This document shows positions 1 through 64,000 of a stretch of DNA of 64,000 bases, in pieces; the stretch's first letter is position 1, and every line of letters begins with the position of its first letter. This DNA comes from Terramyces sp. JEL0728 (Eukaryota > Chytridiomycota > Chytridiomycetes > Rhizophydiales > Terramycetaceae). The stretch lies in contig JADIIU010000047.1 of NCBI GenBank assembly GCA_027603945.1, forward strand, positions 1-64,000, written 5' to 3'. The position numbers and the translations under genes were made by a program. The notes beneath the pieces are model-generated. The model saw nothing but the letters and a program-made list of their open reading frames with translations. It did no database searches and was not told the DNA's origin.

Positions 1-1349
1 TGGGCAGCAGATTGGAGCGAGGAAACATATTGCTGGAAAGTAGAACCCGCTCCGTTGATAAGGTCGGGATATCGCAATAGAGTGAATCCAACAAGCGGGT
101 AGCTGGTTATGATACTTTGGATTCTCCCGTAAGAGTTGGTGTCAGATCCAAATGAAAGTGCATTTTCACCTCCAAGGTTTTGGACTCCAAGACTGGCAGC
201 AGTCTGGAAAAAGCTTCTTGCAAGTGTGTTTGCTCCGCTGTAGACTCCAGAGACATTGTTGTCTGCCATTTCAATAGCAGTAAAAGTAACACCAACGTCC
301 AATGCTTTCAGATCATTCAAGAGAGAAGGGTAGTCCCAGTATCCAGCAGATCGCTCAGCAGAATGCGGCTCGGTTGGATCAAAGTATCTCCAATGAACAC
401 CAGCGATTTTGATGTTTAATGGAATTCCAAAAACACTGTCAAATCTATTGTGCGCAGCAGAGGCAATTCTAGATGCGTGCTTGACCAATGTGCCTTGGTA
501 CCATTGGGCAAAGTCTTGTCCGTATTGAGACTTGTATCCGGAGCTGTAGAAATCATCGGCAGTGTTTCTTCCAGCACAGACGCCAGATGACAGTGTTTGA
601 GTGGTGACTTGGCAAGGAGGGAGAATGTCGCTGGCACTTTGGACGGATTTGCCGTTGGTGTATCCAGACCAGGCAGCAGCAACTTTAGTGGTGTCATTGC
701 TGTACTTGGCTAAACTCCAAGTGCGGAAATCTTGTACCGCAGCATCAGAATAGCACTCGAATCGACCTCTGGTTGGATATCCGTCAATTGCGTAGGATGG
801 ATATTTCATTTCGCCGGCACTACCAGCAGATAGGTCGATTCTCGGGATGCTGTTGGTCTTTGAAGCAAAGTTTTGGGCAAAAGCCTGAAAGAATTGATCG
901 TATTGCGTGTATGGAAAATCGCCAGACCAAGGAGAGAAGGAATCAGAGTTGGTTCCCCCAAAGATATCCTTGAAGATGTTTGCAGGATTTCCACCGATAT
1001 TGGCCCAGGATGGAGTGGGGAAGTTACAGTTGTCGCCGACAGAACCACCGCATCTGTGAGTAGACATGATTGGGATCCAGTTCAAGCCAGCTTTGATGAT
1101 GTGGTCAGAAAGAGTATTGTAGTAAGACCAGTCAAACTGCTGATCTGCAGTTTCGACTAGTCCCCACCACACATCGCCAGCAATGGCTCTGACGCCAAAG
1201 TTCTTGACAGATTGCAAATCACTGTCGAAAGCGTTCCAATCGGTGATAAGCGGAAGAGGCATGAAGGCTTCTGCATCAAAATCTTGGCTGCTTGCCTTCT
1301 GTGCATACACACATAGAGCAAAGAGTACATATTTGTTTACTGTATGCAT
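1..1349 (-). CDS. Secreted beta-amylase, GH14 (3' end beyond window)
   Basis: A single open frame runs from ATG at 1349 off the left edge (449 residues visible, no intron). It starts with a signal peptide (about residues 1-21). GH14 landmarks follow: GDVWWGLVE (58-66), HRCGGSVGD (98-106), the acid Glu180 in AGEMKYPSY, KIAGVHW (314-320) and the base Glu360 in TAIEMAD. GH14 enzymes release maltose from the non-reducing ends of starch. The signal peptide implies action outside the cell, next to two secreted alpha-amylases further along. A TATA-like box lies 33-39 bp upstream. GH14 is mainly a plant and bacterial family, so its presence in a fungus-like genome is odd. A starch-binding domain could follow beyond the edge. 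Confidence 0.93.
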   Translation of the reverse strand, partial: MHTVNKYVLFALCVYAQKASSQDFDAEAFMPLPLITDWNAFDSDLQSVKNFGVRAIAGDVWWGLVETADQQFDWSYYNTLSDHIIKAGLNWIPIMSTHRCGGSVGDNCNFPTPSWANIGGNPANIFKDIFGGTNSDSFSPWSGDFPYTQYDQFFQAFAQNFASKTNSIPRIDLSAGSAGEMKYPSYAIDGYPTRGRFECYSDAAVQDFRTWSLAKYSNDTTKVAAAWSGYTNGKSVQSASDILPPCQVTTQTLSSGVCAGRNTADDFYSSGYKSQYGQDFAQWYQGTLVKHASRIASAAHNRFDSVFGIPLNIKIAGVHWRYFDPTEPHSAERSAGYWDYPSLLNDLKALDVGVTFTAIEMADNNVSGVYSGANTLARSFFQTAASLGVQNLGGENALSFGSDTNSYGRIQSIITSYPLVGFTLLRYPDLINGAGSTFQQYVSSLQSAA

Positions 1350-1931
1350 TTTTAAGATGATAATCTAGGTACACCTGATTTATTTTATATGAAAGTGTTT
1401 GGAGTTGGCTGAACCCACCTGACATATAGATTTGATCAGATGATTGCGAGTGCGGGTTTCTCGGCGTCCTTTTGTTTGAGGTGTAATACCGCGAAAGGAT
1501 TCGTATTGACGTCACCAGGAATAGTCCTTTCAGCTGTTTTCATATCACCCTTGACTTTCCATTACTCTATTTGTGTGTTATTCTTGCAAACTTTCCTGGA
1601 TTCTAAATTTTCCACCTCACATGACATCGTTTTTGATGGATCCTCAAAGGTACAACGACCGTCTAGGGCTCTACTACACACAGAGGATAGAATCTCCATC
1701 GTAACATGGACATTACGCCGCTAATTAATTAAAGTCGGCTGACTGGACTGGAATCAGGATTACTCGCCCTTGACAGGATGCTTGGGACTTGAATCAAAGA
1801 GATTTCGTGACTGCTTGATTCACGTCATGAAGAATCCTTCTAAATTAATTTCAACCAAAAGCGCTTTGATGCGGGTAAGTTGATGGAAATTGTCAGATAT
1901 CAGAATTCGCCACGCAATTATTTCTTTGCAA
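1350..1931. other. Intergenic region, promoter of the beta-amylase
   Basis: Between the start of the beta-amylase and the end of the Brr6-like gene. Apart from the TATA-like box at 1383-1389 and A/T-rich tracts, I see no coding or RNA gene here; the short open frames have no family character. Confidence 0.6.
1383..1389 (-). promoter_or_regulatory. TATA box of the beta-amylase
   Basis: TATAAAA on the minus strand, 33-39 bp before the ATG at 1349. Similar boxes at similar short distances precede several other genes here, implying very short 5' leaders. Confidence 0.55.
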
Positions 1932-2670
1932 TTATTTTCGATATTTATTGGTAAAGTATAAACAAATCAAAATCCATAGAGTTACGATCACGGTGGATTT
2001 GAGAGAGAGCGGCTCAAAGAACGAATTTAGGAAAAGTGAAAGGACATTTCCAATAACTTGCAGTCTCTCCACATCATTTGGCTGATGCATACAGGCTTTC
2101 CATTCATTACACACAGTCTGCATGTGTGGAATTACCCGCGCAATATCTTCACATTTGTTATCCATATATAGTGCCATGCAGCTGTGGATTTTGGCATTGA
2201 ATTCTCATTAATAACGAATTACCTGTTGATTTCAAATTGATTTTGAGATAAATGTCATTGTAAAAGAATACAACGAAATGATAGATAATGAAACTAGTGG
2301 TTGAAATCAATAGAAATGTGAAAAATGGAAATTCGTGTGGGTAGGCTCGAGTTGAATTTGGTTCAGCACTGGCTAGTGAAAAGTTAGAAACGGAATCCAG
2401 TTTCTTTTCAAGTCTATGTAGCTGCAGCAGTTTTTCTAATTCCAGTTGTTTTTCCCTTTGTATCTGCGACTGATGCTGTCGTTCTTGTTCCTTTTTCTCT
2501 TTTTCTATTTGCTCCAGCTCCAATCTTTGCATTTGGATTCTTTCTTTCTCCCGCTTTTCTCTCTCCAAAATCTCTATTCTCTCTTTTTCTTGTCTTTCCT
2601 TTTCTTGCTTTATTTTTTGAAATTCAGAGACTGCAGTTAGCCAGGGACTGTCATGGTAATCGACTTCCAT
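1932..2670 (-). CDS. BRR6: Brr6/Brl1-like nuclear envelope protein
   Basis: Two exons (2670-2223, 2203-1932) joined over a 19-nt intron, 239 aa. The N-terminal third is an E/K/R/Q-rich charged helix or coiled coil (about residues 15-85). It is followed by a membrane segment, a lumenal domain with four conserved cysteines (SCM, NKC, TVC, ACM) and the FFEPLS motif, and a second membrane segment near the C terminus. This is the Brr6/Brl1 C-terminal domain, which forms disulfides in the perinuclear space and helps nuclear pore assembly in fungi with closed mitosis. The start is ATG 2670; the divergent SAP gene starts only 38 bp away. The long charged N terminus is unusual. An AATAAA is coded within the last residues. 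Confidence 0.86.
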
Positions 2671-2708
2671 AGTTTGGGTTTCAGAAAAAGATTCTGCAAA
2701 ACGATCTA

Positions 2709-4571
2709 ATGAAAAAGGGGCGATTACCAAAATCTCATTCAAACCCAATTCCAGAGGTAAAAAAAGAAGTTCGCAAGAGGTCTAATTCGGATTCAATTTC
2801 TTTGATCCCTAGTAACTTGCAGAGATGCCTGGTAAAGGAGTTGAAAGAATATTGTGGAATGTTGAACTTGGACGTCAATGGAAAGAAACAAGATCTGATT
2901 GACAAGATTATCAATGAGCGCATGAGGTTAATAAACAACGGTATGGATGGAGATCAAGAGCTCGAAACTGGCTCAAAAATACCTGAAGAGCATGTTGCAG
3001 ATTTGAAGTCTAGAAGCCGACGAACCCGAGGTGCTGCAATCAAACAAGTAAAAGACGACGGTGTAGACAAAGATGAACGCGTAATCAGTACTTCTGGACA
3101 AGATCCTGGACTAGATGGCCCTGGACAAAGAAACAACTTGGCCAAACCCAAGAGTTTAGCTCAAAAAATAACTAAAAGGAAACGAGGAAAAGGCGCCAAG
3201 AAAACTGTGAGGGATTCGGCGGATTCAATTGGAGTCCAACAAATTGCAGTGGTCGAGTCTGCAACAGAAACAGTTTCAAGAAGGAAAGGTAGAGAAACTA
3301 CGGCTATTTATCCTGAAACCAATACAGCTGACAGTATTCCAGTGGATGAAAACATATCTCAACCAATTCCGAGGGTTGAAAAGGAAAATGAAATCCTTGA
3401 AAAAAGGTCGAATTTAATATTCTCGGAAAATAGTGTAGATATTTCAAAGCTCCTTTCCACCGAAATGGATTTTAAAAGCATATCTGATCAAGGTAAAATG
3501 AGTGAATTAGAAGATCCGGATGATTCATTTGGTATTGGAATTCAGAGTACATTCAGTTACAAGTCGATCTATCCTTCTTTAAATGAAAGTGCTGCTGTTA
3601 ATCAACCAGCCCCCACCTTGAAATCAATTGGATCTGCAATCCATCAGAATATTATACAAAGCGGGAAAACCAGACTTGATTGCTTGACTCAACCCGGCCA
3701 TTCGCCTACTAATTCAACGAACCCTAGTGACCCTGTATTATGCAAAATACAGCAACTTCGTGACGCACTAAAAAAGACCACTGACAATACTATTTTGGAT
3801 TCATTCTATTGCGTATTGTGCGATAAAGAAATTAGGGCAGGAAAGCTTGGGGGAAAAGCCATAATCCAATACCTTTCTGTTTACCTCCAAGGTCCTACCG
3901 GTAAAACTTCAAAGTTGTTATTAAACCCCATAGTTCCTGAGGAGAAGAAGGATGAAACTTCAGTATGTACGAGCTGTTTTGTCAAGAATGATAGCATGGT
4001 TGATCAAAAACAAGAAACTAGCGAAATCTCAATAGCTTTGGAAGACTATTTACCTCAAAAAGAGAGTATTGCTGATGATACGACTATTTTATTGAAACCT
4101 CTTCCTCAAAATGACAATCACGATGGTTTGAATCTTGAATATGCTGTGGACGATGAAAGTAACTTCGCTACAAATCCAGGGGCTCCCACTAGACCTTCAA
4201 AGAAAAGACCATACAAGGCATATTCCCCTACCAAAGTGAATGCAGCAATTAGAAACTCTCCAGTTGCTCACACTTTACCACCAACAAAAAAATTTAAATC
4301 GGCAATACCAGTTTCGCCATCTCCAATGAAAAAGGTTGTCTATCCTGTAGTTTCGCCTTCGCCTGCAAAGAAGTTTGTGCCTTTCAAGAAACCAACAAAG
4401 TTCTCGTCAATCTTACAGTCTCCTTTGCGACAAAATATCCCAAAATACCTGCCAAAGGAAAATGAAAAAGTAAAAGAGCGCTTAGACAATCTCTTGGCAA
4501 CTGTTGTTCCTGGCAGCAAAGAGGAATGGGATCTGATTCATTCGGCCAGTCCAAGAATTCCTCGCGAATAG
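2709..4571 (+). CDS. SAP-domain nuclear protein, function unknown
   Basis: Single-exon gene, 620 aa. Residues about 38-70 form a SAP helix-turn-helix motif (LVKELKEYCGMLNLD, then KKQDLIDKI), a DNA-binding module for AT-rich chromatin. Basic stretches follow, then a CxxC pair near residue 370 (YCVLCDKEI) and another near 420 (VCTSCF), which may bind one zinc. The C-terminal quarter repeats S/T-P sites followed by basic residues (SPSPMKK, SPSPAKK), typical of CDK-target chromatin or spindle proteins. I do not recognise an orthologue. An AATAAA lies 8 bp after the stop. Confidence 0.8.
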   Translation: MKKGRLPKSHSNPIPEVKKEVRKRSNSDSISLIPSNLQRCLVKELKEYCGMLNLDVNGKKQDLIDKIINERMRLINNGMDGDQELETGSKIPEEHVADLKSRSRRTRGAAIKQVKDDGVDKDERVISTSGQDPGLDGPGQRNNLAKPKSLAQKITKRKRGKGAKKTVRDSADSIGVQQIAVVESATETVSRRKGRETTAIYPETNTADSIPVDENISQPIPRVEKENEILEKRSNLIFSENSVDISKLLSTEMDFKSISDQGKMSELEDPDDSFGIGIQSTFSYKSIYPSLNESAAVNQPAPTLKSIGSAIHQNIIQSGKTRLDCLTQPGHSPTNSTNPSDPVLCKIQQLRDALKKTTDNTILDSFYCVLCDKEIRAGKLGGKAIIQYLSVYLQGPTGKTSKLLLNPIVPEEKKDETSVCTSCFVKNDSMVDQKQETSEISIALEDYLPQKESIADDTTILLKPLPQNDNHDGLNLEYAVDDESNFATNPGAPTRPSKKRPYKAYSPTKVNAAIRNSPVAHTLPPTKKFKSAIPVSPSPMKKVVYPVVSPSPAKKFVPFKKPTKFSSILQSPLRQNIPKYLPKENEKVKERLDNLLATVVPGSKEEWDLIHSASPRIPRE

Positions 4572-4617
4572 TTTTTCAATAAAATGTATAAAAAATACCA
4601 AAATGATCTATATTTAC

Positions 4618-6557
4618 TTAATAGGAAAGCGTAGAGACTGCCCCGCTTGCAGCAACAATAACAGAGTTAGATCCAGGAGACCATTTCGGGTTGGAGCAAG
4701 TGGTTCCAGTTGCCGTTCCGTACTGGATTGCTTTCCATTCGTATGAGACGCCGTTGGACAAAGTAGTTGGGCAGTTCCAGACATTGCCCGTGGCCCAGGT
4801 GCACGATACAGCAGCGCAAGTACTCCAGCTGTTAAAAGCGCCGACCACGTATACGCTATCACCGAAACCAGAATTGTGAGTGACTTGGAAAGTAACCGAA
4901 ACTGCGGAATTTGGAGTGGCGGTTGGAGCAGCTGTTCCTGTAGAAGTAGGCACTGGAACATTCTTGAGGTAGCCATCATCGCCACCGTACAACACAACAA
5001 CTTTGTTCACATCAGTGGAGCGAATATTCAACTGGGTTGACCCTGTGCTATCAACTACATAAGAAATCTGATCTCCATTGATTGACGTGTCGTGCCAGAG
5101 TTTACAAGTGCCATTATTAGAATATGCATACACCATGTTGCAATACACACCTGCTGGTAAGCCGGTTGAAACTACATTGTTCATGTTCAAGTTTTCACTT
5201 CCACGCGCAGAGTTTACAGCAACAAAAGCCTTGCCAGGAACACTCCAATAAATTTGGTTAGATCCCAGCCCGTTGTTGGTGATTGCGCTTGGGGAAACAG
5301 AACCCATATGGTTACGAACACGAACAAGAGAGTATACGGCTGGAAGACGGTGCTGCTGGAACCACTTGGATGGGTTGGAACTAATTGGAAGGATGTAACC
5401 TGTGCTGTTGCTTGGTGCAGATACAGGAGATTCCCTCTTATCATCAGTGCCGCCGTTCCATAGAAAGTAGTAGTCGGAATGAACTTGAGCCAAACCATAT
5501 GGATAGAGAATATTGAAAGCCATTGCTTGATAATACAAGTTGATATCCAATCTAGATAATGGCAGGTAATTTTGTCCGTCGGTGTTTCTGACTTGGTCGT
5601 GGTTTTCTATATTAACAGTAATATACCAATAAAGGTAACAGAGACGGCTTCGCTGGCCAAAGAACGGGCTTGGTTTTGCAAGATACTTCCCAGTTGATCC
5701 ACTGAAGTATCAATATTTCGGAATGCTTTTCCAACAGGCATGGTGTATCCATTTACATTGATGACACGTCCAATTTGAGTGTAATCTTGAAAGTTGTTGC
5801 TGGATGGCATTGGATAAGCCTCCTGGCCAAAGTATGGGACATTTCCTTTGTAATTCTTGTTTAACAATGATTGGATTGCCCTCCAGTCGTTTGAAGGGAT
5901 GTAGGTAGCAAGATCAGTTCTGAATCCGACGGCTCCATAGGATAGCAGAGTGTTGAGGTAGGTTGCAATCTTTTGACGGACTGCTGTTTGTTCGGTGGCT
6001 ACATCTACCAATGTCCCTGCTCTGCAAAATTGCTGATTGTAATCGGTATATGGATGAGCACTGGTGCCAACGTTATCGTCACAGATGCTATCGTGGTAAT
6101 TGTCTTTGGTTAGGCCAGCGTCTGGCAGGCTTTCGTTAAGATCAGCGGTGGACCATCCTTGAGTTAATCCAAATCCCCAAGTGTCTTGTTTGTTCACATA
6201 TGCATTATGGTTGAGTACAACGTCAACAACAACATCTACACCAGCGTTTTTACATGTTTGCACCATAGCAGCAAATTCTTGTTCTGTACCAAGACGATTT
6301 CCGATTTTGTATGCTAAAGGTTGATATGCAAGGTACCATGGGAATGCTTGGCCATCAAATGCGTTTCCTGCGTGTGCTGCAACTGGAGAAGTTTGGACCC
6401 AAGCATATCCATTTGGGCCTAAAAATTTGACGCATTCATTCGCAATATCATTGAAATTCCACTGGAAAAGTTGGACTCCAACGTTTTTCTGGTTGCTATT
6501 CACTGTGAATTGAGCGTTTGCAGATTGAGATAGTAAGGCCAACAGCACTGTATTCAT
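4618..6557 (-). CDS. Secreted alpha-amylase GH13 with CBM20
   Basis: Exons 6557-5627 and 5606-4618, 20-nt intron gtatattactgttaatatag, 639 aa. It has a signal peptide (1-15), a (beta/alpha)8 domain starting VGVQLFQWNFNDIANEC, and GH13 catalytic residues Asp215 (GFRTDLATY), Glu246 (YFGQEAYP) and the Asp of FIENHDQVRN, which spans the splice junction. An all-beta domain C follows, then a C-terminal CBM20 starch-binding domain (VTFQVTHNSGFGDSVYVVG, NSW). The usual DAxKH stretch is DLATY here. The product would cut internal alpha-1,4 bonds of starch outside the cell. It is a tandem paralogue of the next amylase; only this copy has the intron. Confidence 0.95.
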
Positions 6558-7072
6558 CCTTGATCGTAGCCTTCCCTATTCTCGTTTTATATTACACGAG
6601 GGATCATGTGAGGAAAAAGGAAAAAGGAACGGACAAACCACATGACTAAACACTAAAAATCGCTCTTTTCGAACACAGCCGCGATTCAAATTCCAGCAAC
6701 TAACGTTATTATAACTAGCGATAGTTAGAAAGCCTCCGAAATATTTTTATCTTTTGTATTCCAATGTTCTTTGAAATCCAGATGAGGTCACATGAACTCC
6801 AGTTCCCGCTTCAAACCGCTTGTAACCACCTGATATCATCGGTTGCCTCGACTTTTTCGGGTGAACGACAATGAGCAGTCCTGCTGATTGATCATATCAA
6901 TTGGCTACTTGTTCACACCGTGCGCAGTAAATTTCTATTACAAGGCTTATGGATGCGAACATACCTAATTAGTACGGTGATGTTGGCTCAGTTAAGTGGA
7001 ATCTGTAACGCCTGCTGAGCATTATTGACTGATACCTGAAATGACCAAAGTTAAATACACGAAATTAATCTA
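6558..7072. other. Intergenic region between the two alpha-amylases
   Basis: About 515 bp. It contains a minus-strand TATA box at 6585-6591, 28-34 bp before the ATG of the downstream amylase. No gene, repeat or RNA structure is otherwise evident. Confidence 0.6.
6585..6591 (-). promoter_or_regulatory. TATA box of alpha-amylase 1
   Basis: TATAAAA on the minus strand, 28-34 bp before the ATG at 6557; the expected transcription start lies almost at the start codon. Confidence 0.6.
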
Positions 7073-9031
7073 TTAAAAAGCCATAGTGGTGGAGGTTAGC
7101 TGATCCGCGGCCAAAAATTTACGATTAGACTGACCAGACCATATAGGATTGGTGCACGTACGAGAGGATCCTGAGCCATATACTATTGGTTTCCATTCTT
7201 GTAGCGAATTGATAGGGACAGAGATGCTGCCGCAGTTCCATACATTCCCACTTGACCAGGTACAAGCAATTGCATTGCAAGAGTTCCAGTTGTTGAATGT
7301 CCCGACCACATAAACAGCATCTCCAAAAGCAGTCTGATGGACAACTCTGAAATTAACAGTTGCTTGGGTCGAAGGAGTTGGAGAAGTTGGAACAGCACCG
7401 GCAGTAGACAGGGATCCATCGAGCCCAGCATACAGCACGATGGTACTCGAAGGTTGAGCGTTCAAAATTACATTTCCGTTTGCACCAACTGTATAAGATT
7501 CTGATTGGCCACCAGCATAAGAAACACATTGGCCATTTTTTGCTGAGCCTTTCGCCATATTACAATAAACACCTTGGGCAAGACCGGTAAATACAGATTT
7601 CGTCATTGGGTTAGAGGCGGCATTGTTAATCGCCACGAAAGCTTTCCCGGGGTTGGTCCAATAGATCTGGTTGGAACCAAAACCGTTATCTTTAATTGGA
7701 GTAGCTGGGGTATCCCCAATAAAGTTTCTAACTTTGATCAGTGGATAAACACTTGTCCAGCGGTGCTGGCAGTACCATGCATCGGGACAAATACCATTTA
7801 CAATGCCAACAGGCTTGATCATACCATCGTCGTCGGAAGGAGCAGAAACTGGGCTTTCGCGATGAAAATCATCTCCACCATTCCAAGTAAATTTGTAGCC
7901 TGAATGAACGGTGGTCAATCCAAATGGATACAAGATGTTGAATGCAATGGCTTGGTTGTAGTTACTACCAGATAGTCTAGAAAGCGGCAGGAATGCTTGT
8001 CCATCTTGGTTTCGTTCTTGATCATGGTTTTCTATAAAAGTACCAGAATGAGCTGGATCGGCAAAGGCAGCAGCAGCAGTGACAGAGGAATACGCTAAAT
8101 CAGCAGTCATACCCTGGTAGTTTCTGAAGGATTTGCCTACATTTTGAGTGTAGCCTTCAACATTGTAAACCCTTCCGAGACTCCTGTAGTCTTTGTTTGT
8201 AACAGTAGTCAAGTCGTTGGTATCAGGTAAAGAGTATACTTCTTGAACAAAGAAAGGGACGTTGCCTTTGTAATTTAGATTCAATTTGAGCTGAATCGCG
8301 GCCCAGTCAGCAGGATCAATAAAAGTAGCCAAGTCAGTTCTGAATCCCACAACGCCGTATGAAAGCAACAGATTCAAATAGGAAGCAATGGCTGACTGAA
8401 CATTTGAGTTGTCTGTGGCAACATCGAGTAATTGAACATTAGGATCTTCGCCAGCAGCCCTGCAGTTCCACTGGTTCCAGGTCATCGTTTGAGTGGGGAC
8501 AGTTCTTGAGGAATAATTTACAGGGCCATTGCAAACACTGTCATGGAATGAACCACTGTTAAAATTAGAGCTTGGAAAACTCTCTTGACTGGTTGCAGAG
8601 GACCAGGTTTGATCGATGCCAATAGTGCTGCCACTGTGTCCAGCGTAGGAAAAGTGATTCAGAACAACATCTACCACCACATCTACACCACTGTCCCTGC
8701 AAACCCTTGTCATATTTGCAAATTGCCCCAATGTTCCCAATCTATTACCAATTTGGTACGCAACAGGCTGATAAGCCAAGTACCAAGGAAAAGTTTGACC
8801 ATCGAACGAGCTGGCGGCGTGGGCAGCTACAGGAGAAGTCTGCACCCATCCATAACCATTTGGCCCTAAAAAGTCTATACACTCCTGCTTGATATCATCA
8901 AACGGGTACTGAAATAGTTGAACTCCAACATATTTATCATTGAGCGTGTAGTGGGCTGTTACTAAGGTTGATAGTAATGCAGAAATCATTGAACTTGCAA
9001 AACCATCGATCTTTTTAAATCCTTTGTCCAT
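7073..9031 (-). CDS. Secreted alpha-amylase GH13 with CBM20, paralogue 2
   Basis: Uninterrupted frame, 652 aa from ATG 9031. An internal ATG at 8989 would give a shorter signal peptide and 638 aa; both starts put a hydrophobic stretch (ISALLSTLVTA) at the N terminus. The domain order matches the neighbour: GH13 barrel (VGVQLFQYPFDDIKQEC), Asp in GFRTDLATF, Glu in FFVQEVYSLP, Asp in FIENHDQERN, domain C, then CBM20 (VNFRVVHQTAFGDAVYVVG, NNW). Asp/Leu/Ala/Thr again replaces the usual DAxKH. It lies directly upstream of amylase 1 on the same strand, so a tandem duplication is likely, with intron gain or loss afterwards. Confidence 0.95.
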   Translation of the reverse strand: MDKGFKKIDGFASSMISALLSTLVTAHYTLNDKYVGVQLFQYPFDDIKQECIDFLGPNGYGWVQTSPVAAHAASSFDGQTFPWYLAYQPVAYQIGNRLGTLGQFANMTRVCRDSGVDVVVDVVLNHFSYAGHSGSTIGIDQTWSSATSQESFPSSNFNSGSFHDSVCNGPVNYSSRTVPTQTMTWNQWNCRAAGEDPNVQLLDVATDNSNVQSAIASYLNLLLSYGVVGFRTDLATFIDPADWAAIQLKLNLNYKGNVPFFVQEVYSLPDTNDLTTVTNKDYRSLGRVYNVEGYTQNVGKSFRNYQGMTADLAYSSVTAAAAFADPAHSGTFIENHDQERNQDGQAFLPLSRLSGSNYNQAIAFNILYPFGLTTVHSGYKFTWNGGDDFHRESPVSAPSDDDGMIKPVGIVNGICPDAWYCQHRWTSVYPLIKVRNFIGDTPATPIKDNGFGSNQIYWTNPGKAFVAINNAASNPMTKSVFTGLAQGVYCNMAKGSAKNGQCVSYAGGQSESYTVGANGNVILNAQPSSTIVLYAGLDGSLSTAGAVPTSPTPSTQATVNFRVVHQTAFGDAVYVVGTFNNWNSCNAIACTWSSGNVWNCGSISVPINSLQEWKPIVYGSGSSRTCTNPIWSGQSNRKFLAADQLTSTTMAF

Positions 9032-9283
9032 CAAATGACATGCTGTTTTTAGCAACTTGTGGAACCTGCTGACCAGAGCCAGTTCTTTTTCGCTGAAAGG
9101 ATGCCGACGACATCATGTGAAAAATATTGGACTGTTCGCAACGCCAATTGTCCCTTTGGCTATGCTGTGCTCCCGAATTGCGGATCTGCTGACCTCTCCT
9201 TTGGTCAGAATGGAACCTGAGAGATCAAGGGACTTATTCGCATCCAACAATTCCAAAGCGGCATTAGTGCAATATTCTAACAG

Positions 9284-10761
9284 CTATTTATTAGACAGTA
9301 GCAGATAGTCTTGAATCATCTTTTTTGCAACTTGGGGCTGATTCTCTGGTGCATAATGGCCTGCATTTAACAGTTCTACCCTCACGAGGTTGTCGAATTC
9401 AGTGACATAGCCAACAACTACGCCATTTTCTTTCCATATCTTTCGTTCACTGTTCTTGTACTCCAGATTATATTCCCAATTTATATTTTCAATGTATTCA
9501 GTGCTGCCCATTATCCCGTCGCGTAAATCGAATTGGCCTTGGTACAGTAACACTTTAATCTGCTTTAGTACGTATGGCAGGTAAATTGCAGACGATTGCA
9601 TGATATCAAGCTCTATGTTTTGGTACAAATTAACATCTTGGCCAAATATTGCATCTCCAACGTTCAAAGAATGCCTGATTGATTGCATGATTTTAGCAAC
9701 GGGATGGACATATCGAGTGGACCCTTTTCGGACATCATACCAGTTAATTCCGCCAGTGTGATTATTAAACAGATCATACATCCGCAGTCGAGCTTGCAAC
9801 GCTTCTTTCCATTTGTATTGGCACATAAAGCAAATAGATATATTGGCCAATCGGTTCATTTCTAAAGCAACCGTGTTGGATACTAGTCCAAGGGCTAGTG
9901 CTTGATCAGCATGGGCTTTGATTTGTGTTTTTGGATCAGTAAACCCATCCCCAATCGCTATCCCAGCCAATGGGAAAGAACGGTAGCCACGACGCTCGTT
10001 TAGTTTCAACATCCGGTACGCCAATGACGGTATATACTTTCCAGCATAAGACTCTCCTGTCAAATACAGAGTCGTATTTGCTTCGGGAAAGATCTTGTAA
10101 AATCTGCCGAGAAAGATGATTAAATCATGAGATATTGCAGCTTGGTTTTGTGGATATCCTTCATTAAACAACGGTCTATCCTGGATTTCTTCCTTGAAGC
10201 ATTCGCTTGTGGTATTTACGTTTTCAAATGCTGGCAAGATTTCTTTCTTTGGTTTTCCAACTGTTTTGTTTCCCAAATGACTAAACCCTGCCCCAAGCGG
10301 ATTGTCAATAAATAGCATTGATGAATTCGAATTCCATGCATCAAAGTTTTTAATAAAGTGCTTTTCCGAGGTGATTTTGATTGGGCCAACCTCGTAAAAC
10401 AATCCAATCATTGAGCTTGATCCAGGACCTCCTTGCAACCATATAATTAATGGTGGCGATACTACATCTTTATTTTCGCATGGAAAGTACCAAAAGAATG
10501 TTTCTGCTTGGTAATTAGTCGGTCCATCCCCGCCGTGAGATATGTTTCTAATTAGATATATTGCTACCTTATGGGAACGAATCCTGCATATGATTTTATC
10601 GGTGCTTGACCACTTTGCCAAGGTAACTTACCAACCAGGTACTGATCTTTCAGCTCCCTCTGATTTCTCCACTTGTATCTGATGTCTGAACATGAATTAA
10701 TGTACTGTAGGCAGAAAATCAGGAGCAGTGCTGCAAATATCAAATTAGTCCACTTTTGCAT
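9284..10761 (-). CDS. Serine carboxypeptidase, peptidase family S10
   Basis: Exons 10761-10568 and 10547-9284 across a 20-nt intron (gtagcaatatatctaattag), 485 aa. It has a signal peptide (about 1-23), the SYAGFVPIR substrate-binding start of S10 enzymes, the oxyanion segment LQGGPGSSS, nucleophile Ser in [10 protein letters not shown], Asp in YQGQFDLRD and His in [11 protein letters not shown]. It is closest in feel to vitellogenic-like/lysosomal carboxypeptidases. It should trim C-terminal residues from peptides in the vacuole or outside the cell. The gene ends AAT AAA TAG, so the poly(A) signal is coded in the last two codons. Its start codon is 50 bp from the divergent Utp18 start. Confidence 0.95.
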
Positions 10762-10811
10762 TTTGCTGTAAAGGCTTTCAAGCCGATATTTTTTTTTGTT
10801 TGAAATTCAAA

Positions 10812-12322
10812 ATGCCTCCAAAACACCTTGGCAAGCATAAAGTAAACAAAAAATCCAAGAAAATCCCTGAAAAGCTCCCCATCAATGGTATGGAAACAGA
10901 CGATGAGGAATTGGAATTAGAAAACTTGGTTTTCGGAACAAACAAAAAGTCGAATGTCAGCAAAGTCCTTGAAATGGCGGCAGCACAGGATACGCTTGAA
11001 GAAAAGAAGGACGTATATGACTTTTTTATCGATTCAAATGTACAGGAAAAAGTAGAGCCATCCCAAGAAACTGAACAGAATGCTCCTGCTTGGATTGATG
11101 ACGACCAACAGGTATTTTCCGTAAATATCGAAAAGAATAGACTGAAAAAACTTCGAAACGAATTCAAAGAAACTGAAATTACTGGCAAAGAATACGAACA
11201 GCGACTAAGAGTTCAATTCGAAAAGATTAATCCTGTTCCGGAATGGGCAAAAAGTACCGATAGCACCACTAGCATTCTGGCTACTACAAAACCATTGCAG
11301 GCTAAGCGGGTTGTAGTATTGAACCCGGATAAATTTGATTTAATTAGAGTTTCAGATGCCAACAAGAATGCCTATTCAGATGTAAGCGCACCTTAACATT
11401 AGTGTGTAATTCAATCACTGGGTTTCCATCCAAATTCGCCAGTGATGTTCACTGCCGGGCTTGACAAGACTTTGAGATTGTTCCATATAGATGGGAAAGA
11501 TAACTTATTTTTCAAAAGCTTTGTCTTGAAAGATTTGCCAATTGTTTCTGCAGGCTTTTCAGCCGATGGATTGCAACTGGTTTTAACTGGCAGAAGAAAG
11601 TTTTTCTATGTTTTGGATTTGGACACTGGAAATGTAGACAGAATTAAAGGCATCAGAGGTACATCCAGCTAATATCAGGCCGTGAAGAAAAAACACTAGA
11701 GCATTTATATATATCTCCAAATAATGATTATATTGGTATAATGGGGTTGGAGGGAGAAATTATCCTGCTGTCGATGAAAACAAAACAGTGGGTGTCGACT
11801 CTAAAAATGAACAGCCATGGTGTATCGATGGCCTTTTCTAATGACGGCTATTTATGGTCGTTGAGTCAGGACGGGACGGTGTATCGGTGGGATCTCAAAA
11901 CCAAAGAGTGTGTCCACAAATTTACAGATGAAGGGTGTGTCAAAGCCACTATAATTGCAATATCTCCCGATGACAAGTGGATTGCCGTGGGCTCGTCAGT
12001 TGGTGTTGTGAATTTGTATGACACGAAATCAGCCCTCGCGAGTGATATTCCAAAACCAGAAAAGGCAATCATGAATCTTACAACGGCAGTTACCAATATT
12101 GCATTCCATCCGTCAGCAGATTTAATGATGATTGCGAGCCATTATCTCAAAGACTCATTGAAATTAGTTCATATTCCCACCAGACGAGTAGTAGCAAACT
12201 GGCCAACCTCGAAAACTCCTATTGGCTACGCGTATTCTGCCAGCTTTTCCCCAAACGGAAGATACGTCGCAATCGGAAACGACAAAGGCAAAGTGTTACT
12301 TTATCGTCTTAAAGACTTTTAA
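10812..12322 (+). CDS. UTP18: U3 snoRNP protein Utp18 (WD40)
   Basis: Exons 10812-11381, 11403-11658 and 11679-12322; introns of 21 and 20 nt; 489 aa. The N terminus is basic then acidic, followed by the family signature AWIDDDQQVFSVNI, then RLKKLRNEF and GKEYEQRLRVQFEK, and a WD40 propeller beginning FTAGLDKTLRLF with the typical GRRKFFYVLDL blade. Utp18 sits in the UtpB part of the small-subunit processome and is needed for 18S rRNA maturation in the nucleolus. The ATG at 10812 gives MPPKHLGK. Confidence 0.91.
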
Positions 12323-12392
12323 TATAACAAAATCAACTTTTTTATTTACTTCAGATGTAAGTTTGTAGTTGCAAATTCAAACAGTGTACATT

Positions 12393-13540
12393 TTAAGCCC
12401 AGACCTGAAAAATCAATAATATAGTTACCTTGAGCATGCTATCCCAACTACCAGTGCACATAGCCATACCATCTGAAGAAACACCAAGACATGATACACG
12501 ATTTTCGTGTGCTGTTAAAACTCCCACTCTTTCAGCTTTGAGGGTATCCCAAACATTACAGTTAAAATCATCATAGCCAGCAAATAGTAAGCGTCCAGAA
12601 ATTGAAAAGGCAACTGAGGTGATACCGCAAAGAATATTATCGTGTGTAAATTGGTTAAGTTCGCGATCTGCTCTAAGATCAAATAAACGGCAAGAAGCGT
12701 CATCAGATCCAGTCCCGAATGCTTCGCCATTAGGGAAAAATCTACCATTAGAGGAATTCAAAGTAAACTCGAGATAATCCAAATTGATTAAACCCGGTGG
12801 ATTACTTACGTGACTGCGTTTATATCTGATTCGTGGCCTGTGAAAGTTTGTACGCATCTTCCAGTACGAATATCCCAGATTTTGGCTGTTGCGTCACAAG
12901 CTGCTGAAACAAACACGTTCTTATCTGGACTTAGAGATAAGGACATGACATCCCCAGTATGATCGGTAAATTCTAAAGTTTTCATACCAGCATCAATATC
13001 CCACAACATACAAGACATATCGCCAGATGAGGAAATGATTTGACGGTCCGAAATAAATCGACAGCAGGACAAGTACCCAGTGTGAGCAGTGAGCTCTCTA
13101 GCTACTTTTACGCTTCCTTCTTTTGTTTTTAGATTGTAAATTGAGCAAATGTTATCTAGACCGCCGCAAGCTACATAATTCCCGGAAGGAGCGTAAGCGC
13201 AGGTCATGACCCAGGAAGAACGTAGAGGAATTGCATGTACTTTGTTTGTTGAAAATGCATCCCATACAATCAACTTACCGTCTTGGGAAGCAGAGACCAA
13301 GTGTCTCTTGTCAGACGCCCAATGCATAGCGTAGATTTTTGCTAAATGTCCTTTCAGTGTTCTTCTGACTTTCATCATTATACGCGGTAACGGTTCTATA
13401 TCGGCTGCTACTTGTTTAACTAATATTAATATTGTTATACGTGTTGTGTCGGCTAATGCATCTCGTTTCTGTTTAATTTTTTCCTTCAGGGCTTCTGCTT
13501 CTCTTCTGACATTAGCGATTCTTTCAGCGATATCACCCAT
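12393..13540 (-). CDS. Heterotrimeric G-protein beta subunit
   Basis: Four exons (13540-13441, 13419-12810, 12741-12429, 12404-12393); introns of 21, 68 and 24 nt; 344 aa. The N-terminal helix [16 protein letters not shown] pairs with G-gamma. The propeller starts [16 protein letters not shown] and ends [12 protein letters not shown], the canonical Gbeta ends. Only four codons follow the last intron. Splicing restores [18 protein letters not shown] across the 68-nt intron and [12 protein letters not shown] across the first. Gbeta-gamma relays signals from seven-helix receptors, which fits the many seven-helix proteins in this window. It converges with Utp18, 70 bp between stops. Confidence 0.97.
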
Positions 13541-13892
13541 GCTTGTGAATATAAGTAAGTTTGAAGAAAAGTTTTGCGAACAATCGACCTTTCGCTGAAT
13601 GACGTTTGAAAATCACGCCCCGCGTGGCGTCGATAAACAGAACCTTTACATAGAATTTGAACATGGGCCATCAATGAAGTTTTGCAGCAATAGGAGGCGA
13701 TTGCTTGCATAAAAAGGAATTCTTCAGAATCTAATCCCAAGCGTCTTGGTCTCAAAGTTAATTTTTTTTGTTTGGTGATAAGACCTGTTAATCAACAATG
13801 GCCAGGGTTGCGAACCGACAGAATCATAATCGAAAACAAACATCTCGATGATTTTTATATAAGATTTCTCGTTTTTTTCAAGTAAATCTGAA
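13541..13892. other. Intergenic region between divergent G-beta and V-ATPase D genes
   Basis: About 350 bp shared upstream region of two divergent genes. No conserved open frame or RNA gene is seen; pyrimidine-rich tracts are present. Confidence 0.5.
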
Positions 13893-14719
13893 ATGAGCAC
13901 CACCAACAAATTCAGCATATTCCCGACGAGAATGTAAATTTTCAGTAATGCAGGGCACTTACAACAATGAAGAACAGACTAAAAGGAGCGCACACTGGCC
14001 ATTCTCTATTAAAACGAAAATCTGAAGCATTGACCCGCAGATTTCGCGAGATTACTTCAAAGATAGATCAAGCAAAGCGCAAAATGGGTAAAGTGCTTCA
14101 AGTAGCTTCATTCTCCTATGCCGAAGTCAAATATTCTACAGGAGATATCGGGTACTTTTGCCTAATTCAGATTCCAAATTCGCGAAAGTGCAAAAATCGC
14201 TTCGTTAAAAGTAAAAGCAAAATCAGAAAATGTTTCGGGGGTAATGCTGCCTTCATTTGATATGGTTGTAGACGGCCAGAACGTGTTTGAATTGACTGGT
14301 CTTGGCCGTGGTGGTCAGCAAGTTCAAAAATGTAAAGACACTTATCAAAAAGCAGTTCAAGTTTTAATCGAATTGGCATCGCTACAAGTAGCTTTGAATT
14401 AACCAGACCGCTTTTGTTATCCTTGACGAAGTTATCAAAATTACAAACAGAAGAGTAAACGCCATCGAACATGTCATTATTCCAAAGATTGAAAATACCA
14501 TTGCATTCATCACATCGGAATTGGACGAGCAAGATCGTGAAGAGTTCTTTAGATTAAAGAAGGTACAAGGGAAGAAGAAGGAGAAGCTTGAAAGGGAACT
14601 AAAGCAAAAAGTAATGGACCAAGAAATTGGGGCAGGTGATTTGTACTAATTTAGTTACCGATCAAGGCGCAAAGAATTTGTTTGAAGCGTACGAGCAAGA
14701 TCCAGATGTTATGTTTTAA
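13893..14719 (+). CDS. VMA8: V-type ATPase subunit D
   Basis: Five exons split by introns of 20 (13934-13953), 19 (14152-14170), 19 (14388-14406) and 19 nt (14636-14654); 249 aa. The spliced protein starts [40 protein letters not shown], in the family's pattern, followed by [41 protein letters not shown] and [12 protein letters not shown]. Subunit D is the central stalk of V1, coupling ATP hydrolysis to rotation and proton pumping into vacuoles. The first intron falls inside an ATG codon (AT/G). The gene ends 15 bp from the convergent DPH6 stop. Confidence 0.97.
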
Positions 14720-14734
14720 TGGAATAAACCTTTT

Positions 14735-16713
14735 TTATTTTAAGCATGTTGCAAAAAGACAAACTGAAATAAACCCTCCATCTACATGTGTCACTGGCAC
14801 AAATGTTACTGCGCACTTTTCCCCGCAATCAAGCAGAGCTTCATTGATATTCATATCGCTTTGATGGAATACTTTGATAAATACCCAGTCGCCGCCTTCT
14901 ATTTCATCTATGCTTTTCTGTAGTTCTCGGTAGAAAGTCTTGAATACTCGATCCAGGTTACTTGGGGTCCCGCTGATAGTAGCGAGGGCAAACGAGCTAA
15001 ACCCTTTCTTCATAGCTTTAAGATCTATTTTACACTCGCCGACGGTTATACTAGAAATTGATTTTTTAGTTCCAAGTATGTGGGTAGTGATTGAAGGATC
15101 CGTGTCAGGATCATTATTTATAATCTCGTTGTAACCGCTGTGACTTGATACACACAAATGCCATTCAACTTTTGCATCTCTTGGCAATCTTGGAACGACT
15201 AAATACAATATAGGGCCATCGCATACCTGTTTCCATAATTGTTTGGCTATAAGTATGTAGGCAGGGTTAGTAACATAACAAATGCACGATATACAATTTG
15301 AAATTTCTGTTTTCATAGATTTGCAGACATTAGCAACACTGGTGAGACTTGTTTTGCATTGACTGATTAACGAAGGGTCCAGTGTCATTGAACATGGAAT
15401 GAGGCCAATCATGCCAGCCATAAATGTGATATCCCCTATTCTGCAAGCCTGACTATACGGTCCAATATTCGCAGGTGCCCAATATGATATACCTTGGACA
15501 TGAAGCGTTTCTTTCGAAATAGTTTCGGATTTAAAAGCGACTAGATCTATTTGAATTTGGCTGGAAAGCTGTGTTTCAACTGTTACCCTAACATTAGAAG
15601 AACAAACCTTGGCGAAGGGTTGATTCCAAAGTACTTTTCATAAGTTTGATTCAATCTTGAAAAGTTTGACATGTCTTTTACAAACACATTCATGAGCACA
15701 ATATTTGAGAAATTGAAACCATATGATTCCAATTTTTCTTTTAAATAGCGCATTACTTTGTCTGTTGCGTTTGAAATATTTTCTGATAATGAAAGGGATT
15801 CTATTCCGTTTTCTTCAATATTCAATTCTGTAATTCCAGAAACTGCGAGGAATGGGGCTCTATGAAGCACTGTTCTTTTCGTGATATAAGGTATTGGTTC
15901 TTGCTTCACTTTTTCAAAATATGGGATATTTTCATCGATATCCTCCCATTCTATATGAAATTCTTTGGGCTGTTTCTCTTCGATTGACTCCAATTCTTTT
16001 CCGACCACTGTTGCCGACTTGAAGTCGATATAGCACACTGGAGCGTAAAAGTCTTCACTGTCTTTGATCACTTGAGAGTCAACCACTTGGATTTTCTTTT
16101 TAAATAGCTTGCAATCCAGAGTCATTGTCTCGTACTCACCTCCTTCTCCACAAACATTAATTCCATTCATTCCCATTAGTTCGAACCCAATTTCTTTAAT
16201 GCTTTTCCCTAAATGTCTAGTATTGAGTCCATGGCAGGCAACTTTGACCAAGATTGCATCAACGTCCTCCATCATATCTCGCAGCAATAACGTCTGGTCC
16301 CTTTGCCATAAATAACACACAGAAACCAGCCCTAATCTCTTGCAGACATTTTCTAGTCTAACTCGTTGGTAGTTTGACAATATGGCCCCGCAAGAAACTC
16401 CTTCAATTCCCGTTTCGTTTTTCACTAGTAGCAGCAATTCATACAAATCTTCCACTTCATCATCCACTGTTTTTTCGTAATCCTGAGTGGTTGTCAGTGA
16501 TTTTCCCTTTAAAGGACGAGTATATAATGGAACTCCGACACATTCAGGATAATATTGAATCAAATTGACTCCAATGGTTTGAAACATGTGCGAATCCAAT
16601 TCGACTGGCGAAGATAAATTTGCAAGTGCGACAATTTCATGCCCATTCCTAGCACATTCAATCATATTGTAGCATGAGTCTTTTCCACCACTTATCAACC
16701 CAACCAATTTCAT
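14735..16713 (-). CDS. DPH6: Diphthine-ammonia ligase (ATP-PPase plus RidA-like domain)
   Basis: Exons 16713-15608 and 15587-14735, 20-nt intron gtttgttcttctaatgttag, 652 aa. The N-terminal adenine nucleotide alpha hydrolase begins MKLVGLISGGKDSCYN, the PP-loop, with the GEGGEYETMTLD signature near residue 180. Two YjgF/RidA-like units follow; the second carries PANIGPYSQA. Dph6 makes the final amide of diphthamide on elongation factor 2. The PP-loop begins at residue 5, so the start cannot lie downstream; it is only 10 bp from the divergent start at 16724. AATAAA overlaps the stop. Confidence 0.93.
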
Positions 16714-16723
16714 TTTTTTTTGA

Positions 16724-17009
16724 ATGACAAAATTTCAAAGATTCCTGTCGTTCACATTGAAGAGTACATTGGCTTGGGTTGTATTTGTTGGAGGTGGATA
16801 CCAGCTAATGAAAGCCGTCGAACCTTCAGAGGAAGCATTGAAAATAGTAAGTAGTATTAAAATAGAAAATTAATGAGCACAGATTGAAGAGGGGAGAGAA
16901 AGAGTGGAAGGCGGACAAAGATATGTATAAGCAGCAGATGCAAATGATTATGGAAAATAGCAAGAGTGACAGACCAGTGTGGGACGTTCAGTGGGGAACC
17001 AAAAAATAA
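16724..17009 (+). CDS. Small mitochondrial membrane protein, Cbp4-like
   Basis: Two exons with a 31-nt intron (16847-16877), 84 aa. One transmembrane helix (about residues 10-30, STLAWVVFVGGGYQLM) is followed by PSEEALKI and a basic helical stretch ending ENSKSDRPVWDVQW. This layout and the SD(K/R)P(I/V)W ending recall Cbp4, the fungal assembly factor of cytochrome bc1 that binds nascent cytochrome b. It is short, so the family assignment is tentative. The alternative acceptor at 16883 would cut the conserved end off. AATAAA overlaps the stop. Confidence 0.5.
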
Positions 17010-17047
17010 ACTTTCGCAATATTATTGAACTTTCAGCTACACTTGGT

Positions 17048-17773
17048 TTATTTTGATAGGGAATGCTGGAATTCAGCATATGCACTGCATCAGTAAAAGG
17101 AAACCTTTCGAGATCAAATAAAAGCTGTCGCACCTGATCCTCACTCAGTTCATCGCTCGCCTTCTTTTGATTTAACAGCACCAGCCAATCTCTAATTTTT
17201 TGCTTTCCCTGTATTTCTCCAGCTACTTTGTTCAATGATTGTATCAGATCACTGTATTAACAAAAAACACCTTAACTGAGGGTGAACTTCATCAACAGCG
17301 ATTATATTCAACTACGATTAGTGAGAAGGAACTTTTAGTCCATCCATTAAGGTGATAAAGAACTGTACAGTTTCCGCAATGGTTTTAGCGTTGATCTTTG
17401 ATTCCGTCCCATGCTCTACTGTTGCCGGAACCCCTTGTTAATACCGAATACCAATCTCGAATCGCTTCTGGGCAGCTGGGCAATTTACATTGTAATCTTG
17501 GATGTATTGTTTGAGGTTAATTTTTAGCAAATCAATCAAGGTCTTATACTGCGCTATTAATAGTGTACATTGCGGGGTATATTCTTGTTATTTCAAGCGT
17601 ACCTTGTGGAGTTATTGAAGATTTCAAATATGCTCGTTCCAAGTGTTCCGTCCCAACGATAATCGAATATAAATCCGCTAACTGATCGTATTGATCTCTA
17701 TCTGTCTGACTCAATTTGAATTTCTGGTTTAAATTTGCATTACTGTATCAAAATTTGGCGGGTATTTGCTCAT
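17048..17773 (-). CDS. VPS28: ESCRT-I subunit Vps28
   Basis: Seven exons in 726 bp, split by introns of 20 (17724-17743), 19 (17584-17602), 18 (17434-17451), 21 (17312-17332), 19 (17252-17270) and 20 nt (17085-17104); 202 aa. The restored protein shows the Vps28 order: DQYDQLADLYSIIVGTEHLE, KSSITPQEYTPQC, NCPAAQKRF, VQFFITLMDGLKL, AVDEVHPQLSDLIQSLN and the C-terminal four-helix domain ending ASDELSEDQVRQLLFDLE then AYAEF. Vps28 bridges ESCRT-I to ESCRT-II in multivesicular body sorting. Human Vps28 is 221 aa. All six introns must be removed to recover these motifs. AATAAA overlaps the stop. Confidence 0.94.
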
Positions 17774-17842
17774 TTGCGATTTCAGGAAAATCTTGCAGTG
17801 AATTATTTCGTTTCCTGCCAACATAAATCCATGTATGTTTAT

Positions 17843-18326
17843 TTAAAACAACAATTGGTAGATAAAAGATCCCCCTAATACTAGATACGACCCGTAAATG
17901 GTGATCATTCCGAAAGGTCTCATTTTGTTCAAGGCACCAAACCTAGATTCATAAATTGCAGTGGAGTGGGCTACTCTCCCAACGATAGCAATACCAGCGA
18001 TGATTTTCAATACCTGAGGTGATAAAGTTTGTTGGAATTCGGCCAATGCAAGCAGCACCAAAAACATTGGAACAGTTTCGGAAAAGTTTCCATGTGCTCT
18101 GATAGCTGACTTGATTTCTGTGTATTTTCCAGTTAGTTTCTTGACATCTTGGTTAACAGAAGCTACCTTTTTCACCATTGGCAACTGCATCCAGGATTTC
18201 ATAAGTGCCATCTCCTAAAGATACTTTGTTTTTCCTTCTATTCAGTACTACACCGGCAAAGAGCTTGACATAGTACCCAGATAGGATGACTGAAGAAACT
18301 GAAGTGATTGGGAGTGTGATGGCCAT
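17843..18326 (-). CDS. MAPEG-family membrane protein
   Basis: Exons 18326-18167 and 18147-17843, 19-nt intron gtagcttctgttaaccaag, 154 aa. The four-helix MAPEG layout is visible: an N-terminal helix (VSSVILSGYYVKLFAGVVL), the loop with RAHGNFSETVPMFLVLLAL (family hallmark R.H.NF.E..P), and two more helices. MAPEG proteins include microsomal glutathione transferases and leukotriene C4 synthase-like enzymes in ER or outer mitochondrial membranes. The substrate cannot be read from sequence. Confidence 0.82.
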
Positions 18327-18574
18327 TTTTTAACTTTTAGTCAAAGAGACATTTTGGCAGTGGGAAACCAAATCCCACAGCTACACTTTGCAGGCCACAT
18401 CTGACTGCTTATCAAGGATCGTTGAGTTTCTTTGCTAGTTGCGTCTCACGTCTGTGAAAGTTCACGATAATCATCACCTACCATTTGAACTGTCACCTGT
18501 TTACTCTCTTCTATAGCAATTCTGATCGCTGATCCTACAAATGAAAGGTCGAGTGAATTTTGAATTTCGAAAAA

Positions 18575-20908
18575 ATGAAAAGGGCGACCCCAGACTCTGA
18601 CGATAACAGCAGTATCCTAAGGAATATTTCATCAGATAGACTCTCATTATTTAACTACTCATATGCTCAAGCAACACTAATTGGAACACAAAAGCAAGAG
18701 AAACCAGTAATTAGAGACACAATCAAAATCATAACAAATGCATCTTTGAATGCGCTATCAGCGTCACCAGGATACCAGGAAATGGTAGTATTAGCAGGAA
18801 GAGACATTTTGAAAATCTATTCAACGGGAGAAGATCCTCAGGAGATATTAAATTTACGAGCTGGTGTGAAATCAAACTCAAATTTAAGTTCAAATGATGT
18901 TATTTGGGGAGGACTGCTATCCAAGCATATGATTATTACTGCGGCTGCAGCTGGGGCAATCGTAGTTTTTGATATCAACAAATCGGCAACAGATAAAATC
19001 GATAGAGTTATAAATGAGCATATGCGGGTCGTCAATAGAGTTTGCCTGCATCCTACAGAGCCAGCTACACTCCTTAGTGCATCACAGGACGGTAAAATGA
19101 AAGTATGGGATCTTCGAAGTCCTGGAAGAGCAAAGATAACATTTGATGGAAAGGCAGAAAGCGTTAGAGATGTACAGTTTAATCCAATTACAGGGTATGA
19201 ATTCGCATCTGTGTTTGAAAACGGAAGTTTGCAGCTGTGGGATATTCGCAATCCTGTCAAATGGAGCAAGAGGTATTCTGCTCATTCTGGGTTTGCCTTA
19301 TCTGTGGACTGGAATGAAACCGGGACCATGATTGCGACCGGTGGAAGAGATAGAGTAATTAAAGTGTGGGACAAGGATTCAGATAGCGAAGTCCCGCTTC
19401 ATTTTGTACAGACAATCGAACAAGTGTCTAGGGTAAAGTGGAGACCTGATTCAAATTGCCAAATTGCTTCTTGCTCGCTGAAAAATGATACTCGAATACA
19501 TATTTGGGATTTCAACAGGCCATATCTTGCCCAATACTGCATAGATGAAAATCAAGAAGTGCCAACTGGATTACTTTGGCACAACCCATTCAGTTTGTGG
19601 TCCTGCTCCAAGGACCAAACATTTGTACAGCATAACATATTGAATTCTATTAAACCCGCGGAATATTTGAACTGTAGCGTTGCAAAGTGGAGTGCGTTGG
19701 GTGATATATCGTTCGCTATTCCAAACCAAGAGAAATCAAAATTAAAGAGCGACGAAACTTCAGCTGAAAAGGAAAATGTATCACAGAGTCTAGGGATATA
19801 CAGCCCGGATGTGGATGAAACCGCCAAAGTAGCATACTTGGCTCAAAACTACAAATATGACCCTGAAAACATCTCTAGGTCAAGTCTGCACAATTTCAAG
19901 ACTGCATTAGACTTAGACCTGAGACAAGAAGCGGAAACATGGAAATTAATTGCTCTTTTGTTTGGCGAAAAGAAGCTCGAACCGCGCAACTTATCCAAAT
20001 TGCACATAGCGTCCAGAGAGGTAAAGACTAGCAATTCAATTGCTGCCAATTTGAAGAAAGACTTTTCATTTCTCGAAGTTTTAAAGGAGATTGGACCGGA
20101 ACGCAAATCTGTAAACAAGAATCCATTTAGAAACAAAACAACAAAACCGGAAGCACCACCCAAAGCTGAATTTTTGTTAAACGAATCTTCATCCAGTGAT
20201 TCAGAATTAGATACTGCTGAGGTGGCTCAGTTTTCAGAAATAAACCACAGCCAGTACACGCCATCAGTACAATCCAGCTTTGGAGATCCTTCCTACAGCA
20301 TATCACCGTTATATCCCAAGCCTGCTCCAGTTGTTCAAGATATACATGAAATTATAGAGCAACTGTGGGACCCATCAGCATTAGTTTTCGAACTGATAGA
20401 TTATTATGCAGATAATGTAATGATTCATAACCGTAGGGTAACGTACAAATGAACACATTTATCATCATGAACTTGTGCAATGCTATCAATTTCGATGGAG
20501 CCCTCTTTGAAATGTACATTAAATCGTACCTGGATTTATTATTTAAACTCAAGTTGTGGCCAGAAGCTGCTAAAATTATCCGGAGCTCAAAGATAGAAGG
20601 TGTGAGGGCAATGAACGGCGATTCGACTACCATACATCGATCCTGCGCCAACTGCAACCAGCCAATACCAATTACTGGAAAACATAGCTCCAAATGTGAA
20701 AAATGCAAACAGTACATCTCCAAATGCTCCTTATGGTATCGAATGTCTAATGCTAGCCATAAAATCGTTAAAGGGCTGTTTGTATGGTGTCAAATTTGTG
20801 CCCATGGTGGTCATCTGAAATGCATGGACGGTAAGAAAAGCTAATTTAGAATGGTTTGCAGAAAAATCTATTTGCCCCACAGGTTGTAACCATACATGTA
20901 CATTTTAG
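18575..20908 (+). CDS. SEA2: SEA/GATOR2 complex subunit Sea2/WDR24
   Basis: Exons 18575-20416, 20437-20830 and 20850-20908; introns of 20 and 19 nt; 764 aa. It has an N-terminal WD40 propeller (about residues 55-360; SASQDGKMKVWDLRS, TGGRDRVIKVWD), a linker, an alpha-solenoid restored by the first splice (DYYADNGNVQM), and a C-terminal zinc RING of WDR24 type (CANCNQPI, CEKCKQYISKC, VKGLFVWCQICAHGGHLKC, CPTGCNHTC). Without the last 19-nt intron the final cysteines are lost. GATOR2/SEACAT activates TORC1 in response to amino acids at the vacuole. Confidence 0.92.
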
Positions 20909-20952
20909 AATAAACTTTGAAATTATTCTTACGTAATTCGATAAAAAGAGAA

Positions 20953-23900
20953 ATGGAACCGCCTAGAGCGTCATTACCAGCCGTAGTTGTAGAGAAAATC
21001 GCAGATATAAGAGATCGCAGAACATCTAAAACAGCAGGAATGCCGTTACGTCGACAAGAATCTGTAGGAAACGCGCTAATGTAGATGCGATCTTCTTCAA
21101 CTACATCAAGCAACAAGACATTGCTGAAATCGCAGCAATTTCCTCCTGGAGGGACAGTGAAACACGATAAATTTATCAACACTGTTGAACATAATGTAAA
21201 TGAAATGATGGATAGCGCTTTTGGAAATGTTTTACATGTATTCGGAGATGATTCGAAAACAATTCATTCTGGAATTTTATCAGAGAAATATGCAAGCTCA
21301 GAGCTATCATTCCCAAGTTCCGACAAGATTTTCACAATTGATAGCAGTTATGCAGCAAAGAAAATGGCTTTAATACACGCAAAAGAACTCCTGAGTGCTG
21401 CCCAGACGAATGCAGAAGGACAGGGCTTTAAAGGAGGGCTATACAAAACTATTAGAGAATCAGAAGACGATTTGGAAAAAGACAATTTGGTGCTGGTAGA
21501 TTTGGAACACGCCCAATTGGAACGATCAACTTCAGATTTATCTGAAATCATACACCATACAAAAGAAATTCTAACTTTCCATCCGCCGACATTCAAGGCA
21601 AAGCACAACAAAGTTCTTTCAAAAATTGAACAGCCCGGAGTGTTGGAAGTTGACAGCTACAATGAAATCACAACCAAAGTCAAACTATTGTCAAAAGCTC
21701 TCCAGTTGAATCCAGAAGTGAAGCCATTCTTTGATAGTATAAATCAATGTCGTATTCGATCAGTGAATTTTCATTATAAGCAACTTCCTGAAACAGTTTT
21801 AATAGCAGACCCGCCAGAAGTGTTGTTCACAAAGTTCTCACCATACCAAAAGTATACAAAAATCTTGACAATTAAAAATATCACTCGCTATTCACAGAGA
21901 TTTCGAATGTCATTCAATCCGCCAGATGAATTCAGCGATATTTTTCAGTTCAAGATAATGAAAACCCCTCAGGAAGATGATGGTTTAATTGCCCCAGGCA
22001 TGTCAGCAAGGTTCCTGATTACTTTTTGTCCCATTTCTTACGCTAATGCCAAACAGGAACTGCTCGTAACCTGTCCTGGAGGAAGAAAATTTGAAATTCC
22101 AATTATAGCTTCAATGGAAAGTCCGAAACTAAACCTGCCAAGAACGCTGAACTGTGGGTTTTGCGCAGAAGGAGATGATTTTCGATTCACCTATGATATT
22201 TGCAATTCGGGGGGCGAAGCTAGATTCATTATTATGACACCCAACAATACCTCAACCCCGTTTGAATTGTTTGAGGAATTGGGCGTGGGTAATCACGGTA
22301 AGCCGTCTGTCATTTCGTTCGGACCGTACCAAGTATCGCCATCATACTTCTACCTAAACACTGGCGACACGGTCACGTTAAACATTAGATACACGCCACC
22401 AAATCTATCGTTTGCGGATGTCCAACCCTCAATTTCCACCATTTTACAACGAAATGATATCCAGAAAATACGGATTGCGTGCGACAACTGTAATATAATG
22501 GAATTCAACATTTCTGCTACTGTTCAGCAACCTCAACTAGATGTTGTTCAAGCAAATATGGAAAACGGGGATCAGGTGGTTTATTTTGATAGGCAAACCC
22601 TTTTTGACATTAATTTTAAAGTACAGAATGTTGAAGTGTCAAAGGTATGCAAAGTCAAAATCGCAAATCCGACAGACCTTCAAATCAATTTCAAATGGAA
22701 ACTAAAACGAAAAGAAGATAACGATAAAACAAAAAAGAGGCAAAACCCTGATGATGATCCAAAAGGGTGTTTTCGCATCACCCCATCGACAGGATATTTC
22801 AATCCTAATGAGAGCTTGGATTTCGAGATAGCATTCACCCCAAAATTTTTGAAATATTATGAAAGCTCAGCAAAGCTATTAATTCCTTTAGAAGATGGAA
22901 GCAAAAAGGAACAAAGGAAGGGAAAGGTTGGAACTCCTCAAAAGTACGTTTCAGTAGCCGATTTGAAATTTTCCGGAGAAGGAATAGGATTTTCAGCATA
23001 TGCCAACACTCATTTTGTATTCCTACCTCCTGGTAAATTAATTTTAAACAAAAGGATTTCAATGTGGCCAGACATTCAATCAAAAAATCAATTTCACCAA
23101 TTCCAGCGTGTCTGATCTGACTTACAAGTGGAGCGTATCTGGAATAGACGAGCGGCTGCTGCAGGTTAGCATATCGGAACCAAGAGGAGTAATTGCACCA
23201 ACATCTTGTATAACGTTCAAGATGAGTTTCACGGGCCTGCTTCCGTCTGTAGCTTCAGGACAATTGGTTTGCACAACAGCGAATGGAGTTGGGCCGACAG
23301 TAGTGATTCCTATAATTGGACAAATAGGGTTTAAACCAGGCTTTCTTGGATTTGGAGCAAACTACGTCGATTTTGGACTGCTATGGCTAGGGGAAAAGAA
23401 AACAGCCAAAGTTCCGCTAATCAATACGATGCGCGTGCCGCTTGCATGGAAAGCAACTGTTAGTTTTAAAAACTCAAGCTCTCACGAACCCGGTTTTATC
23501 GTTGCCAGACCGTCTTCTGGAATTATTCAAGCTGAAGAGACCGTGATGGTTACATTCACATACATACCACTGTGGTATGAGCAGCTTGGAGCTACTGTGC
23601 AACTTCACGTATTGCCAATGCTTCAACCTTCAAAAACAAGCGATTCAGTAGACCTTTCCAACGCTGAACTTGTTGCTGGAATTGACCTTATTGCAAGAAC
23701 GGAAACACCAAGGTTGGTAGTTCTCAACGACCATATTGAACTATCATGTTTTATTGACGTTTCCTTTACCTGGACATTGACGATTAAAAACCTTCGAAAT
23801 TTGCCTACCCATTATCGCTGGGATAATATAGAAAAACTAGACTATACCATGCAATTTTACCCAGAAAAGGGAATAGTCGAACCAAACAAGGAATTGGATA

Positions 23901-26067
23901 TCAAAGTGAAATTCCACTTTTACCGAGTTGGCAAATTTAATATAAATTTGAAAGGACACGCAGTTGGCATGGTGGAAGATCAAGGACTTTTGAAATTTAA
24001 TATTTCAGCGACTGTTGTAGACTATACGTTTAAATATCGCGTATTAGAAAATGAAGAGGCATGGAGTAGCCATGCAGTTACCAATGTTGCGAAATACCCT
24101 GATACACAATCAGATGCAAGTTTAAGGCTAGATTTTGGGATTTCTTGCCCTATTTTTATGGTTAGAACTAGGACATTGATCATTACTAACCATTCGGCAA
24201 AACCTGCACCTTTCGAAATCAACATTGAAAATTACACTACAACGCTTGATGCAGAAGAGAGCGAGGACGCTGCTGCCAGAGTTTCGAAAGCGGAGCGAAA
24301 CAAAAAGAGTAACTTTAAACTAATCGAGACTCTGCTATTTTTGTGCAGTCAAACACGCCAACGATATTGTCTGAAACATCCAGACCTAAATTTGGGTTCA
24401 GTTCTAAAGCGGGCCAAAAATATGTGGATAATTTAAATCAATTCAGATCAATCTTGGAAAAGATGAAAAGGCTGCTTTCCGATGGAAGAGGTGCTGCATT
24501 TCATGCCGTTCCAAATAAGGGGATACTGCAGCCGTGGGGAGAAGTCGAAATCAAGATTACCTCCTACAATAATCTTGTGGGGATATACAAAGACTTTTTA
24601 CGCTGCCAAGTTGGAAAAACTGTTCGAAGGCTCCCCGTAGCACTTGGAGTGATTGGTATTCCCGTGAAATTTAGTGGTCCTCAATTAGTCGCAAAGAACA
24701 GAAATATAAACTCCTCTATAGATCTGGTCAATTTTGGTACCCGTGTAATCAACTCTGCTTGGGGGACAAGCGATGGAGTGCGATTGCTGACAAACACTGA
24801 TAGAAGGAGTGACAGCGTAGTAGAGCTGTCTGCAGGTTTGAGAGGTAATGCCGAAATCCTACGAAAGAAAATTGCAGTCGAGAACCATTCACCAAGGGAG
24901 ATTATTCTCCAATGGAAAGTTTATGTAAAATACAACGACAACTTAAAAATTGATGATAAACACTCGGAAATGGAAGATAATGAACTCTCTACAATCATAA
25001 ACCATCCGAATAGAGTGAAAAAGGGAGAAATAGGAGTCATTGATGTTAGTCCGCCAAATATGACCATCGCTCCATTCAAATCCGCCACTCTTCAGTGCAA
25101 CTTTAGAAATTGTAAGCTTGGACTATTTGACGCGTTGATTATGGCAGATGTAGCGTATCAAGAAGAAGGTGAAGTAAAGTATGCGCCGACCAAAATATCT
25201 AAACCAGGAGAAAAGCCAAAACAAGAGCCAGTAATAACAGACAAATTTGGAGACCAACAAATCACTATCAACGATTTAATCTCAGTTGCCAAACTGAGAA
25301 TCAAAGCAAAATGTATTGAACCAAAACTTAGTTTGGACGTTGGCTCAAGGATCCGAATCAAGGTGATCAATAGGATTATAGGGAGTGATATTAATGTTGA
25401 TCACAAGACTATTGCATTCCTGGTGAATGATTCTGATGCGGTGTGTGATTTTAGCCTTGAAGCCGTCCCAAAAACACTATTTGTTGTACAACCGGCATCG
25501 TCCCGAATAATATCTACATCTGGCATTACTACGTTGTACGAACTCAAACCCAAAGAACAAATGATGGTCAGTGTTAAATTTATAGGCGACGTAGCAGATT
25601 TAAAGTTGGATTTTAGAAAAGAAACTAAATTTGACTCTGAGGATAACCTCACAAAAATGCCATCGCCGAGAAGCTCAGGCCGAGACAGAAAACAATCCGT
25701 GTCAAGCCGAGAAAGAAAACCCTCTGTGTCCATTTCCGCCAGAAGTTCCGTCGCCCCACCATTGCAATTGCAGGACAAACCTAATTCACGACCACAAACT
25801 AGTGCGAGATTATTAACTCCTAATTTTGAGGCGACAAGCCAAAGAATACCAACTGGAGACCCAAAGAGTAGAAAAAACAGTGCTGAAGAGTCCAAATTGA
25901 AGGTGTCGTTCAGCAAAGAGCTTGGGGAAGGCACAGCTTCTAGCAAACCGCAGACAGCCGACCAGGCAATAGCATCAGATATTCTTGCTTCCGGCAATCT
26001 GCAGATTCATTTCTCAAATGGAATGGGCCAATTGATCCCAATCATAGTTCAAGGTGTAAACGAGTAA
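20953..26067 (+). CDS. Ciliary ASH/MSP-domain protein, DLEC1/CFAP-like
   Basis: Four exons (20953-21063, 21085-23032, 23055-24308, 24329-26067); introns of 21, 22 and 20 nt; 1683 aa. The protein is built of repeated immunoglobulin-like ASH/MSP/HYDIN-type units with recurring patterns such as FSPYQKYTKILTIKNIT, APGMSARFLITFCPIS, LPRTLNCGFC and FTNSSVSDLTYKW (recovered only after splicing). The order, start and length (human DLEC1 about 1750 aa) fit the DLEC1 group of axonemal proteins; CFAP65/CFAP74 are alternatives. The C terminus (from about residue 1535) is Ser/Arg-rich and likely disordered. Its presence is the main evidence in this window for a motile cilium. Confidence 0.72.
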
Positions 26068-26085
26068 CAGTAATATAATAGAATT

Positions 26086-26736
26086 TTATTTCAAGTACAT
26101 TTGGAATATAGTGTAATCTGACTTTTGGAATTCTTTGTGGTATTCATGTTTTGGTATCATATCGACGACAAAGTCGTGTTCTGCCAAATCAAAGAACGAG
26201 TGCTCGCCTAAACCCCTATGCTTGTATATCATTATAACGATCGTATTTCTAGAGCTTAGCGATTTGCAAGTCTCGATTAGATTTGCATGCTGCTCTTGCA
26301 AATATAGAATTTCACTGCCAATGATATAATCAAACTTTCCGAGGTTGGTTTCGGTTCCCCACAGCAGCTCTTTCGCCTCTATGTGTTCCATTTTGCCATT
26401 CAGTTTTATATTTGTTTCCAGTAGCGGTATCTGCTGAGGTACGTCAGTCAGAAGTACTGTGCTGGCGGAACCAACAGCCAGCCCAACCAATCCTGTCCCA
26501 GAACCCAATTCTACTACCCGCTTCCCGGCTAAATTAAAGTTTTTGATAATATAATCGGCCAGTATGTATCCACCATCCCATACCACATTTCCAGTGTTCT
26601 TTTCAATTGAAATCTCTTGTTTCTCTTGCTGAATTACAACCCGAGTATCATTAAAATTAAATGTCCGCACTTGCTGGTATTTTTCATTGACAGCTGTATT
26701 CTTATATTTCCAAATTACCAGTTCCTGATTTGTCAT
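26086..26736 (-). CDS. METTL21/VCPKMT-type protein lysine methyltransferase
   Basis: Single exon, 216 aa. It shows the Methyltransf_16 layout: VVWDGGYILADYI, SAM-binding motif I VELGSGTGLVGLAVG, acidic motif II LLTDVPQQIPLLETNI, LLWG and the FDYIIGSEILY post-motif. Such enzymes trimethylate lysines of chaperones, VCP or elongation factors; the substrate is unknown here. Start ATG 26736 (MTNQEL) is 6 bp from the divergent NIF3 start; an upstream in-frame ATG at 26772 would overlap NIF3. Confidence 0.87.
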   Translation of the reverse strand: MTNQELVIWKYKNTAVNEKYQQVRTFNFNDTRVVIQQEKQEISIEKNTGNVVWDGGYILADYIIKNFNLAGKRVVELGSGTGLVGLAVGSASTVLLTDVPQQIPLLETNIKLNGKMEHIEAKELLWGTETNLGKFDYIIGSEILYLQEQHANLIETCKSLSSRNTIVIMIYKHRGLGEHSFFDLAEHDFVVDMIPKHEYHKEFQKSDYTIFQMYLK

Positions 26737-26742
26737 TTTAAA

Positions 26743-27591
26743 ATGTTGAAAAGAGTTGTGAGTGTAATGCAAAACATCGCCCCATTGCAGCTTTCTGCTC
26801 CTTGGGATAATACTGGGATCTTGCTGGAAGCTCCGTTCCCCCGTCAGAACGCAAACAAGATATTCCTAACGATTGATTTAACTGAAAAGGTGCTGGATGA
26901 AGCCTTGTCAGATCCATCTGTGGGTGTGATTGTCAGGTATGCAAAGTTAATTCAGTTATCATCCACCGCTATTTAAATCATTCAAGAAACTGTGCTTGAA
27001 TGACTGGAAACAACGCATTGCTCTGAAATGCGCAGCTTCTGGTGTTTCAATATATTCACCACATACAGCCTTAGATGCCGCAGTTGGTATTTCAAGTTAA
27101 CAAAGGCGGGATTAATGACTGGATTGCGAAAGGATTGGGCAACTCAATCATCGTTCCGATAACACCCCAAATCAATCCACCCGAAAATCAAGAATACAGC
27201 GGAGAAGGTAGACTACTAACCCTTGATACTCCAATTGCGTTGGATGACTTGATTTCCAGAGTTAAATCTCACATGAAATTAAAGTATGTTCGTGTTGCAA
27301 GAGCAAAGGATACCGTCCAAACAATCGCCATTTGTGCTGGCTCTGGAATATCGGTAGTAGGAGGAACACGATCTGATGTTTGGCTAACAGGCGAAATGTC
27401 GCACCATGAGTTGCTGGATGCTGTTGCGAATGGAACTAGGTGATTGTTGCTAATCTAGCGTAATCCTGTGCGAACACAGTAACAGCGAAAGAGGATACTT
27501 GGAAAATTGCCTAAAGCCAAAACTTGAAGAACAAGTTTATTATGAAGTGGTGGTATCCAAACAGGATCACGATCCATTAATGCTTGCCTAA
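26743..27591 (+). CDS. NIF3: NIF3/DUF34-family protein
   Basis: Four exons split by three 19-nt introns (26937-26955, 27087-27105, 27440-27458), 263 aa. It shows VVSVMQNIAPLQLSAPWDNTG at the N terminus, the metal-binding VSYHPPLF created by splice 1, the second metal region SIYSPHTALDAAVGGINDW across splice 2, and WLTGEMSHHELLDAVANGTSVILCEHSNSERGYL across splice 3. NIF3/DUF34 proteins are dinuclear-metal proteins of still debated function. The third intron, gtgattgttgctaatctag, is typical. AATAAA begins inside the stop codon. Confidence 0.94.
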
Positions 27592-27622
27592 TAAAATCCT
27601 TTGTTGAAAAAAAGTAATCACC

Positions 27623-28257
<635 letters not shown>

Positions 28258-28333
28258 TAATATAATACAGTGATTAAATTTCTGGTTTCTGCGCAGGATA
28301 TTTTTCCCTGCCGCAATTAAACTCACATTAGAA

Positions 28334-29564
28334 ATGAACCTCTTACTTCTCCTCCTAGCCAATTTAGTATCCTGCTCATTCAAATTAATCAAGAAATTAA
28401 ATGCGCAGCACTACAAAAACCAAGTCGCAATGTTTGAATCGGCAGTTGATCAAGCTAGAGATAGATACCAAGGGATAAAATCCACCAAATTACCCTACGA
28501 CCAAGTTCTGACTATACAAAAGCGTCGATACCACGATCTATTCTCAGTTGAATCTGAGGATTTTGAATACTCTGTGCCAGATCACACCGATCCACAAACT
28601 GTTTTGGATTTTGCAAGAATGACATACAATTCTTATTTTGAACCCAAAGACAAATCATGGGTACCAATACCGGGTTGGAACGTTAGTACCAAATTCGGCT
28701 GGGAGAATGGTGGAATCCGGGGATACTTGTTTGAAAACGATCTTCAAGATACTTTAATTATAGTGCTAAAAGGAACTTCGCTAGCTACCCCTGTAGGTAG
28801 CGGGCCAACCGCAAAGCTGGACCAATTGAATGTAGTTTTTAATTGACGGTAGGATAATATGATGTTCTCATGCTGCTGTGCCAAAGTGGGATGGTCTTGG
28901 AAGCAGGTATGTAATTGCCCCCAGTCCGGAAATGTATGTTCCATGTCTTGTTTGCTCCGCGAGTCTAATTTCGATGACTCGTATTACAACCTTGCCCAAG
29001 TAACTGTGAACTAATTAGACTATCTACTTGGCTACCAAGGAATGGTTTCCAAAGCACACCAATATCTGGATGGCAGGGCATAGTTTAGGTTATTCATACT
29101 AATGTAGGTGGTGCGTTGGCTTCACTGGTTGCACTAACAAATGGGATTCCATCGTTTGCGTTTGAAAGCCCCGGCGATCTATTGTATGCATCAAGATTGG
29201 GCTTACTACCATCCGGGGATGCTATAGATCTCGACAGATTCTTAAACTCTATTCCGATTTACCATTTTGGCAATGACGGCGATCCAATCTTCCTTGGCGA
29301 ATGCAACGGGCCGACTTCTTCTTGCTACTGGATGAACTATGCCTTGGAGTCTAAATGCCATATCGGAAAAGAATGTGATTGCTCGCTAATGTAGGTGTAT
29401 ACAAAACATCCAAATCTGATATGCAAGCATTAAGCAGCATTCAATACCATTCAATCGAATACGTAATCAAAAACTATTTACAAGGCGCAGATAAAGTTCC
29501 TGAATGCGGTTTGAAATCAGATTGTCTCTCTACTGAATGTACAGGATGGAAATTTGAAGATTAA
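28334..29564 (+). CDS. ATG15: Autophagy lipase Atg15-like
   Basis: Five exons; introns of 21 (28832-28852), 19 (29000-29018), 19 (29089-29107) and 20 nt (29375-29394); 383 aa. It has an N-terminal signal-anchor helix, LDFARMTYNSYFEP, GWNVSTKFGWENGGIRGYLF, VLKGTS, FSCCCAKVG and Cys pairs, and the class 3 lipase nucleophile GHSLGGALASL rebuilt by splice 3. FESPGD and FGNDGDPIFLGECNG match Atg15's Asp region. Atg15 breaks down autophagic bodies and membrane vesicles in the vacuole. Confidence 0.9.
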
Positions 29565-29599
29565 AGATATATTGTATTTATTTACTGAACCATTTGTAA

Positions 29600-30102
29600 T
29601 TACTGAACCGATTGAATGAAATTTGTAAAGTGAGGAACTAGAAATAGTCCTGATATAATCGCAACCAAGCAAGTCGCGATGACAGGGATAGTTGAAATTG
29701 GGATAACGTTCAGAATTAGCCTTTCTAATACAATTCCGAATCTAACTTGGCCGTACACTTTGCCAACACCCGTCTGTCTTCCCTTGATAATTACTGTTGG
29801 AAATTTACAATCCTTGCAAATTTTCAAATCAAAATCAAATGGATACTAGATCAATTGGATATTACTGAGGCTGGCCAGCATATGCGTACTTCAAATTGGT
29901 CTATCGTAGCCAGGTTGTCAATCTGCACGTATATATCCAGATCCGTTGAGTTTCGTTCTGTGAATATTTTAGTGAATGGGTATGAAGCTGGAATAACGGT
30001 CGTTGGAGTGTAATTACCAGGAGTAAAATCTGTTGTTGCAAGCATGATTTTTTCTGCATTTGCATAGACTGATACTATAAATGCGACCAGCAGAATCTGC
30101 AT
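29600..30102 (-). CDS. Signal-peptide protein with C-terminal membrane helix (PIG-X/PBN1-like, tentative)
   Basis: Exons 30102-29866 and 29845-29600, 20-nt intron gtaatatccaattgatctag, 160 aa. It has a signal peptide (1-16), a lumenal beta-rich region containing FEVRICWPASYPFDFDL (joined by the splice), a CxxC (KICKDCKF), and one C-terminal membrane segment (VIPVIATCLVAIISGLFLV). The WPASYPxDFD stretch and the type I topology recall PIG-X/Pbn1, a partner of GPI mannosyltransferase I in the ER, but the protein is small and I am not sure. Confidence 0.55.
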
Positions 30103-30163
30103 TTCAATTTGGAAAAAGAAAATGTCGACGTGAATAAATAAACATACAAGTGTTATATTACAG

Positions 30164-31439
30164 TTAAAAGTAGGCTGGCGAAGGAACAGTGTCAATGAAT
30201 TCAGACAGCAAGGTGGTTGGCGAAACGGTTTCCTTTACTTGGCTGTCTTGCGCTCTTTTAAAGGCAAGAGATTCTCTTGCCATCGAAGAAAAATCTTGTG
30301 ATTCCCTGACGACAAACACGCTGTCCCTTGGGGTAGGCTCTCTGTACGCACTGTCCTTCTGAAGAGAAACAAACTCGCTATCTCTTTCCTGGGCATCGTA
30401 GTCGACGTATACATCTTGCGTGGATATATAAGATGTGATTGGCTGTGCTTGATACGATCTTGGAGGGGCTGGCTGGATGTATTCTTGCAAAGTATTTTTC
30501 AAAGGCAACTGCGAGATTGGCTTTCTTAGAATAGACTTTCTAGGTAAAGAAGCCAGGTTTGAATCTTTCCTAGAGTTCTTGCTATCATTCAACTGGGACT
30601 CGATGATATCTACTGCAGTCACGTAACTGGTTTTGAGGAAAGTGTACAGCTGGATAGCGTAGGTAAAACTTGGCAAATCTAAATTAGTGAGAAACTACAA
30701 ATAAAGGTGTGGGTAACGTAGGTGAAATCATGGATGGCATTGTGAATCGAAAACACTGCGATAATCAAGTTGGATGTGATAATAATCAACAGGCGGATAC
30801 CATCGCGATTGATCATCAAGTCGTAGAGGGTCTGTTTGCGACTTTGCCCTGGTTCACTCAAGGCAAAAAAGAATGAAAATGAACCAAAGCCTTCAAATAC
30901 AGCTTCGGCGGTATGTCCGATCGCCATAAAGCCCGGAATACTCTGCACTATTAGAATATGTCTACCTTGTACACTGGATCGTCATAGTAGTTCAGGAACT
31001 GTAAATTAAAAATGTCCTTGGCATTCACGATTCCATAAGCATTGCCTAAAGTTTTGAATGAGAATACAAACAGCGCAATGAAAACGGCTATCTGGAAAAC
31101 TGAACTCCCGCCATAAAAGGCTCTTAGCCGTATCAAGAGCATAATCCCGACCCCAAATGTACAGCACAGGTTGAATAAATAGTTTAATAGAATAAGAACT
31201 CCAAAGTACCATGTTGGGGATGGATATGGTGCAGTGATAAAATCCAGCACTGCAATCTGAAATGTAACAAATAATACAAGGAATACAAAGGTAACTGCAG
31301 CGACTAGCCATATTGGTGTCATTTTTGCTGTGCGATATTTCGTAACAAGCAGATACAGTGCGCCAACTAATTCGTGAACTGCTAGACCTAGTATAACTGC
31401 TGAAGGTGTAACATAAGCATTATCCTGTCTGCCAGACAT
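30164..31439 (-). CDS. Seven-helix membrane protein, tandem family member 1
   Basis: Three exons; introns of 23 (30943-30965) and 20 nt (30679-30698); 410 aa. It begins RQDNAYVTPSAVILGLAVHE, the family signature at the start of helix 1. Seven hydrophobic helices follow, with ALDFITAPY-like text after helix 2, MLLIRLRAFYG after helix 3, and FIYLPSFTYAIQLYTFLKTSYVT at helix 7 (joined by the second splice). The C-terminal tail (about 140 residues) is Ser/Arg-rich and presumably cytosolic. I recognise no known receptor class. Four similar genes follow upstream on the same strand. Confidence 0.85.
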
Positions 31440-31571
31440 TAGAAATTTGAAAAGAAATCAGGAGCCAGCGTCATATTTTGAAACAGAGTGCGCCAAGTGG
31501 ATTGTTGGAGCCCCCAATTAATTACTGCACAAGCTGCAAGCCTGAGAAACTAGAGCTGCAAGAAAGTTATA

Positions 31572-32665
31572 TTAAAAAAATCTTATTGAATCGTCGTCGA
31601 CTACAATCGGCTTTGTGCTCCCCCTTAAATTTGCTGGGGTGTAAGGGTTAGTGATTGCCTCGTGTGCATGGCCAGATACCTGTGAGCTGGTGACGTGATA
31701 AGTGGGTGGGTTATACTTCATTTGATAAGAGAATGGTTGATTCTCAATTTGGGAAACATTAGACACATCAGACCGCATTGGTTTTTGCGAGGAATACCGG
31801 TCAATACCGGAAACTTCCCTTGAGCTGCTGTTCTGCTTCTTTTCAATAATAGTCTTGGCTGTGATGTAGCTGTTTTTCAAGAACGTATAAAATTGAAGCG
31901 CATAGGTCGTTGTTGGCAGGTAATTGGCCATGTGGGTGATGTACGTGTAATGGCCATCGTTCAGCCAAGCAATGATACCAAACACTGTGATCGTAATGTT
32001 CAACCCAAAGATTAACACCAGACTGATTACATAGTCTTTGATGATGATTCCTTGGAGAACCTTGGTTTTCGACTTTCCGCCTTCATTTGACAGCGCGTAC
32101 AAGAAAGCGATTGAACCCACAGTAGAAAAAATTGCTTCTGTTACTTGGCCAATTGCAAAGTAGAAAGGCACGTTCGGATATAGGGGATGCTCGTCATAGT
32201 TTAAATAAATATTTCTTCGGACGTCAAGCCCAACAAGAACTCCATATGTATCCGCAATCCCTTTCAAACTAATTGTGCCAATAAATAGTATCATCATGAT
32301 AATGTACACCGCAGATGGCCGCTAAATTAGCACAAGTTTACCCCATAGAAAACCCTGATTCTTGTCATCAGCATGATACCAACTCCAACGGTGGTAAGGT
32401 AGATAAAAATGAAATTCAGGATAAACAAATTACCAAAGAAATCATTGGTCACTTCGTATGGACTGGTTATGTAATCAAGGACCATGAACTGGAGGACAAA
32501 AAATACAGACATGAATACCCAAGTTACAGAAGCAACTCTCCAAATTGGAGTTTTAGAAGCTGTCCCTAGTTTTGACAGCAGCAGCGACAGCGACTGACAA
32601 ATGTCCCACAGCGCCAGACCAAGGAAGATTGCTGCTGGAGAGCAATATGCATTATCTTGTCTCAT
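31572..32665 (-). CDS. Seven-helix membrane protein, tandem family member 2
   Basis: Exons 32665-32342 and 32321-31572, 20-nt intron gtaaacttgtgctaatttag after RVFYG, 357 aa. It starts MRQDNAYCSPAAIFLGLALWD. Shared family motifs: VLDYITSPYEV, GVGIMLMTRIRVFYG, DTYGVLVGLDVRRNIYLNY, HPLYPNVPFYFAIGQ and THMANYLPTTTYALQFYTFL. It lacks the helix-7 intron found in members 1, 4 and 5. A TATA box at 32688-32695 lies 23-30 bp upstream. It is most similar to member 3. Confidence 0.87.
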
Positions 32666-32866
32666 TAGTGAATCCGCTTGATTACTATATTTATAACACC
32701 TGTCTTCCGTGCCGATGAGTAGTACAAAAGTGTGAAAATTGGATGGAGGCACCAATCAAATTGCTCTACGGCCGTATACTTTAGTCTTGTGCGTCGTCAA
32801 AGGATATTCAAGGATAGTCAAAGGATTATGTTATTTATTTATCAATTCTAATCAAATACAAATGAG

Positions 32867-34060
32867 TTAAAAGTAGCTTGCTACATTTTCATCTGGTTTA
32901 AAGCCATAGGTTGGCGGCGGTGAGTTTGGTCTGGAGAATGCTGGAGCATCGCTGTATCTGGACAAGCTTGGAGGCGTGTATGGATTCTTGATGTCGTTCT
33001 TCTGGAACATATTTGGCTGGCCATCGTAAGGAGTATACTGGAATTGATTTGGTTGCTGATACTGACTCGGTTGCTGGTACTGTTTCGGTTGCTGGTACTG
33101 ATTAGCGGTTGGCAACAATGTAGGAGTGCTGGAATTTCCGGATTTTTGGGATTTACCATACGGCTTCAAAGAAGTTTGGCGAGACTCGCTGTAAGCTCTA
33201 GAGTTGCCTTGCGAACTGCTGTTTTGCTGCTTTTCAATTATACTCTTGGCGGTAACATAGCTATTTTGCAAGAAGGTATAGAATTGGAGGGCATAAACGA
33301 AACTTGGAATGTACAAGCCGACATGGGTAATGTAAGTGAAAATTCCACCGTTCAACCACGCCATGATACCAAAGACAGCAATGGTAGCTTCAAGACAAAA
33401 GATGATAAACAGTCTGATGCCATCTTCCTTGATTACAATTTCGGTAATAATTTTGGTTTTGGATTGTCCCACTCCATTTCCAATGGCGTACAAGAAGGCC
33501 ACTGCACCCATAGTGGCAAAGACGGCTTCAATTGCCTGACCAATCGCAAGGTAAAATGGCACATAGTGGTACAACGGATGGCTTTCATACTGAAGATACA
33601 GGTTTTTGCGCATGTCATTCCCAACAATTGTACCATAGGTGTCTCCCATTCCCTTGAGTGTGAACGTCGCTACTGCCAAAATAAGCATGATAATGTAAAC
33701 CGCAGATTGTCGCTAAGTTTAACAACCAATTACCCCATAGAAAACCCTGATTCTTGTCATCAACATGATACCAACTCCGACAGTAACGAAATAATTGAAA
33801 ATATAATTCAGCATCATCAGATTCCCAAAAAAGTCGTTGGAAACTACATACGGACTTGTAATATAATCGAGAATGATGAATTGGCAGACAAAGAAGATTG
33901 CCATGAATATCCATGTAACTGACGCTACTCTCCAAATAGGGGTTTTGTACGCTGTGTTCACTTTGGACAGAAGCAAGTACAACGAAGATACAATATCATG
34001 CAGTGCCAGCCCCAAGAATATGGCTGCTGGCGTAACATACGCAGAGTCCTGTCTGGTCAT
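32867..34060 (-). CDS. Seven-helix membrane protein, tandem family member 3
   Basis: Exons 34060-33734 and 33712-32867, 21-nt intron after RVFYG at the same place as in member 2; 390 aa. Motifs include MTRQDSAYVTPAAIFLGLALHD, IILDYITSPYVV, MGDTYGTIVGNDMRKNLYLQY, HPLYHYVPFYLAIGQ and THVGLYIPSFVYALQFYTFL. The cytosolic tail holds Gln/Tyr-rich imperfect repeats of QYQQP. No helix-7 intron. Function unknown; its similarity to member 2, including long stretches of matching DNA, suggests a recent duplication. Confidence 0.87.
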
Positions 34061-34561
34061 TTTTCTATGATATTTGAAAGCTCTGGTCTCGTTTTATGAG
34101 CACAAGCCCTCAATAAAACACGGGATCAAGGGGCTTTTTGTCTGAATAAATTAGGCGAAAACTGTTTCAACTTTCGTCGCACAAGATATCTCCAAATCAA
34201 GTGGAAAATGGGACAGTTGGAGCGGGATATTCCACAATCGCCATTCCTCAGTGTTGATAGCAATGGAATTCGTTTAGATCCAGATTTCTTTTTTTGAACA
34301 GCAAATTCCGCGCTGTGCAAGGCTTGCGAATTCCACCAATCACACCTCCTTTAAGAAAATTTGAAACAGGCAGTCATTTGTACCCCCAATATTGAGCAAT
34401 TATCTCTGATCTGCCCTTTGATCTTGAACTATGGCAGCCAAACTGATGAATCGGCCTTGGCGAACCATTGCCAAACTCGAACTGCTTTACATCGCAGTTT
34501 GAAATTTGTGGCACTCGAATCTTTTGTCCAGTGAACCATTTTCAATGATTAGAATGCTTTA
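34061..34561. other. Intergenic region between family members 3 and 4
   Basis: About 500 bp upstream of member 3. No conserved open frame or RNA gene; it holds an A/T-rich TATA-like element close to the member 3 start. Confidence 0.5.
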
Positions 34562-35704
34562 TTAGTTGTATCTAGAGTAAATGAAGGGATGCGATTGGGC
34601 ACTTGCGTGACTACTGGGCGTCTGATAGTTGTAGTCGTCCACATCCCAAAACTCCATCTGACTTTCAGTCTCTTCTTGAACGTAAGCCATAAACAAACTG
34701 GAGTGGCTCCTTTTCGGAGGAAATGCAATGATTAGTTGGTCGTCATCTAGATTCAGCAATGGAACCTTTGATGTGTTGAGCGAATCTCTCTTTCTATTTA
34801 CAAAGCCATCAAATACATTAATTTCATTTGCAGACGAATCCTGTCTGGACTCTTTTTTGGAGGTAATCTTGCTCTTGAAGATCTGTCCAGGTGTTATGTA
34901 GGAATTTTTCAAGAAGATATACAGCTGAAGGCCAAAAGAATAACTGCCCATATCTACTGGTTAAACCATGGTTACATAGCCCAACATGTGTAATATACGT
35001 GTATCCTCCAGCTGCCCAAGAATAAATTCCGAAACACGCGATGAACCAGTCGACTAGGAGCAAAAACGCAAAATGAATCCCGTCCTCCTTGACTATAATA
35101 TCTGTAAACAGTTTAGCCTCATCCTGATTCGAAATTAAGGCGTACAAGAATCCAACAGAGCCGACAGTTGCGAATATCGCCTCGAAAAACTGCCCAAAGC
35201 CCAGCAAAAAGGGAATAACATGGTACAAGGGATGGGTCAAGTACGGATATTTCAAACTTGCAACATCAAACCCGACTGCAACCCCGACTATTCCCCCAGT
35301 TCCTTTAAAGGCGACAATCAATGAGAATAGTGCGTACATAGAAACCATAAATTTCAAATTGTCCTGATGTCAATTCAAATTACCTTGTAAAAAACTCTAA
35401 TCCGCATAATAAACATAATAGCAATTACAATGGAAGTAAGCAAATTGAACCCAAAATTAACTACCAGCAAGTTGCCAAACAAGGATGGAGCGGAATCATA
35501 CGGGCTGGTAATGTAATCCAGTATTGCGATTTGACATCCTACATATGCTGCTAGTAGCAACCAAGACAGGACGGCAACTCTATATATCGGAGTATGGCGG
35601 GATTTGGTTTTGGATGCGATAAGGAAAAAGCTTTCGAATAATTTGTAGAGTCCGAGACCAAGGAATATCGCTGCTGGTGTTTCGTAGGCTGATTCGTCTC
35701 TCAT
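34562..35704 (-). CDS. Seven-helix membrane protein, tandem family member 4
   Basis: Three exons; introns of 20 nt (35364-35383, after RVFYK) and 22 nt (34954-34975) at helix 7; 366 aa. An in-frame alternative acceptor three bases earlier would make the second intron 19 nt and change GLYMGS to GLLDMGS. It starts MRDESAYETPAAIFLGLGLY and retains LDYITSPYD, HPLYHVIPFLLGFGQFFEAIF, THVGLY and LQLYIFLKNSYITPG. The cytosolic tail is about 90 residues. Both conserved intron sites of the family are present, so this copy keeps the fullest exon structure. Confidence 0.86.
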
Positions 35705-35921
35705 TATATTTTTACTGTCCTTGATCTTTTTTTATATTTTAATGCTCTTACCTTTTTTGTACGACAGTACATTGATTGAGCTCCCCCTTGGTGCCGGAGC
35801 TGTCAAGTGCAAATGTCAGCGTTAGGGGATATGTCAGTGGGAAGTAAGCTTTCATGGAGGCGCTAACTATTAGCTTTGAGACTCGTATTTATAAATTCCT
35901 TAAAACTACTTTTTATTGCAA

Positions 35922-37205
35922 CTAATGGTTGTAACTGGTAATGAATTGCGAGACCCGCACGTTATCAGAGTCTCGTTGGCTATCTACAACTTCCGGTTCT
36001 TCCAATATAGCTGACGGGAACGAGACGAATATTGGCTCATCTGTCCTGGTGATTGTATCAAAAATGCTTTGGGTGCTATATCTGGTTTGATATGGGGAAG
36101 TGGTGGGGATTAAAGCTTCCTCGTTCAGAGTTTCCGCAGACGGCTGGCGGTTCCTTCTAAACTCTTCAAGAACAGTTCCGCGAGTGCCAGGTGCTGGTGA
36201 CTTGCCACGAGGAGGTGCCATCATTGTTGGATTCTGTGAGAGTAGCGAGAAAGGTGCTCCGGTTTCCGAAGAGTGTTTGACCACTTGGTTTGAATATCCA
36301 TTTGAATACTGAGCATCAAAGTTCATCGTTGGAGTGCTATAATTTCCACTGTAGCTTGAACTTTTGTTGTTTGCGCTCGCTCCTCTAAATTCTTCCTCGC
36401 TTGCGGGCACTTTGTACCCATATTCTAGGAAAGCATAATACTGAAGGGCATAACAAAAACTTGGTAGATCTAGGTCAGTAAATCGTTTACATAAAAATGA
36501 TTCCGTAATATAGCTGTATTGCGATAAAGCACCGATAATCGCACCAATTGACATGAAAATCGCCGCAATGTTGGAAGCAGATAGTCTAATCCATCCGGAT
36601 TTTATCTTAATTTTACCAATGGAGACAACATTTTGATCATCTTCATCCAGAATCCCTTTTCCCAAAAAAGTAATTGTTGAAATAATCCCAACCAAAGCCT
36701 GGAACGAGTATGAAATTGCCAATGTGGTGGTAAAGGTTGGATACAGTGTATGGTCCTGGAATTTAATGTACTTGTTGTTCCCAATGTCATAGCTAATGTA
36801 GACTCCGACAAAAGCCGCTCCTCCGGTTGTAGTTATCAACAAAAACGAGAGTGCAACCAATACAGGAAAAGTGAACGATCTGCGGCCATATAAAGAACGA
36901 AGCCTCGATATCATTAGAAAGGTTACTCCTGTAACTGCAAAGAAACTGGAGAATATTACAGCAAACTCTATATTCCCCAAAAAATTCAAACCTACATCAT
37001 AAGGGCTGGTCATATAATCTAGCGCAATGCATTGAGATGCGGTAAATGTTGCCAATGCGAACCATGTAAATACTCCAATTACAAATACTTGAGTGTTTTC
37101 CCTGCATTCCTTTTTAAACAACTCTCCTAATGCACCCAGGATATTATGTGCTGCTAGCCCCAGCATAACCGCTGCTGGTGTATAAAATGCATTGGGTTGT
37201 CGCAT
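35922..37205 (-). CDS. Seven-helix membrane protein, tandem family member 5 (divergent)
   Basis: Open from 37205 to 35922, but a 21-nt intron (36470-36490) at the family's helix-7 site is likely. Removing it turns SFLCKRFTDLDLPSF into SFLYLPSF, matching the siblings; 420 aa. It starts MRQPNAFYTPAAVMLGLAAHN and has ALDYMTSPYDV, FLMISRLRSLYG and HTLYPTFTTTLAISYSF. The long C-terminal tail (about 150 residues) is Ser/Thr/Pro-rich. It is the most divergent member. The intron length is a multiple of three without stop codons, so an unspliced mRNA would still be readable. Confidence 0.84.
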   Translation of the reverse strand: MRQPNAFYTPAAVMLGLAAHNILGALGELFKKECRENTQVFVIGVFTWFALATFTASQCIALDYMTSPYDVGLNFLGNIEFAVIFSSFFAVTGVTFLMISRLRSLYGRRSFTFPVLVALSFLLITTTGGAAFVGVYISYDIGNNKYIKFQDHTLYPTFTTTLAISYSFQALVGIISTITFLGKGILDEDDQNVVSIGKIKIKSGWIRLSASNIAAIFMSIGAIIGALSQYSYITESFLCKRFTDLDLPSFCYALQYYAFLEYGYKVPASEEEFRGASANNKSSSYSGNYSTPTMNFDAQYSNGYSNQVVKHSSETGAPFSLLSQNPTMMAPPRGKSPAPGTRGTVLEEFRRNRQPSAETLNEEALIPTTSPYQTRYSTQSIFDTITRTDEPIFVSFPSAILEEPEVVDSQRDSDNVRVSQFITSYNH

Positions 37206-37230
37206 TTCAAGAGCTCATTCATCCTCACGT

Positions 37231-37580
37231 TTATTTAAGTGCCCAGAAAATATTGCCACATTCAGATGATTGAGGTTTGATTTGTGCACGGTTACACAGA
37301 ACAATAAAAAAGGCAAACGAAAGAAGAGAAGCTTTCCAATCGGCACAGTAAGTTGTTTTCACTCTGACGATTGGGCAATGGCCATCTGCGGTATTGAAAG
37401 TTACCATTTTCGTTGTGTTGGGTTGAAATGAGGCGACTATCGCCAAATCAAATGATGAGTCCCAAGTCAACGCATGTATAACTGGCACTCTAACCTTGAT
37501 TGCGTAATTGCAGTCTGCGACAGTTTGAAAATACCAGATAATTTATAGTGTCTCCACCATTCCAATGTAGCTAGACTCTA
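37231..37580 (-). CDS. Possible small gene, 5' end unresolved
   Basis: An open frame ending at 37231 reads CNYAIKVRVPVIHALTWDSS, then FDLAIVASFQPNTTKMV and further plausible text, and stops inside an AATAAA, as real genes do here. No good ATG is in frame; an upstream exon and a short intron near 37520-37545 seem needed. I do not recognise the family. It lies just upstream of seven-helix member 5 on the same strand. Confidence 0.35.
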
Positions 37581-37615
37581 AATCCCAAGCGTTTGCTGTT
37601 TTTTAGCCAGAAACA

Positions 37616-37873
37616 ATGGTCTGGTTCAAGATTAACGATGACAAAGCAGTGGTCATAGCCAATCAATATCTGTTGCCGACAGCTTCTGGTACATGGATGT
37701 CTGGTATCCCAAAGCCATTGCAATCAGCATATCTTGAGAATATGCCAGAAACCAGCTGCTTGGAGTTTAGTCTTATTAAATTACCGACCGCTGTATGGTT
37801 TGTGATCATATTATTTAATCGCAGTCCCGCTGCGGCTCCACATCAAAAAGGCAGGTGGTGGCGAGGGGATTGA
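37616..37873 (+). CDS. Possible small hypothetical gene
   Basis: ATG at 37616 opens 85 codons (MVWFKINDDKAVVIANQYLL). A typical short intron with a TTTAATCGCAG end (37801-37823) could extend it into another frame. No family is recognised and the C-terminal codons look unconvincing, so this may be chance. Confidence 0.25.
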   Translation: MVWFKINDDKAVVIANQYLLPTASGTWMSGIPKPLQSAYLENMPETSCLEFSLIKLPTAVWFVIILFNRSPAAAPHQKGRWWRGD

Positions 37874-38050
37874 CAATATTTTGTAAGATTAATCAAAATT
37901 ACTTGATTTTTATTCATCAAATTAAGCAACAAGTCGATATTCCTTGCCGATCTTCAAGAATAGCTTGAATCAAGATTCTTGCTACTCTTTTCGGTCCTGT
38001 CGGTTTGTGCAAGCCAGTCGTTTAGTATCCCAGTTTGGAAATACCGCAAA

Positions 38051-38058
38051 TATAAATA
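38051..38058 (+). promoter_or_regulatory. TATA box of the beta-trefoil gene
   Basis: TATAAATA, 29-36 bp before the ATG at 38087. Confidence 0.6.
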
Positions 38059-38086
38059 GAAGGCAGATTTTGCAGCAATATCAAAA

Positions 38087-38512
38087 ATGCTTGCTGCTGT
38101 ATTCGCTGTTATCTCCTATGCTGCTGCGCTCCAATTCCAAAATGCACAAACTGGCCAATGTCTCCAAGCTAACGGTCCTGCAAATACCCTCAGCTTGGCA
38201 AAGTGCAATTCTGTAGATAGCCAGTCAATCTTCCTTATGAGCAAAAAGCAACATGAAAGTGGAAAGTTGTTTACCTCTGTGCCAAACTACTGTGTTGATA
38301 TTGCGCCTGGAAGGGATAATCAAACCGTTATTTCTCTCCACTGTGCTGACGCTCAGCCATGGCAAATAGCTCCTACTCCTAAAGGAACATTTACAATCCA
38401 GCAAACCAACTTTGAAGGTGTCGACTTGTGTCTCGAGCCATCTGGCGCCAAAGTTGATGTCTATACTTGTGACGAAACACTGCCAGATCAATTCTGGAAA
38501 TATTTTAATTAA
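38087..38512 (+). CDS. Small secreted beta-trefoil (ricin-B-lectin-like) protein
   Basis: Single exon, 141 aa. A signal peptide (about 1-14) is followed by LQFQNAQTGQCLQANG and repeats of the QxW/CL pattern of ricin-B-type trefoils (CLQANG, YCVDIAPG, PWQIAP, CLEPSG, QFWKYF) with paired cysteines. Such modules usually bind carbohydrate; there is no attached enzymatic or toxic domain. A TATA box lies about 30 bp upstream and AATAAA overlaps the stop. The role could be cell-surface or host/algal glycan binding, which is inference. Confidence 0.78.
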   Translation: MLAAVFAVISYAAALQFQNAQTGQCLQANGPANTLSLAKCNSVDSQSIFLMSKKQHESGKLFTSVPNYCVDIAPGRDNQTVISLHCADAQPWQIAPTPKGTFTIQQTNFEGVDLCLEPSGAKVDVYTCDETLPDQFWKYFN

Positions 38513-38664
38513 ATAAACTATTTATTTTCTAGTAGAATTCCCAGCCACGTATTCTCGTCTAATCCAACCCGTTAAGTGAGCTGATAATGTCAATCACATC
38601 ATCATCAAATGAAGATTCGCCGTACCCTGTCGAATCCCCATGCACTCTAATCCGAACATCTAGA

Positions 38665-39985
38665 TTAAAAAAGAGTACTTTCAGTCTCCAAATCGGACAC
38701 CACATCAATTAATGATTTGATCATTGAAGTGTCATTAGCATACAAGATACTTTCATCTGCTGGGATTAAAGATATTGTGTGGATATCTTGAATGGGTTCG
38801 TCCAAAAGTGATGGTCGTCTTTCGTGGTTCTTTTTGGGTTTAGTAGTGCTCCTGCTTGATCCATCCGTGCAGCCTGGACATACCCAAGAGTATTGAGATG
38901 AGCATGTTGGACAGGAGCAAGAAACTTGGTCTGTAGAAGGTTTCTTTGTGGCTGGTTTTGGGTCCAATAGAGTATTATTTGTATTGACGCGCGGCTCTCT
39001 GGTCTGCACTGATTTTGAAATCTGCTCAATAGTTTGTACTGAAGTAGCGTATGTCTCTGGTTTTGGGTCTTCAGTTTGGCATTCAGTGTTTTTTAGCTTT
39101 GACGGTTCGATTTCTACTTCGCTTGAAAATGGCTTCAGTATCTTTTCACTAGTACTGCTTTCCCCAGCATTTTCAACTGACATTTCTTTCTTTTGCGGTT
39201 TATCATCGTTGTAATGTACTTTTCTTTTGAGGATCTTGCGGAGCATATTCTCCAGATTTGAAGAGCTATCTGAAGACTGGAATGTATCCGCGGTAGAAAA
39301 TCCAGAAATTTCATCTATTGCCACTTTGAAATTGTCCACTGCTTTTGGTTCCTGGTGCTTGATGGAGTTTGCGATCTTTGGAATAGCAATGGTTAGGTTT
39401 GCAATTTCTTGCTGTATTCGGGATAGCTTTTCATCCAGTGCTGTGGTATTTGTCAGCGTAGGTGATTCAACCTTGCTGTCTTCCATATCTCGCAACTTCT
39501 TCTGTAGTAATCCAATTTCCATGTTTTTGCTTGCTATCTCCCGTTTAACCTTTTCGTATTCCACAATAGAATCTAGTTAGAAAGCAATTACAATTTTCCT
39601 TTTCTACTAGTTTCTGCTTCTCCAATTTTAACCCAGCAATCTGCGTTTGGTAATCCTCCCTCTGCAGTGTAATTTCATCCAAAGTGCTTTGCAGATGTTT
39701 ACGCTGTGATTCTGAAATCGCAAGACACTGAATTAGCTTTGCCAGTCTCTTTTTGTCAGCTGGATTAAGACTCGCGATAGCGAAATTGTTGTTGGTCGCT
39801 TTATTCAACCTCCGCTTCCTGGTTGAATCTAGAGGGGTTTTATACAAATTTTGATAGTATTTGGTGGGTTCTGCGTGGAATGTTTCAAAATCCTGCCATC
39901 TTGGATTCATTTGGGCAGCACGAGATTCACAAAGAAAAGGTGATTTTTCGTATCTTAAAATTACCCCTTGAGGCTCTGCGATCAT
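38665..39985 (-). CDS. Coiled-coil protein with Cys-rich C-terminal knot
   Basis: Exons 39985-39592 and 39572-38665, 19-nt intron gtaattgctttctaactag, 433 aa. A long coiled coil (about residues 75-215; KKRLAKLIQCLAISESQRKH, KLEKQKLVEKENY, EYEKVKREIASKNMEI) crosses the splice. It is followed by a charged linker and a CSCPTCSSQYSWVCPGC cluster that could bind zinc. No family is recognised; a centrosomal/basal body or cytoskeletal role is possible but unproven. Confidence 0.75.
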
Positions 39986-40167
39986 TGCTAAGCGGTTCCT
40001 TTATTGTTACGCTCAACTTGGCAACTCAGGTTTCACGCTCTTTACTACGTTGATCTCTATCATCATAATGTCGTTAAAAGAGTTGCAGCAATCCTAAAAG
40101 TACAAGAAATAATTCTAATCCTCCAAAGAATTCAATTTTGTGAGAGGAATTTTTTTGTCAAAATCAA

Positions 40168-40710
40168 ATGACTGCTGGAGACCATCATGAAAACAAGAAA
40201 CTTGCCGACTATCAAACATCAGACACCATTTTACCAGCATTTTTAATAGGTATCCCGGCAGGCACTGTAGCGGGTTTGGTACACGGAGCTTGGTTTCAAC
40301 ACTCCAGAGTTACAACCACTCAGCTAATATTCAGAAATTCATTTATATATGGTAGCCATAACTAATGATAGCATCTTTGGGAGGACTTTACCAAGGAACA
40401 ACAGTTGCCGCATCAGCAATCAGAGGAAGACAAGACAATGTTAATTACGCTATATCAGGGGGAGTCGCAGGATTTGTTTTGGGGATGACTAGTAATTGAT
40501 ATGTTAAATTCAGGAAACAGAATTGGTCACGGAGTCCTTCAAGCTGGTTTGTTAGCTGTGCTTTCATTTGCTGCAGCAACTTTAATTGATGAACACACCA
40601 CCAGATTCTCCAAACCGTATGATGAAAGAAGAGGATTCGACGGATTTTTCGCCGTCAAGAAACCAGATCCATTTGCCAATAGAATCAAAGAGATTCAAGC
40701 AAAGGAATAA
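40168..40710 (+). CDS. Tim17/NDUFA11-family mitochondrial membrane protein
   Basis: Three exons; introns of 20 (40352-40371) and 22 nt (40492-40513); 166 aa. Four glycine-rich helices of the Tim17/22/23 fold are seen: AFLIGIPAGTVAGLVHG, NSFIYASLGGLYQGTTVAAS, YAISGGVAGFVLGM and VLQAGLLAVLSFAAATL. The RGRQD and the C-terminal PYDERRGFDG context suits the complex I subunit NDUFA11/NUO21.3b better than Tim17 itself. AATAAA overlaps the stop. Confidence 0.68.
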
Positions 40711-41165
40711 ATTTGATATCTTTCTGATCGCACTTTTAACTTGCTGAAGCTATTATTAATACTTTGTTGATTGGGAATTCGGTCCTTTAATTCCGTGACT
40801 ACACCTAGTCCTCAGATTTATTGATTTAATAACAAGACCGCAACCGATATTCACGGACTAAGGTTCAATGAAAATTATTGCATTGTATCACCTGCATGAA
40901 TGAATGATTCGAAATTACGGTTTCCGGATTATTCACTGTTGGTTACACATGTTCAAGATGATCATGATCAACCAAGGGTGTTTTCGCGGCAATACCTATT
41001 CCAGCTGGATATTTCAACATAGCGTCTAAAGAGCTTAAGCGAAGGCTTGTATTAATCGAAAGCCGTCTTTTCCCACCGTATGATAACCTCTGAAATTCAT
41101 GCAAATTATTGTGGCGGTGGGTCAATGAAGTATAAATAGACTAGTTTAAACGCAAAGCTATCGAA
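40711..41165. other. Intergenic region with TATA box
   Basis: About 455 bp. TATAAATA at 41130-41137 lies 29-36 bp before the ATG at 41166. No gene, repeat or RNA is seen in the rest. Confidence 0.6.
41130..41137 (+). promoter_or_regulatory. TATA box of the NmrA-like gene
   Basis: TATAAATA, 29-36 bp before the ATG at 41166. Confidence 0.6.
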
Positions 41166-42128
41166 ATGAAGAAGACTCAAGCCAAAGACAGCTCCAAAAA
41201 ACAACCTGCAAAGGCGAAAGCAAAAGCCAAGATTAATCCTGAAGATGAAAAGAAATCCAACCAAAAGCAAACTGTCGCTGTTGTTGACGCCAATTCTGCC
41301 CAAGGCTTCAGCGCAGTCAAGTATATCGTAAAGAAAGGCAGATTCAATGTCAGAGCCATCGTCCGCGATATGGATGGCCCACATATCAGCCAATTGAACA
41401 AAAAGAGACACGTTGAGGTTGTCAAAGCTACGTTTGACTCTGTCAAATCTATGGAAGACGTATTTGACGGGTGTGTCTGCGTTTTTGCAGCATATGAAGA
41501 CAAGGAATTCACCGATCCTGAAAAAGGATTCAAAATTGGCAAAACCACCATCGACGCTGCAAAGAAGGCCAACATTAGCCATTTCATCTGGTCTACTATG
41601 GACGCCCACACCGGAGTATCGATTTACGACACTTTATCCGAGGTGGACATGTACCTCAAAGGCACAAGGGTTCCTAGAACTTCCCTGTACACCTCAATCT
41701 CGTACGAACAGTTTAAAACTCACTTTTGCCAGAAACAAGAAGACGGCACTCTCTCGGTCAAAGTCCCTGTTAAGCAAGAAAGCAAGATCCCAATGTACTA
41801 CGAAGCTGAAGTTGGCGCTTGGGTTGCAGAGGTTATGGAACATCCACAGATTTATGTTGACAAGGACGTTGACGTTGCAGCCGAGTTCATCAGCCCTCTT
41901 GAAATGAAGAAAGCATTCGAGGAGGTTTTGCCAGAGCTTAAGATCGACTTCAAGTATTCTGCTGACGTACCTCTTGAAGATAAGGCGTTGGAGGAAGCAC
42001 TAAAGTTTTTCCAATCCCATACAGAATCGAGCGGGATCAGAGACGCCAAATCTTGCAAAAGGATGTATCCAAAAGCAACTGATTTCCAAAAATTTGTAAA
42101 GGGGACCAAATGGGAACAAACCGTATAA
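41166..42128 (+). CDS. NmrA-like NAD(P)-binding Rossmann protein
   Basis: Single exon, 320 aa. A Lys/Ala-rich N terminus (1-35) precedes a Rossmann start QTVAVVDANSAQGFSAVKYI, then VRAIVRD, an acidic stretch, DGCVCVFAAYE and a later HFIWSTMDAHTG, like NmrA/HSCARG-type atypical short-chain dehydrogenases. The glycine motif is degenerate (DANSAQG), so it may sense rather than reduce nucleotides. C-ending codons suggest high expression. It converges with CIA1, 26 bp between stops. Confidence 0.75.
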   Translation: MKKTQAKDSSKKQPAKAKAKAKINPEDEKKSNQKQTVAVVDANSAQGFSAVKYIVKKGRFNVRAIVRDMDGPHISQLNKKRHVEVVKATFDSVKSMEDVFDGCVCVFAAYEDKEFTDPEKGFKIGKTTIDAAKKANISHFIWSTMDAHTGVSIYDTLSEVDMYLKGTRVPRTSLYTSISYEQFKTHFCQKQEDGTLSVKVPVKQESKIPMYYEAEVGAWVAEVMEHPQIYVDKDVDVAAEFISPLEMKKAFEEVLPELKIDFKYSADVPLEDKALEEALKFFQSHTESSGIRDAKSCKRMYPKATDFQKFVKGTKWEQTV

Positions 42129-42154
42129 ATAAAACTATGATTTACTGATATGTT

Positions 42155-43171
42155 TTACACTTTAATTTTCCAGAGTTTAATCAAGTGGTCGTCACCTGCG
42201 GAAGCCAGCATGTCTGAATGCTCTTTAATAGGGCACCATGCAATACAGTTGATGTCTGATTCGCCATGAGCGGATTCATATCTTTTCTTTATAGTGAGGC
42301 CGTTTTCAACATCTGGATTGAATTCCACCACACAAAAGCTGTTATCGCCCGAACAGGTAGCAATCAAGTTGTTTTGCTTTGACCAAGATACAGAGTAAAT
42401 GGTTCTTTGGTGTAAATTTGGATATTTGGAGTGTACTTGGTAGCCATTTGCTGCTTTCTTCCAAACAATCAAAGATTGATCATCGCTGACTGATGCCAAA
42501 TAATTCCCAGTCTGGTCAAAGTCGATTGCCCAAACAGTTGAAGTATGCTCGCTCAGAGTCTGGAAACTGAACCAGTCTCCCTCGTCATCCTTCCATAATC
42601 TAATCGTATCATCATAGGAAGCACTGGCCAATATCTATCGTAAAACTAAGCTTACTTCTTCGTGGGGATGCCAAACAACGGCCTTTACATCCTGTGTATG
42701 TTCCTGCAAGACCCCAATACATTCGAAATCCCCATCTCCCATGGCTATATTAGCAATTATTACCTTCCCAAATCCACACTGACTTATCCCTTGAACATGT
42801 AGCCAATAATGTCCCGGAGGCCGACCATGCGACACATTTTACCTCATTTTCATGTCCTTCCAAGGTTGCTACTAATTCATAGTCTTTGTCAATTAATATA
42901 TACCATCCTGACCCTTTTCCCAAATGGCTGTTGTGGAATCAAATGAACAAGAAGCCAATATATTTCCGTCCGGATTCCATGCTAGCGACCGAATAGTTCT
43001 AGAATGTGCAACGTCCAATGTTTTTGTGCAAACCCAGCTGCTGGAATCCGCATTTGAAGGTTTCCAGACCCTGATACTTTTATCCCCAGAGCACGATACA
43101 AATAGCATTTCCGTTGGTGACCATGATATTTGCCATACCTTATCCACATGTCCTTTTAATTCGACTTGCAT
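42155..43171 (-). CDS. CIA1: Cytosolic iron-sulfur assembly protein Cia1/CIAO1
   Basis: Four exons; introns of 20 (42884-42903), 19 (42745-42763) and 21 nt (42635-42655); 318 aa from ATG 43171. An in-frame ATG at 43207 would add 12 residues. Seven WD40 blades carry Cia1 text: [72 protein letters not shown] and ESDINCIAW. It is the propeller of the CIA targeting complex that delivers 4Fe-4S clusters to nuclear and cytosolic proteins. Confidence 0.95.
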
Positions 43172-43213
43172 AATTTGTGGAGAGAATTTTTCAAGTTTTT
43201 TGAACATCTCAAA

Positions 43214-43765
43214 ATGCAAAATATCCCTGTCTATAACTGGTACATCGTCACTAATTACAGGGAAAAGAAATGGGTAGATCCAACGTATTCTCCTATAGCC
43301 GCTACACTAGCTGCAAGACCGGGCAATACCATGCGTCCGGCGCCAAATAATTATCGACTACTAAAAAACGTTTCAAATCAAGCAAACATCGATCCCACAA
43401 GCCATATTAAGGAAGCTGAAGAAAAATATTCAAATTACCAAATAGATGAATCTGTACAGTTTATTGAAATGAAAATCCCCGTTGTTGAATCAAACGAAAC
43501 ATTACTTGGATTCAGCATCGACGAACTAAAGAAGGATGACTCTAAACCAGCAGACGAAGCAGGAGAATTACCAGCGCCAGTTGCCGCAACCACCTCGCCA
43601 ACGAAATCCAATAACCCAAATATTAAAATTGGATCGCCAACCAAAGGTGGGTCGCCAATCAGGGTATTATCCCCAGCCAGATCTCCTAATAGATCTGCCT
43701 CGCCTGTCAGGGAAGCAACCTCTCCATCAAAAGCAGTTCCGCCATCTGATCCAGCTCCAAATTAA
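43214..43765 (+). CDS. Ser/Pro-rich hypothetical protein
   Basis: Single exon, 183 aa, starting MQNIPVYNWYIVTNYREKKW. The N-terminal half may be folded; the C-terminal third is disordered with repeated SP sites (IGSPTKGGSPIRVLSPARSP). No family is recognised. It is divergent from CIA1 with only 42 bp (or 6 bp) between start codons, and AATAAA overlaps the stop. Confidence 0.65.
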   Translation: MQNIPVYNWYIVTNYREKKWVDPTYSPIAATLAARPGNTMRPAPNNYRLLKNVSNQANIDPTSHIKEAEEKYSNYQIDESVQFIEMKIPVVESNETLLGFSIDELKKDDSKPADEAGELPAPVAATTSPTKSNNPNIKIGSPTKGGSPIRVLSPARSPNRSASPVREATSPSKAVPPSDPAPN

Positions 43766-43912
43766 TAAACTTTACGGATTTCACTTATCCTTTCATTGAG
43801 TTGCGGGTTTTCAGATGACTATCGATGATATCATAGTCCGATTTGATGCTTCCTATTGAAGTGGCTGCAATCACGCTTCAAAACAACTCAGACACGCTTT
43901 CTGAATCACAAA

Positions 43913-46900
43913 ATGGCAGAATTACACAGTGACGGTAAAACAGTATAATAACCTCAAGATTTGCCATCTCTCCCTACAAGAGGGACGGTAAGAAAAGAGA
44001 AAAAGGAAGTTCATAACAAAGTGCTACATCTAGATGATGGGGTAGTGCGGGATGCGGCATATATGGACAATGAACGTAAAAAAAGAATCGCTTACGATTA
44101 TCTATGTCACATCGGAGAAGCAAAGGAGTACAGTTGGATTTTAATATAGATGGATTGAAGCCTGTATCCAAACAGTTATCGCGCCAATTGATCAATTGGA
44201 AGAAGAACTTCGAAACGGGATTGATTTGGCTCATCTCGCAAAATTCTTTCAGGCTGGAGCAGTAAAGAAGATTTTCGAGGTACTTTTATAATAATTTCAG
44301 GATAAAACAAAATTGCAATTTCGACATTCAGATAACATCAATTTTTTCTTTACTGCAATGAGAAATGAAGGACTGCCAGAAGTCTTCTTTTTCGAGCTGA
44401 CTGATTTGTACGACAAGAAAAACCTGCCAAAAGTGATTTACTGCATCCATGCTCTCAGTCACCTGTTAGCAAAGAAGGGAAAGGCGCCAAACATCAAGAA
44501 TCTCGTCGGCCATTTGGAATTCAGTGGTACTCGCTGGATAATGTATAGATGATTTGCTGAATTCAACCGCACAGAATTTGGAAGATGCGGCAGTTTCCAT
44601 GCCAGCATTTGGAAATATCCAAAACGAACTAGCTAAAGAAATGAACACTGAAACCGATGAAGAAAGACGCGCTCGGGAAGAAGAGCAAGCCAAATTGAAA
44701 AGATCTCAGTATCTTAATGAACATTCGTCAGATATCATCAAGGCTCAGTCTGTATTGAGAATGTTCCTTGCAAAGAAGCTGGCTGATAGGGAGAGGGCCG
44801 CTAAATCTATCCAACGAGTATGGAAAGGGCACAAGCAAAGAAAAAACTATCAAAATAGATTGATGATGTTTAAATCCCACGAAAAATTATTTGAAAAGGT
44901 GCCTAAAGTGTAACTGTAGATTCAAGCTCGTTACAAAGGAAAGAAAGCTAGAGAACTCTATTTGAAGAAGCATGGGTTCTACCATGCTCATGCTCGAGAG
45001 ATAGTCAAAATCCAAGCTTGGTGGAGAGGTGTCAACGCAAGAAAGCAGTTCCATGCTCTTCGTAATCTTATTTAATATTAGGTTTGAACAGAGGAGGGGC
45101 AAATTTGAAAGTTGTCCGCCAATATCTCCATCTTTTGGAACACACCGATTTCGATTTTGAAGACGAAAAGGCCCTGGACGACCTTAAACGACAGGTCGTT
45201 CAAAAAATTAGAGAAAATCTGGCATCAGAAAAAGACTTGAATGATTTGGATTCCAAAGTAGCTCTACTTGTAAAAAACAGAATCACTATTGAGGAAGTTG
45301 CACATTTCAAATCAAAAGATATGAGGGCTGCTTTAGCAAAAAATGCCCAGACTTTGGCAAATGAAGCGGGTATTATTTCTTTCCGAGGCAATGATAAAGA
45401 CACCAAAGAAAGAAAAAAGAAATACGAAGAACTGTTTTACTTGTTACAAACAGAACCTGATTATTTGGCTGCGTTAATGTTCACTTTAAACAAAAAGAGT
45501 GGTGGAAGTGCTACTAAATTCTTGGAGCAAGTTGTCCTCACTCTTTTCGGTTACGCCCAAAACGCCAGAGAAGAATACTTGTTTATCAAACTCATTGAAT
45601 CGTGTATCAAGATTGAACTGGATGAAGTCTCAAAGGTCGATGAACTGGTCCGTGAAAATCCATTGTTCATTAAACTAGTCCTTCAATACACTCGGTAAAT
45701 CAGTATTGACCATAGTGGGGCAAAGGAAAGAGAATATTTAAGGGGGTTATTAAGACCATTGTTGGAATTTGTTTTGGAAAACAGTGATTTAGATTTAGAA
45801 AGTGATCCTATTGCAATTTACAAAGCTACTATCCGTGAAGAAGAAATCCGAACCGGTGAAAAGTCCGCCAAACCATATGATGTTACCGCCGAAGTGGCAG
45901 CTGCAGATCCTGAAGTGAAAACTATCCAAATGTCCAGTAATTCTATATTAATCGCGAGACTTTGAAAAATTGAAAAAGATCACTGATATGTTTTTACTTT
46001 CGATTGTCAAATCTATCTCGAAAATGCCGTTTGGCATTAGATACGTTGCTATGAAATTAAAAGAAGCAATGAAAGTCAAGTTCCCTAACGCCGATCAGGA
46101 AAAGGATATCAATTTGATGGTTGGCAATCTATTGTACTACAGATACATCAACCCCGTGATTGTTGCTCCAGAAGCCTTTGATGTTATTGAATCTGCAATT
46201 TCCCCAATTCAAAGAAAAAACTTGGCAGAAGTTGCGAAAACTCTTCACCAAATATCTGTAAACAAATCATATGGAGCAGCAGAATCAGACTCGTATGTGC
46301 AAGCATATGCAAACTATATTAAATCTGCCTCTGTAAAGTTTTCAGTGTTTTTGCGAGAAGCATCATCTGTTGTCTCAGCAGAAGAATACTTTGATATCAA
46401 TGAATACCTGGATACCGGCAGGAAGGAAAGCAATTCAGTCTACATCACTCCAGACGAAATCATCCTTGTTCACCACAGCTTGGTTGAAAACTTGGAACAG
46501 CTGCCAAACCTCAAAAATGATTCTCTAAGAGTTATCTTGAACGAACTAGGCCCACTGCCTGCGCTAGGAACAGCTGCGAAAGGTCCTGGCAGCGAAGTGG
46601 TACTCCGACTGTCCAACAGATTTGCGAAAATCATCGAAACCGATCCGGTTAAGGATTTACTCCAAACTGCAAAACGAATGATTACAGTAATCATCAAATT
46701 TTCTACCGGAAGAACTTTATTGGATATATTGGAAGACAACGCGACTATCGAAGAAGAAACCGCATTCTCCAACTTTTTGCGAGAGGAAGAGCAAAAGCAC
46801 AGCAGTGGCTCTGTCCATAATTCTATCGAAAACTTGCACGGCCAATCTGAACCTCATTCACACTCTGCATTCCAATCATTGTACAAAGAAGACGGAAAAT

Positions 46901-47603
46901 TGTAAAATACTTTTGACATTAGCAAGTCCTTGCAGCAATTCAAGATCAAGGCATTGGAGCTGATGTCCCAATTAGAGCAACAAGGAATTGCATCCAAGAA
47001 AGACCACTATCAATCAATGTTGGATGCTATCGTCGAGGACATGTTGACAAAACAACGTAGACGCGAATTCCGCAAGAAGGAATACGCATCGCTACGTAAA
47101 ACTCTGAACAGTTTGGAAGAAAAGTCCAATTTCTTGGGCGATTCTTTGAAATCGTATCACGATTATATCGACTCGTGCATGGCACAACTGACAAACAAGA
47201 AAGGGTAGCTGTCTATTAATTTAGCAAAAACAAGAAAGCGCCAATGATTTTCTCCAAGCAATATTACCACCTTCAAAACTTGAAAAAATCCGGAAAGGTT
47301 CCACAGTTTGGATCCTTTAAATACAACGGTGCAGAGTTGCACAAGAAAGGTGTATTGATTTCTATCGATGATCACACTCCAAAGCAGTACGGATTGCTCA
47401 CTTTGACTATTTCATCTGACGAAGCTGGTATTTTTACGCTGGATGTTACGCTGCTTGGAAAGAGCCTTGGAACTGAAGCTTTGAAATTAGAAGACTTGCT
47501 GCAGAATCAATACAACAAGGTTGATATTATTACAATCCTCGATTGTGCCAAAGTGAATGTCAATTTGTTAGTTTTCTTGATCAACAAAAAGTTTTATGTC
47601 TAA
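43913..47603 (+). CDS. IQG1: IQGAP-family scaffold
   Basis: Eleven exons; ten introns of 20-24 nt (starting 43935, 44128, 44280, 44526, 44899, 45062, 45695, 45937, 46902, 47205); 1158 aa. Domain order: calponin-homology (YDYLCHIGEAKEWIEACI, about 45-170), IQ motifs (IIKAQSVLRMFLAKKLADRE, SIQRVWKGHKQRK, IQARYKGKKARELY, IVKIQAWWRGVNARK), a RasGAP-like domain (LLQTEPDYLAALMF to GNLLYYRYINPVIVAPEAFD), and the RasGAP C-terminal domain (SKQYYHLQNLKKSGKVPQFG). No WW domain and no long repeat region, like fungal Rng2/Iqg1. IQGAPs organise actin and the cytokinetic ring. AATAAA overlaps the stop. Confidence 0.95.
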
Positions 47604-47658
47604 ATAAAACGATTTTTCTATTTTAAATAGTTAGAATAAGCAATAAGATTTATTTTGA

Positions 47659-48738
<1,080 letters not shown>

Positions 48739-49126
48739 TTCTGATTATTTTCTTGTTTCGCAAAAGTGATGAGAACAGAATTTATACTCCCAGTCAGGTG
48801 ATTTCTCGTCGCACAAAAATTTATAATTAAGCCGAATTTGGAAATTTGGAAGAAAGCCAGCGAAAAATTAATAAAACGTCAGAATGAATCACCTTTTCTC
48901 ACATTCGAAAACTCCAAGTAGATGAGAGAAAGGCCAATTGCCAACTGGAGATCGTGCCCAGCATGGAACAATGTCGGAGTAGCAACAGCGTTTTATCTTC
49001 AGATTGCGAGCAAATTGCGGAGATGAAATTAATTAATCAAATTTAGATGGTTCATTCGTGGCAATCTCCACCGACAAGACTCGCGCCTGATCTACAAATC
49101 AATCAATGCAGCTCAATATCATGGAT
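48739..49126. other. Intergenic region with GAPDH promoter
   Basis: About 390 bp. A minus-strand TATAAAT at 48780-48786 serves GAPDH. No other gene is seen. Confidence 0.55.
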
Positions 49127-49798
49127 TTATTTCAAATCTGCAGGAATAATAAGCATCTTTTCTGCGATAATGTCATACTTTTTAGTCGTCAATTCCAGAA
49201 ACCTAGAGTACAAATAGGTTTCATTCTGAAATTCAAGGAATATCTCCCTGTGATGGAACCTTGGTTAATTTCACTTACCAAGCATGCGAAAAAACTCTGT
49301 ACAACCTTCGCACTACATTTTGGCACAGTTTATGCGCAGCCTGAGTCAGTTTTTGTCTAGATTAACAGGAACTACTCCTCTGGGTAAAATAAGTCGGAAT
49401 TGAGCAGTGACGAAGCTCCTTCTAGTGTATGCAAAATATAATCGATTGCGGAGCACGGATTTGGCTCTGCGTGTGCAGCACACAAATACATCCATTCCCC
49501 TGCTTTCATGTCTGGACAATTAGTTGGATTGCACTCGCTGGACAATAAACAGAAAAGGTCTCGTTAGAATTAAATACCATTTAGTTGCAAACATATTTGT
49601 CTTGTTAGAATATAAATACCGTATTTGATGAAACATCCATATCGAGTCGTCAATATTGTTCGGTGTTTTTAGTATTTCAATTATATTTGATGGGTCTTTG
49701 AATATCACATGCTGTATCTGCGACTGTATTGTATTTCCGATAGGACATTCCCAATCTTCATTTCGTATTCCTGGTCTGTTTCTCACGGTGATTGCCAT
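49127..49798 (-). CDS. MOB4: MOB-family protein, Mob4/phocein-like
   Basis: Five exons; introns of 19 (49601-49619), 18 (49560-49577), 19 (49357-49375) and 19 nt (49260-49278); 198 aa. Restored text follows phocein: IQSQIQHVIFKDPSNI, WMFHQIRQICLQLN, ECNPTNCPDMKAGEWMYLCA (zinc Cys), HAEPNPCSAIDYILHTLEGA, LYRVFSHAWFHHREIF (zinc His) and FQNETYLYSRF. Every segment lies in a different frame before splicing. Mob4 is a STRIPAK component. AATAAA overlaps the stop. Confidence 0.94.
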
Positions 49799-49836
49799 TG
49801 TGATCAAGTAAATCTTTGCAAACCAAATTCAATATA

Positions 49837-51120
49837 TTAATTCCTTCTGACCAGGAAGAGCCACAACAAACCTGAAGCGGCAAGCAAGTATGGGAATGGG
49901 TTGGCTATTGGGCTGGAAAGATCCATTAGCGGGTTGGACTTGCCGTCTTGGAATGCAATTGATTTTGGAGCTGGAGCAGAATTTCCATCAATTGCAGCTT
50001 TTTCAGCAGCCAACAGTCTTCTAATACCTTCATACAATGAGCAAATGATGCTTGCTTCTTCAATCATCAAACGAGCAGAAGGGGAAATGTCAACAGTGCC
50101 ATCAGCACCAATAGGAGTGTGTTCTCCACCAAGACCACGAACGGATAGCCCCAATGGCTTGCAAACAGCTTTTGCCTTGGCTTCACTGCCGTCAGCAGTC
50201 AAGTTTGGCAATTTGATGTGGAGAGAAGCTCTCATGCCAGTACCCAAGTTGGTTGGACACGAAGTAACGAATCCATACTTTTTAGATTTGGCAAACTTGT
50301 CGGCATACTTTTCTACTACGCCAGAAGCATTCTTGAGGCGATCAAATACTTCATTCAGGACAGTTCCAGTCTTCATACACATGATTCTCAAGTGGTCTTC
50401 TTCGCCTACCCAGACAATGAATTCCTTGTCTGTTGACACGTAGCATCCTCTTCCGTATGGCCAGTTTGAGGAGATGCCAGCACTGTTGAGGTACTTGTCG
50501 TCAGACATATCTTTGAACATGATGTGGTCCTTTACCAATTTGTTGTAGTCCTGGTCATTGATTTGGAAAGGAGATCCAGGTGTCAAAGAGTAGTAGTTGC
50601 CACCAAAAGACGGGTCTGCAATCAACTTCTTGAATGCATTGATCATGGTATTTTCCATCTTTACTCTGTCTTCCTTTGTCATTGCACCGGGAAGCGGGAA
50701 AGACGAAAGGTTTCTACCTACTCTGACACGCATAGAAGTCTTATTCAGCCCGAGCTTGGTCAAGTCCAGCTTGCCATCTTCGCATCCCATAGCATTCAAT
50801 TTTTCTTGTTGGGTAGTCAAATCCCAGTTGGTTTTGTGGTTGACTTTTCCTTTGATTTTGTGATAATCCTTGATGACTTTTTCAAAGTATTCATTAAAAA
50901 CATCATAGTCATCAGGAGCCATAGCGTACATACCAAGACCAGAATCAGGGTTTTCAGCACCAGATTTGCAAATCTTTACCAATCTGGCTTGCAATTCGTG
51001 TGAAAGGCCTTGGTAGTAGTTTGAGTCAAAGTGCTTTGCCATCAAATTATCTGGGTTGGTAGCTTTTGCAGCGAAAATTTGGTTGAGCACCACTTGGTTT
51101 GCCAATTGAATTTCAGTCAT
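49837..51120 (-). CDS. Phosphagen (guanidino) kinase with C-terminal membrane anchor
   Basis: Single exon, 427 aa. The kinase shows RVRVGRNLSSFPLP, WPYGRGCYVS, VGEEDHLRIMCM and the active-site TSCPTNLGTGMRAS with Cys288. These enzymes move phosphate between ATP and a guanidino compound (arginine, creatine, taurocyamine); the substrate cannot be told. Residues about 408-424 (PFPYLLAASGLLWLFLV) form a tail anchor followed by RRN, a pattern typical of mitochondrial outer membrane or ER tail-anchored proteins. Fungi generally lack this family. A TATA-like box lies about 30 bp upstream. Confidence 0.95.
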   Translation of the reverse strand: MTEIQLANQVVLNQIFAAKATNPDNLMAKHFDSNYYQGLSHELQARLVKICKSGAENPDSGLGMYAMAPDDYDVFNEYFEKVIKDYHKIKGKVNHKTNWDLTTQQEKLNAMGCEDGKLDLTKLGLNKTSMRVRVGRNLSSFPLPGAMTKEDRVKMENTMINAFKKLIADPSFGGNYYSLTPGSPFQINDQDYNKLVKDHIMFKDMSDDKYLNSAGISSNWPYGRGCYVSTDKEFIVWVGEEDHLRIMCMKTGTVLNEVFDRLKNASGVVEKYADKFAKSKKYGFVTSCPTNLGTGMRASLHIKLPNLTADGSEAKAKAVCKPLGLSVRGLGGEHTPIGADGTVDISPSARLMIEEASIICSLYEGIRRLLAAEKAAIDGNSAPAPKSIAFQDGKSNPLMDLSSPIANPFPYLLAASGLLWLFLVRRN

Positions 51121-51284
51121 AATGTCTGAATTCTATTTTTTTGTGCTTATATATTTCACTTGCATTGTTCTACCATGGGAACAGTATAGCATGGAAATGG
51201 TCCAGGGAGTTATTTATAATTTATGGTAGCAGATGGGAACACTTTTTGAAACAAATAGCCGTGGAAATAGTTGCAAATTGAAAT

Positions 51285-51638
51285 TTATTCATTGAATTTC
51301 TGATGGCAATCGTTCATTGATTGAATGAATTGTCTCAACCTGATTAATTTCAAATCTATGTAAGCAGCTTTTACCGTGTTGTTGCTCGAGCGCTTCCACT
51401 TCTTGATATGCAGATCTGAGAGAGCTGTACGCACTTTGAATCAGCTGCTCTTGGGCTTTAACATCGAACGAAGAGAATACTTTTTGGATTAATGCGCTGA
51501 TTGTTTCGTATTGTTCGGATTTAATTGGGGATTACCTTGCAAGCCTGCCTTCATTGCTTTATTCAGCTCTTCGATTTTATGCTGCATCCCTTGGACATCA
51601 AAATGCGCGATTGGTTCGATTTTAGCCCGTTCAGACAT
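51285..51638 (-). CDS. Small coiled-coil protein, unknown
   Basis: Three exons; introns of 56 (51480-51535) and 19 nt (51356-51374); 92 aa, starting MSERAKIEPIAHFDVQGMQH. It is almost all heptad-rich helix (MQHKIEELNKAMKAGL, YSSLRSAYQEVEALEQQHDL). It could be a small complex subunit such as a Mediator or dynactin component, but no family is clear. The second splice is well supported by motif and frame; the 56-nt first intron rests on frame and its branch box only. AATAAA overlaps the stop. Confidence 0.6.
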
Positions 51639-51659
51639 TGAATTAAAGTTGTAAAAAGT

Positions 51660-53793
51660 TTATTTTCGGTCAAGATATTTTTCAGCCAAGCTGGCTTGCT
51701 TGGAGAGGTATTCGTCACTAAGAGTCTTCATTTTGGCAAAACGGATATCAGCAACTTTTTCGGCTTGCTGTTCCTTTCTCCAATTCTTTCCCCAGATTTC
51801 ACTTCGTTTTGGGAACAGAATACACAAATCCTTAAACACTTTTTCAAGCTCGTCTCGCAATCTGTAGATCTTTGTTTCAGTACAGGATCTCTTTGCCGAG
51901 ATGGAGAATTTTAGGTTGTCCTTGTCAATAGCATAGTTGATCCCGTACCCATCGAAAACAACTGGTCCGAAACCACCATAAAAGTTTCTTCCAGGAGACA
52001 TGTTGCTACTAGATAATCTGAATGTCATGCTGGTGATGTATGCTGGATCAGTGAACATTGTTGCCTTTTCCATTTCATCCGGCTTGATCATGCACCTTAA
52101 CCCAAGCATGTGTCTGTCAATTCCTTTACCATAAGCAGCATCTTTCATGTAGTTTGATTGGGTAGCGATGGCTTTCCTGAATAATTCGCGCTTGGTGTCG
52201 TACTACAATTAAAAGCTATTCTACTAAAACATCGTCATTGTCAAATGTGCTAATGAATTCTAAACTTTCATTGGACATGCTTCTGCCAGTTTCAGTTCTC
52301 CCATGCTTGAAGAAACGCGTTGAGGCCGATTCATAGACAGCAGTTGGCTTTTGGTGCAAACGGTAATATGCTAGCTGAAGTGCAATTTGAATATAAGCAT
52401 CTGGCGAAGTTTTTGCGATTTCCTTCATGAATCTGGAGCCATAATAGTCGGTTTGAAGCAACGTGCTTTCGGTATCATCAATCAATGCTTGAGCAACACC
52501 TCTGGCTTTTTCAATTAATGAATTAACGGAATCGTCAACAACCCATTCCAATCGCTGGGGCGGAGGCAAGTATTGTCCTTGTACAGTGTTTTGAGGGTCG
52601 ATTGAAGGCTCACTAAATTAAATCTAAATACTGAGATATAATGTAATCCATGACATTTCCAGGGACAACAGCATCGGAAGGAGTATGCTAATATTAACAA
52701 TGCTTACTTCGCCGTTCAATCCTGCTCTTCCGCTGTTGGTGATAATCAATTGCAAGGATTTGTCAAACCATCTGTTTTGTGCGTTGTTATTATGGAAAAT
52801 TTGAGTCAATGATAGATCTAAATTCTTTTTAGTGGAGTGATCATCCAAACAGACTGCAAATAGTGAGTCCTTGATAATATCAAAGTTCTTTACATTAGAT
52901 GGAGACAAGGCGCAAAGTTTTTCAGACGCTTCATACCAAGTGTCTCTGTCGCCGGCAGTCAATACACCGATATGAGGCGGGTGGCGATCTACTAGAGTTT
53001 CTTTACCAATGTTCAATAAAACACGTTCCAATTCTGCGTTCGAAACCCTTTTTCCATCATCAGCCAATACTTGTACTTTGTAGATTTCATTCTTTGTCAA
53101 TACAATAATATGTTTTGCAGTTGTAGGATATTGGTGGCTAAGAGTATCAGAGGTTTTTCCAGGCAATCTGGTAGTACCAAAGATATTTTTGTACTGGTTC
53201 ATGCATAATGGAGTTCCTTTAATTGCTTCCACAGGAAAAGTTTGGTTGTTGAGCATATCGTTAAAATTCAAGAGGTTGGTGATTAATCCTGCAGCTCGCT
53301 TAATTTGGAACGAAGTTAACACTCCTTTTGGAGGTGGTTTGGTCAATAAATCGCTTGGCTGTTCAGGATGATCCACTAATTGACACCACCAGTTTACGTT
53401 AATCATACTTGGCTCTCTCCATTCCAGGTATGCTTTTTGCAGCCAGATTTTTTCCAGCCAAGAATGCTAAATTAGCAATGCATTACTGGCTCTTTTTTAT
53501 CGTAATCAACTAAGCGTTCCTGCAAGGTAGCCCCAAACCCATCTGCATCAGTATAGAGTACCTTTGCTCAAGAATTCCTTTACGATAGCTTCGGTTTTTT
53601 CATAGTCTTCTTTTGCAAGCAATGGCTGGCATGACTTTAAGTATTTCTGTTCAAGATTTTCCAAGGTAGGAATTGGCAGTCTTGGGACTTTGCCTTGACT
53701 TGCAAAAGTTTGCTGGAACCTCTTTGCTACCAAATTTCTGTTAATTGATCTGGGTTTAGCTTGGATGTACCTGATGAGCAATTGGCGATTCAT
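51660..53793 (-). CDS. CAT2: Carnitine O-acetyltransferase
   Basis: Six exons; introns of 19 (53543-53561), 20 (53467-53486), 20 (52688-52707), 19 (52613-52631) and 22 nt (52203-52224); 677 aa. The Arg-rich N terminus looks mitochondrial. Landmarks: PRLPIPTLENLEQKYL, WLQKAYLEWREP, NWWCQLVDHP, catalytic His in NGEHTPSDA (made by splice 3), YGKGIDRHMLGL and STSNMSPGRNFYGGFGPVV-like text near the C terminus (SSSNMSPGRN). It shuttles acetyl groups between CoA and carnitine. No PTS1 is seen. Confidence 0.94.
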
Positions 53794-53856
53794 TTTTTGT
53801 TTTTCACAAGTCAATCAGCGACTGTGATCAAGACAATCAAACATAAATACAACTTT

Positions 53857-55536
53857 TTATTCCTTCAAACCTGCCACCCAGTACATGTTGAATCTTCCCT
53901 TTCCTCTTATTTCGTAAATATGTGGTTCGCTGAATTCAAACAGATTCTTTTCTTTCACGAGCTCAAAGGTGGATTCGGAAATATTGATTTTCATTGGTTT
54001 GGATAGGGTTTCTATACGCGAAGCAGTGTTAACTGCATCTCCCAATATGCACCACCGCGGATTATTTGTTCCCATAAATCCAGCTACCACCGGACCTGAA
54101 TGAATGCCTATTCTAATATGGATAGAGTCATTGGCACTAGTTTTGAATTCCTTTGCCATTTCAATAATTTCCAGCGCGAAATTCAGACAGTTTTCTGCGT
54201 GGTTGTCGGTTCTGGTTGGGCATCCACTTATTCCAAGGAAAGCATCTCCAATAGTTTCCACCTTGCAGATTCCCCACTTTCTCCCAATTTCCTCATATTT
54301 AGTCCACAGGGCATCCAAAGTCTTCAAGACATCGCGAGTTGAACTCTTGCTTGTGATTGAATTAAAGTTGGTGATGTCGCTAAAGAAAATCGTGACGGAT
54401 TTGTAATCCTTGGCCTCTGGAAAATTCCCTTCTTTAATTTCTGGCAGTAGTTCTGATGGAAATACTTTTTCCAGGATTGCTTCGGTGTTGTTGAATTCTT
54501 TCTCCATTGTAGCAACAATACCAGAGATATTTTGGACTGTTTCGCTTTGAGTCTGCTCTATAGTAGCATTAACTAATACTATAGTCAAGAACGCCTTGGC
54601 AATTATATCTGCAAAGCAATATAACATTTCCCCAGTGGGAAATTCAATCACTCGGAACTTTACCAGAAACCATACAACTGGAACTGGATTAGATTATAGT
54701 TACAGATTGTCCAGCCAACCATGGTACTAGCATGGGCAATCTGGAGCGTTTGTTTATCCAACACACACAGAGTTCCGCCTGCAATAGCTTTGGTAAACAT
54801 GAAGTGCAATCCCTGCATGATCAATACAAAGTAAATGCATGACATCAGCAAACTAATTGTTGAAATCGATCCGGTAGTTGTGGATGCCAAAAACCCAGAA
54901 ATCAGCATCAAATAGTCATACACAAATATTCTAAAGGTAAAGGTATTTTCCTTGGTAAATTCACCGACCAATAGAATTAAATTTGGGCAGGTTGCTATCC
55001 ATTCCAAATACCTCGCTACATCAACCGGATATTGATTTCCATCTTTAAACTGTGGAGTCAATCTCCAGGCCATCAGCAAATACGAGCAGAGAGTAATGAG
55101 ATTTACCAAGAGTAACACCACTGCTAGGGACTTTTTGTCTGGAGAGTTTGCAGTGAGATTAGCAAAGAATGCAAAGGTGCCAGATATTACGAATGCAGAG
55201 GCATTATTCTTGTACCAGCCGTCAGAATTTCCTCTGTCGAACAAATAAAGATCGTTTTGATTCATATACGAATAAATAGCCAAGACCCCTGACAGTGCAA
55301 GCCATACTGTTAGCGCCGTGTTACCATACTATTGAAGAAATAACCATTTGGGTAATAGTGGTTGATTGAATTCGAGATTTCTCTGATTCATTTTTAACTT
55401 TGAGTGTCCAAAGTGAGGTCATAGAGAGAGGAATATAACAATGAGTAATTCCGGGATAAGAACCCTCGCGGATACAAATAGATCCATTGTCGGATCTTCT
55501 AAGCGAGATTTCAGCATTTACATTTAGATTGTTCAT
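53857..55536 (-). CDS. Rhodopsin-guanylyl cyclase fusion (CyclOp/RhGC type)
   Basis: Microbial rhodopsin helices precede a class III cyclase. Helix C reads ARYLEWIATCPNLILLV: Glu at the bacteriorhodopsin Asp85 site, Thr-Cys at 89-90, Leu at the Asp96 site. A 20-nt intron (54684-54703) restores helix F GWTIFPVVWFLV. Helix G FADIIAKAF keeps Asp212 and the retinal Lys216. A coiled linker joins the cyclase: metal Asp in FFSDITNF and ETIGDAF, with Glu in KVETIGD and Cys in RWCILGD, the guanine-selecting pair. Light-driven cGMP synthesis is expected. The first junction (near 55284-55340) is unresolved: a 16-nt intron would keep frame. Upstream exons are possible. Confidence 0.92.
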
Positions 55537-56232
55537 ACAAGTAAGAGTAACGTTCCTGACTCAATCGTTAATCAGCTTGGCCTTCCAAAGAGCGTTGAGC
55601 ATACGATAATCCAACGAGGAGATGGATTTAAATCGCCATACTATTCCGGCACTACCAAATTCAATGGAAAAACTGGTCTCATCAAGAATTGTTTGATTTA
55701 CTATTTCAGAGAAGGATTTGTATTACAACCACCCCTGGTCTGAAAACCAATATTAGTGTGGGATAATACTCAATGTATGCATAAAGCTACGGGTGAAATT
55801 GAGGGCAGGCGACTGCTATGGAGATCTCAAGCAAGGGTATGGATGGATCCGCTGCACAGGACGCTGAATAACTGGATGAATCCTCTGGATGCAAGGCTGC
55901 CTAATAAATCTTTCTATTAATTATTTGCTGAGTTTGTCAGTATACACAGATGATGTATGGGTCACTGCTCTCGAATTTTAATTACGAGAGTAGCTCATCC
56001 AGCGAGTGAATTCACCTGCAGTAGATCTAGTAAGATGAATTCTTGAGGCTGCATCTCATTCCTAATTAAGATGCACTTGTTATCAGGCTTAACTGGAGTG
56101 CATTGATCATTGCAAAGAGTTAGCAGTGCTATATATCTAATTCTGCATTCAGGCAACATCCCCTTTCAGTCAAACCACAGAGGCATTTTCCATTGAGAAC
56201 TAGCTGATAAGACGGTTTTTTCATCACTAGCG
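55537..56232. other. Region between rhodopsin-cyclase and glutamine synthetase
   Basis: About 700 bp. The first 200 bp hold a minus-strand frame (EIVNQTILDETSFSIEFGS) that continues the reading frame of the rhodopsin-cyclase exon, broken by one TGA; it may be an upstream exon. A TATA-like ATATATC lies near 56131. The rest looks noncoding. Confidence 0.45.
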
Positions 56233-58500
56233 ATGTCGATAACAGGCCCCGCGCCGCAAGCCTGGTTTAAAAACAGGCAAAATCGTTTTCAAGAATCTTC
56301 ATCTACAATGAGTCAAACCGCAAGAATTAACACTGCACTCGAATCGGTCAACCGTCCAAACAGAGTCGCTGAATGGCCAAAGACCGCCGGAAAGAATTCC
56401 TATATCTCGGATATCTATGGATCCAACGTTTTCACCCTAAAGAAACTCCAAACCACTCTCCCAAAATCTGTATATGCTCGTTTCATTGAACAACTGAAAG
56501 GCCACAAACCACTAGATAGACCAACTGCAGATGCAATCGCACACGCTGTTAGGGTCTGGGCGATGGACAACGGTGCTACTCACTTTACCCACTGGTTCCA
56601 ACCTCAAACTGGAACTACTGCTGAAAAGCACGACTCTTTCCTCACCCTCAAGACCGTCATTCACAATGGGATCGAAGAAGTTACTGCTATCGACGCATTT
56701 TCTGGATCCCAGCTTTTGCAATCTGAACCTGATGCCTCCTCGTTCCCTAACGGTGGTATTAGATCTACATTCGAAGCTCGTGGATACACTATCTGGGATA
56801 CATCCTCCCCAATGTTCATCCGCAATGGACCACACGGAACTGCTGTCCTGTATGTCCCATCCGTCTTTATTTCCTACAATGGTGATGCTTTGGACGAAAA
56901 GACTATTTTGCTCAGATCTGCCGACTGTCTCTCCACTGCTGCAGTTAGACTGCTAAACTTGATCGGCGACAAGGAAACCAAACGTGTTATTGCTACTTTA
57001 GGTACTGAACAAGAATTCTTCTTGATTGACCGTGGAATTTACAACATGCGTCCAGATTTGAAGATTTGCGGACGTACTTTGCTTGGAAATGTTCCACCAA
57101 AGCATCAGCAACTCGACGATCACTATTTCGGCCAAATCCCATCCAGAGTTCTTGCTACTCTTTCGGAAACCGAGCTTGAATTGTACAAATTGGGTGTTCC
57201 AGTAAAAACCCGTCACAACGAAGTCGCTCCAAACCAATTCGAAATGGCTCCAATTTTCGAATCCGACTCTGTCGCAGTTGACCACAACTTGATTTTGATG
57301 GAAACTCTTCACCAAGTTGCTCACCGTCACAGACTTAAGGTTCTGTACCATGAAAAACCATTCAAGGGTGTTAACGGAAGTGGTAAGCACTGCAACTGGT
57401 CCATGCAAACCGATTCTGGAGACAATTTGCTCGAACCAACCGTCAAGCCAGAATCCAACTTGCGTTTCTTGCTATTCCTAGTTGCTACTTTAGAAGCTGT
57501 TCACAAACACGGTGGTCTTTTGCGTGCCTCTATTGCTTCCGCCTCTAACGAGCACCGTCTTGGCGCTAACGAAGCTCCACCAGGTATTGTTTCTGCTTTC
57601 TTGGGTGAACACTTGACTGAAGTTTTGGATTCAATTGAAGAATCCCGTGAAGTTAAGAACCACTCCCAATCCCATTTGCAAACCGTTAAGCTTGGAGGAA
57701 CTGTTTTGGATTTGAAGGTCAACGCGCTCCCACAAATTGCAAGAGATTTGACTGACCGTAACAGAACCTCTCCATTCGCCTTCACTGGCAACAAGTTTGA
57801 ATTCCGTGCTGTTGGTTCCAAGTCATCCCCATCTTTCCCAACCGTATTGTTGAACGCTGCTGTTGCTGAAGCCATCAACGCTGTCACTGATGCTCTTATC
57901 AAGCAAAAGGGATCCAAGGCTGAACCATCCCAAGAAGATGTTTTGGTTGTTGTCAAGCAATTCATTAAATCCAGCAAGAACATCAGATTCGAAGGGAACG
58001 GATACTCTGACGAATGGGTTGTTGAAGCTGAAAAGCGCGGCCTTCCAAACATCAAATCTTGCCCAGTTGCATTCAGACGTTTAATTGACCCTGTCCACAT
58101 GAAATTGTTGACCTCCCTTAATATCATGACTGAAACCGAAATCAAATCTAGATTCCACATTGTCATGGAAAAGTATGCCAAAGATATTATTATCGAAGCC
58201 AATTCATTGAAATCCATGATCTTGACTGGTGTCTTGCCAGCTGCTTACAAATTCCGCAAGGAATTGTTGGACTCTTTGGTTGCTCAAAAATCAATTGGTC
58301 TTGCCACCGACTCTTCCCCTGAAAAGCTTGCTTTAGACAAGGTCCTCGCTATCACCAGCACACTCCAAAACACATCGGATAAATTGGTTGCTGCTATCAC
58401 CAAGATCAACTCTATTGAAGATGAAATCGCACAAGCAGAATATGCCAACACTGATATCGTTGGAATTATGGAAGAAGTCCGTGTAATTGCTGACTCGTAA
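56233..58500 (+). CDS. glnN: Glutamine synthetase type III
   Basis: Single exon, 755 aa from ATG 56233 (an internal ATG at 56308 is possible). GSIII length (about 700-750) and landmarks fit: DGATHFTHWFQP-like NGATHFTHWFQP, TLGTEQEFFLID, KTRHNEVAPNQFEMAPIF, KGVNGSGKHCNWSM, ANEAPPGIVSAFLG and NRTSPFAFTGNKFEFRAVGS. It forms glutamine from glutamate, ammonia and ATP. Fungi normally use the short type II enzyme, so GSIII is unusual. Codons are strongly C-ending (TCC, ACC, CGT), unlike most neighbours, as expected for high expression. Confidence 0.97.
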   Translation: MSITGPAPQAWFKNRQNRFQESSSTMSQTARINTALESVNRPNRVAEWPKTAGKNSYISDIYGSNVFTLKKLQTTLPKSVYARFIEQLKGHKPLDRPTADAIAHAVRVWAMDNGATHFTHWFQPQTGTTAEKHDSFLTLKTVIHNGIEEVTAIDAFSGSQLLQSEPDASSFPNGGIRSTFEARGYTIWDTSSPMFIRNGPHGTAVLYVPSVFISYNGDALDEKTILLRSADCLSTAAVRLLNLIGDKETKRVIATLGTEQEFFLIDRGIYNMRPDLKICGRTLLGNVPPKHQQLDDHYFGQIPSRVLATLSETELELYKLGVPVKTRHNEVAPNQFEMAPIFESDSVAVDHNLILMETLHQVAHRHRLKVLYHEKPFKGVNGSGKHCNWSMQTDSGDNLLEPTVKPESNLRFLLFLVATLEAVHKHGGLLRASIASASNEHRLGANEAPPGIVSAFLGEHLTEVLDSIEESREVKNHSQSHLQTVKLGGTVLDLKVNALPQIARDLTDRNRTSPFAFTGNKFEFRAVGSKSSPSFPTVLLNAAVAEAINAVTDALIKQKGSKAEPSQEDVLVVVKQFIKSSKNIRFEGNGYSDEWVVEAEKRGLPNIKSCPVAFRRLIDPVHMKLLTSLNIMTETEIKSRFHIVMEKYAKDIIIEANSLKSMILTGVLPAAYKFRKELLDSLVAQKSIGLATDSSPEKLALDKVLAITSTLQNTSDKLVAAITKINSIEDEIAQAEYANTDIVGIMEEVRVIADS

Positions 58501-58660
58501 GATTTTTTTAACATTAGACTCGAACAAATTACCCCAGATACACACTGGCCATATCCAAAGTATGCCGAACTTTTGTTCTAAACGAATACTCTTCCTTAAT
58601 AAATTTTGTATGAAACAAGTGCTGTGTTGTCCTTTTTGCTTTTTTGCCCAACAAATCAAC

Positions 58661-59725
58661 ATGTCCACCAGTCCAATACTACCGATTCTGTCGTACTGCG
58701 CTGCTTCTATTATGATGACATTGACCAACAAATTAGTCCTTTCCGGATTCGATTTCAAACTTAATTTCCTCTTTTTATTTGTTCAAGTAACGTTAATTTA
58801 ATATAGAATGCCGGATGTTTGATATTATTAATTGCGATAACAAAGCTGGGACTAGTCACTCCATACAGAGCATTTAATCAGAAAGACGCACTGGTTTTCC
58901 TAAGGGTTGCCGTTGCGCTAGTGTTTATGATTTACACTGGCTCAAAAGCACTGCAATACTTGTCGGTTCCAGTGTTCACCATTTTCAAAAACCTTACAAT
59001 TATTTTGACCGCATACATGGAGCGGTGGTTGCTAAGTGGTTCTGCCGTTTCAACGCCAATCTTTGTATCGTTTATGTTGATGGTCTTGTCCTCGGTAGTT
59101 GCTGGATATGCAGATATTGTAGGCCAAAAACAAGTCAAAGAATCAGCCGGCTTTGCAGTATCATATGGTTGGATGGCATTAAACTGCATCACTACAACCA
59201 CGTTCACGCTGCTGTTGAAGGGATCTATCAAGAAAGTAAACTTCAAAGAGTACGACACAATGTACTTTAATAGTATCCGGATTTAACTCTAGATTTACTT
59301 TCGCTGCCTATCCTTTTTGCGTTCTTTTTACTCAATGAATGGAGCGAAGCTACAAAAACTTATGATCGCTACTTTGGAAGTACCAGCGAAGAATATGCAA
59401 GCGAGTTCAATACTCTGATGGTTGGAATGGTTATTTCTTCTGTTTGCACGTTTGCGATTTCATTCGCGTCATCTTGGTGTGTGCGCATTACCGGCGCAAC
59501 CACTTACTCCATGGTCGGGGCTCTCAACAAGCTTCCTATTGCGGTATTTGGAATGGTATTCTTTGACGCAGTCATATCATTCGCCAGTGTATCTGGTATT
59601 TTAATTGGTAGTTTCAGATTAATTTAGCTTTTGTTGCTGGAGCATTGTATAGTTGGGCTAAATCGCAACCAACAAGACCAACTTTACCAGTATATAACCC
59701 AGTTAAAGATAAAGACGAAGAATAA
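58661..59725 (+). CDS. VRG4: GDP-mannose/nucleotide-sugar transporter, Vrg4-like
   Basis: Four exons with three 20-nt introns (58787-58806, 59273-59292, 59608-59627), 334 aa. Ten hydrophobic helices are seen, with MTLTNKLVLSGFDFKLNF near the N terminus and the diagnostic GALNKLPIAVFGMVFF (GALNK motif for GDP-mannose) late in the protein. It brings GDP-mannose into the Golgi for glycoprotein and wall mannan synthesis. The upstream ATG at 58610 would add a Cys-rich segment not typical of the family. AATAAA begins inside the stop codon. Confidence 0.92.
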
Positions 59726-59749
59726 AGACTAATTCTATATTTACTTGTT

Positions 59750-60250
59750 CTAAAAAAGCAGTAATGCACCTAAAGCCAGCAATCCATTTGCTGCTGTGAG
59801 AGCAGCATCTGATGTTGTGGTGGCATTCGCACCAGAACCTGCAGTTTCGGTTGCTTTTTTGTTTCTATGCAAGACGATTTGGCATCCGGTACTATCTACA
59901 TGAACATTCCCACTCCCGTCTGGATTTGGCTCGATAGAAACGGAAACATTAGAATTTGGCACTTGATACCCATCCATTGGTTTTCCGCCAAGTACCAAGT
60001 AATATCCATTAGTGCTATTGCATGGGCAGTCTTTTTGTGGAACATTGACCGAGTAGACGGTCAGTTGATAACTTGCAATGGTCGCATTTACAGAGAGAGC
60101 TCTTGAGCAGTGCACGACACATGTGTCTTTGGTATCCGTACAACCGGTTTTGTTTTTGAAAAAGTATGCCCCGTTCCAATCTGATTGCCAGTCATTATCG
60201 GCCAAAGTGTTGAATGCTGCTGCTAAACCAAATAATAAATTGCTTTTCAT
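59750..60250 (-). CDS. Secreted, probably GPI-anchored Cys-rich protein
   Basis: Single exon, 166 aa. It has a signal peptide (1-17), six cysteines spread through a small domain (GCTDTKDTCVVHCS, DCPCNST, TGCQIV), N-glycosylation sites, an Ala/Thr/Ser-rich stalk and a hydrophobic C terminus (AANGLLALGALLLF) after small residues, the layout of a GPI signal. No family is recognised. It is likely a cell-surface or wall protein. Confidence 0.75.
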   Translation of the reverse strand: MKSNLLFGLAAAFNTLADNDWQSDWNGAYFFKNKTGCTDTKDTCVVHCSRALSVNATIASYQLTVYSVNVPQKDCPCNSTNGYYLVLGGKPMDGYQVPNSNVSVSIEPNPDGSGNVHVDSTGCQIVLHRNKKATETAGSGANATTTSDAALTAANGLLALGALLLF

Positions 60251-60335
60251 GGAAATTTTCAAACTTTACAGCCAGTTCCCTAATTGGCTGGCGTGTGACC
60301 GACTGCAATGCAAAAGGGTAATTCTGCGATTTTAT

Positions 60336-61829
60336 TTAATCTAATTGAGTCGGAAGATATCTCAAGATTCCAGTTTGTCTCATTGAAGTCACTCTAGAGG
60401 ACATTTTGGATGATTCTTCTTCTATTGGGGCTGTACTTTCCTTGATGATGGTATACAGGTTTTCCATCAAAATTACATTCAGTGCTGCATGCCCAGCATT
60501 CACCAGAGAGTTTGGACCATATATAGCCAAAAAATCGCGGTCTGACCCCAAGTAGTTTGAATTGTTGAGCAGCACCGAGATAAATACATAAGCGCACAAG
60601 TAGATTAGCTGCAGCCCAAGCATAATCACAAAAGTTTGATTCTCAGCAAAGAAACTGACAGCAACGACTTTCATTGGAATTTGTTTGTTCGAGTGAATCA
60701 ACAGCAGGTATCTAGTTAAAATAGCCAAAAGCGGGGCGATATCGTATACAAACATGAAAATTGTCCAGATAGGAGATATGTTTTCCCATCGACTGAGAAA
60801 CTCTCCAATGTTGGGATCATGCATCCAGAATCCAAAATAGTTTGCTCCGGCCAAGAGAATATGGACCACAGCAAGTAATAAAAACCAGAATATACGCTTT
60901 GCTGGGGATTTGACATAGTAAATATCCAATAAACAAGAAGTAGTATGGATCACAGTGATCCAACTAGCAATGTTATAGAAGCCGTATTTGAATTCTTCAA
61001 GCACATTCCACTGGTACACTGAAGAGAAAATCGTGACCCAGTTTATGTATATCATTATTTGCCAAATCAGCCAATTAATCTGTCCTATAAGATTCAGTAT
61101 CTGCTTAAAGTTTTTCTTCAAGAAGCATAGGACTAGACAGTAGGAAATCATACAGAGCGACAGGAAGAACGAAAGAATTGTTGCCCCCAAGGCAAACTTT
61201 TCAAACCATCCTTTGTAGTTGGGTACAAGTATGATCTCTGGAGAGTACTCTATCCATTGATAAGTCAGCGGGCCGTTGTTAATCGCTACAAAACTAGACG
61301 AAACGTTGCCCAGTACGATGCTTGTGAACAGGCTTTGCGTGGCAAGGTTAAAAGCTTCTACGGGGACTTGACAGGCGGTATCATTGAAGACTGTCAATTG
61401 CCCCGTTGGCGAGCAGGTTACGCTGTTGACGCAAGCGCTGTTGGAAGAATAAAAGCTGTTGACAAACCCATACAGAGAACTGTTATCCCGCGCAGTTAGT
61501 TGGCAATATTTTTCTCCGACAGCAGTAGCAGGATAGTAATCGCTATATTGCAGTGGGTCTACTTCATTGAAGCTCATACTCGTGTACCCAAACGACAAGG
61601 CCAAATCTAAACTCGATATGCAACAAGCACTTGGATATCTGACCAGCAAAGGATCCCCACCGCATATTGATCCCCAATAATCTGGAAGTGCAAAATTGTA
61701 TAGTGGTGTTGGATTACTGTCATCAAAAGTTACCATCAAGTTGGGAAATGAATCGCACTCGGTGTCTATCCAAGCTGATTGAAACATCAATACTGCGGAT
61801 ATGGGCTGTATCAAAAATAATATCGTCAT
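60336..61829 (-). CDS. Seven-helix membrane protein with Cys-rich ectodomain
   Basis: Single exon, 497 aa. A signal peptide is followed by about 190 residues of Cys-containing, glycosylatable ectodomain (ICGGDPLLVRYPSACCISS, YCQLTARDNSS, ACVNSVTCSP), then about seven hydrophobic helices and a short Ser-rich tail. This receptor-like topology is unlike the tandem family at 30-37 kb and I cannot name it. A GPCR-like or sensor role is inference. Confidence 0.75.
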   Translation of the reverse strand: MTILFLIQPISAVLMFQSAWIDTECDSFPNLMVTFDDSNPTPLYNFALPDYWGSICGGDPLLVRYPSACCISSLDLALSFGYTSMSFNEVDPLQYSDYYPATAVGEKYCQLTARDNSSLYGFVNSFYSSNSACVNSVTCSPTGQLTVFNDTACQVPVEAFNLATQSLFTSIVLGNVSSSFVAINNGPLTYQWIEYSPEIILVPNYKGWFEKFALGATILSFFLSLCMISYCLVLCFLKKNFKQILNLIGQINWLIWQIMIYINWVTIFSSVYQWNVLEEFKYGFYNIASWITVIHTTSCLLDIYYVKSPAKRIFWFLLLAVVHILLAGANYFGFWMHDPNIGEFLSRWENISPIWTIFMFVYDIAPLLAILTRYLLLIHSNKQIPMKVVAVSFFAENQTFVIMLGLQLIYLCAYVFISVLLNNSNYLGSDRDFLAIYGPNSLVNAGHAALNVILMENLYTIIKESTAPIEEESSKMSSRVTSMRQTGILRYLPTQLD

Positions 61830-62071
61830 CTTGTAGTTTGTTAAAATTACAAAGTGCTATCTGCGTACTACAATCAGAAATCAATGACGTCAATAAGTTT
61901 TGGAAGTTGTCTCGCCTTATAGCTTACGAGACAAATGCAAGTGCGCCAACCTCACCTCAATTTATCAATCAAGCTGCTAGCACCTTTGGGATATCGAAAA
62001 AGCTGCGGAAACAGATTGGGTTTCTTACAAAGTTGATTTTATTATACCATAAATATTGAAAAGAACTAAAC

Positions 62072-62616
62072 TTACTCTGGAAATTCCTTGTTGATGCCAA
62101 AAATCCTCACCTTATGCATCGCGGGCAATTTCGCAATCAAAACAACCACCAGACTGGTGAGATTGATCATGAACATGAATAGATTGTAATGTGTGAAATG
62201 AGTGGACAGCAAAAACCTATGTTTAGAATCAAATACAATAATATTGGAACTCCAGTTAGATATTTTTTGGTCTAAGTTAGCAAATTCTGTACTGGGGTAA
62301 ATTGTTCTCCACCATCGATTTGCTCCCACATTGTTAATCCCTGCAGGTCGTTCTGTCCAACAATAAATGGAGTGCCAGACATCCAATGAAACATTATAAA
62401 AGTAACCTGTATAAACCAATCTTTACAATATTAAATGTGAGGTTGGTTAACGTCCACGAAACTTCTGTGCTGATTCCAGGAATTGAAGAAACGGCCGCTC
62501 TAACTAATAAAATCATGATCCCTAGTACAATCCACGATCCTTCCGTTTAATTTAAAGTCACCTCTAGTGTTCAGCCAACTTGTATTTGGATTTGCGTCGA
62601 TATCAAAGTGGGTCAT
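62072..62616 (-). CDS. ORM1: ORMDL-family sphingolipid regulator
   Basis: Five exons; introns of 22 (62540-62561), 20 (62407-62426), 21 (62272-62292) and 20 nt (62217-62236); 153 aa. The restored protein reads NPNTSWLNTRGSWIVL, SSIPGISTEVSWTLTNLT, FIMFHWMSGTPF, LTMWEQIDGGEQFTP, LLSTHFTHYNLF and LPAMHKVRIFGIN, nearly textbook ORMDL. These ER membrane proteins restrain serine palmitoyltransferase. The full length and motif order are a strong check on the short-intron rule. Confidence 0.97.
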
Positions 62617-62911
62617 GAAAAAGAATGGAGAAACCCGAAACGGGAAAATCGATGGATTTATGCGGTGATAAATTGAAAAAGAAGTGGTACAGTATCAGCG
62701 TTTAGCTGGACAATCAGCAATTATCTTTGACTGCCTCGCGAAATCAAAGAAACTAGAACAGTAATAATCAAGAAAAGTTCACTAGAAACAAGGCAGAGTT
62801 GCACGGATATGGAACCTCCTCGCCAAACTATAAGTCTCATTGCCTTGAGCACTACCAGTGCATGATTCTCCCAGATTCATTAAGGGAAGCTCCAACACCA
62901 TTAATACTTTA

Positions 62912-64000
62912 TTACCACCCAAAGACTGCGTACTTGAAGTACTCAAAGTAATCCATAATAATTTCCTTCCATGTTGGCAACGGAGCAATTTTGAAATCAC
63001 TTGGGATGGGTACGCCAACTGAAGATCCAAGTTCGTGTAACATTTCAACATAAGGATTAGAGTATCCTTCATGATTGCGCATAATAGATACGCCAGAGCT
63101 TTCGGCTGGTTTTAGAATTAAATAGCATCTATACCCAGAATTACCGCCGCCATGGGCAATGGTTTTATCAGCGCTGTGGTAGAAGAATCCTAAACCCATT
63201 TCTCCTTCCTTAGTGTTGGTGTTGTAAGTTTTCATAATTTGATCTGCGAGAACCGGACTTACCAGAGCACCATATTCATGGTTTATTGCCCTCATCACTT
63301 GAATCCCAAACAAACTTAAATCTGCGGCTGTAGTCCATAAGCCAGCAGCAGCCTTTTCAGGATGAACAGCGTATGGCTTAATTCCATAAAAGTACATCCA
63401 AGGATGATACACGTTCAAGTTTCCGTTGGATAAATGAGGTCCATCGGATAAATCAGTTTCAAAAGTAGAGTTTTTCATTCCAAATGGCTTGATAATTTGC
63501 TCATACATAATTTGGTGGAATGGCTTCTTTGTAGCAGTTTCCATTACAAATTGAACCAAAGTAGTTCCTAAATTAAGTATAATTTACCGCCGCCTGAATA
63601 TTTGAATTCGCCTTGAGGATACTGAATCGTCACCTTATCAGTATTGGCAGGTTTGTGCCCGAGCAATATTTGTTGAATTGTTGGGAGTGGTTTGCCTTTC
63701 TTGTAGCCTGAAAATCCATGTACAGTCAGTCCCGCTGTGTGGGATAGCAGCAACCTAAGAGTGACTTTAGGTCTGGTTTGGTACAAGTCTTTGTTGAATT
63801 CCAGCTCAAATCCAGTTTCCGCGAGATAGCTATGGATGTCAGTGTCTAAATCCAAGAGTCCCTGGTCCACAAGTCTAAGAACTGCAAACATTGTAACGGG
63901 TTTTGAAATTGAAGCAGCTTGGAACCTAGTTTCAACGGTTGTTTTTGGTTTTGGAAAGAATGGCAGAAATGGGATACGACTATACCCAATTGCGCCTTGG
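62912..64000 (-). CDS. Beta-lactamase-fold serine hydrolase (5' end beyond window)
   Basis: The open frame enters from the right edge and has one 20-nt intron, gtaaattatacttaatttag (63568-63587). It shows the class C/LACTB motifs: SxxK in ASISKPVT, LLSHTAGLTVHGF, YSG in FKYSGGGTTLVQFV (joined by the splice) and HGG in IAHGGGNSGYR. These are serine acyl-enzymes; in eukaryotes they act as esterases or peptidases, not antibiotic resistance. AATAAA begins inside the stop codon. Confidence 0.88.

Follow-up and report, generated by a model that had tools for sequence, protein, structure and literature searches.

Tiny introns in the genes of the window

The window, that is, the whole 64-kb stretch of Terramyces sp. 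JEL0728 DNA analysed here, contains 49 introns of a strict set in which lengths of 14-30 nt were allowed: 13 of 19 nt, 18 of 20 nt, 12 of 21 nt, four of 22 nt, and two of 23 nt. Retrained motifs gave a total of 51 and relaxed gene finder settings 62 or 70; the 76 cases of the original prediction are a plausible number, which none of these counts reproduced. The prediction had spread them over 1932..63587, and its right end coincides with the end of the intron at 63568-63587, but no intron was called at 1932, the first strict one being 5607-5626. Pfam or homologue matches span 29 of the 49 junctions, and the gene model alone gives the other 20. Positions below are those of the window and are followed by the strand.

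In the left part of the window, junctions fall within Pfam matches in a serine carboxypeptidase of family S10 (20 nt, 10548..10567, -; PF00450), a G-protein beta gene (21 nt, 13420..13440, -; PF25391), where intron retention would add seven amino acids, and a diphthamide synthase/L-PSP gene (20 nt, 15588..15607, -; PF01042). The V-ATPase subunit D gene has three 19-nt introns: one lies within the PF01813 match, with a one-residue gap adjoining the junction (14152..14170, +), the next has a junction ungapped against a solved homologue (14388..14406, +), and the last comes from the gene model (14636..14654, +). Both 19-nt introns of UBC1 (27824..27842 and 27954..27972, +) have junctions ungapped against E2-24 kDa (1tte). 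The junction of a 19-nt intron in NIF3 (27440..27458, +) is within the PF01784 match; removal of another 19-nt segment in the 5' part of NIF3 (26937..26955, +), absent from the strict and relaxed automatic lists, yields VIVSYHPP. In the ATG15-like lipase gene, two 19-nt introns, the second of them at GHSLGG, have junctions within the PF01764 match (29000..29018 and 29089..29107, +), and the gene model adds introns of 21 nt (28832..28852, +) and 20 nt (29375..29394, +). The introns originally quoted for UBC1 (27824-27842), NIF3 (26937-26955), and ATG15 (29089-29107) were all located in the sequence.

Further to the right, the Tim17-family gene has introns of 20 nt (40352..40371, +) and 22 nt (40492..40513, +) with junctions within the PF02466 match. 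The three 20-nt introns of the UAA-family transporter (58787..58806, 59273..59292, and 59608..59627, +) lie within a weak PF08449 match, and the 20-nt intron of the serine hydrolase (63568..63587, -) lies within the PF00144 match. The IQGAP gene, on the + strand, has a 22-nt intron whose junction is within the PF00307 match (44128..44149) and a 21-nt intron ungapped against P0242 (44280..44300); introns of 22 nt (44527..44548), 21 nt (44899..44919), 20 nt (45062..45081), and 21 nt (45695..45715) are ungapped against the Boothiomyces proteins P0241 and P0242. In the IQGAP 3' part, a 21-nt intron comes from the gene model (46902..46922) and a 20-nt intron has its junction within the PF03836 match (47205..47224). 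In the carnitine acetyltransferase gene, on the - strand, the public JEL0728 model splices the introns of 22 nt (52203..52224), 19 nt (52613..52631), and 20 nt (52688..52707) and skips over those of 20 nt (53467..53486) and 19 nt (53543..53561); the first junction is ungapped in four of five homologues, the Globomyces model being gapped, and each of the other four in all five. A one-residue gap is seen in homologue 1nm8 four residues off the 53467..53486 junction. The 20-nt intron of the rhodopsin-guanylyl cyclase fusion (54684..54703, -), for which the public model is wrong, lies within the PF01036 match, and its junction is aligned through without gaps in 10 of 13 homologues.

The remaining introns are gene-model predictions. 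A WD-repeat gene that we take to be UTP18-like has introns of 21 nt (11382..11402, +) and 20 nt (11659..11678, +), with WD-repeat matches, and another WD-repeat gene, presumably CIAO1-like, has one of 21 nt (42635..42655, -). In the alpha-amylase/CBM20 gene the junction is outside the Pfam matches (20 nt, 5607..5626, -). Membrane protein paralogues account for introns of 20 nt (30679..30698, 32322..32341, and 35364..35383, -), 23 nt (30943..30965, -), 21 nt (33713..33733, -), and 19 nt (34957..34975, -). The others are in predicted genes at 20953-23115 (21 nt, 21064..21084, +), 23222-26067 (23 nt with a weak branch motif, 24424..24446, +), 38559-39985 (two of 19 nt, 38660..38678 and 39573..39591, -), 43214-43765 (21 nt, 43240..43260, +), and, at its 3' end, 56308-58581, which we assume to be glutamine synthetase type III (21 nt, 58497..58517, +).

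Junctions read residue by residue were ungapped in 14 cases and had a one-residue gap beside them in one, and the Boothiomyces proteins (92% identity) are ungapped at all nine junctions that they cover. When 18 introns of seven genes are retained one at a time, the predicted protein is truncated in 17 cases. From this coding conservation we infer that the tiny introns are removed.

Length distribution and spread of the introns

The analysed sample comprises 264 kb, namely the window and the initial parts of contigs C1-C7, which add 200 kb. The draft assembly of Terramyces sp. JEL0728 has 15.0 Mb in 231 contigs. In a gene finder run with a flat length prior over 12-150 nt, 129 of 178 introns measured 19-23 nt, lengths of 12-18 and 24-29 nt did not occur, and the other 49 introns were thinly scattered over 30-144 nt. 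The strict set has 194 introns in the 264 kb, 191 of them of 19-23 nt. The lengths of the two 18-nt and two 24-nt cases reported originally do not occur among the 194, and relaxed runs contained a single 18-mer and a single 25-mer but no 24-mer; the lengths that find support are 19-23 nt rather than 18-24 nt.

Segments of the form GT..YTAAY..YAG occur 87, 100, 52, and 40 times at lengths 19, 20, 21, and 22 nt, respectively, over a background of 20-44 per length at the remaining lengths from 15 to 60 nt. In a homology-free test on 59 candidates of 19, 20, or 22 nt, the coding frame shifts as removal demands in 52 and lacks the predicted shift in seven, versus the demanded shift in 30 of 112 longer candidates (Fisher p = 4e-15). 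With the real motif 163 introns were obtained at 19-22 nt versus 0-8 with permuted decoy motifs, whereas at 23-60 nt the real motif gave 22 introns and the decoys 9-57. Since the former number falls within the decoy range, we read the 49 longer introns of the flat-prior run as noise. Tiny introns are the only putative intron class detected in the 264 kb, with a flat prior to 150 nt and decoys to 60 nt.

In C1-C7, 145 unique introns in 200 kb correspond to 0.73 per kb, and the window has 0.77 per kb; extrapolation to the genome gives ~11,000 tiny introns, in a draft that contains duplicate stretches. At the level of sequence, the existence of these candidate introns, their lengths, internal spacing, frame restoration, and spread over the sampled contigs are evident.

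Intron motifs and spliceosome components

The 5' site is of GTA type, most commonly GTAATT, and the 3' end is YAG, GT and YAG being search requirements, for which decoys using other dinucleotides fail. Position +3 is A in 91% of introns and +6 is T in 68%, and the G at +5 is mostly lost (28 of 191 introns, compared with T in 93 of 191). The predicted branch A of the YTAAY branch site is mostly at position 14, 15, or 16, and YAG mostly ends 5 or 6 nt past it. Intron lengths follow this arithmetic: 19 = 14+5, 20 = 14+6 or 15+5, 21 = 15+6, and 22 = 16+6. In particular, the predicted branch A is A14 in 44 of 52 19-nt introns and A15 in 30 of 36 21-nt introns. Only 13-15 nt separate the 5' site from the branch point.

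The U2 snRNA gene was found at 140 bits, and its canonical branch-binding GTAGTA matches the YTAAY branch. U1 and U6 snRNAs were not found in the draft genome by covariance model, pattern, or BLAST; as no eukaryotic genome served as a positive control, the searches do not distinguish diverged or interrupted genes from genes that the draft lacks. All four spliceosome proteins that were probed, LUC7, Slu7, Isy1, and Cwc25, are present. For Isy1, whose N-terminus is expected to lack conservation in the Stentor steric-avoidance model, the match begins at profile position 12; three tandem tiny introns interrupt the 5' end of the gene, and the first exon is uncertain. The N-terminal GGG plug of Cwc25 is intact (MGGGDLNLKKSWHP in L046 and L047), so the plug loss predicted by the Stentor steric-avoidance model is not seen in Terramyces sp. 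JEL0728. This argues that a predicted lariat of ~14-16 nt may form with the plug in place.

Comparison with known ultra-short introns

Terramyces sp. JEL0728 is a soil saprotroph and is not known as a parasite. Its main intron class is at most ~25 nt long, with a narrow spread and a near-fixed branch A, as in an ultra-short population. Comparably short introns had been found in parasites, in heterotrich ciliates, and in a relict nucleus. Chlorarachniophyte nucleomorphs, relict endosymbiont nuclei, are described as having more than 800 introns of 18-21 nt in ~300 genes (PMC10245619), a nearly equal length range with a narrow distribution and many introns; Terramyces, in contrast, has a whole fungal nuclear genome with an extrapolated 11,000. 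Stentor coeruleus, also free-living, shares the near-fixed branch position, the 5-nt tail past the branch A, and, in its commonest intron, the GUAAUU start, but its introns of 15-16 nt are shorter, with a lariat of 10-11 nt versus ~14-16 nt, it has no strong branch consensus, and its Cwc25 lacks the GGG plug that is intact in Terramyces (PMC9505925). The original prediction correctly cited nucleomorphs and Stentor as precedents but fell short of the mikrocytid rhizarians. Their spliceosomal introns are likewise uniform and very short (16-17 nt), but there are 224 of them, in an obligate parasite with a strongly reduced spliceosome (PMC10245619), compared with the thousands extrapolated here and the presence of all four probed spliceosome proteins. 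Ultra-short GT-AG introns are also known in Paramecium, at ~25 nt, and in Trichomonas, where they start at 23 nt; these are different lineages, with longer minima than in Terramyces (PMC5014332, PMC12316389). Microsporidia have short introns within fungi or their nearest relatives, but these are few, absent in some species, and served by a reduced spliceosome (PMC10245619). In line with the original prediction, no fungus with tiny introns as its main class is described among the matches listed in a full-text search, by titles and abstracts, of mostly open-access literature. The Terramyces introns are among the shortest known. If they are indeed the only class in a fungus that is no parasite, tiny introns do not require genome reduction through a parasitic or endosymbiotic way of life, and such introns sit close to tractable fungal systems.

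Possible mechanism of splicing

The tiny introns are very probably spliceosomal introns of U2 type that have been compressed to a fixed module, and a longer class is not detectable beside them; the spliceosomal reading proposed originally agrees with every applicable sequence feature, in a host that is a fungus. Sequencing or assembly indels that break frames could be mistaken for introns in a draft of 231 contigs, where the tiny introns are seen in genomic sequence, but indels would have neither GT, branch, and YAG at fixed spacing nor a peak at 19-22 nt, and the loss of the signal under permuted motifs and the ungapped alignment of Boothiomyces proteins at all nine covered junctions leave this explanation practically no chance. 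It is very hard to believe in non-spliceosomal excision by a tRNA-type endonuclease, self-splicing, or a ciliate-like process at the DNA level: the geometry does not suit the human B complex and U1 and U6 were not found, but the branch motif fits U2, both end motifs, 5' and 3', are those of spliceosomal introns, all four probed proteins are kept, and the tiny segments are present in the assembled genomic DNA. The gene finder, which covered lengths to 150 nt, could have missed ordinary longer introns that form a second, substantial class, represented by the 49 flat-prior predictions of 30-144 nt and by composites at L012 (43 nt) and L022 (42 nt) that could be single longer introns. The thin scatter of these predictions, the decoy range around the count at 23-60 nt, and the near-random frame shifts of longer candidates make such a class improbable.

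More weight can be given, although we still consider it unlikely, to an altered early spliceosome, in which U1 and/or U6 are rewired to GUAAUU and the standard assembly path is not used. The scarcity of G at +5 would fit this proposal, as would the easy detection of U2 when the standard models did not detect U1 and U6. On the other hand, the commonest intron of Stentor starts with GUAAUU, and canonical U1 ACUUACCU and U6 ACAGAGA are reportedly kept there (PMC9505925); LUC7 is present in Terramyces, and the non-detection of U1 and U6 in a draft searched without positive controls is weak evidence.

The 5' GTA site opens the intron, the YTAAY branch follows, and YAG mostly ends 5 or 6 nt after the branch A; a largely standard spliceosome would remove introns of this compressed, fixed design by intron definition. 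Because the 5' and branch sites do not leave enough room for U1 and U2 to be held apart on them at once, and because the U6/5' site and U2/branch helices cannot be kept apart in B-complex geometry, handover of the 5' site probably takes place before or during docking of the branch helix, with shortened helices. The catalytic core would not need to change, as the 5' site and branch A are brought together there anyway. A point against this reading is the order of assembly, because the human B complex is estimated to require a distance of ~52 nt separating the 5' site from the branch point, roughly four times the 13-15 nt seen here (PMC6692369). This sharpens the question of how the splicing machine fits on its target, and the Terramyces introns challenge current pictures of that fit. 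Since 13-15 nt precludes the ~15 nm helix separation of the human B complex, we tentatively consider a compact B complex or late 5' site handover. It is possible, though rather doubtful, that this lineage uses an assembly path beyond known structures, perhaps with altered U1/U6 reading GUAAUU, strict intron definition, and removable tandem tiny introns with exons of 0-3 nt.

Tiny introns in public gene models

Public gene models already splice some tiny introns and mishandle others, as judged from the one protein compared. Because gene models fail at tiny introns, comparative studies based on such proteomes may contain errors. The public JEL0728 protein HDV01_005475 equals our spliced product except for three avoided tiny introns and a fused join. 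Its model does splice the 20-, 19-, and 22-nt introns; two genes are fused in it, and conserved sequence is lost around the three tiny introns.

Evidence for a distinct length class of introns

Introns were counted in the window, on contig C47 of the draft genome, together with 200 kb from the starts of seven other contigs (C1-C7). Segments of the form GT..YTAAY..YAG, counted in this sample with no gene model, demonstrated a length peak at 19-22 nt (87 segments of 19 nt, 100 of 20 nt, 52 of 21 nt, and 40 of 22 nt), and each of the remaining lengths between 15 and 60 nt was represented by 20-44 segments. A frame test, which requires no homology, asks whether the coding frame on either side of a segment shifts by the segment length. 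After duplicates had been dropped, the expected shift was observed for 52 of the 59 segments with lengths of 19, 20, or 22 nt, including all 25 segments of 20 nt, compared with 30 of 112 segments of 25-60 nt and 7 of 22 segments of 10-17 nt. The motif peak and the frame test are independent of the length-trained motif matrices of the gene finder. The results of the gene finder itself, including the decoy comparison, are not fully length-independent, because the candidates used to train its matrices had lengths of 17-24 nt.

With these length-trained matrices, a codon model, and a flat prior over 12-150 nt, 158 introns were predicted in the first of two rounds, 125 of them 19-23 nt long, and the second round gave 178, with 129 in this length range; the remainder in both rounds was scattered between 30 and 144 nt, and no intron of 12-18 or 24-29 nt was predicted in either round. 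Each of 23 decoys, in which the bases of the intron motif were permuted, gave 0-8 introns at 19-22 nt; with the real motif, 163 of 185 introns had these lengths. At 23-60 nt the real motif gave 22 and the decoys 9-57. When the gene finder was limited to lengths of 14-30 nt (the strict set), it predicted 49 introns in the window (51, 62, or 70 under retrained or relaxed settings) and 147 in the other 200 kb. The deduplicated strict set (n = 194) consists of 52 introns of 19 nt, 80 of 20 nt, 36 of 21 nt, 17 of 22 nt, 6 of 23 nt, and single introns of 26, 28, and 30 nt. The peak, the frame test, and the decoys thus bear out the original prediction of a class of very short GT..AG introns. The density is approximately 0.73-0.77 introns per kb of contig starts and window, which extrapolates to 11,034 introns for the genome of 15,016,339 bases, a draft of 231 contigs that holds duplicate stretches.

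Conservation of proteins across the junctions

The proposal that removal of these segments restores conserved proteins was upheld by comparison with homologues. Both junctions of UBC1 are gap-free against the E2-24 kDa chain 1tte. All five junctions of carnitine acetyltransferase are gap-free against the solved enzyme 1nm8 (with a one-residue gap four residues away from one of them) and the proteins of Boothiomyces, Gorgonomyces, and Spizellomyces; against the Globomyces protein four of them are gap-free, and its model has a gap at the remaining one. The first junction of IQGAP lies outside both proteins compared; all four covered junctions are gap-free against Boothiomyces macroporosus, and all five against a metagenome protein. 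In V-ATPase subunit D, one junction is gap-free and another is flanked by a one-residue gap. The rhodopsin-cyclase junction is gap-free in 10 of 13 homologues, one of the others having an insert and two being partial or aberrant there. In total, 29 of the 49 window junctions fall inside a match, Pfam included, three of them in a weak match to PF08449. When 18 introns from seven genes were retained singly in the predicted transcripts, 17 of the resulting proteins were cut short, and the remaining one was seven residues longer.

Terramyces sp. JEL0728 belongs to Terramycetaceae (Chytridiomycota, Rhizophydiales), and Boothiomyces proteins are 92% identical to the window products. In the rhodopsin-cyclase of Globomyces sp. 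JEL0801 (A1/P0023), extra residues are located at most three residues from the Terramyces intron position. This insert, read by hand as the 9-residue CKIKSYLTP, can be back-translated into a 27-nt intron, retained at that position and carrying GT, CTAAC, and CCAG; the same fit was obtained from 49 of 5000 random peptides (1%). As post hoc support only, it suggests, without proving it, that introns began to shrink deeper in Rhizophydiales.

Intron structure and comparison with known short introns

In the gene-finder introns, the initial GT is followed by A in 91% of cases, by A at +4 in 56%, by T (48%) or G (15%) at +5, and by T at +6 in 68%; the most frequent start is GTAATT (30 of 191). The branch motif is YTAAY and the 3' end is YAG, with T in 72%. 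The predicted branch A occupies position 14 in 44 of 52 19-mers, 14 or 15 in 73 of 80 20-mers, 15 in 30 of 36 21-mers, and 16 in 9 of 17 22-mers, and is mostly followed by a tail of 5-6 nt. Intron length therefore varies in single-nucleotide steps within two short spacers.

The precedents named in the original prediction are documented: introns of 18-21 nt are described for chlorarachniophyte nucleomorphs (PMC10245619) and of 15-16 nt for Stentor (PMC9505925). Introns of 16-17 nt are also described for mikrocytids (PMC10245619). Trichomonas introns start from 23 nt (PMC12316389), and the available text of a survey of 644 fungal genomes gives relatively short introns, with a mean of 63 bp, for Cryptococcus (PMC8476143). 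Among the matches listed by full-text searches of the literature, no title or abstract concerns such a class in a fungus; subscription papers are mostly outside this literature, so absence from print is unproven. The available passages of the 2021 sanchytrid genome paper and of a 2026 Rhizophydium paper contain no intron lengths. As in Terramyces, the commonest intron start in Stentor is GUAAUU, and the accessible part of that report describes its U1 and U6 as canonical (PMC9505925); therefore, loss of the +5 preference need not imply rewired snRNAs.

Components of the spliceosome

A U2 snRNA scoring 140 bits is present and carries GTAGTA, the element that binds the branch site, and all four spliceosome protein families probed (LUC7, Slu7, Isy1, and the Cwc25 N-terminal family) were matched. 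The LUC7 frame continues across a 20-nt intron; stops inside the later LUC7, Slu7, and Isy1 matches are what tiny introns would cause. From work in yeast, a short distance between branch and 3' end would be expected to go with loss of Slu7; this idea was abandoned because a Slu7 match was found in the genome. The Cwc25 N-terminus, MGGGDLNLKKSWHP, retains the GGG motif, the N-terminal plug, in contrast to Stentor Cwc25, which lacks it (PMC9505925). The Cwc25 stretch occurs twice, on contigs C30 and C33, with identical open frames.

Neither the Rfam model for U1 nor a gapped pattern that combines its 5' end and loop, run without a eukaryotic positive control, yielded a hit; absence of U1 is not claimed, and LUC7 is present. 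Likewise without such a control, no U6 gene was accepted from the Rfam model, patterns, or BLAST, and the empty BLAST result with human U6 in itself shows nothing. Two U6 Rfam hits (27 bits, below the cut-off) were rejected because they appear to sit where duplicated coding sequence ends and to have no AGC triad, and patterns for the 3' half or for the ACAGAGA/AGC region matched only at sites judged to be due to chance. Possibly, the U6 gene is interrupted. The two Rfam hits lie in near-identical gene stretches on C199 and C111; these and the paired Cwc25 stretches are either haplotypes or duplications in the draft.

Possible mechanism and candidate tandem introns

In the human B complex, according to the available part of its description, the U6/5'SS and U2/branch helices are 15 nm or ~21 nt apart, and an unaltered structure needs a minimum of ~52 intron nt from the 5' site to the branch point (PMC6692369). 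In the tiny introns this distance is 13-15 nt. Such introns are probably recognized by intron definition with the 5' site and the branch bound in sequence rather than simultaneously, and with shortened recognition helices. The catalytic centre would pose no length problem, since the 5' site meets the branch A there.

A scan of 356,087 bases gave 375 motif hits, including four pairs that lie close together; tandem-pair statistics are weak, because by hand estimate ~2.6 are expected at gaps of up to 12 nt and 0.8 at gaps of up to 3 nt. In two candidate pairs, L012 (7088-7130, plus strand) and L022 (8909-8950, minus strand), spaced by 0 and 3 nt, respectively, the frame is open only when both segments are removed; possible readings are recursive splicing or single introns of 43 and 42 nt. 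At the 5' end of the Isy1 gene (C35:112080-112480, minus strand), there are three apparent consensus tiny introns within 65 nt, with exons of 1 nt and 3 nt between them, and only 2 of 13 splice combinations, both retaining the 1-nt exon, leave the frame open. If real, the candidates with spacings of 0, 1, and 3 nt would be incompatible with exon definition at these three sites, two of which can also be read as single introns of 42-43 nt.

Genes in the window

The public model HDV01_005475 (51660-55265) fuses two adjacent minus-strand genes, a rhodopsin-guanylyl cyclase fusion (CyclOp light sensor; 53857-55265), whose best match is from Entophlyctis helioformis (50% identity), and carnitine acetyltransferase (51660-53793). 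It splices three tiny introns and omits conserved coding sequence around three others. Our spliced products agree with it letter for letter, apart from the join between the fused genes and the places where it bypasses introns. The window also encodes an ATP:guanido phosphotransferase of the arginine/creatine kinase family (49837-51120, minus strand), a family that is rare in fungi. A GH14 beta-amylase (3-1349) beside two alpha-amylases with CBM20 starch-binding domains (4618-9031), all on the minus strand, forms a starch-degradation cluster. Four adjoining multi-pass membrane proteins (30164-35704, minus strand), each with tiny introns, look paralogous by eye.
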